From Macrosoma leucophasiata (Eukaryota; Arthropoda; Insecta; Lepidoptera; Hedylidae), in assembly GCA_036365455.1 (NCBI GenBank), contig JAWQUS010000023.1:124001-188000 (forward strand): DNA of 64,000 nucleotides. The letters are read 5' to 3'. The notes below the pieces were generated by a model. It saw only the letters and a list, made by a program, of their open reading frames with translations, was not told the DNA's origin and made no database searches. Numbering within the stretch: position 1 is the stretch's first letter; the number at the start of each line of letters is the position of its first letter. Positions 1 through 64,000 of the stretch are shown here, one piece after another. A program made the translations under genes and the position numbers.

Positions 1-1199
1 TGGGTGCGGGTGACGCGGTGCTCGCGGCCGCGGTACGCAGACGGCACACAGTGCTACACAGTGGGCGGTACGCACCCGCAGCGTGGCGTCCCAGGAGGCG
101 GTGCAGAGCGCGGTGCCGTCGGGCGCGAGCTGGGTGCGGGTGACGCGGTGCTCGCGGCCGCGGTACGCAGACGGCACACAGTGCTACACAGTGGGCGGTA
201 CGCATCCGCAGCGTGGCGTCCCAGGATGCGGTGCAGAGCGCGGTGCCGTCGGGCGCGAGCTGGGTGCGGGTGACGCGCTGCTCGCGGCCGCGGTACGCAG
301 ACGGCACACAGTGCTACACAGTGGGCGGTACGCACCCGCAGCGTGGCGTCCCAGGAGGCGGTGCAGAGCGCGGTGCCGTCGGGCACGAGCTGGGTGCGGG
401 TGACGCGGTGCTCGCGGCCGCGGTACGCAGACGGCACACAGTGCTACACAGTGGGCGGTACGCACCCGCAGCGTGGCGTCCCAGGAGGCGGTGCAGAGCG
501 CGGTGCCGTCGGGCGCGAGCTGGGTGCGGGTGACGCGGTGCTCGCGGCCGCGGTACGCAGACGGCACACAGTGCTACACAGTGGGCGGTACGCACCCGCA
601 GCGTGGCGTCCCAGGAGGCGGTGCAGAGCGCGGTGCCGTCGGGCGCGAGCTGGGTGCGGGTGACGCGGTGCTCGCGGCCGCGGTACGCAGACGGCACACA
701 GTGCTACACAGTGGGCGGTACGCACCCGCAGCGTGGCGTCCCAGGAGGCGGTGCAGAGCGCGGTGCCGTCGGGCGCGAGCTGGGTGCGGGTGACGCGGTG
801 CTCGCGGCCGCGGTACGCAGACGGCACACAGTGCTACACAGTGGGCGGTACGCACCCGCAGCGTGGCGTCCCAGGAGGCGGTGCAGAGCGCGGTGCCGTC
901 GGGCGCGAGCTGGGTGCGGGTGACGCGGTGCTCGCGGCCGCGGTACGCAGACGGCACACAGTGCTACACAGTGGGCGGTACGCACCCGCAGCGTGGCGTC
1001 CCAGGAGGCGGTGCAGAGCGCGGTGCCGTCGGGCGCGAGCTGGGTGCGGGTGACGCGGTGCTCGCGGCCGCGGTACGCAGACGGCACACAGTGCTACACA
1101 GTGGGCGGTACGCACCCGCAGCGTGGCGTCCCAGGAGGCGGTGCAGAGCGCGGTGCCGTCGGGCGCGAGCTGGGTGCGGGTGACGCGGTGCTCGTGGCC
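1..1199 (-). repeat. 130-bp minisatellite made of the 3' edge of Gβ5 exon 5
   Basis: Nine near-identical 130-bp units run from the window edge to the intact exon. Read on the minus strand, each unit carries the last ~28 codons of Gβ5 exon 5 ([20 protein letters not shown] and following), then the 5' splice site CTGCGG|GTGCGTACC, then about 40 bp of intron. The unit is not a multiple of 3. Units differ by a few single-base changes (for example gcatccgca near 201 and gacgcgctg near 271), so they are diverged rather than identical copies. The array continues beyond the left edge. Confidence 0.95.
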
Positions 1200-1589
1200 G
1201 CACAAGACGCAGACGCGCGCGGCGCGGAGCGCGTCCCAGGCGCAGGCCGTGTAGTCGCTGTAGCCGGCGAACAGCAGGCGGCCCGAGACGGACCACTCGA
1301 CCGAGTTGACGCCGAAGATGATGCTGTCCTTGGCGTAGCGCGCCACCTCGCGGTCGGCGCGCAGGTCGAAGAGGCGGCAGCAGGAGTCGTCGGAGCCGGT
1401 GGCGAGCGAGTCGCCGGAGGGGTGAAAGCGCACGCTGTTGACGTCGGAGAGGTGCGTGTCGAAGGCCTGCACGGCGTGGCCCGAGCGCATGTCCCACACG
1501 AGCGCGGCGCGGTCGCAGGCGCCGGACACGAACGTGTCGCCCATGTCGGACGCCGCCAGGTCCAGCGCCATCACGTCCGCCGTGTGCGC
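1116..1589 (-). CDS. Gbeta5: Gβ5 exon 5
   Basis: Starts after acceptor tgtgtgcag|GCGCAC and reads [18 protein letters not shown]. It carries most of the β-propeller (158 codons, phase 0 at both ends). It ends at CTGCGG|GTGCGTACC, the donor that is then repeated in the 130-bp array to the left. About 70% GC, against an AT-rich intron beyond 1620. Which of the tandem donors is used cannot be told from sequence; this is the one attached to the complete exon. Confidence 0.95.
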
Positions 1590-4500
1590 CTGCACACACA
1601 CGCACACACGCACGCTTACACACTTCGAATGTGTGTAAACGCTGTTGAAAAAGAAGAGGTGCTCGTAGACCGAAATGCAGCTTGTGGAAATAATGATGCG
1701 ATGCTCGAGGGCATGGGAGGTCACATGGAGCGGCTCAACATTTCAACCCTTATAATAGGCAATCGGACAGCTATCGAAAATAAATGTAAACTATGATTAG
1801 AATGAATGTTTGTGAAATAATACGATGACTCATTAAATATTTTCGTGAAATATTAATTATTTATATTTTAAAATTGCAAAATAAAATGTAATAATTTGAA
1901 TATTTTTTATCTGTGCTCCATGTTGAACGAAACATCAATCACAGGACGTGACGTCATACGTTTGTACAACAAATATTTAACACAAGTGATACTTTAATTT
2001 ATTGGCTGTTTTTTTGATATTTTCTACGTTAAAAACATGTTTTTACTGAATTAAGTTCTGATCACTGTGGTCAACTAATATCCTTTCATGATGAAATCAA
2101 AAATAGAGATTCAAAACATGACATAGTGTTTGTTCCTATCAATGCGAAGCGGATTAAGAAATTTAGAGAAAATATTAAGCCAAAACTTTCATATGTACAG
2201 TACCATGATGATCCAAATATATTATAACTTTTTTGACATTATTGCAAAAGAGTACAATCTAATCTTTACTAAAAAGACCAAAAATGTAAGAAGTCATAAG
2301 TCATTTAATGAATGGACGACTGTTGGAATACATAAGAGTAGGCAGAGATTGTATGATCTTTATGGTGAAAGATCATATAATCATAGTAATTCTTTTAAAC
2401 ATTATGTTAAAATGTATTCAAAGATATTTAAAAAAGTGTGTGCCATAGCTAAGTCACTACATATTAAAAATAGAATTAAAAATTCAGCAAATAATATTAA
2501 AGCGACATGGAATGTCATTAACAGCGAAACTGGAAAATGTACGGAGCGCAACTCTGATTTTAATTTAATTATTGACAACGCACTTATTTCAACTGACAAA
2601 GAAGTTGCCTCAGCATTCGAAACTTTCTTTGCCAATATTGCAGTTTCTACCACCGAAGACCTTATTACCTACCGTCGCTGAATCGTTATTACTACATAGT
2701 GGAAAAGAAAGTAAATTTAAGTTTAATTTTAAGTTAGTAAGCACTGCAGATATTATGCATGCTTTTAAATGTATTAAAATTAATAGTGATTTATGGGGCA
2801 TATCTGTGAAAATTGTACACTCAGTAATAGACATAATCGCACCATATATAGCGACTATGTTTAACAACAGTATTGTAAGTGGTGTGTTTCCTGATTTAAT
2901 GAAAAATAGTAAAGTTATTCCATTATTCAAATCCGGTAGTACAAGTGACCCCACAAATTTCAGACCCATTTCTGTGCTACCCACTTTAAGTAAAATTTTT
3001 GAAAGGCTCATTTTAAATCAATTACTTTCACACTTCGTCATAAACTTATACATGTAAAACAATTTGGATTTACCAAGGGTCGTTCAACTACTGATGCAGG
3101 TGTTGAACTTTTCAAACCCATATTTGAAGCTTGGGAAGAATCACAGGATGCTCTAGGGGTATTCTGTGACTTATCCAAAGCAATTGATTGCGTCCAGCAT
3201 GAAACATTGGTCAGAAAATTATACCACTACGGAATTCGAGATACCGCTCTCGAACTTATGACTTCATATTTAAGCTCGAGAACCATGTATGTTGATATAA
3301 ATGGAACGAGATCTCCTGGCACTTCGATGGATATGGGGGTCCCGCAAGGCTCAATTCTGGTTCCATTTCTGTTTTTAGTTTATATTAATGACTTGCCATA
3401 CATTGTTAACGATAATCAAGAAATTATATTATTTGCAGATGATACCTCTCTCATATTCAAAATGAAAAGGCAACAAGTAGCTTGTGACGATGTAAACAAT
3501 ACCCTCTCTAAAATAGTACATTGGTTTAGTGCTAACAACCTACTGTTAAATAGTAGAAAGACAAAATGTATTAAATTTTGTACACCTAACGTTAAACAGG
3601 TTGCAACCAATGTGAAACTAAACGAGGAAGCATTGGAATTAGTAGACTCCACGGTAATTCTTGGCTTAACCGTGGATACAAAATTGCAGTGGGGTCCTCA
3701 TATTTCCAATCTAGCGTGTAGACTAAGCTCCGCAGCGTTTGCGGTAAAAAAGATACGATCCTTAACTGACGTTGAGACAGCTCGATTGGTTTATTTTAGC
3801 TATTTTCACAGTATTATGTCCTATGGAATTTTGCTATGGGGGCATGCCGCCGGTGTCAACACCATTTTTGTTTTACAGAAAAGAGCTGTGCGTACTATCT
3901 ACGGGCTAAGTCCGCGAGTGTCTCTCAGAGATAAATTTAAGGAAATAAATATATTGACTGTAGCTTCGCAATACATTTACGAAAATGTACTGCATGTACG
4001 TAAAAATATTAGCGAATTTCCTAGTAGAGCTAATGATTATATGAATACTAGGAACAAACACAAGTTGTCTGTGCACACAACACGACTGCATAGGGTGAGT
4101 AATTCTTTTAGAGGTCAATGTATACGCTTCTTTAACAAAATACATGAAGATGTTCAAAGTCTTTCGATTAATAAATTTAAGAAAGTTATCAAAAAACGTT
4201 TATACATGTGCAACTATTATAAAACATGTGATTATCTTAATGACACTACACCATGGGATTGAAGCGATCGGTCCCAGGCTATTTCGAAAACCTGTACTTT
4301 GGATTTACAGACTGTATTAGATTTAAGTTTATATTCAAAAGAGCTGTACTGAGTTTCTTCAGTGGCGGAGTTCTTCTCAGTATTGACTGCCCTTGGAATT
4401 CATTCTTTCTCAGTTTCTTTTGAAACGGGGAAATGGAGGAATTTGTAAATAATTGATGCTTTCCATATTATACAAAATTGTTCAGTGTCTATTTAATTTA

Positions 4501-7500
4501 TTATGTGTTTTTGATTATTATTAGTGGTTATTCACTCTAGGTTAGTTTAAAAAAAATGACGATGTAAAAGTGCTCTCCAGGAGCCTAATTATATGAAATA
4601 AATGAATAAACTGAATAAACTGAGTTATTTACACGAAAAATAAGTAATACGAAATTCAACAAAATTAATTTGCACTTGGTTAGTCAAATGGAATTAAAAG
4701 ATTCACTTTGATTGCAAACAGTTGACGTCACATTGTTCAGAGTAATTTGGCACCGTTAACGCGGCATTTTTGAAATTATAAAATGTATGTGTAGTTTCTG
4801 GTAGTTTAACATGTTTAAATAATAAGATTAATATTTTTTATGGTTAAATAAACGTATAAAGAATAATTTTAGACACATTCTCAAAAGTTGTCCGAGTCCC
4901 TATTGTGATCATTCTATGTATATCGACAGCCTATTTTGTACTCGAGATATATAAGAACTGGCACCGTCGCTGGATACAGGAGATAATCGGGCTCAGTGCA
5001 ATACAGCATACGGCGTATAAGAGCCTCGATACGTGGAAGATAATCGAGCAAGCCAGAGTTCTAACTAGTGGCAATATTTGTACAAATTGCAAATCACATT
5101 AAAATATTGTTTTATAAGGTCATAATTAACATCGTGCACGAGGACTCGCCGAACACGATACCTCGCGATGAAAATGCAGCGTGCAATACCCAGCAAGAAA
5201 TACGAGTATAACACATCCTGCACATCGAGCTTAGGAAAGTCGAGTCCAGTCACGACTACAACATACGAGTATTTCGCGAATCAGTCTAGACGAAACCTCC
5301 CAAAAGGCTCTAACTCTATTGACAATAATTATACTTAGTACCGAAATAGACAATTTTTTATTTGCGGAAATGACAATTGCTGAAGTAGATAGTAATTCTG
5401 CAACATTTAGCCTGGCTTGCACCAATTTTTTAAAAGTTATTGTAACATTTCACATTCTTTTCTAACTTAAAGAAATCTGTTAAAGTTAAAGCAGGATGTG
5501 AAATGTTACAATAACTTTAACTTCAACAAAAGTCGTGGTGCAACCCAGGCTTTTAATGTTGAAACCGATAAATGAGAAAGTCGCTATTAAACGGTTTTCA
5601 GATAGTCTACGCAGTGCCAGATTAAGTGCGATCCTCCAAAATTTAAATAATTATCAAAATAAATTTTATACGAGGGTGGATCCAAAAGTTTGAAGCCCGA
5701 AGAAGAAAATGAAAGAAAAGTGAGTCTAATTTTATTTTTATTTTTCGACATAGTCTCCATCTAGCTCAACACACTTCTTCCACCTGAACTGCAACTTGTT
5801 TATCCCCTCGAAAAAAAAAGATTCCGGAAGGTCGGCGAAATACTCGTTTACTGCGACTATCACCTCATCTTTGGTCGAAAATTTCGAGCCACCCAAATGT
5901 TTTTTTAAATTTGGAAATAAATGATAATCTGAGGGGGCTAAATCCGGCGAATAAGGTGGGTGGGGCAGCAATTCGTAGCCACAATCATTTTTTTTTTTTT
6001 TATGTAACTGAAGTGGCAAACAAGCATGCAGTTCACATTGATGTTAAGTGATGACTGCAGCCTATAGACACCCACATGAAGACCAAGGCCAAAATGCAGA
6101 TGCGTTACCACCCCTGAGGCCTAAGGTGTTATGCCTCTGTGCCGGAAATTACAGGGCCGTACATTACCACCTGACCGGAACACGATAGTGCTGAACACTA
6201 CCATTTAGCGGCAAGTAAATTAGGTAATGCGGTGGTGCCTACGCCCGCGAGCTCCGTCACTGGAGCTCTACCACCAGTAAACATGGATGGATGGATTACA
6301 GACATTGTTTCAACCGAAGTGTGAACACGTGCATTGTCTTGATGGAACAAAACTTTTTTACGCAACATTCACGGCCTTTTTTCTTTTATTTCTTCTCGTA
6401 GTCTTCGTAAAAGGTTACAATAATAACTAGAATTAATAGTTTGACCTTTCGGTAAATAATCTACAAAAATAATGCCCTTCGCATCCCAAAAAACAGAAGC
6501 CATGACTTAGTTAGTCGACAAAACGACTTTATCCTTTTTCGGTGTAGGTGAGTCAGATCTTTTCCACTGTTTGGATTGTTGCTTTGATTCAGGAATATGG
6601 CGGTGAACCCAGCTTTCATCCATGGTAACAAATCTAGACAAAAAGTCCTCGGGATCAGTCTCAAAAAGTTCCAAACAGTCTCGCAAAATTGTGAATCGAA
6701 CTCGTTTTTGTTCAGCTGAAAGCAACCTCGGGACCCAGCGAGCAGAAACCTTATGGAATCCCAATTCTTTCGTTATTATGTGTTGCACCCGGCCATAACT
6801 AATGTCTGTTGTCTCAGCTATCTTACCGATGGTCAAACGTCGATCACCCAGTACGAGATCACAAATTTTATCGATGTTTTCTTTCGTGGTAGCGGTTGTA
6901 GGCCGTCCACTCCTAGGATCATCTTCAATGCTCTCACGACCGCGCTTAAACTCAGCTACCCACTTCTTGACACTGGAATACGATGGAGCAGACTCCCCCA
7001 AAGTGCCCACCATATCTTGATGGATGTCTTTTGGTGACAGGCCTTTTTTATTGAGGTACTTAATGACTGCACGATGTTCAATTTTCTCCATTATTGAAAA
7101 TCGCGTCAGAATGCTTCAAACAAATAATCACAGAAAATTTATATTGTGCAGTATCGGAATGAAACTGCGCACAATAAATCAATAGAAGACATACTAACAA
7201 ATGACGGTAAATTTAAAAAGATGTCATGTCTCCTTGTAGTTTGGGCCACGAACTTTTGGATCCATCCTCGTACATATGGTACTCAAAGACCAACTCGGAA
7301 ACATATTATTATGTAAAAAATAATAATGTCAGTAGAGCAAACTATAACAACAACTCACCGTATAGCTATTGTCGGTACCATTGAGTGTTGGCAGCAAAGT
7401 GCCCACGGAATCATAGAGGAGGTGAATTATTTTTTTCATGTCATTTTTTTCATTATTATAATGGAAAGATAAAGAAAAGTAAGTTATAAGGTAAATCCTC

Positions 7501-10500
7501 AAAAGTGTGAATTTTTAAAGAAAGAAATAGTTTATTAAGGTCGTATTGTTTCGGATACAGAGGTTATTCAAGATCCAGAAAAAAAAAATTGTCTGTACTT
7601 ATGTACGTTACAATTTATAATTTACAATGTAAATAAATTATACATACCGACAGTTGTCCTCAAATGTAAAAATGCACTTAAAGCAATATATTAAAAAATC
7701 TTTTCACACTAACATTCAAATTCTTTTTTTCTACTGATAAATCTTCTCTGAAATGATATACAACGTGTACCAGGTTTAAATGTACAACCCAAAACTAGTT
7801 TGTTTAGAATCGATAACTGAATCGATTTTAGGCATTTTAAATTTTTAATCCCAAAATTGATTAGAATTCAGTAAATTATGGTCACCCATTTGATGCACAT
7901 TCAATACAAACGAAAATAAGACTAAAGTCTACCCAATATAAAATCATAGTTTCAACAAGTTCATAAGGGTTCTTCGAGATGTCCGTTTTTTTAAATTAAA
8001 TACTAATAATTTGGGCGATAAAATAGTGAAAATGAATTTTATGCGCAGGTTATGCTACGTCACATTGCGACAGTGAGCGTATGTGAGTAGGTTTGTGTTT
8101 TATGTGCGGCCGTAGGTAGAGGTAGGGTTACTTATTTACCCTCCTCTCTCTCGCGTGCTGTGTGCATGCTGTTCGCATAAATTGGACAAATTATTTCTTA
8201 AATAAAATGTTATTTCAGTTCACGTATCATGATTATAACTCGATTTTATAATCGGGGAGTTTAAGAGTGTGAATTATTCCCGTTACATGTTGTATAAAAT
8301 TCACGTGTCACAATGTTAGTTAACATACTCAACCAAAACGCTTAGACAGATTCTCATAAAATGTTGTGTGTCTCTTGGGTATGTGTGAGAATCGGCCAAT
8401 ATCTATTTTTCATACCCCAAGTGATAAGGGTTGTCCCTAACCTTTCTTTCATTAATTTTTGTTTTTATAATGTTGTTATTAAACATACTTATTATTTTTT
8501 AAAGCCGCATTATAAAAACACAGTACTTATTTACTGGTGGTGAAACTCCAGAGATGGGGCTCAAAATGGTAGTGTTGATGGTAGTGTTCAGCGCTATCAT
8601 ATTCCGGTGAGACGATAATGTACGGCTCAGTGATTTTCATCATATAGGCATAACAGTTTACTACCGACATCGCGATCGTTAACCGGCATGCTAAGCGGGG
8701 CGATTATGGCATACACCAGCCCACGGGGAGGCTTCTGTCCGGCAGTGTGTCTTTCGGCCGAAACCAAATTTTGATTCGATCGATCAGAGTACCAAATTTT
8801 GATTCGATCATTCAATAGTTTTTATACAAAAAGACAGTAATCGACGAAAAGAGAGAACAACACACGAGTGTTTCTACGAGTATAAGGGTCTCGCTTCCTT
8901 TCGAGGCACGGAGTCCTAAAAATAAAAAACCGGACAAGTGCGAGTTCGACTCGCGTGGTGAGGGTTCCGTACATACTTCTTATAGGTTTTCCAGTAATCT
9001 ATAGGCAAAGAGCTATTATCCACATTTTTTTCAAAATGTTAAGTTCAGTCGTTTCGGAGATAGGGGGGAATGGTCAATTTTCGTCGTTTTTCTTAAATAA
9101 CTTCAAAGGAGATGTTTCAATTTGGGATATAGCTTGTGCACGTACCAAAAAAAGGAGAAAAATATCTTGATTTCAGGAAAAATAATAATTTGTAATTTTT
9201 TGTCTAGATAGCTTAGTACGAAAATAAAATAGTTTTTAAATATTGTCATATAATTGATACACCACAACAACATGGCGGCGTCTTGGATCGACTCGGATCG
9301 ACTCGGATCGACTCGGATGACAATGTATACCTTCCTTCAAAACCGAATCAAACGGCACGGTACTCGTGAACATATAAATGGTTAAATAATAAAGGGATAC
9401 GTTGACGTTTACAGAGCAGAGTACTACAGTAAATGTACCTACAGCTTTTAAGTAAAAAATATTTTAACTGAGCTAAATGCTCAACAAAAACAACTAAAAC
9501 AAAAATAAAACTAAAATACTGTAAAATGTGATTATTTCAGAACGAAAAACGGCATCGATCTTGTCATTAGAGATGTCGCGATGCTTTCTGATCAATTTTT
9601 GAATCGATACGAATCGAAGTGTCATAAATCGATCCACAGTCAGATCAACGAGGGAAAAATCGATGTCCGATTAATGGATCTGTTTTTTATATTTTGACCT
9701 CTTGGTATTTTTGTAGATGGGTGTAGGCTGCATTCATCACTTACATCCATGTGAACTGCATGCTGGTCTTTCACCTTCGTTGCATATAATATAATATATC
9801 ATAATATCTATATGTATTGTGTAACACGAAGTTGTAGTAGGTATGTGATTTTTCACTGTATTTGTGTTAATTTGTATCTACATTGTAGTGTTTGTATCAT
9901 AGAGCAACACCAGAGGGGAGTAGCCATATGCAGGCTTTCCCACCTGTCAAAGTACAAGCCCAAATGGGCCTATACCTTTCGCCTATATGTTTAAATGTTT
10001 GCATGAAATTGTTTCTGTATATTGATAAAGTCAAGGTGTGAGTTTCGTAGTAATAGACGATTTTTGTAGTGTGCGTGTGTGTCGCACGCATTTCTCCCCG
10101 CAAAAAATGACAGACTGTTTTGCATCGGTAATAAACGCTATGGCTACTCCCCTCCAGTACGCCGCGGCCGGTGGTTTGTATGGTTGTTATTGAAACAAAA
10201 AGATCAAACCTCGATTCTCTAGGGTGAATTATCGATTTACTGACGTGATCTTGTACTACGGATCGATTAAAATAATCGATTCTTGCCGCGAAAAATCGAT
10301 ATTCCGATTAATAAACCTCAGATTGATATCCCTAATTGTCATGTCACCTGACATTGACAATTCAGTGTTTAAGAAACGTCAAGCATTTTTTAAATAAATC
10401 TTGTGCTAAAAATATACAAATAATTTTCAAAAAAGAATGTTCGTATTAGTTTAATGGGTTCATTTCCCTGTTACCCTTATATGCACAAGTAGTGGCCCAA

Positions 10501-13500
10501 GTCCCATAGAACTTTGAACCATCTCCTTTGTTTATGCAAAAAATATTAAAAAAAAATATCTGAGATGCTGACAACAACCTCTTTCATTTGATATGTCACA
10601 CGACATCGTTAACGATTTTTTAAATTTTCTGATTTACCCCCCGAAAGTGGCCCCCATGTTTAAAATTTATTATTTTACTTGACGTGTTCATCTTAGGGTC
10701 ACCAATTTACATATATTAATCAAATTTCAACTCAATCGGTCGAGTAGTTTCGGAGAAAATTGGCTGTGACAGACGGACAGACAGACAGACGCATGAGTGA
10801 TCCTATAAGGGTTCCTTTTTTCCTTTTAAGGTACGGAACCCTAATAAAGTAGATCAACGGATTACCTGGAAGCTCTGCAGCAGCTGGCCGGACTCGACGT
10901 CCCAAAGCGCGCACGTGCCGTCGCCGCTGCCCGTCAGGATCTGCCGGTCCGTGTTGGGGAACAGGCAGCACGACATGTACGACGTGTGCGTGGCCACCGT
11001 GCGCTTGCGGCTCGCGCCCCCCGCGCCCCCTGCGCCCCCCGCGCCCCCCGCGCCGCCCGCACCGCCCGCGCCCTCCTCCTCCCCGCCGCCGCCGCCCAGC
11101 GGGAACACTGTCACCTTGTTGTCCAGCCCCCTGCCACACAACTTGCGCGTCATCACTCCGCGGGCAACAAGGGGACAACGCCACCTTCTTGTCCAGCCCT
11201 CTACCACACAACTCGCGCGTCATCACTCCGCGGGCAACAAGGGGACAACGCCACCTTCTTGTCCAGCCCTCTACCACACAACTCGCGCGTCATCACTCCG
11301 CGGGCAACAAGGGGACAACGCCACCTTCTTGTCCAGCCCTCTACCACACAACTCGCGCGTCATCACTCCGCGGGCAACAAGGGGACACCGCCACCTTCTT
11401 GTCCAGCCCCCTGCCATACTTAAATGTGTCCGTGAAGTTAGTAAGAAATCGCTGGGACGAAGGCAATTTATGGTTGAAATGATACGCAAAAGGGACAAAA
11501 GTAGTTAGTTTGCTTTCGTCAGGTCAAAATTTTAAAATCGCACTTTATCCAGTCTGTGTCGTTGACGTCGTGGTTGTGAGCTAACAGATTAGCGTAAAGT
11601 TTACGCAGGCAACTTCACTTAAGTATTTTGTAGTATTAAGTATTGCGAGTACTGTACTCGTCAAATAGTCAACGTCAAGTAGGTGTTCGCGAGGTTCACA
11701 TGTTGTGGAAATTATATTTGCGGATTTCTCTCGCGTATACAGCTACAGTGTTGGTCTACCCGTGATCACTGTAAATGGAAAATTTGAAAGCGACCGAATA
11801 GTCGGGCAAGTGAGGAAGAAGTACTCTGTCTACTGTCTACACAGGAGACATTTGCAAATATAATTTCCACAATACTTGGACGACCATATCTTCAAAAATA
11901 AAAGCGCACAGTATAAAGAAGCATACCCAGCAGCAACCATGTTTCCAGAGGGTGCATAGGCGCAAGCCATGACCCAAGTGCTGGGCATGGCTATAGTCAG
12001 CTCCTTGGTGGCCGTGAACGCATCCCACACTATCACTTTTCCATCCTGCATATACAAATAAATATTATTAGTAATTTTTACTGATGATAGAGCTGGTCGC
12101 TGTCTGGTAGTCTAGCTGTCACCAAGTGTTTAGCACTGTTCCAGTTAGTTGGTAATGTATGGCCCTGCCTGTCTATCCTGTTACCGAGGTAAAACAAAGT
12201 AACTACCATGTTACATAAGTACAGTGCGATTACATTCTACCGTCGAGGTGTACAGTGGCAGTTGCCTAGCCTGCAAATTGTATTTTACAATATTAAAAAC
12301 AGTCATCACCATACAGATAATTGAATTAGTGTTAAAACAATAATTATAAATATAATGATAAAGTCCAGTAAAATTAAATAATTAAATTACAATTCATACA
12401 TTTTTGTCAAATAAGTTTGTCAAATGTCATATTTTTGTATTCATTTATGACATAAAAACAGTGTTCAAGAACCAATTTTTAATCTTCCTTTTAAATACAT
12501 CTAACGGCAAACTTTTAAATGTGTCAGCTAATTTATTGTATATTGATAAAGCGTAAAATGTATACATACACATTTCTCTTGTATAGCTCCAAACGGCATT
12601 TTGGAAGGTATCTACATGTATAAAACAAAGTCGGGTTTGTTACAACACTTATAACTCGAGATCTGCTGGACCAATTTTCATGGTTTTTGATTTGTTGGAT
12701 TTGTCTCCGCCCCGAATAACAGAATACATCTTAAAAATAAGAAAAATTGAAGAATATTTGAAAAACCTAAAAGATCTTTAGTTTCGGAGTTGTCCATTTT
12801 TTTTGTCAAAATCTGTAAGTAATGATTGACATTTATGCATGCGTTCATACAATGCCGGATTTACAAATTTGCCGCCTGTAGGCTATCCAATTTTTGCCGC
12901 CCTTTAATTTTGATATCGTAGTCCACAATCATATCAATTACAGAACAATTATGAGAGAAGAATGTATGTATCTTCACGCCAGGTCCCTAACGGGGTAGGC
13001 AGAGAGTGTAGAGCGCCAGATATACCGGTCCTGACATACCTCTCGTGCCTCGTCTACCTTCATCATTCTCTTCATACATGCACGCCGATTCCCAAGACAT
13101 TTGACCCCACCAACAGACAGAACTCGACCTATTTGGTCATGGTAGGTCAGTCTTGGTCTTCCAGGGCCTCTGCAACCATCCACATTTGCATTGTATATCT
13201 GTTTAGTCATTCGCTCATTCGACATTCTTTCTATATGCCCGAACCATCGGAGCATGCCTTTTTTCATTTTTACACCGATACTATCATTCAACGAAAGCCT
13301 CTTTCTTACACCTTCGTTACGAACGCGATCGGTGAGTGATACACCGCAGATCTTGCGCAAAGACCTCATCTCGACTGCGTTTAACTTACTTTCATGTTCT
13401 TTCCTGCATACCCAGCTCTTGCTTCCATATAAAAGCGTTGGAGTAAGTACAGCATTATGTACGGCTAGTCGAGCCCGCTGGCTGAGGTGTTTCGATTCTA

Positions 13501-16500
13501 GCAGCTTACCCAACGCTCCATTCACGCAATTCCCTGCAAGCACTCTTCTCTCTCCGCCAGTGGTGTACCTACCATCCTTGCTAAAAGCACATCCAATATA
13601 TACAATTTCATCCATCTGTTCTAACACTTCATCATCTACCACTACCCTTGCATTTGTTCTCTGTTCATCTCTTTCAAATACTAATACTTTAGTTTTGTTC
13701 ACATTCAATTGTAAGCCTTTCTCCATACAATCCTCTTTCATGACTGTGACTAGTGCTTGTAGCCCAGATGGTGTAGAGCTAAAAATTACCGCATCATCTG
13801 CGTAAAGCAGACAGTTCACCACTAAGTTTTTACTGGTGGTAGAGCTTCAGTGACTGAGCTCGAGGGCGTAGGCACCACCGCATTACCTAATATACTTGCC
13901 GCTAAATGGTAGTGTTCAGCACTATCGTGTTCCGGTCAGGTGGTAATGTACGGCCCGGTAATTTCCGGCACAGAGGCATAACACCTTAGGCCTCAGGAGT
14001 GGTAACGCATCCGCATTTGGACCTTTGTCTTTGTGTGGGTGTCTATAGGCTGCAGTCATCGATTAACATCAATGTGAACTGCACGCTTGTTTACTTGCTT
14101 GTTCTTCCAGTTCTGAAACCACCCTGTGCATCCCAAAACAACCCCTCGGACTTCTCTTTCATTCTTCTTTCTGAGACTTTCCCATACACTTTAGCTGCCA
14201 AACTGATCGCTCGATAGCTGGTGCAGTCCATACGTGAACCCTTACCTTTATACAAAGGCACGCTGACCTCACACCGCCGATCCTTTGGGATTCTTCCGGA
14301 TCTCCAGCAAATGTTGCACAACACCCAGAAAGAATCCCAAAGGGCAGCACCACCATATTTGATCATTTCGGCAGAAACCTGATCAATACCCGCAGCCTTA
14401 CCACATTTCAAACTTCGTATCACCCATACAATCTCGTCTATTGCTAATCCTCACAAGCCGGCACCGTCAAGTCAGCAACTCCGGCGTCAGTGTTGTGAGC
14501 TTAATCATACAATTCCCCATAATACTCGCTCCATCGTTTTAACACATCTTGCGTGTTCTCAAGAATGTCACCCAACTTAGATTTTATTCTATTAATTCCA
14601 GAAACTGGAGAAGGGCTTCTAGACCACTTCTAGAGCTTTTCACCTCCCTTCAATAGAGTTTGATGTTAGTCTCAAAGCTCTTCGCCAGACTCTCATCAGC
14701 TTCCACTATATCTCTCTCACGCTTTTCATTCACTAAAATCTTGGTGTCATTCTTGAGCCGACGGTAAATTTCTCTCTTCCCATCTCTCGTACCATTATTC
14801 ATTTGCAAAGATGCCACATAATACAGCCATGCTTTCTTCTTTCTTTCAACGGAGTCTTGCACCTCCTTGTCCCACCACGCATCCCCTTTCAAGGATTTGC
14901 GTATCTTTGCATAACCACATACTTCTTTCGCAACTTCCACCATACTTTCTTTCATAACTTGCCAACATTCAACCACGTCCAAGTCCGTAAGACAAACCTT
15001 GTCTAACTTTTCACGGACTTGACGTTCATACACTCTCCTTGCACTAATGCCTTGTAACTTTTCACTATTTATTCTTTCAAGTCGTCCGAAAGGCACACGA
15101 ACACGCCAATGTCGCCACTTCTTGAACAGACCCCTAAATCGGCTTATTACCAAGTTGTAATCTGTATCAAGAATGGGACCTCTGTAGGCTCTAGTGTCCA
15201 TCAGGCTCTTCCGAAGACGACTATCAACCATGATCAAATCAATCATACTTTTTTGTTCATTCCTCCCCCATGTATACGTGTGAATGTTCTTATGACGTCC
15301 TGTGTTAGACACAAGGAGACTTCGTTCCAAGCATAAGTCAAGTATCAGCTTACCAGCATCATTTATTCTTCTATTACCATATGGACCTAGAACGGCCTGG
15401 TTTCCTGGCCGCCTGGTCCCAACCCATCCATTCAAATCACCGCACTAATGAAAGGGATCTTGAGAGGCTGCCTGCAGGAGGTGATGCGCTAATTTAAATT
15501 AACCCTGTATAAAGCCTTTCTGGTTGATTTTTTACACCTTGTGTCTGTAAAACCCAAATATCTTACGGAACCCTATTTTTTCCAAAATAAAATATAGCCT
15601 ATGTTACCCTATATTGGATAATGTAGCTTTCGAATAGTGAAAGAATTTTTAAAATCGGTCCAGTAGTTATTGATCCTATTCAAAACAAACAAACAAAAAA
15701 ATATATCTCTATATAATATTAAGTTTAGATTTAGATAATTAGGCTCCTGGAGAGCACTTTTACATCGTCATTTTTTTTAAACTAACCTAGAGTGAATAAC
15801 CACTAATAATAATCAAAAACACATAATCAATTAAATAGAAACTAAACAATTTTGTAAAATATGGAAAGCATTATTTGGAGATGGAAAGAATCAGTATTGT
15901 AAGTTCTTGTGCAATGAATTATATGAGCAGTATGCAGTACCTGTGAAGATGAGACAATGTGTCGTTTGTCCGGTGACCAGTCAGAGCAAAGGACTTTGGC
16001 CTGGTGACCCTTGAGGACACGGCGCAGCTTCAGGTTGGGGAAGTTGATGGGCTCCAGCCGCTCCGCCACACATGAAACTGCAACAACACACCCCTCTGTA
16101 ATGCTGTATTACACTTTACTTACTTTACATCATACCTTCTTACAAACTTTTTGTAATAATTACATCTATACAAACTAAATGAGATGTCCGGTTTCTAAAT
16201 ATCAAAACTATTCAAAGTTTACAAGGCATGCATGTAAGAGGGTGGATCCAAAAGTTCGTAGCCAAACTACAAGGAGACATGACATCTTTTTAAATTTACC
16301 ATCATTTGTTAGTATGTCTTCTATTGATTTATTGTGCGCAGTTTCATTCCGATACTGCACAATATAAATTTTCTGTGATTATTTGTTTGAAGCATTCTGA
16401 CGCGATTTTCAATAATGGAGAAAATTGAACATCGTGCAGTCATTAAGTACCTCAATAAAAAAGGCCTGTCACCAAAAGACATCCATCAAGATATGGTGGG

Positions 16501-19500
16501 CACTTTGCGGGAGTCTGCTCCATCGTATTCCAGTGTCAAGAAGTGGGTAGCTGAGTTTAAGCGCGGTCGTGAGAGCATTGAAGATGATCCTAGGACTGGA
16601 CGGCCTACAACCTCTACCACGAAAGAAAACATCGATAAAATTTGTGATCTCGTACTGGGTGATTGACGTTTGACCATCGGTAAGATAGCTGAGACAACAG
16701 ACATTAGTTATGGCCGGGTGCAACACATAATAACGAAAGAATTGGAATTCCATAAGGTTTCTGCTCGCTGGGTCCCGAGGTTGCTTTCAGCTGAACAAAA
16801 ACGAGTTCGATTCACAATTGCGCGAGACTGTTTGGAACTTTTTGAGACTGATCCCGAGGACTTTTTGTCTAGATTTGTTACCATGGATGAAAGCTGGGTT
16901 CACCACCATATTTCTGAATCAAAGCAACAATCCAAACAGTGGAAAAGATCTGACTCACCTACACCGAAAAAGGCTAAAGTCGTCTTGTCGACTAACAAAG
17001 TCATGCCTTCTGTTTTTTGGGATGCGAAGGGCATTATTTTTGTAGATTATTTACCGAAAGGTCAAACTATTAATTCTAGTTATTATTGTAACCTTTTACG
17101 AAGACTACGAGAAGAAATAAAAAAAAAAAGGGCGGGAATGTTGCGTAAGAAAGTTTTGTTCCATCAAGACAATGCACGTGTCACACTTCGGTTGAAACAA
17201 TGTCTGTAATCCATGATTGTGGCTACGAATTGCTGCCTCACCCACCTTATTCGCCGGATTTAGCCCCCTCAGATTATCATTTATTTCCAAATTTAAAAAA
17301 ACATTTGGGTGGCTCGAAATTTTCGACCAAAGATGAGGTGATAGTCGCAGTAAACGAGTATTTCGCCGACCTTCCGGAATCTTTTTTTTTCGAGGGGATA
17401 AACAAGTTGCAGTTCAGGTGGAAGAAGTGTGTTGAGCTAGATGGAGACTATGTCGAAAAATAAAAATAAAATTAGACCCACTTTCTTTCGTTTTCTTGGT
17501 CGGGCTTCGAACTTTTGGATCCACCCTCGTATTCTAAAAGAAGTAATGCATAGATTAGTGATGTAACGAATATAATTTTTTAGGCATTGGTGGGCGTCGG
17601 GATGTGACGACCCCATCGCCCGCTAGCGGAAGAATTCTCTTCTAGTGGAGGGGAATTCTTCCTCTAGTGCAGTCAGTCAACCGAACAATGGCGGTCAAAC
17701 CATGGCGGTAGGAGTATCCGGGATGGGCAGCAGCGTCCCGTGATGAAATTGCCGCCACTGCGATCGCCAACCCGCATGCCAAGCGTGGCGATTATGGCAA
17801 ATCACCCCAAATGCTTCACAAAAAACACAACGGCCCCTAGTCCCCGGTAGCTCCGCTATTTCTGACTATGGTGGTACCGGTCATGGTAACGGCGGGGCAG
17901 GGGGTGCTAAGAATCACCGGGAGATGCCAGGGTACCACACCCGACGACAACTGGCCCTGATAACATACAACGTACGGACGCTGCGGACTAACGAGAAAGT
18001 CATGGAACTGGAGGAAGAATTGAGCGGGTTACGATGGCACATTGTAGGGTTCGGAAGTCCGAAGACAGGGGGAGGACTCGATAACCCTCAAGTCTGGTAA
18101 CCTGCTCTATTTCCGGGAGGGTAAACAACTGTCCCAGGGTGGTGTCGGGTTCATCGTCCACAAGTCCCTCGTGAACAACGTTGTCAAGATCGATAGTGTG
18201 TCGTCGAGAGTGGCGTACCTTATACTCAGAATAACCAAACGGTATTCGCTGAAGGCCATACAGGTCTACGCCCCGACCTCCGCACACTCCGATGATGAGG
18301 TAGAAACTATGTATGAGGACATTTCCAGAGCCATACATAGTTCTAAGACCCACTATAACGTTGTCATGGGGGAGGGAGTTCAACGCGAAATTCTCTCTCT
18401 CGCGAAGCTCTGAGCCGCGCTCGTTTACCGCCGCCATCGGCCTCGAGATCCCAAGGCGGACTCCCGGCCAAAACGCAAGCCGCATCACACGATATGGTGC
18501 GGTACCCTCGTATTACTCTGACTGCCACGACTCTTTGCGACCTACGCAAAAGAGTCTTGTTTTGAGCAGTCAGAGCGTCCACCCAAATGGGTGGACGCCA
18601 TAAAGGGGCCCCATAAAGGGCCATTGACCGCACCACACCAGCGTACAGGCGGCGACAACCAACATTCGGCCCGCCCAGGTTCGGGAGCAGTCTCCCGAGT
18701 GCGGCGGCGCCGGATACTTGTGTGGGGCTTAGGCGACGGAAGTGCTCGCAAAAATTCCACCGGCTGTCGAAAATGACGCCTAGGTACCGTATCGTCGACT
18801 CGACACCGATGGAGACGCCCCCACCACGATGTTGCTCCCTGCTGGCGGAGCTTTTCCAGGCTCATGGCAAATAGAGGGCCTCGGATTCTCCAGGGCAACC
18901 TGGTCCTAAGGCCTGAATCCGTCTCACTACAAGGGCCGTGCCAGCAAGGTTAGGTTCTTCAACATGTAGTATTAACAAGGTCATGAAAAATAATTACCAG
19001 CTGATTTTTTTCTACTGGTTAGTCAGTATTTATATAATTTAACAGCCACACTACAAATTGTGCGGTGGGACATCCTGGTCAAATGCACAACCAAAATTGT
19101 CAAGACCACTTTTTTTTTAAGTAACTGTTTGTGATAAGTATCATGTGATAGGTAAGCAAGCATGTTCTTTGTCCAAATACAATAATGTCATACAAAACAA
19201 CAGGCATGTTTTGCTAGTCCGACAAGACTAAGCCTGGGTTGTACCACAATATTTGTCAAAGTTATTGTAACATTCCACATCCTTCTCTAACTTAAGGAAC
19301 TCTGTAAGAGTTAGAGAAGGATATGAAATGTTACAATAACTTTTAACAAATATCTTGGTGCAACCGAGTCTTTGAAGTGTAATGGGCCTATAGTTTTTTA
19401 GAAGGGTATTGAGGATATAGGCATTTCTCTGTAAGCTTGTACAAGTCTCAAATGCTGTCCTGGTATTTTTTTTTACATTTGCCAAAAAACCCTAGTTATT

Positions 19501-22269
19501 CTTTTTCAAGGAAAATTAACAATTATTATATTTAGGTAAGAAGTTATCGCCCACTGAATTTATACGTATTTTCCGAGTTATTGGGGATTTTCTAAAATAT
19601 TGTGTATAATTGGGACTGTTTGAGTGTGCGATCTCTTCATTTCATTCCCTGTTAAACTTCTTTCGTCGCTTTGTTGCTTCTTTTTTCTTTGCTATAGACT
19701 AGCACAGGAATCTGTTGGACTTAGAGCATTATGTATTTGAACTGGAACGGGGGTGGAGTATCTTGAAGGCGGAGTATTTAGTTTTGAATTTGATAATGAC
19801 GTATTATCTCGTACAAAAGTATTAGTGACGCTTTTCAGTCTGTATACAATGTTATTTCCCCTTCTTTAAGGCAGCTTCTTTATGCTCACAAGGTGTCACA
19901 TCCTTTATTAACTTCCGTAAACCTTTTTCTATTTTCTTTTATTATTTTAACTTTTCTTTTTCACTCATTTCCTCTCTCTTTTGAGGGTCTTTTTATTTCT
20001 TTGTATTATAGACACGTCTTCTCTTTTTCTGTAGCAATTTTTCTCCCGATAACTTTTTCTTCTTAAGAGCCATATTATGTGTTTGATCAGCTTGTGTAAA
20101 ATAATTTAAGTTTATTTAGAAAAACAATTCAACGCAATTATATTTCCATGATTCTTGTATAATAAAAACAGACTATCGGATATATTAACAGAAACAGTGC
20201 ACAAAAACTATAACCAATAGGCAAAATATCCAGTCTATTGCTTCATTTTCAGACAGGGGACTGTAGCCAGGGGACTGTTTATTTCAGTTAAATTTTACAA
20301 TGTTTAGGAAACTGATGTAATATAATTTTTGAAGAGTTTACCAATCAATTTAGGCATAAATAATAAAACAATAAATTATATATGGAGAGAATTAAATTAC
20401 TTATTGTCAATATTATTACTTACCAGGGGACTGTGTGTGGTACCGGTCCACACGCGTATTCACCTCACATATAATGCTCTGACACTAAACAAAATGCCAT
20501 TTCGCCACTACATTAGGCAAGGATGCCAACATTACAGCAATTGAGTTTTGTTTCACTCAAAAAAATGTTTATGAACATTATAAGTTATTTTTTATTATGA
20601 CTTAAACATGTTGGCAGAGGACTGTATGGAAATTCTGGGGACAAAGTTTACAGGACTTTACAAAATAAATAAAATACGAATTGACTTTGTTTTGCGAAAA
20701 TAATATAAAAGAGTTATTTGATTTAATGATATCAACTGCCAAATGTATGCAGTTTCAATAACTTTGTCGTAAATCTAAATTCAACGTGGGAATACAGCGG
20801 TGGGGACAGCCAGAGGACTGTTTTTAGGGATCACTAGCACGACTAGAAAAAAAGTTAAACTAATTTTGGTTCTAAAATCAATGTTGTTAAGATTGTCAGG
20901 ACAGCCGATGGTAAAACTTTCCAACAATTACCGTTGGTTTGTGGGGGGGGTAAGGGGGGAGGGGGGGAGGGGGGGGAGGCAACCAACCCCCTTATACCTC
21001 CCCCCTCAGGTCGAAACCCCAGATTTTAGGAGATATGCTATAGCACTGATTCCATTATAAATACTCCATTTTGAAGTAAGAGGGGGGCTTTAGGGCATGA
21101 TAAATGGTGTGAAGGAGGGTGTACCCTTCCCTCCCCAATACTACACTCCTCAATCTACAAAAAACGCGTAGTTTTAAAAGAAAAAAAAAATTGTCGCTTG
21201 TATTTCCTAAACAACAGTTTGGTTCTGGCGCTTCGCCGGCCGCTGCCGCGGCACGCTCGCTTCGCTCGCTCGGCTCGCGCGCTGTTTTTACATATACAAC
21301 CTAACCTAACCAACTCTTCATGGGAAATATGGGTAGGAGACGCCATGGTAGTCACTCCTTGGAAATCTTACAGGAGTATGTGAAAACGATCTCAACTGCT
21401 AGGGTAACAAACGCTGACTGCTTGACACAGCTGTCACTGCATGTAAAACAAACAAAATGGCGGCTGTTGCGTTCCGTTCCAAACAAAGTAAAAACGAATT
21501 TGTATATTTTATGTGTAAAAAACGTAAAAATATACCGATAATATGTTCTACAGAAGTTATTATTTACACAAAACATAATGAATACTTATAATAGAACAAT
21601 ATTAATTATCGAAATCGAAAAATACGTAAATAAGTAACATGGTATGAAATAGAACTAAATGCCGTTGATGAGTAATGAAACGTTTTATGTCAATGCTGCC
21701 ACCAGACATGACATATAAACAAACTTAAAATGGCGATCTAGTTGATTTGTATGGAAATTTTGAAAAAATATATCTTAAGAACTGTGCATTTTCGAAAAGT
21801 AAAACTTCACAAAACGCTTTATATTTACGAGTACTATCTTCAAAAAAAATGAACTTCCTAATCGCTGTCAAGCGTCGGAACGTTTAGCCCAGCCGATTAC
21901 GAGCTTACAGAGAATTGCCCATATATCTTATGTATTTATGGTTATAAAATTATAAATAATAAGTTAGTTAGAATTGGCATAAAGTAATGGCAAAATTAAA
22001 TATGGAAAGAAAGAAATGAGATAAAATCTTAATGAGTAGATCCTAACAAGGTGCAAATCCAAGTCGATATCCAACTTAATATTAAAAACTTGTTTCTGTT
22101 TTAATAGAGAAAACGAACGAAATTGAGAGATTGGAAGGTGTTGGTTACGTGTGACGTCGTTGAGCTTCTGGCGCTCCTCTTCCAGCTTCTGTTTGAGCGC
22201 CTCCGCCTCGCGCAGTAGTGACTCCAAGGTTTCCTCGGGGCTGGGCGCCACCGCCGTGTCTGCCGCCAT
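1116..22269 (-). CDS. Gbeta5: Guanine nucleotide-binding protein subunit β-5 (Gβ5), five exons, 3' end outside window
   Basis: WD40 β-propeller G-protein subunit that in animals pairs with R7-family RGS proteins and acts at the membrane in GPCR signalling. Five exons join in phase as 22269-22149, 16077-15941, 12045-11927, 11130-10866 and 1589-1116: 1116 nt, 372 codons. The N-terminal helix ([20 protein letters not shown]) is followed by WD repeats with hallmark strings [48 protein letters not shown] and [15 protein letters not shown]. These follow the vertebrate GNB5 order closely. The start is the ATG at 22269 (GCGATGG context); the longer open frame upstream begins with TTG. The final residues (after TLR in the vertebrate protein) must lie left of the window. 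A Gly/Ala/Glu-rich insertion sits in exon 4. Introns 1, 2 and 4 are filled with transposons. Family assignment is very secure. Confidence 0.96.
1590..2034. other. Gβ5 intron 4, proximal part
   Basis: AT-rich intron sequence following a short GT/AC-rich polypyrimidine tract at 1593-1640 (minus-strand acceptor). I see no gene or recognisable repeat in it. Confidence 0.7.
2035..4622 (+). mobile_element. Non-LTR retrotransposon (Jockey/CR1-like LINE), 5'-truncated and frameshifted
   Basis: Reverse-transcriptase coding remains lie in three pieces (2130-2681, about 2700-3057, 3054-4262) that change frame, so the copy is dead. Visible motifs in order: the linker region after the endonuclease ([12 protein letters not shown]), thumb/finger motif [41 protein letters not shown] (usual D of DLSKAFD), [14 protein letters not shown] and the catalytic FADDTS at about 3437. 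The tail 4440-4622 is AT-rich and ends in a short (AATAAACTG) repeat. The same 3' end occurs inverted at 15738-15869. The upstream APE endonuclease is missing. Confidence 0.9.
4623..5408. other. Gβ5 intron 4 sequence without recognisable features
   Basis: AT-rich. A somewhat more GC-balanced patch at 4905-5330 has short open frames but no motif I recognise. Confidence 0.5.
5409..5551. mobile_element. Foldback MITE, copy 1 (AGCCTGG...GCACCA family)
   Basis: Near-palindromic element: AGCCTGGCTTGCACCA at the left is mirrored by TGGTGCAACCCAGGCT at the right. The inner pair TTGTAACATTTCACAT / ATGTGAAATGTTACAA also mirrors. Related copies lie at 19231-19372 and 26284-26408. No coding capacity. 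Confidence 0.88.
5671..7270 (-). mobile_element. mariner-family DNA transposon, copy 1, interrupted by a SINE
   Basis: Terminal inverted repeats CGAGGGTGGATCCAAAAGTT and its mirror (AACTTTTGGATCCATCCTCG) are flanked by TA at both sides. The transposase reads on the minus strand from ATG at 7091: HTH region [20 protein letters not shown] and [12 protein letters not shown], then TMDESWVHR (first catalytic D). A TAA after VVLSTN at about 6507 ends that frame. The C-terminal part ([17 protein letters not shown], third catalytic D of a DD34D triad) lies at 5738-5985, beyond a 300-bp insertion. Total 1600 bp against about 1293 bp for the uninterrupted copy at 16237-17529. Confidence 0.95.
5993..6294 (-). 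mobile_element. SINE-like element (copy S1) inside mariner copy 1
   Basis: About 300-bp insert starting with a T-run (an A-tail on the minus strand) and ending in ATGG repeats. Its sequence matches 34308-34600, 62310-62590 and (opposite strand) 13822-14103. The mariner sequence on either side joins without loss when compared with the intact copy at 17200-17225. Sense strand is inferred from the A-tail. Confidence 0.9.
7271..8529. other. Gβ5 intron 4 sequence without recognisable features
   Basis: AT-rich, low-complexity in places. No open frame of note and no clear match to other repeats in this window. Confidence 0.5.
8530..8660 (+). mobile_element. Degenerate SINE fragment (same family as S1)
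   Basis: Contains TTACTGGTGGTGAAACTCCA, GGTAGTGTTCAGCGCTATCA and GATAATGTACGGC, diverged from the consensus seen in the four long copies. Opposite orientation to S1. Confidence 0.65.
9568..10334. mobile_element. Non-autonomous hAT-type element with AATCGATT-rich ends
   Basis: Begins TAGAGATGTCGCGATG and ends ATTGATATCCCTA. It is flanked by CTTGTCAT (9560-9567) and ATTGTCAT (10335-10342), an 8-bp target duplication with one mismatch. Both ends are crowded with ATCGAT-type motifs (for example CGATTAAAATAATCGATT). The middle contains a further MITE and a SINE scrap at about 9718-9790. Confidence 0.75.
9913..10154. mobile_element. MITE nested inside the hAT-type element
   Basis: Perfect 16-bp inverted ends GAGGGGAGTAGCCATA / TATGGCTACTCCCCTC bound 242 bp of non-coding DNA. 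Short target duplication not certain. Confidence 0.75.
10866..11130 (-). CDS. Gbeta5: Gβ5 exon 4
   Basis: Starts after acceptor gtgtggcag|GGGGCTGGACAAC ([11 protein letters not shown]) and ends TTCCAG|GTAATC, 265 nt. Phase fits exon 3 (two leftover bases GG) and exon 5. After VFPL comes a low-complexity loop of Gly, Glu and Ala ([15 protein letters not shown] and onward, ending ASRKR). Then [20 protein letters not shown] returns to the conserved propeller. The vertebrate protein has a short lysine/asparagine-rich loop at this place. Confidence 0.95.
11113..11415 (-). repeat. 70-bp minisatellite made of the 5' edge of Gβ5 exon 4
   Basis: Units start at about 11161, 11231, 11301 and 11371, with a partial unit overlapping the true exon. 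On the minus strand each unit carries a splice acceptor-like end (gtgtggtag or gtgtggcag) followed by GGGCTGGACAAGAAGGTG, a copy of the first codons of exon 4 (GLDNKV becomes GLDKKV). The true exon has AAC where the copies have AAG. Most copies read tag where the true acceptor reads cag. The array lies directly upstream of the exon, so it multiplies the 3' splice site. Confidence 0.93.
11416..11926. other. Gβ5 intron 3 remainder
   Basis: No gene or known repeat recognised between the 70-bp array and exon 3. Confidence 0.5.
11927..12045 (-). CDS. Gbeta5: Gβ5 exon 3
   Basis: Acceptor atatgcag|GATGGAAAAG, donor GCTGG|GTATGC. Encodes [20 protein letters not shown] and [13 protein letters not shown], a WD repeat strand conserved with vertebrate GNB5. 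119 nt, leaves two bases for exon 4. Confidence 0.95.
12060..12960. other. Gβ5 intron 2, distal part
   Basis: AT-rich. Patches near 12610-12800 (ATAACTCGAGATCTGCTGG) and 12850-12910 (repeated gccgcc words) look like transposon debris but I cannot classify them. Confidence 0.4.
12962..15450 (-). mobile_element. APE-type non-LTR retrotransposon (LINE), interrupted by a SINE and frameshifted
   Basis: On the minus strand, endonuclease C-terminus at 15435-14650 (FNMNGWVG-like start, then [20 protein letters not shown] and DTDYNLV). Then reverse transcriptase 14423-14091 ([39 protein letters not shown]). After the SINE, 13822-12974 carries [10 protein letters not shown] (catalytic YADD), [22 protein letters not shown] and [12 protein letters not shown]. 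The 5' endonuclease half is missing. Shorter copies of its 3' end lie at 35445-35560 and 36048-36090, and of its middle at 29388-29500. Clade not assigned with confidence. Confidence 0.9.
13822..14103 (+). mobile_element. SINE-like element (copy S4) splitting the LINE reverse transcriptase
   Basis: Same family as S1, S2 and S3 in the opposite orientation: starts TTTACTGGTGGTAGAGCTTC, ends TGTGAACTGCACGCTTGTTT. It falls between the RT fingers ([10 protein letters not shown]) and the YADD motif of the LINE and removes or separates the intervening palm segment. Confidence 0.88.
15524..15720 (+). mobile_element. Interspersed repeat fragment (ACACCTTGTGTCTGTAAAAC family)
   Basis: Closely similar to 50625-50710 (ACACCTTGTGTCAGAAAAAC ... 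AAATAAAATATAGCCTATGT). Non-coding. A common type of dispersed lepidopteran repeat, class unknown to me. Confidence 0.6.
15738..15869 (-). mobile_element. 3' end of the 2-4.6 kb LINE family, second copy
   Basis: Reverse complement of about 4450-4595: AATTAGGCTCCTGGAGAGCA ... AACCTAGAGTGAATAACCAC ... ACAATTTTGTAAAATATGGA. A severely 5'-truncated insertion lying only about 70 bp from Gβ5 exon 2. Confidence 0.88.
15941..16077 (-). CDS. Gbeta5: Gβ5 exon 2
   Basis: Acceptor gttgcag|TTTCATGTG, donor TCACAG|GTACTG. Encodes [19 protein letters not shown], then [20 protein letters not shown] and IVSSSQ, the first propeller strand. The split codon with exon 1 (C|TT) gives DVTLSCVAER, parallel to DVELHQVAER in the vertebrate protein. 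An ATG lies within the exon but is not the gene start. Confidence 0.95.
16237..17529 (+). mobile_element. mariner-family DNA transposon, copy 2 (uninterrupted length 1293 bp)
   Basis: Ends AGAGGGTGGATCCAAAAGTT and AACTTTTGGATCCACCCTCG are flanked by TA on both sides. Same family as the copy at 5671-7270, opposite orientation. It sits in Gβ5 intron 1, about 160 bp upstream of exon 2. Confidence 0.96.
16415..17463 (+). pseudogene. mariner transposase, inactivated
   Basis: Paired HTH region from [20 protein letters not shown]. First catalytic Asp in [10 protein letters not shown], second in LFHQDNAR, third in [16 protein letters not shown] (DD34D pattern). An in-frame TGA at 16664 replaces an Arg codon present in copy 1 (GDRRLTIG). 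A 1-base frameshift lies at about 17176-17190, after QDNAR. Neither mariner copy in this window is intact. Confidence 0.94.
17850..18413 (+). mobile_element. LINE endonuclease fragment
   Basis: From about 17940 encodes, with frame breaks, [37 protein letters not shown] and [20 protein letters not shown], typical of APE-type LINE endonucleases (RTE-like). The start of the same element occurs inverted at 44515-44700. 17580-17850 is probably its 5' UTR. Confidence 0.8.
18416..18900 (-). mobile_element. R1-clade-like LINE fragment (C-terminal RT region)
   Basis: On the minus strand [32 protein letters not shown] and [19 protein letters not shown] resemble the C-terminal connection region of R1/TRAS-type elements. 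A zinc-finger-like tail is not clear. It abuts the endonuclease fragment head to tail, suggesting nested insertion and decay. Confidence 0.75.
19231..19372. mobile_element. Foldback MITE, copy 2
   Basis: AGCCTGGGTTGTACCAC ... GAAATGTTACAATAACTTTT ... GGTGCAACCGAGTCT. Same palindromic family as 5409-5551 and 26284-26408. Confidence 0.88.
19373..22148. other. Gβ5 intron 1, proximal part
   Basis: AT-rich, with pyrimidine-rich stretches at 19870-20060. Apart from the G-rich tract at 20942-20979 and a short GC-rich patch at 21220-21290 (repeated gctcg words), I recognise nothing. Confidence 0.5.
20942..20979 (+). other. G-run tract, G-quadruplex candidate
   Basis: At least four runs of six or more G separated by 1-3 bases (pattern G8 TAA G6 A G7 A G8). 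It meets the usual G4 pattern on the plus strand. It is in Gβ5 intron 1 on the non-transcribed side of that gene, so the transcript carries the C-rich strand. Confidence 0.6.
22149..22269 (-). CDS. Gbeta5: Gβ5 exon 1 (start codon and N-terminal helix)
   Basis: ATG in good context (GCGATGGCG) at 22269. Encodes [20 protein letters not shown] followed by [20 protein letters not shown], the amphipathic N-terminal helix of Gβ5. Ends ACAC|GTAACC. Upstream GC-rich sequence to about 22400 is probably 5' UTR; it stays open but begins with TTG. Confidence 0.93.
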
Positions 22270-22508
22270 CGCGCTGCCAGCCGCCGGCGCCTTACCGCCG
22301 CATCCTGCCGCCCGCTGTCTTTCACACGCCTCACCACACACCGAACCCCGCCCTCTTTCACTGCTCTCCAACTTTCAAAACCATATTCTTCAACGTACAC
22401 AAAATCTAATTTCTTTAATTCCCTATGAAGTAACTTTGCACTAGAATCGATATCACATCAGTCAAACAAATGTCAAAAGACAAAAGATTGATATTTGGCA
22501 TCCTTTTT

Positions 22509-22970
22509 TTAATTTAAAATGGCATTGCTATTACGCATATTGCCAGTGTCAAGTAAAACCATTGAGATGTATACATAGAGAGGGCACATTCTACTATAGA
22601 AACCATAGATTTTAGAAGTAGATAATTTTATGATAGAAACAGAAACAGGAGTTACACAATAATGGGTAAAATTGACAAAAACAGTTTTGGCTTTTTTTTT
22701 ACGTGGGGAAACCCTCATGTTTCCTGGAGGAGCGGGAGTGACAGGGATGAACTGACCCTCGCCCTCCCGTGGCCCCACCACGTCCCTATCGAGCTGCGGG
22801 ACCACCCCGCTAGGCGGCTGGGGATAGGGTGCAGTGCCAACGATATACCCATACACTTCTTCCGCAGCCGCCTTCCCACCACGTCCCCATCTGAGGGCGG
22901 GACCAGCGTTAAGCGGCTGGGGATAGGGTGCAGAGCCGATGAAATCCCCGTACACCTTCCAGAACGCCAT
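22509..22970 (-). CDS. Candidate small exon/ORF with two APYPQP repeats, function unknown
   Basis: A GC-rich island (about 22715-22975) in AT-rich flanks, the same contrast shown by every real exon here. The minus-strand frame starts ATG in good context (GAAGATGGCG) and holds two imperfect repeats of about 35 residues: KVYGDFIGSAPYPQPLNAG and EVYGYIVGTAPYPQPPSGV. The coding-like part ends near 22690; the rest of the frame runs into a dispersed repeat (22517-22560). It lies in the 1.2-kb space between Gβ5 exon 1 and TRIP13. I do not recognise the family. It could equally be a fragment of a mobile-element protein. Confidence 0.3.
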   Translation of the reverse strand: MAFWKVYGDFIGSAPYPQPLNAGPALRWGRGGKAAAEEVYGYIVGTAPYPQPPSGVVPQLDRDVVGPREGEGQFIPVTPAPPGNMRVSPRKKKAKTVFVNFTHYCVTPVSVSIIKLSTSKIYGFYSRMCPLYVYISMVLLDTGNMRNSNAILN

Positions 22971-23515
22971 CTTCCAGGGATTTTCATTATCATAAGAAAT
23001 GAAGATAAAAATTACTGAAGATTGACTGTTAAGGACTTGAATCCGTGGCCGTGAAACAATTATAAAAAAACAAAACCTAAACCCGCGATTTTTTTTAAAT
23101 CGTTTATTGGGTCTATAAGGGTCATCACTATAAGGTTAAATGTGGTATAAATCTATTAATATTTTACGACTGCTTGCAATTTGTATTATTTTTGGCTACA
23201 TTTCTCATAGGGATTAGAATAACTTTGAACGTCTTACAGTTGCCTAGTAGCCATCGCTTTACTCGAATTACTGACTATGACTCACCTGACTGACTAGTCT
23301 GAATATAACTTTTACGTTGCTAATATATTTACTTGACACTGACAATATGCGTAAGAGCGATGCCATTAAAATAAAAAAAAAATGTTAAAGTCAGAATATT
23401 TGAAATTTTGTCAGTTACCTGTTTGAAATAAACAAAAGATGTTATTTATATTTTTCACTAACCTATAATTACATATTTTAATGTAAGTGTTCTTGTGGGT
23501 TGGGATATTTTCACT

Positions 23516-24829
23516 ATGAGTTTCCCTTTGCATGTAGAAGTGGTGCAAAAAAAACAAAGCCGAGCGACGAAAGATATCATCAAGGAAATAGTACATTCGT
23601 ACTTGGCAAACTTCGAATCGTTAACGCCGGGTGCCACCGTATCCAATCAAGACCTAGAGGAGAACCCGTCGCTGAGGGAGCACGTGCAAGCGATCACGTT
23701 CTGCGACGCGGAGCACGACGCGGACGTAGCGGTGACGGACACCGAGCTGGTGTTTCACGTGTACAAGCTGGACGCGTTCGGCGCCGAGACCGACACGATG
23801 ACGGACGGCGCGTCCGGCGAGGAGGTCGCCGTCGCCGACGTGTGGGCGCTGCCCGCCGAGGAGTTCCACGGGCTGTGGGAGAGCCTCGTGTACGACTGCC
23901 GCCTCAAGGAGGACACGCTGCGCTTCGTGGAGACCGCGTTCGAGTTCGGCGACCGCGGCGTGGACCCGAACGTGGTCGGCTGGAACCGCGTGGTGCTGCT
24001 GCACGGGCCGCCCGGCACCGGCAAGACGAGCCTGTGCCGCGCGCTGGCCCAGAAGCTCGCCGTGCGCCTCGCCGACCGCTTCCCGCGCGCGCGCCTGCTC
24101 GAGGTCAACGCGCACGGCCTCTTCTCCAAGTGGTTCTCGGAGAGCGGCAAGCTCGTCGCCAAGCTGTTCGAGCGCGTGCGCGAGGTGGTCGAGGACCGGC
24201 GGCTGCTCGCCTGCGTGCTCGTGGACGAGGTGGAGTCCCTCGCGCACGCGCGCCGCGCCGCGCTCGCCGGCCTCGAGCCGTCCGACTCGATCCGCGCCGT
24301 CAACGCGATCCTCACGCAGCTCGACCGGCTGCGGCGGCACCCCAACGCGCTCGTGCTCACCACGTCCAACGTGACGGGCGCCATCGACGTGGCGTTCGTG
24401 GACCGCGCGGACATCAAGCGGCGCGTGGGCCCGCCGTCGGCGCGCGCCGCCTACGAGATCCTGCGCGGCTGCTGCGGCGAGCTGATGGCGCGCGGCGTGG
24501 TGGCGCCCCGCGAGAGCCTGTTCGCGCTGCGCGTGCTGGAGGCGGCGCGCTTCGCCGACACGGAGGGCTCCAGCGCCAGCCTGCGGCTGTGGGGCGTGGC
24601 GCGCGCGGCGGCCGCGGCCTCGCTGTCGGCGCGCGCCCTGCGCCGCCTGCCCTTCCTGGCGCGCGCGCTGCACTGCCCCCCGCTCCCCGCGCCCCCGCTG
24701 GCCGCCTTCCTGCGCGCGCTGCAGGCAGCGCTGGACGCGCACGAGCGGGACGCGCGCGAGCTGCGGGACGACACCGAGCCCGCGCCGCCCGCCCCGTCCT
24801 CGCCCCCCGCGCCGCTGGCTCGCACGTGA
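23516..24829 (+). CDS. pch2: Pch2/TRIP13 AAA+ ATPase, intronless
   Basis: AAA+ ATPase that remodels HORMA-domain proteins (HORMADs, Mad2) in meiosis and the spindle checkpoint. 437 aa from the ATG at 23516; the open frame extends upstream only to a GTG. The N-terminal domain begins SFPLHVEVVQ. Conserved LPAEEFHGLWESLVYD is at residues 112-127. Walker A GPPGTGKT is at 164-171, pore motif WFSES at 206-210, Walker B VLVDEVES at 234-241, sensor-1 TTSN at 282-285, and arginine-finger region VDRADIKRRVGPPS at 295-308. RALRRLPFLARAL near the C-terminus is also conserved. A Pro/Ala-rich tail extends past the usual end. No intron interrupts the frame, unlike the three neighbouring genes. Poly(A) signal at 24944. 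About 72% GC. No stop or frameshift: it looks functional. Confidence 0.97.
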   Translation: MSFPLHVEVVQKKQSRATKDIIKEIVHSYLANFESLTPGATVSNQDLEENPSLREHVQAITFCDAEHDADVAVTDTELVFHVYKLDAFGAETDTMTDGASGEEVAVADVWALPAEEFHGLWESLVYDCRLKEDTLRFVETAFEFGDRGVDPNVVGWNRVVLLHGPPGTGKTSLCRALAQKLAVRLADRFPRARLLEVNAHGLFSKWFSESGKLVAKLFERVREVVEDRRLLACVLVDEVESLAHARRAALAGLEPSDSIRAVNAILTQLDRLRRHPNALVLTTSNVTGAIDVAFVDRADIKRRVGPPSARAAYEILRGCCGELMARGVVAPRESLFALRVLEAARFADTEGSSASLRLWGVARAAAAASLSARALRRLPFLARALHCPPLPAPPLAAFLRALQAALDAHERDARELRDDTEPAPPAPSSPPAPLART

Positions 24830-24943
24830 CGCCGCGTTCGATACGGTTAAGAACTTGTGTAAATGAATAGTAAGTGCCGCGAGTGATGCGAAATGAACGA
24901 GCGATGTGATTTATTGAATGCTTTGAATTAAATGTATTTTTCA

Positions 24944-24949
24944 AATAAA
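24944..24949 (+). terminator. TRIP13 polyadenylation signal
   Basis: AATAAA 115 bp after the TRIP13 stop, the first such hexamer in the AT-rich 3' flank. Confidence 0.75.
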
Positions 24950-24972
24950 ACTATATCATTATTGTCATATCC

Positions 24973-24978
24973 TTTATT
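24973..24978 (-). terminator. Candidate Tmem209 polyadenylation signal
   Basis: AATAAA on the minus strand (TTTATT on plus), about 25 bp from the TRIP13 signal. If used, the two convergent transcripts would end almost on top of each other. Placement is inferred; other minus-strand hexamers may exist closer to the stop. Confidence 0.35.
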
Positions 24979-25249
24979 TTTTATGTATTACAAAAAATCT
25001 TTACCTACATGTTAAAGTACACTGCAATGAAAGGAGTGATGGACGAGCGTTGGGTAGCGAGCAAATATAAAAATAAAACAATAAAATCATACAAACTGAT
25101 GATATTGAAATCTTTGATACAATTGATTACAATTAAAATTCGTAACACTTATAAGATCAAATAGAAAGCTTAAATGTTATTTTTTAAATTATTGTTACAT
25201 TTTGTTTGGGTCACTGATTTATAAAAATCTGAATTGGTCGTATACTTTC

Positions 25250-25335
25250 ATAGAAAATCAGCTGTGACAGATGAACTGGCCGACACAAGTCATATTATAA
25301 GGGTTCCAGTTTTCCTTTTGAAATATGGAACTCTA
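25250..25335 (+). mobile_element. Fragment of the GACAGACGG/ACGGAACCC dispersed repeat
   Basis: CAGCTGTGACAGATGAACTG and ATAAGGGTTCCAGTTTTCCT, diverged from the end of the element at 10740-10845. Confidence 0.5.
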
Positions 25336-25379
25336 CAAAACAAAAACATAAACTATATTTCTGAAAGTCAACTGCCGCC

Positions 25380-26150
25380 CAGCATCCACAGCATGTTGAG
25401 GCCGGCGGGCCCCAGGTGGAGGCGGCCGAGGGCGGGGGCGGTCACCGGCCCAGGATCCACAGCATGTTGAGGCCGGCGGGCCCCAGGTGGAGGCGGCCGA
25501 GGGCGGGGGCGGTCACCGGCCCAGGATCCACAGCATATTGAGGCCGGCGGGCCCCAGGTGGAGGCGGCCGAGGGCGGGGGCGGTCACCGGCCCAGGATCC
25601 ACAGCATGTTGAGGCCGGCGGGCCCCAGGTGGAGGCGGCCGAGGGCGGGGGGCGGTCACCGGCCCAGGATCCACAGCATGTTGAGGCCGGCGGGCCCCAG
25701 GTGGAGGCGGCCGAGGGCGGGGGGCGGTCACCGGCCCAGGATCCACAGCATGTTGAGGCCGGCGGGCCCCAGGTGGAGGCGGCCGAGGGCGGGGGGCGGT
25801 CACCGGCCCAGGATCCACAGCATGTTGAGGCCGGCGGGCCCCAGGTGGAGGCGGCCGAGGGCGGGGGGCGGTCACCGGCCCAGGATCCACAGCATGTTGA
25901 GGCCGGCGGGCCCCAGGTGGAGGCGGCCGAGGGCGGGGGGCGGTCACCGGCCCAGGATCCACAGCATGTTGAGGCCGGCGGGCCCCAGGTGGAGGCGGCC
26001 GAGGGCGGGGGGCGATCACCGGCCCAGGATCCACAGCATGTTGAGGCCGGCGGGCCCCAGGTGGAGGCGGCCGAGGGCGGGGGGCGGTCACCGGCCCAGG
26101 ATCCACAGCATGTTGAGGCCGGCGGGCCCCAGGTGGAGGCGGCCGAGGGC
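25380..26150 (-). repeat. 71-72-bp minisatellite made of the 3' end of Tmem209 exon 9
   Basis: Eleven units. On the minus strand each carries the last codons of Tmem209 (LGRLHLGPAGLNMLWILGR) with its TGA stop and about 15 bp of 3' flank. Early copies (25380-25610) are 71 bp and later ones 72 bp because of an extra G in the G-run. Single-base variants occur (cagcatattg near 25530, gcgatcacc near 26011). The true exon lies at the right end, so the other ten copies fall in the 3' UTR or downstream. Confidence 0.95.
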
Positions 26151-26225
26151 GGGGGGGCGGCGCGCGGCGGCGCTGGCCAGCAGCAGCAACAACGTGTGCA
26201 TCAGGTTGTTGCGTCCCCTGCACAC
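26088..26225 (-). CDS. Tmem209: Tmem209 exon 9 (C-terminus and stop)
   Basis: Acceptor gtggtgcag|GTGTGCAGG, stop TGA at 26090-26088. Encodes VCRGRNNLMHTLLLLLASAA and the family-conserved end NMLWILGR (vertebrate NILWIFGE). Confidence 0.95.
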   Translation of the reverse strand: MCRGRNNLMHTLLLLLASAAARRPPALGRLHLGPAGLNMLWILGR

Positions 26226-29200
26226 CTGCACCACACAAGTACACTTCTCGTTACTTAACTAACACACACCTGTAAGAACTCTTAGCCTGGGTTGCACCAC
26301 GACTTTTGTGAAAGTTATTGTAACATTTCACATCCTGCTATGTTAGTGAAGGATCTGCAATGTAACAATTACTTTATTTTTAACAAATGATGTGGTGCAA
26401 CCCTGGCTTAGTGGTTATGGCAATAAGAATGAACAGACAAAGCGCGCTAACTGTAGCCCTAAGCCGACCTAAGCCGCCCCTCGCTGGCGGGCGAGGGGCT
26501 CACCCCGATGGTGTCCTCGCGCAGGGCCAGCACGTAGTGTGGGGGGCGCGCGGTGACGCGGTGTATGGCGAGGGCGGGGGGCTCACCTCGATGGTGTCCT
26601 CGCGCAGGGCCAGCACGTAGTGTGGGGGGCGCGCGGTGACGCGGTGTATGGCGAGGGCGTGGGGCGGGGGGCGGGGGGCTCACCCCGATGGTGTCCTCGC
26701 GCAGGGCCAGCACGTAGTGTGGGGGGCGCGCGGTGACGCGGTGTATGGCGAGGGCGTGGGGCGGGGGGCGGGGGGCTCACCCCGATGGTGTCCTCGCGCA
26801 GGGCCAGCACGTAGTGTGGGGGGCGCGCGGTGACGCGGTGTATGGCGAGGGCGTGGGGCGGGGGGCGGGGGGCTCACCTCGATGGTGTCCTCGCGCAGGG
26901 CCAACACGTAGTGTGGGGGGCGCGCGGTGACGCGGTGTATGGCGAGGGCGTGGGGCGGGGGGCGGGGGGCTCACCCCGATGGTGTCCTCGCGCAGGGCCA
27001 GCACGTAGTGTGGGGGGCGCGCGGTGACGCGGTGTATGGCGAGGGCGTGGGGCGGGGGGCGGGGGGCTCACCTCGATGGTGTCCTCGCGCAGGGCCAACA
27101 CGTAGTGTGGGGGGCGCGCGGTGACGCGGTGTATGGCGAGGGCGTGGGGCGGGGGGCGGGGGGCTCACCCCGATGGTGTCCTCGCGCAGGGCCAGCACGT
27201 AGTGTGGGGGGCGCGCGGTGACGCGGTGTATGGCGAGGGCGGGGGGCTCACCTCGATGGTGTCCTCGCGCAGGGCCAGCACGTAGTGTGGGGGGCGCGCG
27301 GTGACGCGGTGTATGGCGAGGGCGGGGGGCTCACCTCGATGGTGTCCTCGCGCAGGGCCAGCACGTAGTGTGGGGGGCGCGCGGTGACGCGGTGTATGGC
27401 GAGGGCGTGGGGCGGGGGGCGGGGGGCTCACCCCGATGGTGTCCTCGCGCAGGGCCAGCACGTAGTGTGGGGGGCGCGCGGTGACGCGGTGTATGGCGAG
27501 GGCGTGGGGCGGGGGGCGGGGGGCTCACCTCGATGGTGTCCTCGCGCAGGGCCAACACGTAGTGTGGGGGGCGCGCGGTGACGCGGTGTATGGCGAGGGC
27601 GTGGGGCGGGGGGCGGGGGGCTCACCCCGATGGTGTCCTCGCGCAGGGCCAGCACGTAGTGTGGGGGGCGCGCGGTGACGCGGTGTATGGCGAGGGCGTG
27701 GGGCGGGGGGCTCACCTCGATGGTGTCCTCGCGCAGGGCCAACACGTAGTGTGGGGGGCGCGCGGTGACGCGGTGTATGGCGAGGGCGTGGGGCGGGGGG
27801 CTCACCTCGATGGTGTCCTCGCGCAGGGCCAACACGTAGTGTGGGGGGCGCGCGGTGACGCGGTGTATGGCGAGGGCGTGGGGCCCGCGCGGGGGGGCGG
27901 CGGGCGCACTGCTCACGTGCTCGGAGCTGAAGGGCCGCGGGTTACCCGTCTGCGGCATCTGCGTACAACACCACACTCGTTAACAAACCAATTAGCTCTA
28001 ACGCTCGAATCTCGAAACTCATCATCTCACCGTGCCGATTTTCATAATTCTAGGTGAGAAATTAAACGAGCGTTTCTGAAGAGTGGTTCCCGAGTACCTG
28101 TACGTCGAGGTACGTGGCGAAGAGATGCAGCACGATCTCGGCGTCGGTGGGCTTGGAGGGCTCCCAGTCGGCGCCGCCGCCGCTCCACCGGAAGTCGCTC
28201 AGGCAGCCGCCGCGGGACAACTCTGCGCGCGCAACGTCGACACGTCAATAACGTTACAGCTGTGTCGGCCGATTTACCCGTCTCGGCTCATATCTTTTCG
28301 TCTCGAAATGTTATGTCTCGTTTCGTCCCTGTCTCAAAACGCCCTCTCTCTCATAGAACGTCCGTCGGTCTCTAATTTAAGTCAATCAAAGCTCATCGGG
28401 CCCAACATCGCACTCTGATAAAAGAGATACTTACTGCGACCGAACGAATCGTAAGACTTATGAACATCGGCGAAACGGACGCGTCCACAGAGAGAGGTAA
28501 ATTCAATAATAACAATAATTGAAAAAAAAAGTCAAATCGAATGATCGCGAGTTGATGAGTTATCGCGAACGGTCATTTTCGGATTTTATCCGACCACAGC
28601 GCCCGCGTACCTCGCGAGGAGGTCGGCGAGAAGGCGCGTATCGCATATCCGCGGATCCGTATCGGTCCCAACTTTCCGACTCGAACGGTAAAGGTTATCT
28701 CATAACGAGTACGATCTCGGTGAAGGTCGTGTAATATTGAAACACACACGGAGTACGCACCGGCGATGCGGCGCACGTAGTAGCGCTGGTCGGCGGCGGC
28801 GGGCAGGTCGAGGAAGGGCAGCAGCGCGGCGACGGCGGGCCCGGGCCCCGGGCCGGGGGGCCCGGGGGGCGCGGGGGCGGCCCGCAGGCGCGCGGGGGGC
28901 ACGTGGCCGGGCGCCGGCTGCCCCGCGCGCGCCAGCTCCTCGCGCGCCGCGTCCAGCGCCGCGCGCAGCCGCTCCAGGATCGTCACGTGGATCCACTGCC
29001 ACACGCCACACGACACTCGTTATGAATCATGGCACGCTCTATACGGCTGTGCGATCGCAAACAGGGAAAAGGCAGTCCGGGACGCGGCGAAGTACGGAGA
29101 CGGAGCCGATGATGTTGCGTGTCGGCCCAGTTAATCATCCGATTTTCCGATAATTAGGATGGTAAATGTCTAGTCTCGATCATTTCAAAATATTTCGTAA

Positions 29201-32200
29201 ACCGCCGTGTGGAACGGCCGTAGAAAATTAACTCGAGAAACTGCTCGACGCTTCTCCGTATTTTTTTTTCAAATTGAAACTGCTTCATTTGAAGTAACCC
29301 TAAGCCGCAATTATATTGAGGCCCCGCCGCGTGACGCAACGTGTGGAATTGGAATCGGTTTCATATGTATATTATATGCATAGATAGTATGGTGGAAGTT
29401 GCGAAAGAAGTATGGGGTTATGCAAATCCTTAAGGGGGATGCGTGATGGGACAATGAGGCACAAGACTCCCTTAAAAGAAAGAAGAAGCGTGGCTTTTTT
29501 TATGTCAAAGGATTGACAGACAAGCAGAAGGGGGCCATCTGATGAAAAGTGGTTACCGTCGCCTATGAACATTTGCAACACCAGGGGTGCGATCGCCTAT
29601 CGACATTACTATTGTCGTTGACATGAAAATTTGACAGCAATGATGCTGTCAAATTTTCATGTCGATTTGGACCCCTGAGGAGTTGCCAACGCGCTGCCAG
29701 CCCTGAAGGACTCTTGTGACGCCTATTTGGAAGAACCGCATATTGTAGCGCCGGGGGACTTCACGTCGCGCGTCACGTTCATAATACTTGCTGACCGGAC
29801 AAATTGAATCCGGTCGGAAGTAAGCGACCTGACCCAGACAATTCCTTCTAAAACCCAACAGTCCGGTCGAAAACCGGACGGTTAGCAACCCTGCTGAGAG
29901 GGGAAGACATTTTGAAAACCTCCTGAAATAAAGGTATCTATCAATAAGAAATAACTATTTTTTATTTCAATTCATAATCACTAAACAAAAAATGACAAAA
30001 TTACAATAATTTTCCTTGAAAATGATTTGATCAACTTTGAAAATCAGTTACAGAACTTAAATCCTATTATTAACTCTTGGTTTATTTGGTCTTGGTTTAA
30101 TGGAAAGATCAATACCTTTAATTTTTTATCTGACTTTTTCAATGACAAAATAAATGCATTGGTTTCGTCTTGAAAACAATGTTATGTTAAGTATAATGAT
30201 TTTTTTAATCTTATTCATCTGTGTTTTATTCAAATTCATCATAATTACAAGAATAATGACAGCAAGGACAATGGTGCAATAAAATAAAATTGCAATAATT
30301 TTCCTACAAAATGCTTTCATCAACTTTAAAATCAGTTACAGAATTTAAATCCTCATTAACCCTTGGTTTATTTGGTCTCATTTTATTGCTTAAATGCCCT
30401 GAAAGTTTTCTAAGCGACTTTGAAACCCACAGTCTGACTTTTAAAGTTGTTTTGACCTCGACAGTTTGTAGTTTATCACGCTCGAACCGTAATTTTATTT
30501 ATTTATTGCAATTGCAATTATAATAAATTAATAAAAAAATATTTCGCCCAAGTTGTTTACAGCGGCTCTAGATTATATTCAGAAATCTTCAATGGGATCA
30601 CGAAGGACTAACATAAACGGTAAACTTTTAAACCAATTGCGTTTTGCAGATGACCTGATTATATTTTCGGAGTGTCCCAAAAAACTAGAGCTAATGTTAC
30701 AACAATTGTCAGATGAAAGTGCGAAGGCAGGGCTCACAATGAACACTTCCAAGACAAAAATGATGACAAATACCTCACAAACATATAACATCATGGTTAA
30801 TATAGAGAAAATAGAATATGTGGACGAATATGTATATTTAGGGCAGCTTGTAGCCGCAAAAGACACTATGAAAAGGGAAATTGAAAGAAGGATTGACAAC
30901 AAAAGATACTGGTCTCTCAGTGAAATTATGAAAAACCAAGAAATGCCAATCAAAGACAAAAGATAAGTGTTTCATCATCATCATTTCAGCCAAAATACGT
31001 CCACTGCTGAACAAAGGCCTCCCCCAAAGAATGCCACAACGAACGGTCCTGGGCCGCCCTCATCCAACGATTGCCCGCGACCTTCACCAGGTCGTCGGTC
31101 CATCTTGTGGGAGGCCTGCCTACGCTTCGCTTTCCGGTACGTGGTCGCCACTCGAGAACTGCTCTGCCCCAACGGCCGTCAGTTCGTCGAGCTATGTGCC
31201 CTGCCCACTGCCACTTGAGTCTCGCTATTCGGTGAGCTATGTCGGTAACTTTGGTTCTCATGCGGATCTCCTCATTTCTGATTCGGTCTCGCAGAGAAAC
31301 TCCAAGCATAGCTCTCTCCATTGCTCTCTGAGTGACCTTGAGCCTTCTTATGAGGCCCATAGTGAGCGACCATGTTTCTGTCCCATAAGTCATCACTGGC
31401 AACACACACTGATCAAAGACCTTTTTCTTGAGACACTGCGGTAAGTCGGACGAGAAGATGAACCGTAGCTTCCCGAACGCTGCCCAACCGAGTTGGATTC
31501 GGCGATTGACCTCTTTCTCGAAGTTGGACCGACCTAACTGGACCGTTTGTCCCAGGTATACATAATCGTCAACAACTTCGAGTGTAGTACCCTCGACCAT
31601 AACAGGAGTGGGTATAACATGGACATTTGACATGATCTTCGTCTTGTCCATGTTCATTTTAAGGCCCACTCGTTGGGAGGCCCTACGATAAGTGTTTAAT
31701 ATGTGCATATTACCGAGTTTAACATATGGTTGCTAAACATGGGCGTTAACCGAGAAACTAATGAATCAAGTAAATATATGTCAAAACGGAATAGAGAGAA
31801 GTGTACTAGGCGTTAAGAGAAAAGACAGGATAAGATTAAAGGAAATAAAAAATACAACTAAATTTAAAAACGCAAAAAAGCCATGTAGGACGTTAAAATG
31901 GAAGTGGACAGGTCATTTGCTAAGAGAGACAAAGGAAAAATGGACAAAAGTAATAACAGAATGGTATCCCAGGAACGAAGCAAGGACGGCAAGTCACGCT
32001 GGGAAGATGACCTCAAAAAAGTATCTGGACCAAAGTGGATGAGAATAGCAAGTGACAGAGAGAAATGGAAATCATTAGAGGAGGCTTTGTCGAAGGACAA
32101 ACTGTCATTTAAAACAAACAAATTAATCGATGGTAAACATTATTATTGTCAAACTATGTAAAACAGCAATAAAGGCTTATTTTATTTTTAAGTATAATCT

Positions 32201-35200
32201 AGGTCTTAAAAATTAATAGTGACATCCCGTTCGGGCGTAGCAACAAGAATAGAAGACTTATTTTGAATTGTTAACTAAATTTTAAGTAAGATCCGCAATG
32301 ATTTGACAAACCGTAATTTTCTGGGTGATAGCTGCGACCATTCTCATGTATTATCACTAAAAATCCCAACCCCCAAATGTTCAGCACAAAGAGACTAAGT
32401 TAGGTCAAAAACCAATTATAGGTGAAAATTACGAAAAAAAACATAAAAAATCGGTATTTCCAAAACTACAAAATTTCGCGGAACATACATGGGGTGATTC
32501 GGATACCCCTCACTGCATTTATATTTAAGCTTTGAACGTCAACTCCTCGGTCACCCTGTATACGGACACGAAATATCGTTTTACTTGACACTGGCAATAT
32601 GAGTAAAAGCGATGTCGTTTTACCTTAAAAAAAATTTTACGAGTAGTGCGCATAGATGTTTGTTAGGGGTGTTCGGAGTGTGCGGTGTGAGTTCTCACCA
32701 GTCGTAGGTTGAGGTTCCACTGCGTGAGGCGCTGCGGGTCGAGGTCGAGGCGCCACCACACCTGCGGAGAGCCCTGCGGGGAACCCTCCTCCGACTTGCT
32801 GTTATCTGGACGACAATGTTGAGGCCAAAAATTACATTGTGAGATGACTGTGAGGGGAGGTGTACTTACCGGGGCCAGTAGCGGCGGAGGGGGAGGGAAG
32901 AGTGAGGGGAGGTGTTCTTACCGGTACCGAGGCCAGGGGCGGCGGGCTGGTGGGGGCCGGGGGTGGGAAGACTGTGAGGGGAGGTGTACTTACCGGGGCC
33001 AGTAGCGGCGGAGGGGGAGAGGAGTGAGGAGAGGTGTTCTTACCGGGGCCAGTGGCGGCGAGCTGGTAGGGGGCGGGGGGGGAGTGGGAGGGAAGACTGT
33101 GAGGGGAGGTGTTCTTACCGGGGCCGGAGGCGGCGAGCTGGTAGGGGGCGAGGGGAGTGGGAGGGAAGACTTTGAGGGGCGGTGTACTTACCGGGGCCGG
33201 TGGCGGCGAGCTGGTAGGGGGCGAGGGGAGTGGGAGGGAAGACTGTGAGGGGAGGTGTTCTTACCGGGGCCGGAGGCGGCGAGCTGGTAGGGGGCGAGGG
33301 GAGTGGGAGGGAAGACTTTGAGGGGCGGTGTACTTACCGGGGCCGGTGGCGGCGAGCTGGTAGGGGGCGAGGGGAGTGGGAGGGAAGACTGTGAGGGGAG
33401 GTGTTCTTACCGGGGCCGGAGGCGGCGAGCTGGTAGGGGGCGAGGGGAGTGGGAGGGAAGACTTTGAGGGGCGGTGTACTTACCGGGGCCGGTGGCGGCG
33501 AGCTGGTAGGGGGCGAGGGGAGTGGGAGGGAAGACTGTGAGGGGAGGTGTTCTTACCGGGGCCGGAGGCGGCGAGCTGGTAGGGGGCGAGAGGAGTGGGA
33601 GGGAAAACTTTGAGGGGCGGTGTACTTACCGGGGCCGGTGGCGGCGAGTTGGTAGGGGGGCGGAGGCGGGGCGGGCGCGGGCAGCCAACTGGCCGCTGCG
33701 CCGCTCTCCGCACGCCTACGTTCTTCGTACTGCCTGCCACAGGGAATATTCATATTTTTCATTCGACTTTTTTCATATCCCAATACCGGAGGTCCGACCG
33801 ACACTTACTGCTGTCGATTCCGATTATCTGACCGTGTTCTCCTAATTTGAATATAATATTCTCAAAATGTTATGACCTAGATTTAGATTAACATTATACG
33901 ATACAATATCCCAACAACTATTCTGAATAATAAAATAACCGTACGAAAAAAGACACCTACCTCAAGTAATCGGAGAGGGAGTGTCGGTCAGCGATGAAGT
34001 AGTCGGAACCGAGGCCGTCGTAACTGCGCGAGAAGCGCGGCGAGGAGGTGGCGGCGGTCGGCGAGGGGGGCGAGTGCGTGGAGTGGGGGGAAGGGGGAGA
34101 AGAAGAGGATTGTGGGGAAGTGGCGAGTGGGGAGGGTGGGGAGGGTGAGGAGGGTGAGGGAGGCGAGGGGGGGGAGCGCCAAGCGCGCGGCGACAGCGAC
34201 AGTTCGGCGTCGGAAGCGCGCTCGGCCTCGTCCGCACCCACCGACACATCTGCCTTGCTCGAGCTCTCAGATAACACAAACGATGAATCTGGAAATAAGT
34301 AGTTTAACTTTTTTTTATGTAACGAAAGTGGCAAACAAGCATGCAGTTCACATTGATGTAAAGTGATGACTCCAGCCTATAGACACCCACACAAAGACCA
34401 GCAGTGTGCAAAATGCAGATGTGCTGCCACCCCTGAGACCTTAGTTGATATGTTTCCGTGATAAGTTATTACGGGGTCGTACATTACCACCGAACCGGAA
34501 CACGATAGTGCTGAACACTACCATTTAGCGGCAGATTGATTAGGTAATGCGGTGGTGCCTACGTCCTCGAGCTCCTACACTGGAACTCTACCACCAATAA
34601 AAACTTACTACATTCTAGCCGTTTCTCATCACTTCATATTATATGAGTGAATTGTATTTAACTAGCTGACCCAGCGAACTTCAACTATGGGAGATTTTAA
34701 ATATTTTCTATTTTCATACAAACCTTGTCCTCACAATAACAAACACATAAAATAAAGATTTAAACTGTTCATATTTCATTAATTTTTATAAGAATACACA
34801 AGGTGTCAAGAGAACGCTTCCGAAAAAAAACTGGCAATACTAATGATGAATATGGATACATGGATGTTAATTTTTTTCTTAATTTATCTGTATTTATTAT
34901 GTAGATAAAGTAAACAATTTCTAAAAAGTGATAAACCCATTTAACCTATTTTTCCCTAAAAGAGCAATGAAAATTTTATGAAATTAAACATCTTTATAGC
35001 AATAATATATGTATAAGAGTGAACTTTAAAAGACGGAAAGAAAAATTTGACTTCAGGCAGGAATCGAACCTGCGACCGCAAGATAACCAGTCCAACTAAA
35101 GCACCACTAAGCTAATGAAGTCCCACACCGATGCGTCTTTTGCTTTCCCTTTTTGATTTTTAACTGATTTAGAGTCGGTGAACGACATCCATTGTTAACT

Positions 35201-37547
35201 AATTAAGAGCTATACAACCAATATGATATAATTAATAGACTTTGCAGTTTATACAATATCGTTAAGATGTCCCTGTTCCCTTAATAAATGTTCTATTTAT
35301 TTTACGCAACATCACATCTCTGCTACACAAAGCTCACATCCCCTTTCTGCTACACTTCTCCACTCCGCTTTGGTGGAAATAACCTGCCAGCTTTGCAGCA
35401 TATCTCCTGTCGTCTCCTCTCCACTTTGGTGGATACTGGGCCTTATGTATGTATGTATTTTCACGCCTTATCCCTTAGGGGGTAGGCAGAATTCGGAGCG
35501 CCGGATATCCCAGTCCTGGCACACCTCCCATGCTTCTTCTGCACTACTGATATACAGAAGTGTATATAGTATATATTTATATGTTTATTCTCAGTGACAT
35601 TCTTGATTATCAATTTCTCAGTTTGTAAACAGACATGTGTATCCTTTGTCATTCACCTTATTTTAATATATTAATTTCGAACATATGAGAAATTCTTATA
35701 ATCCTGAATGATAAATATACATTTTGACTTAGACATTCCTGATGTCTGATAAATAAACATAACATTCATGTTTCATTACTTGCTAATATTAGTTACACCA
35801 CAGTTTAGTTGTAGTGATTTGTAACTTTGTAACTTCATGCCTGTAATCCCCAAAGGCTACCCCTAAAGAGAAGATGTATGTATGCTTGAATGCATGCATT
35901 TACCATGCATGCATTCAAGCATACATACATGCAGGCTCTTCTCAGGGATGCATCACAGGACTTCTGGTCCCCAGTTATTCAGTCCCCAATAATATAATCA
36001 CTAATTGTGATTTATGTATATTTATATATATATAACTTTATATTGGAGATCGGTCAGGCAGAGTGTGAAGTGCCAAATATAATGCGTGTATAATCTATAT
36101 ATTTCCATCAAGACCTATTTAAGTTCTCAATTTCAATATATTTTTCGTTATGTATTGATGAAACTTAATAAGAATTCAAAATAATATTTGAAGAGTAATT
36201 ATGTTAAAATGATAAAATACGAGTAGAATTGCTAAATCCCACATATGAATAACATACCATCATCATATCAGCCATAGGACGTCCACTGCTGAACATAGGC
36301 CTCCCCCAATGACCTCCATGCGGGCGACGTGCATCCAGCGGGTACCTGCAGCCTTGACTAGGTCGTCGGTCCATCTTGCAGGTGGACGCCCTACGCTGTG
36401 CTTGCCGGTACGCGGTCTTCACTCGAGAACCTTTCTGCCCCAGCGGCTATCGGTTCTTCGAGCTATGCGCCCTGCCCATTGCCACTTCACCTTGGAGATC
36501 TGCTTGGTTATGTCAGCGACTTTCGTTCGCCTACGGATTTCTTCATTTCTGATTCGATCCAGTAGGGAAACGCCGAGCATAGCCCTCTCGTTGAGTGACT
36601 TGGAGCTTTCGTACGTGACCATGTCTCGGCACCATAGGTCATCACCGGTAAAATGCCAGGTTAAAGACTCGTCTTCAAGGACTGCAGGATGTTTGACGAG
36701 CTCCTTAACTGCACTGCACTTGGGACACTCGATTGAGGTCTTGGAGCATTGTGCTGAGATCTTCCAGCGACTCTGCCATGACTATAATATTGTCGGCAAA
36801 CCAAAGGTGAGTGATGTATTCGCCGTAGACATTCGATGCCTAGTCCTTGCCATTCCAGGAGCTTGAAGGCGTCTTCCATTACATTGGTGAAGAGCAGAGG
36901 TGAAATTACATCTCCCTGTCTCACTCCCCTCTGCAAAGAAATTGCCTTCGTGTATTAAAGAGGTTCTGGAGGACTTTCAGTAAAGGTAATCCATCTGCTT
37001 ACAGCTTTGTTGTGATTCTGTCCTCTCCAGGCGCCTTGTTGTTCTTAAGCTGTGAAGGCCATCCTAATCTTCGGTATAGTGTCGGGTTAATTTGGCTCTT
37101 GGGTCTCTGACCAAATCAGAGATGACGTACCATATTGCAACAAAACACTTTGTTTTACTAAACCTGGCATAGCATACCTAAATCTACATCAGCAAGTCCA
37201 AGAAGTTTCTGCTGGTAGCGGGAGAGGGGCACGGGCTGCTGTCGAGATGGCAGCAGGCACACAGCATAGTGAATAGTGTTGGCTGTCAGCACCGCACTTA
37301 TGAAAACCTCCACATAAACCAGAAATGACACGTACCCCACAGTATAGTGTACAGACCTGTACATGGTAAAGGAATAATATGTTATCAACATGCAAAAAAA
37401 ATTGTTGAACTTGGGAATAAATGTAACTAAGATCAATATATGAAAAAGTACTTACAAATCGTAAAGGAATACTATGAGAACTAGGAGGTTAACAATGATC
37501 CATTTCATCGCCGTAGCGCGCTTCTTTTTTATATAATTCAGGTCCAT
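26088..37547 (-). CDS. Tmem209: Transmembrane protein 209 (Tmem209), nine exons, complete
   Basis: Nuclear-envelope protein; the human protein is reported to bind the nucleoporin Nup205. Nine exons give 1461 nt, 486 aa (human about 561). Exon 1 starts in a perfect context (CACCATGG). Two membrane segments lie at the N-terminus (MKWIIVNLLVLIVFLYDL; GYVSFLVYVEVFISAVL). A long Ser/Pro-rich linker follows in exon 3, then SPRFSRSYDGLGSDY. The conserved C-terminal domain includes QWIHVTILERL-like WIHVTILERL, ELSRGGCLSDFRWSGGG, KPTDAEIVLHLFATYLD, PPHYVLALRED, GRNNLMHTLLLLLA and the ending LHLGPAGLNMLWILGR. These align in order with vertebrate TMEM209. All junctions are GT/AG and in phase. Three exon edges (exons 4, 8, 9) are expanded into minisatellites. 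It converges with TRIP13. Confidence 0.95.
26284..26408. mobile_element. Foldback MITE, copy 3
   Basis: AGCCTGGGTTGCACCACGAC ... GATGTGGTGCAACCCTGGCT. Same family as 5409-5551. Lies in Tmem209 intron 8 between exon 9 and the 97-bp array. Confidence 0.88.
26480..27900 (-). repeat. 97-bp minisatellite made of the 3' half of Tmem209 exon 8 with its splice donor
   Basis: Fifteen copies (including the true exon at the right end), mostly 97 bp, some about 83 bp where a GC-rich spacer is shorter. On the minus strand each copy encodes HALAIHRVTARPPHYVLALR EDTIE or EDTIG and then |GTGAGCCCCC. Two variant types largely alternate: ATCGGG with GCTGGC, and ATCGAG with GTTGGC, so the array has grown by units of two. 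The copies fill the 5' part of intron 8, giving 15 tandem donors. Confidence 0.95.
27806..27958 (-). CDS. Tmem209: Tmem209 exon 8
   Basis: Acceptor tgtacgcag|ATGCCGCAG, donor ACCATCGAG|GTGAGC. Encodes MPQTGNPRPFSSEHVSSAPA and ALAIHRVTARPPHYVLALRE with DTIE. The 3' half of the exon with its donor is the unit of the 97-bp array that follows. Confidence 0.92.
28098..28222 (-). CDS. Tmem209: Tmem209 exon 7
   Basis: Acceptor gcgcgcag|AGTTGTCC, donor GACGTACAG|GTACTC. Encodes the family signature ELSRGGCLSDFRWSGGGADW and PTDAEIVLHLFATYLDVQ. Confidence 0.95.
28223..28760. other. Tmem209 intron 6
   Basis: Moderate GC, no open frame or repeat family recognised. Confidence 0.5.
28761..28995 (-). CDS. 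Tmem209: Tmem209 exon 6
   Basis: Acceptor gtgtggcag|TGGATCCACG, donor ATCGCCG|GTGCGTAC. Encodes WIHVTILERLRAALDAAREE, a Pro/Ala-rich stretch, then ALLPFLDLPAAADQRYYVRR. Confidence 0.92.
29388..29500 (+). mobile_element. LINE fragment (same family as 12962-15450)
   Basis: Encodes [12 protein letters not shown] and, after a frame break, KKEEAWL, matching [15 protein letters not shown] ... [10 protein letters not shown] of the larger copy. Confidence 0.7.
29620..29663. repeat. 20-bp-arm hairpin
   Basis: GACATGAAAATTTGACAGCA, 4-base loop, then its exact reverse complement. In Tmem209 intron 5. Probably part of a foldback element. Confidence 0.7.
29995..30385. repeat. Diverged direct repeat of about 95 bp
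   Basis: 29995-30095 and 30290-30385 share AATCAGTTACAGAA-TTAAATC and CTTGGTTTATTTGGTC, with AATAATTTTCC upstream in both. Function unknown. Confidence 0.6.
30550..32160 (+). mobile_element. RTE-type non-LTR retrotransposon, old copy, split by a younger RTE
   Basis: 30581-30966 encodes LRFADDLIIFSECPKKLELM (catalytic ADD) and GLTMNTSKTKMMTN. After the insert, 31698-32042 continues with MCILPSLTYG, then ERSVLGVKRKDRIRLKEIK and WKWTGHLLRETKEKWTKVIT. Two stop codons and a frameshift near 31950 show decay. The reading frame is continuous across 30972 to 31698 when the insert is ignored. Confidence 0.92.
30973..31686 (-). mobile_element. RTE-type retrotransposon, younger, 5'-truncated, inserted into the older RTE
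   Basis: Minus-strand frame 31708-30986 encodes AMERAMLGVSLRDRIRNEEI, LKWQWAGHIARRTDGRWGRA and GKRSVGRPPTRWTDDLVKVA, the C-terminal region of lepidopteran RTE endonuclease-reverse transcriptases. Its 3' end reads ATGATGATGAAAC on the minus strand. Flanked by an 11-bp target duplication GATAAGTGTTT at 30962-30972 and 31687-31697. The coding frame in the insert is still open. Confidence 0.93.
32570..32625 (-). mobile_element. Fragment of the GGCATCGCTATTACGCATAT repeat
   Basis: Reverse-oriented piece: ACGAAATATCGTTTTACTTG ... GCGATGTCGTTT. See copies at 37888-38285 and 39455-39855. Confidence 0.7.
32699..32805 (-). CDS. Tmem209: Tmem209 exon 5
   Basis: Acceptor cgtccag|ATAACAGC, donor CGACTG|GTGAGA. 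Encodes SKSEEGSPQGSPQVWWRLDL and DPQRLTQWNLNLRL. Confidence 0.88.
32850..33650 (-). repeat. 73-bp minisatellite made of the 3' edge of Tmem209 exon 4 with its splice donor
   Basis: About twelve units. On the minus strand each encodes YQLAATGP or YQLAASGP and continues CCCCG|GTAAGTACACC or CCCCG|GTAAGAACACC. From 33085 to the exon the two variants alternate regularly, forming a 146-bp higher-order unit. The left end (32850-33080) is more irregular, with one unit reading GGTACCGGTAAGAAC. The array occupies the start of intron 4, placing about eleven extra consensus 5' splice sites after the real one. Confidence 0.95.
33630..33733 (-). CDS. Tmem209: Tmem209 exon 4
   Basis: Acceptor tgtggcag|GCAGTACGAAG, donor GGCCCCG|GTAAGTACACC. 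Encodes QYEERRRAESG, a Pro/Ala stretch and YQLAATGP. Phase fits both neighbours. The donor end is the seed of the array at 32850-33650. Confidence 0.88.
33961..34288 (-). CDS. Tmem209: Tmem209 exon 3
   Basis: Acceptor ttatttccag|ATTCATCG, donor TACTTGAG|GTAGGT. Encodes a Ser/Pro-rich disordered linker of about 70 residues and then SSPRFSRSYDGLGSDYF. 328 nt. Confidence 0.9.
34308..34600 (-). mobile_element. SINE-like element (copy S2)
   Basis: T-run then ATGTAACGAAAGTGGCAAAC ... GTACATTACCACCGAACCGG ... GGTAATGCGGTGGTGCCTAC ... CTCTACCACCAATAAAAAC. It inserted only about 20 bp upstream of the Tmem209 exon 3 acceptor (34288). Confidence 0.9.
35049..35122 (-). other. tRNA-like element, copy 1
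   Basis: Minus strand begins GACTTCA and ends TGAAGTC, a perfect 7-bp acceptor stem over 74 nt, with TAGCTTAGTGG in the D-arm position and a T-arm GCAGGTTCGATTCCTGC (perfect stem). The anticodon stem is imperfect. It shares flanks (GAAAGAAAAATTTGACTTCAGGC; ATAGACTTTGCAGTTTATAC) with 60332-60407, so it belongs to a dispersed family and is more likely tRNA-derived than a working tRNA gene. Confidence 0.7.
35445..35560 (-). mobile_element. 3' fragment of the 12962-15450 LINE family
   Basis: TTTTCACGCCTTATCCCTTA ... GGTAGGCAGAATTCGGAGCG ... CCCAGTCCTGGCACACCTCC, matching 12965-13055. A further scrap lies at 36048-36090. Confidence 0.75.
35874..35930. repeat. Perfect 26-bp-arm hairpin
   Basis: Arms 35874-35899 and 35905-35930 are exact reverse complements (core GCTTGAATGCATGCAT), loop TTACC. 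Lies in Tmem209 intron 2. Confidence 0.9.
36256..37100 (-). mobile_element. RTE-type retrotransposon, decayed copy
   Basis: Minus strand encodes MQRGVRQGDVISPLLFTNVM (RT palm), then NERAMLGVSLLDRIRNEEIR and KVKWQWAGRIARRTDSRWGR, with several frame breaks. Its 3' end (36256) matches that of 30973. Ends about 80 bp from Tmem209 exon 2. Confidence 0.88.
37178..37356 (-). CDS. Tmem209: Tmem209 exon 2
   Basis: Acceptor catgtacag|GTCTGTACAC, donor GATTTAG|GTATGC. Second membrane segment, then SRYQQKLLGLADVD, parallel to SPGQQTLLGL of the vertebrate protein. Confidence 0.92.
37456..37547 (-). CDS. Tmem209: Tmem209 exon 1
   Basis: ATG in CACCATGGAC context; encodes MDLNYIKKKRATAMKWIIVN and the first membrane helix. 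Donor GATTT|GTAAGT. Confidence 0.9.
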
Positions 37548-37887
37548 GGTGCGCCGCACTAACAGCTGGTTGGGATAGCTACACCTATCGTACACAATAA
37601 ACATATTTTTTATGATAAATAAAGCTATCATGTATCGTAATGCATAATATCTAAACCTGTAGCTTCCACTGCATATACTTACATTTTAGTATGGTCTCAA
37701 ATTCTCACATGAAAAGTTCGCACTGTATTTACAGATAGCAATTTTATGTACACTTATTGTAATGTATTTGTATTGTATTTACAAAAATTTGTAAGGGAAT
37801 TCAATTACATTTCTTCACAATACTCCACATTTCACACTTAGTGTGCCGCTAAAATTAATTGTAGATTTGATTTTTTTTTTTTTTTTT

Positions 37888-38285
37888 TTTTGTTATTATG
37901 GCATCGCTATTACGCATATTGCCAGTGTCAAGTAAAACGATATTTCATATTTATTAAAGCAGCGTAAAAGTTAGTTTAAGTCATCAAGTATAATATGTAA
38001 GTATCAAGGATATAAGTTATCAAGTAAAATATGTCAGTCAAGTGAGTTACAATCAAGTTATTCGAGTAAAGCGATGGGCTACTTTACCAGAACATTTACA
38101 ATGAAGTTTTGGAGGCAACCTGAAAGGTCGTGTTTTCGCACTGTTATTCTATTTTACTATACACGGGCACTGTAATAAACCTATATCAAACAAAATGCCA
38201 CCAATTTTATTCAATATAACTTAAAAATACACCATGAAAATGAAATAAAATAAGAGCACCATACGCCCCTTTCAAGGTTCCCGCG
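37888..38285 (+). mobile_element. Dispersed repeat family (GGCATCGCTATTACGCATAT), copy A
   Basis: Starts near a poly-T tract with TTATTATGGCATCGCTATTA and runs to CCCCTTTCAAGGTTCCCGCG. Near-identical to 39455-39855, and its second half recurs inverted at 39962-40190. Non-coding, class not identified. Confidence 0.8.
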
Positions 38286-38331
38286 AAAACTCCGTAGTCC
38301 GTAGATTTGATTTGTAGATTTGTAGTGATTG

Positions 38332-38930
38332 TAGTGATGCGACTCGAGCCCTGTTTTTACTCGAGTCACTCGAGTGAATTTGTCAAACTCGTACTCGATT
38401 GAAAAAAAAATATTACTCGAGTCTCTATGCACTCGAGTTACCGAGTCAACTCGGCGCATCGAGTTAATTCTGTTGCCACTAGATGTCACTTCACTACTCT
38501 ATTTTACTTATCTGTGTCAGGCCGGTACAAACAAATCAAAACTGACAGGTTTAAACTTGCATCTCGTAGTTAACCGTACTTTAAGTTTTTTTTACCAAAA
38601 TTGATTGAATATTAGTGTTTAAAAGTGAAAAATACGTAAAAGAGTTGATATTCTTAGTATTGGTGAATATAAATTAAAGTGTAAAAGTGATTATACCTTA
38701 GGTATTTGATTGTAAGTAACCTACTTAATTTTATTGTTAAAAAATATGAGTGAATAAGAAAATAAAAATTGCACTCGAATTGCAAACTTGCAACTCGAGT
38801 GTGATTTTCTACTCGATTGAGATTTTTACTCGAGTGAGATTTTTTACTCGAGTGACTCGAAAACTCGAGTATGTAAAATACTATACTCGAGTGACTCGAG
38901 TCACAAAATTCCATTCGAATCGCATCACTA
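38332..38930. mobile_element. Non-autonomous hAT-type element with ACTCGAGT palindrome arrays
   Basis: Begins TAGTGATGCGACTCGAG and ends TTCGAATCGCATCACTA. Flanked by a perfect 8-bp target duplication AGTGATTG at 38324-38331 and 38931-38938, the hAT hallmark. The palindrome ACTCGAGT or one-base variants is clustered in the first 130 bp and last 150 bp. The centre is AT-rich and non-coding. 599 bp. Confidence 0.9.
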
Positions 38931-39005
38931 AGTGATTGTAGCGCACTTAGCACGCGATTCACAGACCAATAAAGCGATTGGCGATTTCGTTCACACAGTT
39001 CACAG

Positions 39006-39426
39006 TAGGGATGGCGATCTGAGATCGATTATCGGAAGATCGATCTTTTAGACCGAAAAGATCGATTATTTGCATCGATTCACTGCACTGAATCGATCTA
39101 GTGAATCGATACTCTACCTTGGAAAATCGAAGATCGACCTTGTTGCTTCATTACTTAAAGGAAACATGCAGTAAATACAGTAAAAAGAGACGACACATAA
39201 ATCATAACATTTAACGTGTAATATGAAGCAACTCTCGACTTCCTTTTTTTTTTTGCTAGTCACTTATATTTGATTGAATTTGAAGTTGACATGAACCAAA
39301 TTGAAAAAATGTCGATTAATCGGAAATCGATTATTTAGACGTCGATACAATAGTGGATCGATTTTTTACTCTTCGATTCGAATCGATTCAAAGATCGATC
39401 TTTTTCAGAAAGAATCGCCATCCCTA
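39006..39426. mobile_element. Non-autonomous hAT-type element with ATCGATT arrays
   Basis: Begins TAGGGATGGCGATC and ends AAAGAATCGCCATCCCTA. Perfect 8-bp target duplication GTTCACAG at 38998-39005 and 39427-39434. ATCGATT/AATCGAT motifs crowd both ends. 421 bp, only 60 bp from the previous hAT element. Confidence 0.92.
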
Positions 39427-39454
39427 GTTCACAGACCAATTGAAAATATTTTTT

Positions 39455-39855
39455 TTTTGTTATTATGGCATCGCTATTACGCATATTGCCTTTGTCAAGT
39501 AAAACGATATTTCGTATTTATTTAAGCAGCGTCAAAGTTAGTATAATATCAAGTATAATATGTAAGTATCAAGTATATAAGTTATCAAGTACAATATGTC
39601 ATCCAAGTGAGTTACAGTCAAGTTCTTCGAGTAAAGCGATGGCTACTTTACCAGAACACTTACAATGAAGTTTTGGAGGCAACCGGAAAGGTCGTGTTTT
39701 CGCACTGTTATTCTATTTCACTATACACGGGCACTGTAATGTCTGTAATAAACTATCAAACAAAATGCCACCAAATTTATTCAATATAACTTAAAAATAC
39801 ACCAAGAAATAAAATAAGAGCACCATAAGCCTCTTTCAAGGTTCCTGCCAAAACT
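39455..39855 (+). mobile_element. Dispersed repeat family (GGCATCGCTATTACGCATAT), copy B
   Basis: TTATTATGGCATCGCTATTA ... GCGATGGCTACTTTACCAGA ... CAAAATGCCACCAAATTTAT ... CTCTTTCAAGGTTCCTGCC. Parallel to copy A along its whole length. Confidence 0.8.
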
Positions 39856-39961
39856 CCAATTGAATAATGATTTCGTTCGTTGGTTGATTTCACAGAACAG
39901 ACAGACTGACAGACGATAAATTAATTCGATTCCAGATCCAGAATCCTGATTTGGGAATATA

Positions 39962-40190
39962 GCGGGAACCTTGAAAGAGGCGTATGAGTGGTGCTCTTAT
40001 TTTATTTCATTTTCTTAGTGTATTTTTGAGTTATATTAAATAAAGTCGGTGGCATTTTGTTTGATATAGGCTTATTACAGTACCCGTTTATGTGAAATAC
40101 GGGCTTTCTCTGCGAGTGAAACAGTGCGAAAACACGGTTTTTCAGTTTGCCTCCAAAACTTCATTTAAAATGTTCAGGTAAAATTATTTT
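39962..40190 (-). mobile_element. Dispersed repeat family, copy C (inverted half)
   Basis: AGCGGGAACCTTGAAAGAGG ... GGTGGCATTTTGTTTGATAT ... CAGTTTGCCTCCAAAACTTC, the reverse complement of the 3' half of copies A and B. Confidence 0.78.
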
Positions 40191-40358
40191 TAAATTAAAA
40201 AAAAACTGCCTTCAAAAATATTCAAAACTGAATAGACATAAAACACTAAAAAGCGAAAAATAAACTCAATTAGTTATGATATGTTCTTAGGTTTTCGCGA
40301 GCTACACTCATTGAAATAAAACTATTTTTATGAGATGCAGAGACAACAACCTGATATA

Positions 40359-40593
40359 GGTCGCGCCACGTAAAAAGAACGCTGGAAGAAAGTAGAAGGG
40401 ATGTGTTCGCGCATCGGTAAACTCGCGCACGAAAGTACTAGCCCTATTGGTTTATTTTTGATCTAGCTTTCGCTTGCGGTTTCGTGTATTGGTAGGCAGA
40501 TTGAAAACTATATTACATAGAATAACATAAAATGAAATAAAAACACATGACGCGCAGCTTTGACCGCCAGCGTTCTTTTTACGTGGCGCGACC
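40359..40593. mobile_element. MITE with 27-bp perfect inverted ends
   Basis: Ends GGTCGCGCCACGTAAAAAGA(ACGCTGG) and the exact reverse complement, flanked by TATA on both sides (TA or TATA target duplication). 235 bp, non-coding. Confidence 0.92.
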
Positions 40594-42094
40594 TATACCA
40601 GTATGTGTGCGCATTGCTCCAACAAAAGACATAAAAAAGAGCAATATCATCCTCCGCCAAGCAAGTACTAAATTATTATGCACAGACCAATCAGCCTTCC
40701 TATAGACTGAGAATGTTCAATTTATTGCATACAATTCGTTCTGTCAACTGCTTGAAGGCAGACGAAGTGGGACGTTTCGTTCTAATTCTAAAAATCATAA
40801 TATTTCAAAATCATAGGGATGACTAACAAACTTCGTTTATATCGAAAAATGGCAAAGTTTTATGAACTGCTGAGGAAATGGGACTATATTGTTAACAGAT
40901 TTTCGTTATAATATAATACGAGAAAAAAATAAAGAAAATGTTTTTATTTTGGATAAATATTTACATTTTTTTAGATACCTACATAAGTAAAGTCATTAAA
41001 AATTTAAAAATACAGACAGCGAATAAGATAAAATAAAAACAGATAGGTCATAGTAAATTTAAATCATATTTATAAAATTTCACATTTTCTTCGCGATTAA
41101 GGTATACCTATACTTGTAATCTCTAGTGCCAATAGTTTTTGCGCTCAACCGCGGACGGACAGACAGACAGACGGACATGGCGAAACTGTAAGGGTTTCTT
41201 GTTTACTACGGAACCCTAAGTACCCTTATTAAAACTGAAAAAAAAACCTATTAAATTCTAGCTGTCCCGACGACCTTCTATCGCCTTATAGGTATAAAAA
41301 AATATGTATGTCCAAGAATAAAAAAATATTTGCCTTGAATCATCCTTCTTACTTAGGGATATTGTTGGGGTTTCTGCCGTAGACAGTACCCTCGGTTGTG
41401 AGTTAAAATTGTTAGGAGTTCACACCAAGTAAACCAACGTTAAAAGGTTATAGTAGAATATTTATTGAGGCGCACTTTTTGTTGTGAAATACAATGACTC
41501 GCGTACGTTATGTTATGTTATCAAGCTACGACTGGCTTAATTAGATAACTAACATTAAAAATGCTGTGTGAGCAATATTGGCTCGTGCAGGTATGAGAAA
41601 TTGATGTTGGCCCATTCTCAGACCTACCAATAGGCACACAAAATTTCATGAGAATCGGTAAAGCCGTTTCAGAGAAGTATGTTCACTAACATTGTGACAC
41701 GAGAATTTTATATATGGAAATATCCCATAATCCTTGCTCCATCAATTTACCCCACTTTCCCTAATTATACCGACTATATCGATAAGACTTTAAGAGCCTC
41801 CCTAGACTTCCATCCGTCTGTAATGTAATTATTGACAATGCTCATGACGTCTATGAAAAAACGAAATAGCGAATTACGTGCATACGAAGAAAAGATATAT
41901 CATTTTTTTTAATACGTCAAAGAACACATCATGACCAGCGTAATTTGAGCTACCATGAATATTATTCTATATTATTTAATTTTAAGATTTTCATTTTAAG
42001 ATGGCGTATAATATCAGCTAGATTTACAAACAGATTTACTAGATTTTGTAGCGTATGCGTTGACAGAAACCGTTCGCCCTACATAGGGTGTCTA
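40594..42094. other. Intergenic, AT-rich, repeat debris
   Basis: Only a fragment of the GACAGACAGACAGACGG / TACGGAACCCTAA repeat at 41150-41220 is recognised. No gene seen. Confidence 0.5.
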
Positions 42095-44465
42095 TTGGAT
42101 CCATAGTCGATGTTATTATGTCAGCTAATTATTCAACAAAACCATTCGGAAATCGCACATACAGAACACGACATCAGTGAAGTCTCTAAAACCCTCGAAA
42201 ATACATTAAAAATAGGAGATTGGCAAAATTGTAACGAACAAACCGACTTACGCGCAAAATTTACATTAAATAACTGCAAAATTAAACAAATAAGTAAATA
42301 CGAAAAATTTGAAAAACAGTCGGTTACGGGTCAAAAACATTCAAATCTGAACACACCCATAGACAACGACAAGTCATCCGTCAATGTCAACTTCAAAGCA
42401 GTTGTCAATCTATCAAATCAAAACAAACTTTGGATGATTCGACTATTGGGGTCATAGATTAAACTTTGCACCAGCTCCATTGAGGATACCGTACGAAGAG
42501 ATTATCAGTTACGTCGAGGACTGCGTCATTAGGAATCAAATTCCAAAGGAGACAGCCGAGGAAATCCGACAGGACGTATCGTCTGCTTTACGACACTGCC
42601 GGCCACCAAAACCTAATCTGTCTCGTGAAGAACTCCGCTCACTGACAACGTTGAGACGATCAGAAGACATCATCGTCCTCCTTGCTGATAAAGGAAACGC
42701 TACGGTTGTGATGGACACGTCAGACTGCAATGATAAAATCTTATCGCTGTTATCGGATGAAAGCACATATAAAAAGGTAAACAAAGACCCCATCTCTAGT
42801 ATATTAAAAAAGACTACCGATTTACTGCATAAATATTCATATTCATTGGATCTTGACGTACCAAAACTTTTACCTGCTTGTCCAAACATTAAATACATAA
42901 GACTGGTGCTCCCCTTCGTCCCATAGTTAGTCAAATTGACACTCCAACTTACAAATTGGCAAAACATGTGGCACTGATACTTTCACCACTGCGGGGACAC
43001 ACTAGAGCGTATGTCAAAGACTCGTACAGTTTTATTGCTGAAGTCAAACATCTACAACTATCAGCAAATGAAACAATGGTCAGCTTCGATGTTAAATCCT
43101 TATTTACATGTTCACCGGTTAAGGATTGTGTCGAGATTGTTAAAAGTAAGCTAATTGCTCACAATCCCCGTCAATATGCAGAACTACTTGAATGGTGCCT
43201 GACATCTGGCTATCTAATGTGGAATGGGGAATTCTACCTACAAATAGACGGAGTTGCCATGGGCTCCCCAGTTTCTCCCATAGTTGCCGATATATTCATG
43301 GAGGACTTTGAGGAGAGAGCCCTGAGCACTACAACCATAACACCTCGCATTTATAAACGATATGTAGATGACACATTCACCATATTGGATAGCAATAATG
43401 TTTCTGTTTTTCATTCACATCTCATATCCATACACCATAAAATCAAATTCACTATGGAATTGGAACAGGACAATAAATTAGCCTTCTTAGATACTTTATT
43501 AATTAGAAACACCAATAACGCACTCAGTCACACTGTGTTTAGGAAGTCTACCCATACTGATAGGTACCTTAATGGTGAATCACACCATCACCCGGCATAT
43601 TTATCTGCCGTTGGCTCATCTCTATTTCAGAGAGCATGAGGCATTTGTGACGACCACCATCTTCAGGGGGAGCTGAAGCACCTACGCCAGGTGCTACATA
43701 ACAACAAGCTCCATGTACCACCCGTCTGTCACAGAGGCCACGTGAAACCACCTACAGTAGAACGACAACCAGCTGATTTTATCTGTGACACCCTTAACGT
43801 AAGGTAGTATCCTTACGTTAAGGGTGTCACAGATAAAATCAGCAACATTTTAAAAAAGAATTCCATTAAAACTGTTTTCAAACCATATAAAAAGATTCAT
43901 CAGTATTTAAGACCCATTAAAAGTAATATGCCTTTACAAAATTCTGGCATTTATAAATTAGATTGTGATTGTGGACTCATATTGGTCAAACGAAGAGAGC
44001 TGTATCCACCCGCGTTAAAGAGTACATTGCTGATGTCAAAAACCGAAGAACAGGGAGGTCTGCAGTCTGTGAACACATAGCAGATAAGCCGAACCATTAC
44101 ATCTGGTTTGATAAAATTCAAATACTCGCTAGAGAACACAAACCCATTCCACGAATGGTACGTGAGGCTATTGAAATTAAAAAACACTCAAATTTCAATA
44201 GAGAAGATAGATGGCGATTATCAACATCATGGGATCCCATACTTAGCAATATTAAATCCCAGCCGCAGCAGTCTGCAAGATCTCAAGATACCATAAGTAA
44301 TTATTGTGTTAATCCTGAACGCGTTTACGAAATCGATGGAGGTAGCTACATATATATATTTTTTTCAAACATCTGTCAGACAAATGTCACCTCAGTCTGT
44401 CCGGGACCACGGAAGCTGAAAAGCGACCGAAACGTCGGGTTGATTTTAAAAATCATTTTAGTTTA
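42095..44465 (+). mobile_element. Penelope-like retroelement (RT plus GIY-YIG endonuclease), frameshifted
   Basis: N-terminal region 42110-42470 (VVNLSN, then LNFAPAPLRIPYEEI over a frame break). 42480-42926 has the conserved IIVLLADKGNATVVMD. 42956-43639 is the RT: VSFDVKSLFTCSPV, IDGVAMGSPVSPIVADIFME and YKRYVDDTFTI (catalytic YVDD). From about 43925 the GIY-YIG endonuclease reads [28 protein letters not shown] over a one-base shift, then [15 protein letters not shown]. At least four frame breaks, so not active. Such elements end in this endonuclease domain, as seen here. Confidence 0.93.
43772..43843. repeat. 33-bp-arm perfect hairpin inside the Penelope-like element
   Basis: Arms 43772-43804 and 43811-43843 are exact reverse complements (core GACACCCTTAACGTAAGG), loop TAGTAT. 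Lies between the RT and the GIY-YIG domain. Confidence 0.92.
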
Positions 44466-44514
44466 ATATACGCGAGATAAATCCGTAAAAATAGTTTTAT
44501 TTACTACAATGTGC

Positions 44515-44700
44515 CACCGTAACCCGCTCAATTCTTCCTCCAGTTCCATGACGTTCTCGTCAGTCCGCAGCGTCCGTACGTTGTATGTTGCCAGGGCCAG
44601 TTGTCGTCGGGTGTGGTACCCTGGCATCTCCCGGTGATTCTTAGCACCTCCTGCCCCGCCGTTACCATGACCGGTACCACCATGGTCAGGAATAACTCGG
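44515..44700 (-). mobile_element. LINE 5' fragment, inverted relative to 17850-18020
   Basis: Reverse complement contains GGTACCGGTCATGGTAACGG and TACAACGTACGGACGCTGCG, nearly identical to the same stretch at 17870-17990 upstream of and at the start of the endonuclease. Confidence 0.85.
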
Positions 44701-44703
44701 AAC

Positions 44704-45085
44704 AGGGAATAAACTCGTAACCTATTAATTATACTAAGACAATTACTTTAATATGGGCTACGTACCTACTTACTCATAGGTTTGAAGTCGGTGCCAAGCC
44801 AATACTGCGGCCCGCGCGTTAGGGTTAGGACTAATGTTGTGTTGTTGCAGTACCTACTACGTTAAGTTATCAAATGCGGCTATTTGAAACGCATTGAAAT
44901 AGGCTCTTAAATTTTTTAGGTTTCAGGTAGTAGTAGGTACTGCAACACCACAACATTAGTCCTAACGCGCGGGCCGCACTATTGGCTTGGCACCGACTTC
45001 AAAGTCTTCAAACCTATGAGTAGGTAGGTACGTAGCCCATATGTATTTGTCTTATTATAATTAATAGGTTACGGGTTTATTCCCT
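44704..45085. mobile_element. Foldback element with about 160-bp inverted arms
   Basis: Left arm AGGGAATAAACTCGTAACCT ... GGCTACGTACCTACTTACTC ... GCCAAGCCAATACTGCGGCC; right arm is its reverse complement with a few differences, ending AACCCGTAACCTATT mirror. A central about 40 bp is unpaired. Non-coding. Confidence 0.9.
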
Positions 45086-45564
45086 TAAAATGAAATTATC
45101 TAATTGAGTTTATTTTTCGCTTTTTAGTGTTTTATGTCTATTCTGTTTTGATTTTGTTTGAAAGTTTTTTTTTTTAATTTTAAAATAATTTATTTTTTGC
45201 TATTTAGTGGTGTAACTATTATTAGTATTAAGTATTACAGTAATAGTAGGTAGGTATTTCAACTACGAAGGTACTATCTATAGACTTTATCATCAGTTCT
45301 AGAGGTTAATAGCGGTTTCGAAAACTATCTAGGTATTCCAGTAGCTGGTTTTTAGGCAGTCAAGCAAAAGGCTAATTCAAAGTATAGTGATAAAACCCGC
45401 TATTAAGATAGATAGTTTTGTAATGTTTAAAAAACTCGCTAACCGCTACGTAGTGATAGATTGTTTCAATAGGAACTATGGCTCTTCCTTTATGACGCAC
45501 AACACTGTTGTGGATATCTTCTGGGAAGGCTTTGTCCAGCTGTGGACATCTTTCGGCTGGAGTG

Positions 45565-45990
45565 ATGTTGATGATGGTGATGGTGGTGGTGATGATGTTG
45601 ATAGAGGTGGTGATGAAGATGGAGATGATGATGGGGTTGATGATAGACATGGTGATTATGGTGATGTTGATGGAGGTGATAATGAAAGATGATGATGATG
45701 ATGATCATGACACGCATAATAATATGAACATCTCCTTTATCATCATCACCTCCATCAACAGGTGACGTTGATGGAGGTGATGATGATAAAGGAGATCATC
45801 ACTGTCATCATCTTTATCATCATCATCACATCCATCATCATCCCCTCCATCATCAACACTTCCATCATCATCACCATTATTATCACCTCCATCATCATCA
45901 CTTCCATCATCATCACATACATCATCATCACCTCCGTCATCATCATCATCACCTCCATAGTGATCACTACCATCATCATCACGATCATCA
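45565..45990. repeat. GAT/ATC trinucleotide microsatellite region
   Basis: 45565-45720 is GATGAT-rich with GGT interruptions. 45735-45990 is CATCAT-rich with CTCC interruptions, i.e. the complementary repeat. Long open frames here (Asp/Gly, Met/Val or His runs) are artefacts of the repeat. Confidence 0.92.
45730..45796. repeat. 30-bp-arm hairpin at the junction of the two microsatellite halves
   Basis: ATCTCCTTTATCATCATCAC(CTCCATCAAC), 7-base loop AGGTGAC, then exact reverse complement. The strand switch of the microsatellite occurs at this hairpin. Confidence 0.9.
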
Positions 45991-46003
45991 CCTCCTATAA
46001 AAA

Positions 46004-46560
46004 ATGTCGAAATACTTTCAAGTGTGCTATGACGTTGAGTAGTTCCCTCGATTTCTCCAGGATCCTATCATCACATCTTGACATGGTGACAATGGGACCA
46101 CCTGTGAGGTATACCCCTTCAAACAAACAAAAAATGTCCAAATTAGTACAGGTACAGTTCATAATTAAAATATTTGAACAAACGTGCAACTATTATTACA
46201 GTAAAAGTAAGTATTTCAATTACGAAGATACCATATATGGTCTTCATCATCAGTTTCACTTCCACTTCATCAAATTGTGCTTTCCGAAAGCAAACACACG
46301 AAACGTTATCTTCTATTATAAGAAATATGTAAAACCTTTTAAGTGTGGCGTGAAATTTGAAGAGTTCCCTCGATTTCTCCTGAATCCCATCATCACATTT
46401 TGATATGGTGACAATGGGACTACATGTGAGGTATACGGCCATAAGACACGGAAGGTTATTATTATAAAAAATATCGAAAAACCTTTCAAGTGTGCTATGA
46501 AATTTGAAGAGTTCCCTCGATTTCTCCAGGATCCCTTCATCACATATTTACATGGTTACA
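46004..46560. repeat. Three diverged copies of a dispersed repeat segment
   Basis: Segments beginning near 46004, 46320 and 46465 each contain CTTTCAAGTGTG, GAGTTCCCTCGATTTCTCC (or AGTAGTTCC), GGATCC-type words and CATCACATNTTGACATGGTGACAA. The spacing suggests tandem or nested copies of one transposon internal region. Class unknown. Confidence 0.65.
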
Positions 46561-46974
46561 ATAGGACCAACTGGGCAAAATTCCCTTTAAAAAAAAAAAC
46601 ATGCAAATCGGTGCAGGCGTTTTTAAAAATATATGAAACAAAATGCCACCAACTTTATTTAATATAACTCAAAAAAGTCAATCAATTTGTTAATTTAATA
46701 TTTTATCAATTTTTAATTATGTTTTTGCACATTATCGCATTGGGTGCTCCTGTAATTATAATGATGTTTTTGATAAATAAATAAAATAAAAATAAAATAA
46801 ATTATCGGGGAACATACATAAAAAAAAAGATCCGGACGAATTGAGAACCTCCTCCTTTTTTCGAAGTCGGTTAAAAATAGCCATCGCTTTACTCTTTACT
46901 CGAATTACTGACTGTGACTCTGACTGACTGACTTATAATTGACCGACTGACGCTTACTTTTACGCTGCTTGTGA

Positions 46975-47235
46975 ATACGAAATATCATTTTACTTGACAC
47001 TGGCAATATGCGTAATAGCGATGCCATAATACTAAAAAAAATCCAGATTTGCCAATTTCAGTGTTTTTTTTAATTAAATTATGGCATCGCTATTACGCAT
47101 ATTGCCAGTGTCAAGTAAAACGATATTTCGTATTTATTTAAGCAGCGTAAAAGTTGGTATAAAACTGTCAGTCAATTATTTACTAAGTATGTCAGTCAAG
47201 TGAGTTACAGTCAAGTTATTCGAGTAAAGCGATGG
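46975..47235 (+). mobile_element. GGCATCGCTATTACGCATAT repeat: inverted piece then direct copy
   Basis: 46980-47030 is the start of the repeat in reverse; 47080-47235 is the forward 5' half, ending abruptly at GAGTAAAGCGATGG where LINE coding sequence begins. Similar fragments lie at 22517-22560, 23325-23375, 46630-46672 and 49519-49560. Confidence 0.78.
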
Positions 47236-48905
47236 CTTATTGCTCATGGTCTCTCGTTATCCGTCTCCAAGAGTAACATGGTCATTTTCACTAGAAAAAG
47301 AGTAATACCTACAATAGATGTTTATATTGAGAATAATTTAATCCCAGTTTCGAATAAAGTCAAATTTCTTGGTTTAACGTTAGACTCCTGACTTAAAGGC
47401 TGTGATCACTTTGACAACGCCATTAAAAAATGTGAAAGAAACATCAACATATTGCGTTGTTTATCTGGAGTGTGGTGGGGCGCCCACCCCTTTTCTCAGA
47501 AACTTCTGTACAACACTTTAATTCGTAGTATTATAGACTATGGTTCCTTTCTTGTGGAACCATGTAATAAAAGCAGTTTAGACCGTCTGGACAAATTACA
47601 ACTAAAATATCTTAGGATCACATCTGGTGGTATGAAGTCGTCACCAGCGAACGCTCTTCGGGTTGAATGTGTCGATCCTCCCTATCACCTGAGACGCCAA
47701 TATCTGTCGGATCGCTTTGTTTACAAGGCCCTTCAGCGTGATTCTCATCTCCTCACTGCTAGACTCGCCCTACTGGCCCAGTTAGTCCAGAATAATAATT
47801 ATTGGAACCATAAATCTCCCCCCAGAGTGGTTTTCAGTTTACTTCAACTTCAAAAATTAGATTCTTTTCTGTGTACTTACTCTAAATTACCTTTATTTTT
47901 AACTAATTATGAAATTCTTACTTTTAAACCTAACGTTATTCTACATCTTGGCCGTAGCCTGCGGAGCTAATGAATTGTTTAAGAATACTGTGTATACACG
48001 ATTTCCAAATTGGCAGTGTATGTATACTGATGCATCCAAAATGTCTTCAGATTATTATTATTATTATAAGGCGGTTGGAGCAGCAGTATAGATACCTCGC
48101 TATAAAATTATTTTAAGTTTTAAATTACCGGTTATGTCGTCAGTATTTAGTGGTGAAGCTATAGCTATTTACGAAGCGGTTACCTATGCAGAATCTCATA
48201 ATCTCACAAATACAATTATATTTACTGATTCGCTTAGTGTGCTACAATCACTCATGGGTAACCCTTTTAAAGATAAATTAAGATTTCGTATTATCTTTGC
48301 CATTAGAGAAATTTTGTACAAATGTCATAGAAGGAATGTTAACATAGTTATGGCATGGATTCCTAGCCACTGTGGTATCATCGGTAACGAGACCGTTGAC
48401 CAATGTGCAAAGCAGGCAATCGATCTTGGTTGCAATACTCACAACAAGATATTTACGCATGATATCCTATCAGTGGCAAAATCATAAAATGTACTCTGTG
48501 ATCTCAACTGAATAAAGACTGGCAAAACGAATGGGATAAAGTAAAATTATTAAAAGGTAAGCATTACGCTGACATCCAACCTTTCATTCCCCGCAAACCA
48601 TGGTTCTTCAAATTTCGTAAGTTGGACAAAAAGATCTGTTCAATTATATGTCGGCTCCGTTTGGGACATGTGTGTTCCCCAGTTTTTTTACACAAACTGA
48701 GGATTAGGGATAGCTCGCTTTGTGAGTGCGGATTAGATGAAGGCTCTGTTGACCACATATTTTTCAATTGCTCCTTGAATTCAATTTCCTTATACTCTCT
48801 TCTCCCCCGTCCTACTAACATCAAGTTACTACTTATGTTAGTAAACACTCCCTTTGTATATACTCTATGTAAATGTATACGTGTAAATAACATTAAATTA
48901 TAATA
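47236..48905 (+). mobile_element. Non-LTR retrotransposon with RNase H domain (I/LOA-like), 5'-truncated
   Basis: RT C-terminal part from 47236 (SVSKSNMVIFTRKR, NKVKFLGLTLDS with a stop) and 47452-47970 (LSGVWWGAHPFSQKLLYNTL, YLRITSGGMKSSPANALRVE). RNase H has its acidic residues in MYTDAS, SGEAIAIYEAV, FTDSLSVLQSL and IPSHCGIIGNETVDQCAKQA. The C-terminal CxC-H-x-C-like tail is RLRLGHVCS ... CECGLDEGSVDHIFFNC. Stops at about 47390, 48090 and 48486 plus frame changes show it is dead. Confidence 0.9.
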
Positions 48906-50454
48906 TTACTTGTGGCTCTAACTTTAAAAATGTGATTCGTTTAAACTAACCCTTAACCATTGTGATCGTTTTTGTCTTTTGTTTTAGGTAAGACGCAGAA
49001 TAACTGTTAGAATTTCTTACTATTTCCTGCTTCATCGGATATTACACGGATCACCGGTCATTTTAAAATTAACACTGTGCCTCTGTGATCACCAGATTTT
49101 GGCAGAATTATTGCTAAGTGTGATAGTTGCCACACGGGAAAAATAGAATAGAATAGGATTTTTTTTTAATTTTAGGACTGCTTGTGGACTAATAGATATT
49201 GCTCTTCTTGTGTATAATTGTAACAAAGCAGCCAATTTTTCCGAAAGATTTCGATTTTGCTTCACAACTTAATATCAGTAACAAAACCTATTAAACTTTA
49301 AACCAATTTATAATTTTTTCCTGGGTGTTTTGACGAAAAAACTGTCTATCACGCAACTCAGGAATTGATGTTGAGTAATTATAATGTTGAATTATTATAA
49401 TTACATAAACATAAAATCGCGATTCTTTATCGATTGTTGGGCCCATCACTATTATTTTACGAAGTGACAGTAGCTAATGTCAAAATCGGAATCGAATTAT
49501 AAGTCAGAGTATGAGTTTTTGGCGGGAACCTTGAAAGAGGCGTGTGGTGCTTATTTTATTTTAGGGTCCATATATTAGCTTACAGCATTAAACAAATATT
49601 ATGATTTTTATCAATACGATAAAAAAGCGGCCAAGTGCGAGGCGTACTCGCACGTTTCATACAATTCTAAATGTCCGTGTTACCATAAAATATGCTTTAC
49701 TTTTTATAGGGTTTCCTGTAATCTAAGGTCTTTCTAGGAATTGTCATTTTTTTAACCTATTTTCGATAACAGCTTCAAAATGATTTGTTGTAAAAAAAAT
49801 GGTATGTTTGAGATTGTCACAATAAGAACTTTTATCTGATAGGTACGTAACACGATATAATTTGTAAAACTTTTAGTAATTAATCCCCCGAAATGAAATG
49901 ATGATGAATGAATTATAGTAACTTGTATATGTTTGGGTTTCTTATTTACATCCATGTACCAATTTCAACCCAATTGACTCAGTAGTTTTGCAGCTAATCG
50001 GCTGTGACAGACAGACACACTTATCACACGAGTGATCTTATTTCACTTTTTACGTTATGCGTACACAGCGCCACATTTGTTTATGGGGTGAAAAAAAAAC
50101 ACGACATTAGGTCATCAACATTTTATTTAGTAACAAAAATGCATAACTTTAATTTATATTATTAATATACCTACGCACTATGATCACAGCAAGCCGATTC
50201 AGTTCAATCGGCACACGTAAACAACACAACAAAACCAATTACATGCCATACTTAAGGTACTCTCAACCTTCTCTCAACACAAAATAACTTTACTAAAGTT
50301 ATAATTTCGTCTTATTCCTAGTTTAGTGTAGAACAAATTGAAGAGTATCTGTTATAAAGCAAGGTGTTTTTTTAGGCGAACAGGGAAATAACTCCAAAAT
50401 ATGTACATGATAATATTTTAACTTCTGCCATTTACTAATTTATTATATATCTAC
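48906..50454. other. Intergenic, repeat fragments only
   Basis: 49519-49560 matches the 3' end of the GGCATCGC repeat (reverse). 49625-50060 resembles the CCAAGTGCGAG...GACAGACAGAC repeat (GCGGCCAAGTGCGAGGCGTA; GGCTGTGACAGACAGACAC). Otherwise AT-rich with no gene. Confidence 0.55.
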
Positions 50455-50730
50455 AACTAGCGGCCCGCCTCGGCTTCGCACGGATGCAATGTTACCTACA
50501 TTACTATTATAGAGTATGGCACTCCTGAATAGTGTTTAATTTTGATTGTGAAAGAATTTTCATAATCGGTTCAGTATCTACTACGTTTTACGCAGCGTAC
50601 GCAAAATAAGTAACTTTTTAAATAGATTTTTTACACCTTGTGTCAGAAAAACCCAAATATACGGAACCCTATTATTTCCAAAATAAAATATAGCCTATGT
50701 AACTCGTGGATAATGTGAAAAGCACTCATA
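50455..50730 (+). mobile_element. Dispersed repeat (CTAGCGGCCCGCCTCGGCTT) fragment
   Basis: Starts ACTAGCGGCCCGCCTCGGCT and includes ACACCTTGTGTCAGAAAAAC. Related starts occur at 34663 (ACTAGCTGACCCAGCGAACT) and, inverted, at 52115-52155. Confidence 0.6.
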
Positions 50731-51227
50731 GGTAGGTATTTGTGGATACAAGCGTGATTATTTAGTGTACAAATCACTTTCATAGCGTTAATAGCAATCT
50801 ACAAACCGTCAATTTTAAATTAGCGCCTATTAGTACGAAAATAAAAAAAAATATGGCGGAAAAACGACTTTATTCTTACAATTTTTAAATTGGTTTATCT
50901 CATGAACCCCACGCGTCAACGAAGTGAAATATGTTTTATATAGTAGTATATGTACTAATGTCTTATGACGAAAAGTTTTATTGATGTACAATTATGTACC
51001 AATGCCCCATACAAAGTGGCGGATCTCCTTTTCAAGACATAGGTTAAGATCCCACTGCAGAATCACTGCAAACATATTTTTAACGCATATTAGTAATCTA
51101 GAGAATATATTATTATATTCACTAGGTTGCCTATCAAAAAATGGCCGTAAGTATTTTTAATTAAATTATTTTATCTTTAACAGCCAGTAACTCTTATTTG
51201 CGGCCGATTTAATTTGGCTCCCATATA

Positions 51228-51290
51228 TTTTTTTTATGTTATAAAAGTGGCCAGCAAGCGTGTAGATCCTAACCTAACACGGCCGCCCGC
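51228..51290 (-). mobile_element. SINE scrap (S1 family, 3' end)
   Basis: TTTTTTTATGTTATAAAAGTGGCCAGCAAGCGTGTAG-like stretch resembles the A-tailed end of the SINE. Very short. Confidence 0.45.
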
Positions 51291-51431
51291 GGCTCGTGAC
51301 TGTCGATGGCGTGCGCGTCTGTCGTGAGCTACGGAAGCGGTTCCATACATTTTCATACTGCATCTAGTCGCGCGCGGCCGATGTCGTCATAAGCCGCGCG
51401 CGGCCTCGACCCACGGAATTGCACCTTATGT

Positions 51432-51620
51432 CTAAGCAAATTTGTTGCGAGGCGTAAGTTTTGAAGGGTGCCCTCCAGTGAGAGCAACCTTTCTTTTAAG
51501 CCGCTTTTGGTAGGATAGTGTGGACATTATTATATTATTGGACAGTACAGAGCCCTGAGGAACTCCAGCTTCTATGTTGTAAAATCTTGATGTGGTATCG
51601 TTTTGTTTCACTTGGAACAA
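51432..51620 (-). pseudogene. LINE reverse-transcriptase fragment
   Basis: QVKQNDTTSRFYNIEAGVPQGSVLS contains the conserved GVPQGS motif of Jockey-type RTs. The flanking motifs are gone and the following residues are unrelated. Confidence 0.7.
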
Positions 51621-52598
51621 TCTTTTTAGTTTCGTTAGGTAGGATCTCAGGAGAAGATAGTAGCTGAGGCACAGTATTCTTTAATTGAGCTATTTTAGAT
51701 CACCTTACAGTTACTGTGTTCACACAACATTGAAGTACCTGTTCACTTACTATCCACTTTATTTGCCTTCCTCATTTTTGTAATATTTTATTTTGGCAAT
51801 AACACATGCGATTGAGTTTTTCTTTAATTTCTATAATCTCTCATAATTCAATAAATCCCAGTATAGATACCAAATTGACGAGACCACTATATTTTCGCTA
51901 TCATTTTGAAATAACGGTTTTACCTAATGATGATTGTTGAGTGTTATTCTTATACCTACATAATAGTTAGGTAATGAACATTATTCTTCACATGATCCGA
52001 GAAGATAAATCTGTATGTACGAGTATGCGCTAATCTCGGCAAGTTGTGAACGGATTTTGTTCCTGTTTCAAATGTTGGAAAGAGGGTTTTCTGAGGAAGG
52101 CTTGTATCTATAATAAATGCTACCCGTGCGAAACCGGGGCGGGTCGCTATTTAATTATAAATCATATCACGCTCGCCCTCGCCACACTAATATTACATTA
52201 AAATGCATCTTAATCCTACTTTGTTCAAGTTGCAATTAGTCACTAATTACCCCTATTATTATTCTGAACACAGTTGAAATAGAAACAAAAAAATATATAC
52301 ATTACACCATTTATAAATAAAAATAGCACACATATAGATCACTTAAAACTCTTAAAAGTCGACCTACGCGTAACAAGTTGATAATTGATATGAGGCAGAG
52401 GTTTGGTACTTAACGATTTTAAATCTGAACACGTCATTAATAAAATTATAATAATTACTAAGCTGCTTAAACGTGTCGTTCAGACTTTCGAGCTACTTCA
52501 TTTAATAATAAAATCTCGTTTGACACACCACATAGGTACTAAAGTATTGTATAAAAAAGGGACAAGTTATAAGTCGCGGTGAATATTTACGATTTGGG

Positions 52599-52607
52599 TA
52601 TAAATAG
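52599..52607 (+). promoter_or_regulatory. TATA-box-like element without an assigned gene
   Basis: TATAAATAG followed 20-80 bp later by a GC-rich stretch (CGGTCGCGTCGACACCAGCG ... CGCGTCTCACTAAACC) inside an AT-rich, repeat-poor region. This resembles an insect TATA core promoter with a GC-rich 5' leader. No open frame follows within the window on this strand. Confidence 0.35.
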
Positions 52608-53469
52608 CCGGTAAGGTAAAACGGTCGCGTCGACACCAGCGTCCGGCGTCCCGCGCGTCTCACTAAACCGGCTGAGTGTAAACCTAATTTATTTATTTAT
52701 TTATACGTACTTTTGTGATCAATAGTCATCAATGAATCTTAATTCATTAACTCTCTGTCATCTCACTTCAACGTTCAAATTTACTTGATCGACATTAATT
52801 AATTGGAATACTCTATTTGAAAAAACTTATAGATTCACAACAAGATCACGCGCATGACGTACAGAAAAAATATAATATTAAATTATTATGTCTTATATTT
52901 TATTAACTAGGCACTTACAAAAAGTCATAGTGAAGTCGAATAGGTATGCTACCTAGCTCTTAACCAATCTCGTATTACATAATGTGATATATGATTATCT
53001 GATATGCATCAATATATTGACTAATATCTAATATGATCGAGCGCGTCGACTCAGTTTGACCAATTAATCTTCAAGAAGACAATCATTAAAGCAAATCAAT
53101 GTATTAGGTTGGGGAAAAATTTTCTTCGCATTTTTTAAGATAATTCAAAACATTTTTTAATTATTTTACGAAACCAGAAGTGGAAATAAACAAAATAAAA
53201 ACACTACTCTGTGACTATTAATTTTGGTGTACCAAATAAGAAGAAAGAGAAGAAGAAGAACGATATTTGACACACAGTGAGACACATAAAACATACATAA
53301 AACGTAATAACAACGAAATAAAATTAAATTTGTAACGAATCGTTTTAATTGTATAGCGTCTTGTCCTAATATAGGGTACAATAGACAAAATTTGGAAAAG
53401 GCGTCTATTACAATCAGAACGTATCAATAACCATTTGATTGAGGCAGAGGGCAAATGCATTTACATGAT

Positions 53470-53515
53470 TTTTTTTTGGTGAAGGTGTTATGCCCCTGTG
53501 CCGGAAATTACAGGG
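53470..53515 (+). mobile_element. SINE scrap (S1 family)
   Basis: GGTGTTATGCCCCTGTGCCG and GAAATTACAGGGCC match positions 6127-6153 of copy S1. Confidence 0.65.
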
Positions 53516-53764
53516 CCAATTATTTCAAAAGGGGCACAGGGCTTGTATTGGTTGTTGTGGAGCCCTCGGGGCCTTTTTATGCATTAAACAACAAACAAAT
53601 AAGACTGCGGTCTACGTACTTTTGCACAAATTGTTTTTAAGATGGGAACAAAAAATGATTTCTAATGAGCTCTAGTCTTATCAACACCAACAGGCTCTTC
53701 TCCGACTGGAGAGTACTTGTAAAAGAGTAGATCACTTTAATGCGGGATGTAACGGCGAAAATAA

Positions 53765-55455
53765 CTAGCCATACTTAAGAACTGACGAACACGCTTGACC
53801 GTTTTCGGAAGTTCGCTCGGCCGTACCTGACCTTGGCTTCTTCCTTAACCGGTCGATTTGATCTTTGGCGGTAATTTCCGATTCGTCTCTCTTTTTCACG
53901 AGGAGCATCGGACTCGCATATTCAGACTCTATTTCCCGAATGATCTTCTTATCGAGAAGCTCTTGAATGAACTTACGAACTTTCAAAATTTCTGGCAACG
54001 AAAATCTGTACGGCCTATAATTGACAGATGTTGCACCATTCAGTTTGATCGACATGCTGCCAGTACTTAATGTAGTAGCAGTGGTTCCCGAAATAAGAAA
54101 TTTATAAAATTCGTTGATCAAGTCAAGTATCAATCTAGGTCACAACCGATCAAAGACGTCTTCATAGGGATATCATCTGTGGATGAAGCATACAGGACGT
54201 TATCGGTACGCCCCTGTTTATAAGTCAGGTGTTGCTGATTGCGAGTACGAACATAGGTTACCTACTCCTTCACGATTAAACACATCAGTACCGACTATGA
54301 TAGGGGTGGTTAAAAATTCCGGGGATACCGCATGCAAGTCCACTTTGAGAATAATTTTGACGATTAGTAAAGTAACGAAAAAGTAGACTCAACCTCTTGA
54401 CAACCGACACCTCTCAAAATAAGCGAGCTTGCGTGCGCATCTAAAATGTTTTAAGAAAGTGGAGGAAACTAAAGAAATACTTGAGCCGCTATCAATGAGC
54501 ACATCAACGGGTATGCCCTATATATGACTGCCTACATTCTACTACCTACATTTTCGTGACAGAAGTTCACGTTACTAGATTCTGACTTCTTTTTAGCAAA
54601 ACAACTCTGGATCCTGTGGCCAGGTTTTTTACAGAAGCCACATGGTTCGGGTTTCGTTGTACTAGAACTACAGGCAGAGTTACTCTTCTGACCGTTTTCG
54701 ACACTCTTACTATCGCTAAAAACGGGCTTCGACCATTTATAACAATCAGAGGACTTATGGCCACGCTTACCACACGTAAAGCATGCCTCGTCATCGAATC
54801 TAAGCTTACGAGAGCTCGTACCATAGCTAGATTTCGAAGATCGATCATTATTCGATGTATAGGGTCTTTCAAAATTTGGCAGATTCGGTTTGACGTAGAT
54901 CGAAAGGAATTCTACTAGCTGATTCTGAATTCACTTTGCATTTGTAGCGGATGCGCGAATTTGTGGGTCTGTAATACCTCGAATTACGATCGCAGAGATC
55001 AATTCGTCACTTAAGCCACTAACTATACGCAGCCTGAGTAGCGACCGACGAGCGTACTCTGCATACGTCGGATACCCATCCGAATTTGTACTCATTACTT
55101 CGTACAAAATATTTGAAACATCGGACTTCCTAGGGCACATTGGCTTAAATTCCCGTTTAAAATTACTCCAACTGCGGTCACTGGTCACCCATTCATTTAG
55201 CCACGTCCTAGCGTCCCCTTTAACGCAATTACCAATACGAGACAGACACTTATTATCGCTCCAACCGTTAGAGACCTTAGCGCGGTCTACCTCCTCACAC
55301 CAGGTATCTATATCGTTGACACTAGGATCGAAATTAGAAATAAAATACGCTCGGTTGGATCTCACCGTAGTGTTGATGGAACGTATCGCGTCGATCAGTC
55401 GGTCGGCTACGTTGGCATCGTGCTCTACGACCCCACTCCCGGTGACGGGGGTTTC
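53765..55455 (-). mobile_element. Ty3/gypsy-like LTR retrotransposon fragment, degraded
   Basis: On the minus strand: a gag-like region (about 55440-54931) with WLNEWVTSDRSWSNFKREF-type sequence, then two CCHC zinc knuckles at about 54800-54610 (CFTCGKRGHKSSDC and CGFCKKPGHRIQSC). Protease remains are unclear, followed by the start of the reverse transcriptase at 54133-53765 (FSLPEILKVRKFIQELLDKK, SEYASPMLLVKK). The pol region is cut off after the first RT motifs, frames are broken, and no LTRs are recognised. Confidence 0.82.
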
Positions 55456-56040
55456 ATTACGTCGTAATGAAACCGAATCACAAATGAGTACACGGTTCAT
55501 TAGGTTTCTTTCAGTGAGCTCGTGAGGTACCCAAATATCGAGCTTTTTTTTGTACCCAGCTGTTTTCAAATGCGCCAAAACTGTTTTGTGATCAATTCTC
55601 AGTTCTTCAGCTACGTTGTAACTACTGATATGTCGATCTTGCTCCACTTTTTCAAAAATGGCATCCATTTTATCCGTAATCGGGCGACCAGAGCGAGGTG
55701 CCGGATTGAAAACGCTTAAACCAAATTTGTGCTACTCTCACAGACACTGCACTAGGTCCATAAACATCGCAATTTTTTTACGCTGCTTGCGTTGCATTTT
55801 TACCTTTTTTGTAGTAAATTTTTAAAATGTATCGAATTTCTTCATTAAATTCACTCATCTTGACAGTACGAAAAACAAATTAAAATCACACATTTGCCTA
55901 ATTTGAATATGGAATTATGTTCTTTAAAATTTTAACTTTCAATGATACCAAAACCAGCGAGACACAAATACTACAGCCAAAGAGATTTTTTTACAAGTTC
56001 ATACATACTATAATGCGAAAAGACTTTTTCCCCAACCTAT

Positions 56041-56730
56041 TATTTGAGAGATACCTACATGTAACTAAAGTTGAATAGATGTACAAAGGTTGGTTCTGTT
56101 GCACTGCAGATAATTAATAATGTTTGATGTCAGTTTGGCTAATCACAGTTTTATTTTTGCAAATTGTTCAAGCCCGTGATAATGCCAACATTAACAAGTG
56201 TTTGTTGTTAACTCATACATTTCATAAATATCTGCAGTTGACGGCGCGGGTGTTATAATAAGTAAAATTAATTGTACTTTACTTACAACAAGATTGTAAC
56301 ACTGTTTGTTAACCCTAATAAATAAATAAAAAAGACTGTAATACGTATTTTTTATTTATTTATTAGGGTAGGGGGTAAGTTATGAGATCGTCAACGAGGC
56401 CAATATTGTTTTCGATAACAAATTATCAATTAACCTTATCTAGCCGACTTCCAAAGTGTAGGTACTTCTCGCGGACATATCGCACGCATCGAGTACGAAA
56501 CGGTAGACAAAGTTTAACAAACAGTCACATTACATTCTTACGTAAAATCAGTACCATTCTATTCAGCATTAAGGTCCGATGTTTTTTTAATCATTGGAAG
56601 GAATTAACGTATTTTATAAGTGAGCAACGAACGTTTGGACAAAAATATTAACAGAATATGTATCCAATCATCTATTATTCTCGGTCGGTCAGCAAGGCGC
56701 GGTGGGCGGGCGGCGGGGAGGAGGGCAGGG
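56041..56730. other. 3' flank of the ERMP1-like gene
   Basis: AT-rich. Contains minus-strand AATAAA hexamers near 56350 (TTTATTTATTTATT on plus) that could serve as the poly(A) signal. Otherwise nothing recognised. Confidence 0.4.
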
Positions 56731-56734
56731 GGGC

Positions 56735-58230
56735 AGGCTACAGGGCGTGGAGGTGGAGGTCGACGCCCCAGCCGGTGGGCGCGACGTGCGGCGGCAGGGC
56801 CTGCAGCAGGGCGCGGGGGGAGGGCGGCAGGCTACAGGGCGTGGAGGTGGAGGTCGACGCCCCAGCCGGTGGGCGCGACGTGCGGCGGCAGGGCCTGCAG
56901 CAGGGCGCGGGGGGAGGGGGGCAGGCTACAGGGCGTGGAGGTGGAGGTCGACGCCCCAGCCGGTGGGCGCGACGTGCGGCGGCAGGGCCTGCAGCAGGGC
57001 GCGGGGGGAGGGCGGCAGGCTACAGGGCGTGGAGGTGGAGGTCGACGCCCCAGCCGGTGGGCGCGACGTGCGGCGGCAGGGCCTGCAGCAGGGCGCGGGG
57101 GGAGGGGGGCAGGCTACAGGGCGTGGAGGTGGAGGTCGACGCCCCAGCCGGTGGGCGCGACGTGCGGCGGCAGGGCCTGCAGCAGGGCGCGGGGGGAGGG
57201 CGGCAGGCTACAGGGCGTGGAGGTGGAGGTCGACGCCCCAGCCGGTGGGCGCGACGTGCGGCGGCAGGGCCTGCAGCAGGGCGCGGGGGGAGGGGGGCAG
57301 GCTACAGGGCGTGGAGGTGGAGGTCGACGCCCCAGCCGGTGGGCGCGACGTGCGGCGGCAGGGCCTGCAGCAGGGCGCGGGGGGAGGGCGGCAGGCTACA
57401 GGGCGTGGAGGTGGAGGTCGACGCCCCAGCCGGTGGGCGCGACGTGCGGCGGCAGGGCCTGCAGCAGGGCGCGGGGGGAGGGCGGCAGGCTACAGGGCGT
57501 GGAGGTGGAGGTCGACGCCCCAGCCGGTGGGCGCGACGTGCGGCGGCAGGGCGTGCAGCAGGGCGCGGGGGGAGGGGGGCAGGCTACAGGGCGTGGAGGT
57601 GGAGGTCGACGCCCCAGCCGGTGGGCGCGACGTGCGGCGGCAGGGCCTGCAGCAGGGCGCGGGGGGAGGGCGGCAGGCTACAGGGCGTGGAGGTGGAGGT
57701 CGACGCCCCAGCCGGTGGGCGCGACGTGCGGCGGCAGGGCCTGCAGCAGGGCGCGGGGGGAGGGCGGCAGGCTACAGGGCGTGGAGGTGGAGGTCGACGC
57801 CCCAGCCGGTGGGCGCGACGTGCGGCGGCAGGGCGTGCAGCAGGGCGCGGGGGGAGGGGGGCAGGCTACAGGGCGTGGAGGTGGAGGTCGACGCCCCAGC
57901 CGGTGGGCGCGACGTGCGGCGGCAGGGCCTGCAGCAGGGCGCGGGGGGAGGGCGGCAGGCTACAGGGCGTGGAGGTGGAGGTCGACGCCCCAGCCGGTGG
58001 GCGCGACGTGCGGCGGCAGGGCCTGCAGCAGGGCGCGGGGGGAGGGCGGCAGGCTACAGGGCGTGGAGGTGGAGGTCGACGCCCCAGCCGGTGGGCGCGA
58101 CGTGCGGCGGCAGGGCGTGCAGCAGGGCGCGGGGGGAGGGGGGCAGGCTACAGGGCGTGGAGGTGGAGGTCGACGCCCCAGCCGGTGGGCGCGACGTGCG
58201 GCGGCAGGGCGTGCAGCAGGGCGCGGTGGG
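56735..58230 (-). repeat. 94-bp minisatellite made of the last exon of the ERMP1-like gene including its stop codon
   Basis: Sixteen units. On the minus strand each encodes ALPPHVAPTGWGVDLHLHAL, then TAG, then a C-rich spacer (CCCCCTCCCCCCGCGCC). Variants in the spacer (GGGAGGGGGGCAG or GGGAGGGCGGCAG) and a cctgcag/cgtgcag difference recur in an ordered, partly alternating pattern, so units were amplified in groups. As 94 is 3n+1 and stops are absent on the plus strand, all three plus frames stay open for over 1.6 kb. Confidence 0.95.
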
Positions 58231-58327
58231 CGGGGGCGCGCATCAGGTCCCCGAACATGGCGTGCCCCGCCACCGACACCCGCGCCCACCCCGCGCTCTC
58301 CGCGCCCAACCGAGCCTCCTCCGAACG
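58148..58327 (-). CDS. Ermp1: ERMP1-like last exon with stop
   Basis: Acceptor tttccgcag|CGTTCGGAG, 59 codons, TAG at 58150-58148. SVAGHAMFGDLMRAPAHRAL and the end APTGWGVDLHLHAL. Its 3' end seeds the 94-bp array. Confidence 0.9.
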   Translation of the reverse strand, partial: RSEEARLGAESAGWARVSVAGHAMFGDLMRAPAHRALLHALPPHVAPTGWGVDLHLHAL

Positions 58328-61300
58328 CTGCGGAAACAAAATATTCATATAGTGCTCATCGCATTTAAAAAGGAAACTATTCAATTGAAAATAGAGAAAA
58401 AATTATATGTAAGATTATCAATAATGTTTAAATAAATAATATTTGATAAAAAAAAATTAAAACGGAGTGTAAAAAACTCATTACATTATATTTTTCAATC
58501 ATTACTATTTTTTTGTTATGTGCGTCATTTTTTCTTTGCCTGAAGTGCATCATTGTGGTTTTTTACAGATTTATCTTTAGGTTATTTTATTCAAGCCTGA
58601 CAAAGAGGAGTTAAGGTCTCCTTCGATATTTTTGACGTTTTAATTAGAAAATAATATGGTGCTGTCGTCAGCGAACAAAAGTCAATAACTTTCGGCGGGG
58701 GATTAATATAAATAATAAATAGTAAAGGCCCTAACACACTCGTTACGTACGCCGCTAAGCCATTAGGGGTATGCTGACGAATAACGAACCTAATTGCGAC
58801 ATCGAGGGCACCGAATGACGATTCCACAATTCAAGGCAGCTGAGGCGGTGATTTAACAAGGCCGCGCAGTCATCACCTAACATCTAGAACACTAGGTAAC
58901 TGCGACACCAGGGCACCGAATGAGGAAGCTGAGGCAGCGGTTTTACGAGGTCGCGTAGTCGTGATGCGCTCGGTTGTGATAAATGTGAACATTCTATAGC
59001 TAACATCGCTTAGAGTCACTAGTTTTAGTTTAGTTGTAGTTTAATATGTAATAATTTAGTAAATTAGTTTCTTTATTATAAAAATGTCTTTTTATAAGTA
59101 CTCCGGCAGCGACTTAAACATAATTCACTGCCTTGTGGTAAACCATATTTAATTATTTTGCGGCTAGAATCAAAAGTCAACTTACGTTTTGTTTTGGGAC
59201 ATAAGTAACTTATTTGTTTGTATCGTTGTCTTTCTGTAACACGCGATTTAAGAAGATCGTAGACATTACTCCGAACACCGAAGTCATATAATCTACGCAT
59301 AAGAATATTGTGATCCACTCGGTCAAAAGACCGAACGAAGTCCGCCGGGTCGAACGTCGGGCAGCGCGTGACAAAACCGAGTACTGACCTCCAAGGTGAC
59401 GTCGATGGTGTAGTTGTGCGCGTAGGGCGGCGCGCGGAACACGTAGAGGAAGTAGGTGCGGCGGGGGCCCTCGAGGGGCGTGGCCTGCAGGCGCTCGGGG
59501 CCGGCGGGGCCCGCGCCCCGCACCGCCGCCCGCGTGGCGCGCACGCCCGCCGCCGGGGACACCGCCACCGCCACGTGGCTGGGGCCCTCTGTAGACGGGA
59601 ACACGCGTTAGGCCACTCGTGGAGGCAGTAGGTGCGGCGGGGGCCCTCGCGGGGCGCGGCCTGCAGGCGCTGAGGTGAGGGTGTGGGCGAGGGCGGGCAG
59701 GGGGGGGGCGGGAAGCCGGTGGCCGCGCGCCATGAACGACCGCTACTCACCTGCGACGTGGAGGGCGAGCAGGGCGGTGCGGGCGGTGTGCGGGGCGAGG
59801 GTGAGGGTGTGGGCGAGGGCGGGCAGGGGGGGCGCGGGGGCGGGCAGCCAGTGGCCCCGCCCCACGAGCGACTGCACGGGCAGCGAGTAGGGCGCGCCGC
59901 AGTACACCCAGGCCGAGCACTCCTCTTCCGTCGACGCGCGCGCCTCCTTCATTTCGGGGACTGGAACGATGTATATTTTTTTTATGTTACAAAGGTGGCA
60001 AACGAGCATGCAGTTGACGTTGATGTTGAGCGATTACCGCAGCCTACAGACACTTACAAAAAGACCAGAGGTCAAAATGCAGGTGCGTCGTCACCCCTGA
60101 GACCTTAGACGATAGTGCTGAACGCTACCATTTAGCGGCAGATATAATATTGACGACAGCGGCGTTGCCCCATAGCGAGATTCCACAGGACAGTATACTA
60201 CGAAAGCAACCTAAAGGCGAGCCGTATCCACATCAGTCAACAATCTTATCTTTTTTTACTAAGAGTACGACTGCTGTTGATCATACACATTCATTTTATT
60301 TTATTTTAAAGAAAAATGGAAAGAAAAATTTGACTTCAGGCGAGACTCGAACTCGCGGCCTACTGGTAATCTAGTCCAGCCGCTCTTCCAATTGAGCTAC
60401 TGAAGTCCTGCCCGATTTGTCAAATCTTTCCTTCACATTTATTGCCTTGCTTTATGGTGGCAGCAGCGCCATCTATTGCCAATTATGCTAGTTAGGCAAC
60501 CGATATAATAGACTTTGCAGTTTATTGAATATCGTAAAGAAGTCGCTTTTACCCTTAATAATTGTTTTATATTATTTCGCATTAACACATGCTTGTGAAA
60601 TATATTTTATTCTATTATATATTAAATAAAATATATTTCACAAGCATGTGTTAATGCGAAATATTATAAAACAAACATTCATTTTAATTGAGGAGGTGAA
60701 ACACAAATCCTCACTTTTCTACTTTTTTTAATTTTGGAGAAAACAGTAAAATGTAAACAACTAACTGACTACAACTTCTGCTTTTGAAAAATGTAGAGCA
60801 TAAAATTTAGGATAGATGTTATTTGCACCTTTTTTTCATGCGCTCAATCGTTTTTGAGATAGAGGGAGGTAAACGCGCAGCACTCGGCCGTGCGTACTGT
60901 AATCCAAGGTCAGCCGTGAATATTTGTGAATATTACATAACGGTTAGGGCATGATTTGGAACCTGGAATGGGGTTACCAATATTTAGCTTATTACCTCTC
61001 ATTCCCTTTTTATGCTTAATTGACTGGACTGTTAGCTAATACTTTGTGTAAGGGTCGGAGCGAAACGATACCGTAGTCGTCGAGCGCGTGCGGCGTGTTG
61101 ACGTCGAGCTCGGGGATCCAGTAGAGGTTCTCCGCGCGGGGCGGGGCCGGCGGGGCGTGGTGCAGGGTGCGGCGCGTGTGGAACAGCATGAGGCGCTGGG
61201 GCGCGCGCTCGCTGTAGGCCGCGCCCCCGCCCCCCAGGCCGCCCGCGCCCCCCAGGCCCCCCGCGCCCCCCAACACGCGCGCGCCGCACAGGGCCGCCAC

Positions 61301-61998
61301 CGTCGCCGCGCTCGCGCCCGCCAGCATCCATATCTGAAGCGAACCTCACCGTCACACCGTCACACCGTCACCGTAGCTCCCTCCCGCCGAGTTCCGCCCC
61401 CTCGACTACCACTACGAGACTCGCTCGTGAAAAGTTCCGTGTCAGCGAGATATTTAACCGAATGTTCGACCCTACCATTATTGCACTTAGTAAACTGTGA
61501 TTACATCATAGAAGTTCTCTGAAGTTTCTCAAGTGAAGAACTTCTATTGGCGCGATTGGAAAAGAAAAATGAGAGTGAATTTTTACGATGCGCGCGCACA
61601 CCGACAGACATTGCCATTCTGAAGTTAGTTGTCGTGTTAGTTCTACTCACGTACAGGGTTCCCAATTTGTGGGGAATTCTCCAAATTGCAGGGCATTTCA
61701 AGCTGAGTGGGTTATTATTGGGGATTGGCATTAAGGGAGATTCACAGACCGCACTACGACTTTACTTTCAAGCAAAGTACGCTTCGAACTGTCAAATCCC
61801 ATACTGTACTGACAGTTCTAAGCATACTTTGTGACACCTCAGACGGTTTTTTAATTTTAACAGTATTTTTATATTTCGGGTTAAGAAAAAAAACTGTGCA
61901 CTGACCAGAGGCGTGGGCTTCCTGGCGGCGACGACGAAAGGCAGCAGCCAGCTGCACGCGCACAGCGTCAGCAGCGCCACCAGCGCCGCCGCCACCAC
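58148..61998 (-). CDS. Ermp1: ERMP1/FXNA-like ER metallopeptidase, C-terminal exons (N-terminus outside window)
   Basis: Family: M28 zinc peptidase at the N-terminus followed by membrane helices and a luminal C-terminal domain, resident in the ER. Only the C-terminal part is here: exons 61998-61906, 61333-61072, 59960-59751, 59588-59389 and 58327-58148, 945 nt (314 aa and stop), all GT/AG and in phase. Two membrane segments (VVAAALVALLTLCACSWLLP; WMLAGASAATVAALCGA) precede RLMLFHTRRTLHHA. Then come LYWIPELDVNTPHALDDYV, EEECSAWVYCGAPYSLPVQS, GHWLPAPAP, EGPSHVAVAV, RRTYFLYVF and the end TGWGVDLHLHAL. These follow the order of the vertebrate ERMP1 C-terminus (RVFLQHMTRTFHD, CGFPWYLPVHFL, NWYLPAPE, TGPSHMSFYV). 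The catalytic exons would lie beyond 64000 or were not found before the edge. Identity is less certain than for the other genes because this region is weakly conserved. Confidence 0.87.
58590..59345 (-). pseudogene. LINE reverse-transcriptase fragment in the last ERMP1-like intron
   Basis: 59345-59110 encodes RSFDRVDHNILMRRLYDFGV, YDLLKSRVTERQRY and YGLPQGSE; 58770-58680 resumes with SVLGPLLFIIYIN. These are the successive RT palm motifs of a Jockey/CR1-like element, separated by about 330 bp of other sequence. Confidence 0.82.
59389..59588 (-). CDS. Ermp1: ERMP1-like exon (luminal domain)
   Basis: Acceptor cgtctacag|AGGGCCCC, donor TTGGAG|GTCAGT. EGPSHVAVAVSPAAGV and RRTYFLYVFRAPPYAHNYTI. 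Confidence 0.9.
59605..59740 (-). repeat. Chimeric partial copy of both flanking ERMP1-like exons inside their intron
   Basis: 59670-59735 repeats the end of the upstream exon (GAGGGTGTGGGCGAGGGCGG, compare 59800-59830). 59622-59668 repeats the middle of the downstream exon (GTAGGTGCGGCGGGGGCCCT and CGGCCTGCAGGCGCT, compare 59450-59495). The two copies are joined directly to one another, not at a splice junction, so this is a DNA-level duplication and not a retrocopy. Confidence 0.8.
59751..59960 (-). CDS. Ermp1: ERMP1-like exon (luminal domain)
   Basis: Acceptor atcgttccag|TCCCCGAAATG, donor GTCGCAG|GTGAGT. STEEECSAWVYCGAPYSLPV and GRGHWLPAPAPPLPALAHTL. Confidence 0.9.
59978..60140 (-). mobile_element. 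SINE-like element (copy S5), partial
   Basis: TTTTTTTATGTTACAAAGGT then GGCAAACGAGCATGCAGTTG ... GATAGTGCTGAACGCTACCA, lacking part of the middle and the far end. Inserted about 20 bp upstream of the 59960 acceptor. Confidence 0.85.
60332..60407 (-). other. tRNA-like element, copy 2
   Basis: Minus strand GACTTCA...TGAAGTC gives a perfect 7-bp acceptor stem over 76 nt. D-arm TAGCTCAATTGGAAGAGC is canonical (GCTC/GAGC). T-arm GCGAGTTCGAGTCTCGC has a perfect 5-bp stem with TTCGAGT loop. The anticodon arm CTGGACTAGATTACCAG pairs only 4 bp with a 9-base loop, so identity is uncertain. Better preserved than 35049-35122 and shares its flanks. Confidence 0.75.
60564..60672. repeat. 48-bp-arm hairpin, one mismatch
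   Basis: 60564-60611 (GTTTTATATTATTTCGCATT and on) pairs with 60625-60672, 13-base AT loop. It adjoins the flank shared by the two tRNA-like elements. Confidence 0.9.
61072..61333 (-). CDS. Ermp1: ERMP1-like exon (helix, Gly-rich loop, luminal domain start)
   Basis: Acceptor cgcttcag|ATATGGATG, donor GACTACG|GTATCG. WMLAGASAATVAALCGARVL, a GGAGGLGGAGGLGG stretch, then RLMLFHTRRTLHHAPP and ENLYWIPELDVNTPHALDD. Confidence 0.87.
61906..61998 (-). CDS. Ermp1: ERMP1-like exon (membrane helix)
   Basis: Acceptor gtgtcggcag|GTGGTGGCG, donor CCTCTG|GTCAGT. 31 codons: VVAAALVALLTLCACSWLLP then FVVAARKPTPL. Confidence 0.82.
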
Positions 61999-62090
61999 CT
62001 GCCGACACCCGCCACCCGCCACACGTCACACGCCACCCGCCACACGTCACACGCCACACCCGCCACACCCGCCACACCGCGCTCAGGCAG
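61999..62090. repeat. Short CACCCGCCACACGTCACACG tandem repeat at a splice acceptor
   Basis: Three to four irregular units directly upstream (minus strand) of the 61998 acceptor. Degenerate G/T-rich on the transcript. Confidence 0.75.
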
Positions 62091-62309
62091 AGGGTGGTTA
62101 GCGCGCAGCGTGAACTGCCACACTTGAGCGAATAAAACAACTCAACGAATGGGCTACACTGAATCACAACTGTACGTAGTACATTTTGTTTCGCTCCTCC
62201 GGTCGCATCGCGAGTCGCCACCCACTGTAGCCTCAGCCTTACCGTCTTTATTAAATACGCATTTACAGCTTCACACTATGTATTGATCTGTACAATTTTT
62301 TCCTTCTTT

Positions 62310-62590
62310 ATGTAATGGACGTAGCAAACAAGCATCCGGTTCACATTGATGCTAAGTGATGACTGCAGCCTATAGACACCCACACAAAGACCAAGGTCGA
62401 AATGCAGATTCGTTACCACTCCTGAGGCCTAAGATTTTATGCCTCTGTGCCGGAAATTACAGGGCCGTTCACTACCACCTGACCGGAACACGATAGTGCT
62501 GATCACTACCATTTATCGGCAAGAACATTAAGTAATGCGGTGGTGCCTACGCCCGCGAGCTCCGTCACTAGAGCTCTACCACCAGTAAGA
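62310..62590 (-). mobile_element. SINE-like element (copy S3)
   Basis: TATGTAATGGACGTAGCAAA ... GACTGCAGCCTATAGACACC ... CCTCTGTGCCGGAAATTACA ... GAGCTCTACCACCAGTAAGA. Full length, same family as S1. Confidence 0.92.
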
Positions 62591-62963
62591 AAAACACATA
62601 AATCGTGGTACACATTGAAATGATATATAAGTGGGAATTGACAACATTTCATATTTTTGGGAGGGGTGGGGCGAGATCACAGATCACCAATAGATACCGC
62701 ATACAGGGCGACCGACGCGCACAACAAGTTGCTAGCTAATTTGCTAGCTTATTTTCAATGCTCGAAATCGCGACGCCAATGACGCCATTACCGACCAAGC
62801 CTCCGACCCGTTCGTACGTGAGAAATAATTCATTTTCTACCGAAAATATCTAGGGAATGGCTTCCTGCGCTAAAATCATGTCTAAATACGTCTAGAACAT
62901 CAAATATTAAAAAAGATGGTATGACAGTTCACCGGTAAGTAAATAAATTCATTTAAAACACTT

Positions 62964-63110
62964 ACCCCCTTATTCATAAACGTATTTTAGCTAAAGTGTT
63001 GCTAATCTCTCCTTTGTCTCTTTCTATCCTGCATATTTGGCAATGCAACTGACAAGGACAAACCATTCTATAGCTAAAAGGTATCTAATGTACGTTTATG
63101 AATAAGGGGG
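62964..63110. mobile_element. MITE with CCCCCTTATTCATAAACGTA inverted ends
   Basis: Exact 20-bp mirror TACGTTTATGAATAAGGGGG at the right. Flanked by TTA on both sides (target duplication). 147 bp; an internal mirrored pair (TAGCTAAA / TAGCTAAA region) extends the fold. Confidence 0.93.
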
Positions 63111-63474
63111 TTATTATCAGAGATCAACTGAAACTGGATTAAGCACAAGTACATTTTCGCAAAGTCCTGCTCACTCATTACGTTATTTACATTATTAGTC
63201 CCTTTCTAAGATAAGAAAGTCGATCGATAGTGTTGTACCGCATATACGTTAGTCGGTATCGATATTTTTAATAAAACTTTAAAACCTTTATCAGAAAATA
63301 TGTAATAATACTACGTTTAGAATGGACACTTCGACGACCTACCTGTTTTGCCCTTCCCCTCTGAGCTCTTAGTTTAAAATCAGTTGGGTGATAAATTTAA
63401 GGTCTTGAGCGGTGTATTTTAGGATAATTTGAAAATGGAATATTTATGTACTTAATTCAATTTACCTACCAACC

Positions 63475-63680
63475 GCAAAGTGGTAGTGTCCACCGCTATT
63501 GTGTTCGGTGGTAATGTACGGTGATAGAGCTCCAAGGAACGAGCTCGAAAGCGTGAACACCTACATGTTACCTATTTGACCTGCCAGTAAGTGGTTATCG
63601 GTTTTCTCTAATGTAAACCGTTATCCTGTTCCGGGTAGATGGTAATGTACAGTGGTAGAGCTCCAGAGCGAGCGAGCACC
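63475..63680 (+). mobile_element. Two degenerate SINE fragments
   Basis: AAGTGGTAGTGTCCACCGCT, GGTAATGTACGGTGATAGAG and again GGTAGATGGTAATGTACAGT GGTAGAGCTCC: two diverged pieces of the S1 family head. Confidence 0.65.
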
Positions 63681-63691
63681 ATCTTAAAAAG

Positions 63692-64000
63692 TTGGTGCCA
63701 TTTTCGTAATAAGCACTCCAAGAAACCTAGAAATTGATATCCATATCATATTATGAAAGTAAAAATCTCTGCGCCATCGTGGATCTGAAAACAGATGCCA
63801 TTTTCGTAATCAGCACCCCAAGAAACCTCGATATTGATACCCATATCACATTTTGAAAAAAAAAAAACGTCCATCCGCCATCTTGGATCTGAAAACAGAT
63901 GCCATTTTCTTAATCAGCACTCCAAGAAACCTCGAAATTGATACCTATATCACATTTTGAAAATAAAGTCCGCCCGCCATCTTGGAACTGAAAATGGATG
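63692..64000. repeat. Tandem repeat of about 103 bp, runs off the right edge
   Basis: Units start at about 63692, 63795 and 63898 (GCCATTTTCGTAATCAGCAC, CCAAGAAACCTCGAAATTGA, CCGCCATCTTGGATCTGAAA). Diverged by about 10%, AT-balanced and unrelated to any exon seen here. Confidence 0.9.

Follow-up and report, generated by a model that had tools for sequence, protein, structure and literature searches.

Why should the GC-rich tandem repeats of a lepidopteran chromosome be built from the ends of coding exons? This question is raised by a window of 64,000 nt (the whole stretch of DNA analysed here), placed 124-188 kb from a chromosome end in a lepidopteran genome. TRF was run on the window, copies were counted with anchors, and the content of each unit was established by reading the sequence. 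The original prediction of six arrays in three neighbouring genes was borne out by TRF and the anchored counts, and the reading confirmed that every one of the six units straddles a coding end, namely three donors, one acceptor and two stops (Table 1). The three genes, Gb5, TMEM209 and an ERMP1-like gene, carry the Pfam domains WD40_Gbeta, CytochromB561_N and ERMP1_C. For Gb5, the best single-stretch PDB match was GNB5 (252.8 bits), the top row being a Gbeta-1 construct matched in two stretches of 163 bits each, and the identity of TMEM209 is backed by orthologs.

Table 1. Arrays, array-bearing exons and one intron of the window (positions within the window; the slash marks the exon boundary; copies by TRF and anchored counts)
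Feature	Position	Strand	Copies x unit (bp)	Description
Array A	1..1201	(-)	16 x 130	Right-hand portion of the array, which reaches L008:9155, 846 bp left of the window
Array A unit		(-)		Gb5 exon end, putative donor (ctgcgg/gtgcgt) and start of intron
Gb5 exon	1116..1589	(-)		Ends (3') with the proximal copy of array A; GC 0.73
Gb5 exon	10866..11129	(-)		At proximal end of array B; GC 0.75; internal 9-bp repeat
Array B	11112..11416	(-)	5 x 70	Acceptor (gtggcag/ggggctgg) and first bases of Gb5 exon
Array C	25377..26156	(-)	11 x 71-72	TMEM209 C-terminal codons, TGA stop and ~10 bp; spacing 71/72 bp
TMEM209 last coding exon (VCRGRNN...LNMLWILGR*)	26091..26225	(-)		At proximal end of array C; GC 0.74
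Array D	26489..27896	(-)	15 x 83-97	TMEM209 penultimate exon end, donor gtgagc and C-rich intron start; spacing 83/90/97 bp
TMEM209 penultimate exon (QMPQTG...REDTIE)	27806..27961	(-)		At proximal end of array D; GC 0.74
Array E	32839..33659	(-)	11 x ~73	End of TMEM209 exon (upstream of D's exon) and donor gtaag; 73 bp plus diverged copies
TMEM209 exon	33631..33732	(-)		At proximal end of array E; GC 0.76
Array F	56723..58234	(-)	16 x 94	ERMP1-like C-terminal codons, TAG stop and ~19 bp
ERMP1-like last coding exon	58151..58327	(-)		At proximal end of array F; GC 0.79
ERMP1-like intron	59587..59754	(-)		168 bp; largely degenerated copies of the exons on either side, 57 bp at 91% followed by 70 bp at 83%

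The authentic exon end was found intact at the edge of the arrays, as judged from relatives for TMEM209, from PDB GNB5 for Gb5 and from reading for the others. The motif of the proximal copy of array C forms the end of 32 of 35 TMEM209 relatives and occurs at most once in each, the ortholog exon ends of TMEM209 fall on the proximal copies in tblastn comparisons, and a tandem peptide repeat was present in none of the 155 TRIP13 and TMEM209 relatives scanned. The Gb5 exon at array A ends three residues before the end of PDB GNB5; since the patterns tried in L008 and the window did not reveal the last Gb5 exon, we infer the donor of this array. In array B, the copies read LDKK and the proximal copy reads GLDNK. 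That the true exon lies at one end of each array, as had been claimed, is what geometry dictates wherever an exon end is duplicated in tandem. The copies within A, C and F are near-identical and the unit variants stand in mixed or alternating order, which suggests recent turnover. The spacings of array E are 73 bp seven times, followed by 75, 50 and 124, the 73-bp copies comprising two alternating variants. The ERMP1-like intron listed in Table 1 may have arisen through a related, non-tandem form of this process.

Three broader statements of the original prediction stood only in part. With GC-rich arrays defined by a TRF period of at least 50, a score of at least 200 and GC of at least 55%, six of the seven in the window lie at a coding end, and the exception, a weak array at 22774-22955 (99 bp x 1.8, 82%), coincides with no identified exon. 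AT-rich intron interiors had been described as free of such arrays; TRF detected one AT-rich 104-bp array at 63696-63967. A unit length of 3n+1 is clean for A, B, F and most of E and fails for C and for the mixed spacings of D; among 15 genome-wide donor arrays, the residues 0, 1 and 2 were represented by 4, 5 and 6 arrays (one spacing per array), and the rule was rejected. Automatic breakpoint detection was unreliable for C, D and the acceptor array of locus L028, in which unit length varies.

Five kinase loci were then considered that had been chosen by chromosome position before their sequences were read. Four of them hold five further GC-rich arrays, all of which straddle coding ends: the units at L025, L027 and L028 (two arrays) were read as splice boundaries, and that of L024 spans a stop codon. 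The exon-proximal end of the L028 acceptor array lies beyond the fetched stretch, and its authentic exon end was unseen. The L027 unit is 105 bp long (3n), with a reading frame open through the copies, so that part of this array could be translated. Over all arrays, unit sizes range from ~70 to 163 bp. In total, 7 GC-rich arrays were counted in the 64 kb of the window and 5 in 30 kb of end-proximal kinase loci, against none in 150 kb of interior stretches and none in the 32 kb of eight interior kinase loci. Among six kinase loci at most 170 kb from a chromosome end, L037 was free of arrays and L026 showed nothing beyond a degenerate 27-bp repeat. Long arrays were also absent from the long GC-rich exons of TRIP13 (1314 bp) and L025 (1232 bp), and the short repeats found within exons have 3n units for the most part, with degenerate 14- and 17-bp exceptions.

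A very high GC content is common to many coding exons close to chromosome ends in this lepidopteran; the array-bearing exons of the window have a GC content of 0.73-0.79, in surrounding DNA of mostly 30-47%. Of the 11 annotated window exons with GC of at least 0.73, 6 carry an array, compared with none of the 8 below this value (Fisher p 0.018, with a threshold picked after seeing the data). Arrays are not universal, as is shown by two end-proximal exon sets of lower or similar GC, and the other five GC-rich exons of the window have none. Kinase exon GC declines with distance from the chromosome end (Spearman -0.85, p 5e-6, 19 matches), as does GC3 (-0.74, p 3e-4). In Lepidoptera, GC3 rises toward telomeres, and GC-biased gene conversion has been argued to be the cause (PMC10978632). 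Genome-wide, 6 of the 15 donor arrays are found within the last 1 Mb of a chromosome, where ~9% would be expected (p 0.0013); the other nine are situated farther inside, by which a strictly subtelomeric distribution was rejected. Proximity to an end is not required, an observation that tells against the explanation preferred below. Exon-end arrays are widespread and occur on several chromosomes, enriched near the ends and not confined to them.

The strand composition of the arrays is uniform by type, the sense strand being C-rich (negative skew) in 8/8 donor and stop arrays and G-rich in 3/3 acceptor arrays. R-loops favour G-rich RNA, and the R-loops over exon ends that had been put forward as an origin were rejected, the sense-strand skew at donors and stops being opposite to that expected. 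A pattern search detected a G4 motif in 4 of 11 units, always on the template strand. As to a possible effect of the replication strand, 9 of 11 arrays have their G-rich strand running inward from the closest chromosome end (one-sided p 0.033), a bias confounded with gene direction and with donor or acceptor type.

Could the exon ends be incidental, GC-rich minisatellites simply tracking GC-rich DNA? The GC-rich DNA of the window is largely exonic, which would favour this view. Nevertheless, when units were placed randomly among the positions of the collapsed window with GC of at least 65%, the probability that six of six would straddle a coding end was 3e-5, and under the same placements for ten arrays (leaving out the L028 acceptor array, with its exon beyond the fetched end) P(10/10) was 3e-7. 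A genome-wide donor-pair test compared a splice-donor word with one control, the same word backwards, and yielded 15 tandem arrays against 2 and 15 isolated matches against 30 (p = 1.4e-4). These counts exclude C15 and C7 matches, C7 alone holding at least four more donor arrays, and two short-period repeats were set aside; the exon context of the 15 arrays was deduced from the donor word and a few adjacent letters. Three of the 15 are weak (3 or 4 matches with one irregular gap, all interior), and without them the comparison is 12 against 2 (p 0.0007-0.002), 6 of these 12 being no farther than 1 Mb from an end. Coincidence is therefore highly improbable, although a single control word was used. 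The exon-border enrichment that had been foreseen is supported: it is above chance locally, recurs in all five arrays of the position-picked loci and has genome-wide backing.

The explanation that we prefer, with a probability of roughly 0.6, is that exon-end, or 'mirage'-type, minisatellites arise in GC-rich exon islands, and that those at coding ends survive since one intact exon copy remains. It builds on the observed anatomy, GC gradient, recurrence, donor-word enrichment and end enrichment. Each GC-rich exon would constitute a small island ending ~10-50 bp past the coding end, often with C-runs and sometimes G4-capable, its GC content probably deriving from GC-biased gene conversion. Within such islands, replication slippage and unequal exchange would make, and later expand, tandem duplications. 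Where a duplication spans a donor, acceptor or stop, one complete exon copy would remain and the extra copies would land in the intron or the 3'UTR, and for this reason the duplication would be tolerated and could grow. A duplication wholly within the exon would have to be in frame or would presumably be purged. The arrays would then be mostly neutral leftovers that extend introns and UTRs with material from exon ends of the same gene.

A competing possibility, which we consider unlikely although it deserves weight, is that duplication is initiated at the boundary itself, where breaks or fork stalls at the exon-intron GC step, or structures linked to splicing or transcription, would start arrays. 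When whole-exon placements are left out of the null models, P for the window is 0.04 at GC of at least 65%, 0.005 at 60% and 0.08 at 70%, being smaller at lower thresholds, and that for 10/10 straddling is 0.0002-0.004, a value biased low because exons outside the genes read are unannotated. The ten-array result is a hint of boundary preference beyond purging and so speaks against the preferred explanation; moreover, GC-rich non-coding placements exist in the window and are nearly unused (one weak array of seven). On the other hand, the stop-codon arrays C, F and L024 lie at no exon/intron border, hence splicing cannot be the general cause, and the C-rich sense strand of the donor and stop arrays disfavours initiation through R-loops. 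It could also be asked whether repeated donors, acceptors and stops are selected to buffer or regulate the choice of splice site or stop, given that GTGAG is kept in all 15 counted copies of array D (anchor tolerating 3 changes) and GTAAG in all 11 counted copies of array E (likewise a tolerant anchor). However, the copies are so alike that the kept sites need no selection, most distal donors would shift the frame where the unit is non-3n, and comparable repeats in amphioxus are reported to leave splicing undisturbed (PMC3087553, PMC3902484), making such a function highly improbable. Collapsed or falsely expanded assembly is hardly credible, as the assembly is chromosome-scale and the arrays, 0.3-2 kb long with distinct, ordered unit variants, recur independently on several chromosomes.

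If the island explanation is extended, the rise of exon GC toward chromosome ends might make exon ends a genome-wide source of minisatellites in Lepidoptera, so that introns and 3'UTRs grow from their own exons and evolution is supplied with new tandem splice sites and stops, with the coding-end position, and not GC alone, helping to set where duplication starts. This extension is put forward tentatively, at odds clearly below even. The observations carry a lancelet curiosity over to insects, into an order for which many chromosome-level genomes exist, and intron growth or gain by tandem duplication of exon ends becomes testable at scale over lepidopteran assemblies. They also advise caution in annotation, as gene models near chromosome ends may include repeated donors, acceptors or stops.

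Although the original prediction knew of no named phenomenon of this kind, one exists: 'mirages', tandem repeats of intron/exon boundaries, have been described in amphioxus for the globins BflGb6 and BflGb9, Adh3, troponin C and PGBD5, and are reported to be of unstable length (PMC3087553, PMC3902484). Both mirages and the lepidopteran arrays are minisatellite-like duplications over 5' or 3' exon/intron boundaries, with AG/GT kept in many copies, the authentic exon end at the array edge and homogenised units, the unit size being 10-160 bp in amphioxus compared with the range given above. The lepidopteran arrays differ in reaching 16 copies, in occurring several per gene neighbourhood, in their very GC-rich exons and in their enrichment near chromosome ends. 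Thus, A, B, D, E, L025, L027 and both L028 arrays fall within the mirage definition, and the stop-codon arrays C, F and L024 go beyond it. Other systems share single traits. The minisatellite of human IFI6 (6-16) is a tandem repeat with donor sites at an exon end, of which two downstream repeats serve as donors in alternative mRNAs (PMC4526556, citing Turri 1995); in the lepidopteran arrays the repeated donors are putative sites. Minisatellite-type repeats at exon-intron boundaries change gene structure in human segmental duplications, there in primate paralogs, with an average unit of 30 bp x 4 and selected for transcript evidence of change (PMC2812944). Subtelomeric GC-rich or G4 minisatellites such as CEB1 (PMC7063842) are likewise GC-rich, enriched toward ends and in part G4-capable, whereas the lepidopteran units derive from exon ends and only the minority noted above carry a G4 motif. 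No report of exon-end arrays in Lepidoptera was found in the one open-access library searched. The kind is already known from a few lancelet genes; what appears to be new is its occurrence in Lepidoptera, its extension to stop codons and its link to exon GC and chromosome position.

Exon-end tandem arrays are real in this genome and are not limited to the three genes of the window. The six GC-rich arrays originally noticed (A–F) were borne out by TRF and anchored copy counts, and reading of the sequence showed that the units of all six straddle coding ends of their host genes, Gb5, TMEM209 and ERMP1-like. When one set of cut-offs was applied throughout (period ≥50, score ≥200, GC ≥55%), the window yielded seven arrays, so that the claim that every GC-rich array lies at an exon boundary held for six of seven; the seventh was at no exon found and is possibly derived from a mobile element. 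Unit length varied within arrays C, D and E, and the distal end of array A was broken by AT-rich sequence in the left neighbour of the window (L008), with a degenerate unit remnant beyond.

The window spans kilobases 124–188 of a chromosome-sized contig of 20.3 Mb (C23), counted from its start, in an assembly of 616 Mb and 61 contigs, the chromosome-sized ones measuring 9.8–28.3 Mb (21 measured). All three host genes are on the minus strand, and they were identified from Pfam, PDB sequences and 35 TMEM209 relatives, 30 of which were named, all lepidopteran. GNB5 was the best single-stretch PDB match for Gb5, ranking below a two-stretch Gbeta-1 construct. A TRIP13/PCH2-like gene, whose best named matches mark the organism as a lepidopteran, adjoins TMEM209; in two further lepidopterans the gene names run in series, which suggests that this pair is conserved.

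On sequence comparison the proximal copy is the true exon end, because the array C proximal-copy motif formed the C-terminal end in 32 of the 35 TMEM209 relatives, each holding it at most once, because TMEM209 ortholog exon ends aligned to proximal copies in tblastn, and because the proximal copy of array B reads GLDNK while its other copies read LDKK. The true exon was indeed seen at one array end, as had been claimed; any tandem duplication that spans a boundary must, by its geometry, leave it there.

Arrays and related features in the window, its left neighbour and other loci of the same genome (sizes in bp unless stated)
Feature	Location	Coding end	Strand	Copies and unit or spacing	Basis or remark
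Array A	window	Gb5 donor	minus	16 × 130	TRF, anchored count, reading
Array B	window	Gb5 acceptor	minus	5 × 70	TRF, anchored count, reading
Array C	window	TMEM209 stop	minus	11 × 71/72	TRF, anchored count, reading
Array D	window	TMEM209 donor	minus	15 × 83/90/97	TRF, anchored count, reading
Array E	window	TMEM209 donor	minus	11 × ~73	TRF, anchored count, reading
Array F	window	ERMP1-like stop	minus	16 × 94	TRF, anchored count, reading
GC-rich repeat	window 22774–22955	at no identified exon		1.8 × 99	82% identical
TRIP13/PCH2 relative	window 23516–24829				intronless; best named matches butterflies and moths
Within-exon repeat	window 11013–11073			9	Gb5 coding exon (Gly/Ala-rich insert)
Within-exon repeat	window 61222–61298			18/9	ERMP1-like coding exon
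ERMP1-like intron	window 59587–59754			168 in all
AT-rich break of array A	L008:9020–9155
Kinase array	L024	stop		5, spacing 145/163
Kinase array	L025	donor		6, spacing 122/107
Kinase array	L027	acceptor		4 × 105
Kinase array	L028	donor		11, spacing 85–102
Kinase array	L028	acceptor		3, spacing 118/98	exon-proximal end beyond fetched stretch
Short repeat	L025:912–1040	stop inside unit		7–14	degenerate; from kinase-gene stop codon on
Donor-word array	C7:2241478–2245537			34 pairs, ~117 apart over 4 kb	longest among matches listed

Kinase exons were searched genome-wide, and five loci lying no more than 170 kb from a chromosome end were chosen before any sequence was seen. Long GC-rich arrays were present in four of them, and all five arrays straddled a coding end by reading; the fifth locus (L026) held no long array, only a degenerate 27-bp repeat, and a sixth, fetched later at 62 kb from an end (L037), held no array. 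The L025 kinase gene is receptor-tyrosine-kinase-like by reading. No GC-rich array was found in interior controls, namely 150 kb in 15 stretches of 10 kb at hand-picked round coordinates, 1–12 Mb from the nearest end, and 32 kb in eight 4-kb kinase loci; three AT-rich arrays occurred among the 15 stretches. Four loci at 0.4–1.0 Mb (12 kb in total) contained no array of period ≥50.

Exon GC dropped with distance from the chromosome end (Spearman −0.85, 19 exon matches; GC3, −0.74), and in the window arrays occurred at 6 of 11 annotated exons with GC of at least 0.73 vs none of 8 below this threshold, which was chosen post hoc, after the data were seen. One study describes GC3 rising toward telomeres, most steeply in Lepidoptera, and ascribes it to GC-biased gene conversion (PMC10978632); another describes raised GC and repeat density at lepidopteran chromosome ends (PMC11009112).

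In the chance test, each array was collapsed to one unit, 19 coding stretches were annotated and units were placed randomly in the window. At positions with GC ≥65%, 13–32% of placements straddled a coding end and 61–72% fell inside coding sequence, giving a probability of 3e-5 that six of six straddle. Leaving out within-coding placements, which mimics purging (the loss of duplications wholly inside exons unless in frame), gave probabilities of 0.005, 0.04 and 0.08 at GC ≥60%, ≥65% and ≥70%, respectively. With four kinase arrays added, the probability for ten was ~3e-7 and the conditional one 0.0002–0.004, the latter biased low by annotation of exons only in the genes read. GC and purging therefore account for much of the exon-end pattern, and a residual boundary preference beyond them is possible, though unproven. 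No long array was found inside long GC-rich exons, and short within-exon repeats had mostly 3n units (9, 12, 18, 21, 24, 27 bp), as purging predicts, along with degenerate 14- and 17-bp ones, which it does not predict unless they are old. By reading, the L027 array is open through its copies and may be a tolerated in-frame case.

Because this sample of loci was small and in part picked for closeness to chromosome ends, a genome-wide donor-word test was needed. Paired words (SAGGTGAG N{62,92} SAGGTGAG, and N{92,122}) gave 230 and 264 pairs, vs 147 and 173 for a single control, the same word backwards. Arrays (≥3 matches, not short-period) were counted only on those contigs for which the matches to both words were complete (C1–C14 and C1–C6), the donor word yielding 15 arrays and 15 isolated matches and the backwards word 2 and 30 (Fisher p = 1.4e-4; with three weak arrays dropped, 12 vs 2, p 0.0007–0.002). 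The donor word was thus not merely commoner, because its isolated matches were fewer. Six of the 15 donor arrays, which the donor word marks as putative exon ends, lay within 1 Mb of a chromosome end vs ~9% of sequence (p 0.0013), and nine lay farther.

In most arrays the bulk of the unit was exon, and a short GC-rich flank made up the rest (in B and E the flank exceeded the exon), an estimate that needs caution for C, D and the L028 acceptor array, where automatic breakpoints were unreliable and unit lengths varied. Copies were nearly identical in A, C and F, bar the distal edge of A; unit variants stood in mixed or, as in E, alternating order, a pattern expected from unequal exchange or multi-unit slippage. 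An R-loop origin, one of those first suggested, is disfavoured by sense-strand skew, negative in all eight donor or stop arrays (positive in all three acceptor arrays); four of the 11 units contained a G4 motif, and in each of them it was the template strand that carried it. Splicing is not required, because three arrays sit at stop codons. The ERMP1-like intron consists largely of decayed exon sequence: 57 bp copied from one neighbouring exon, at 91%, are followed by 70 bp from the other, at 83%, suggesting that events of this type also took place earlier.

The view that no named phenomenon matches these arrays did not survive comparison with the literature: structures of this kind were already known, and it is the setting that is new. 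Their published relative is the amphioxus 'mirages', tandem repeats of intron/exon boundaries (PMC3902484). Human precedents appear in reports on boundary repeats in segmental duplications (PMC2812944) and on IFI6 (PMC4526556). As far as the open-access literature searched shows, the new points are that such arrays occur in Lepidoptera, that they are linked with exon GC and chromosome ends, that some of them span stop codons, and that donor words were tested genome-wide.
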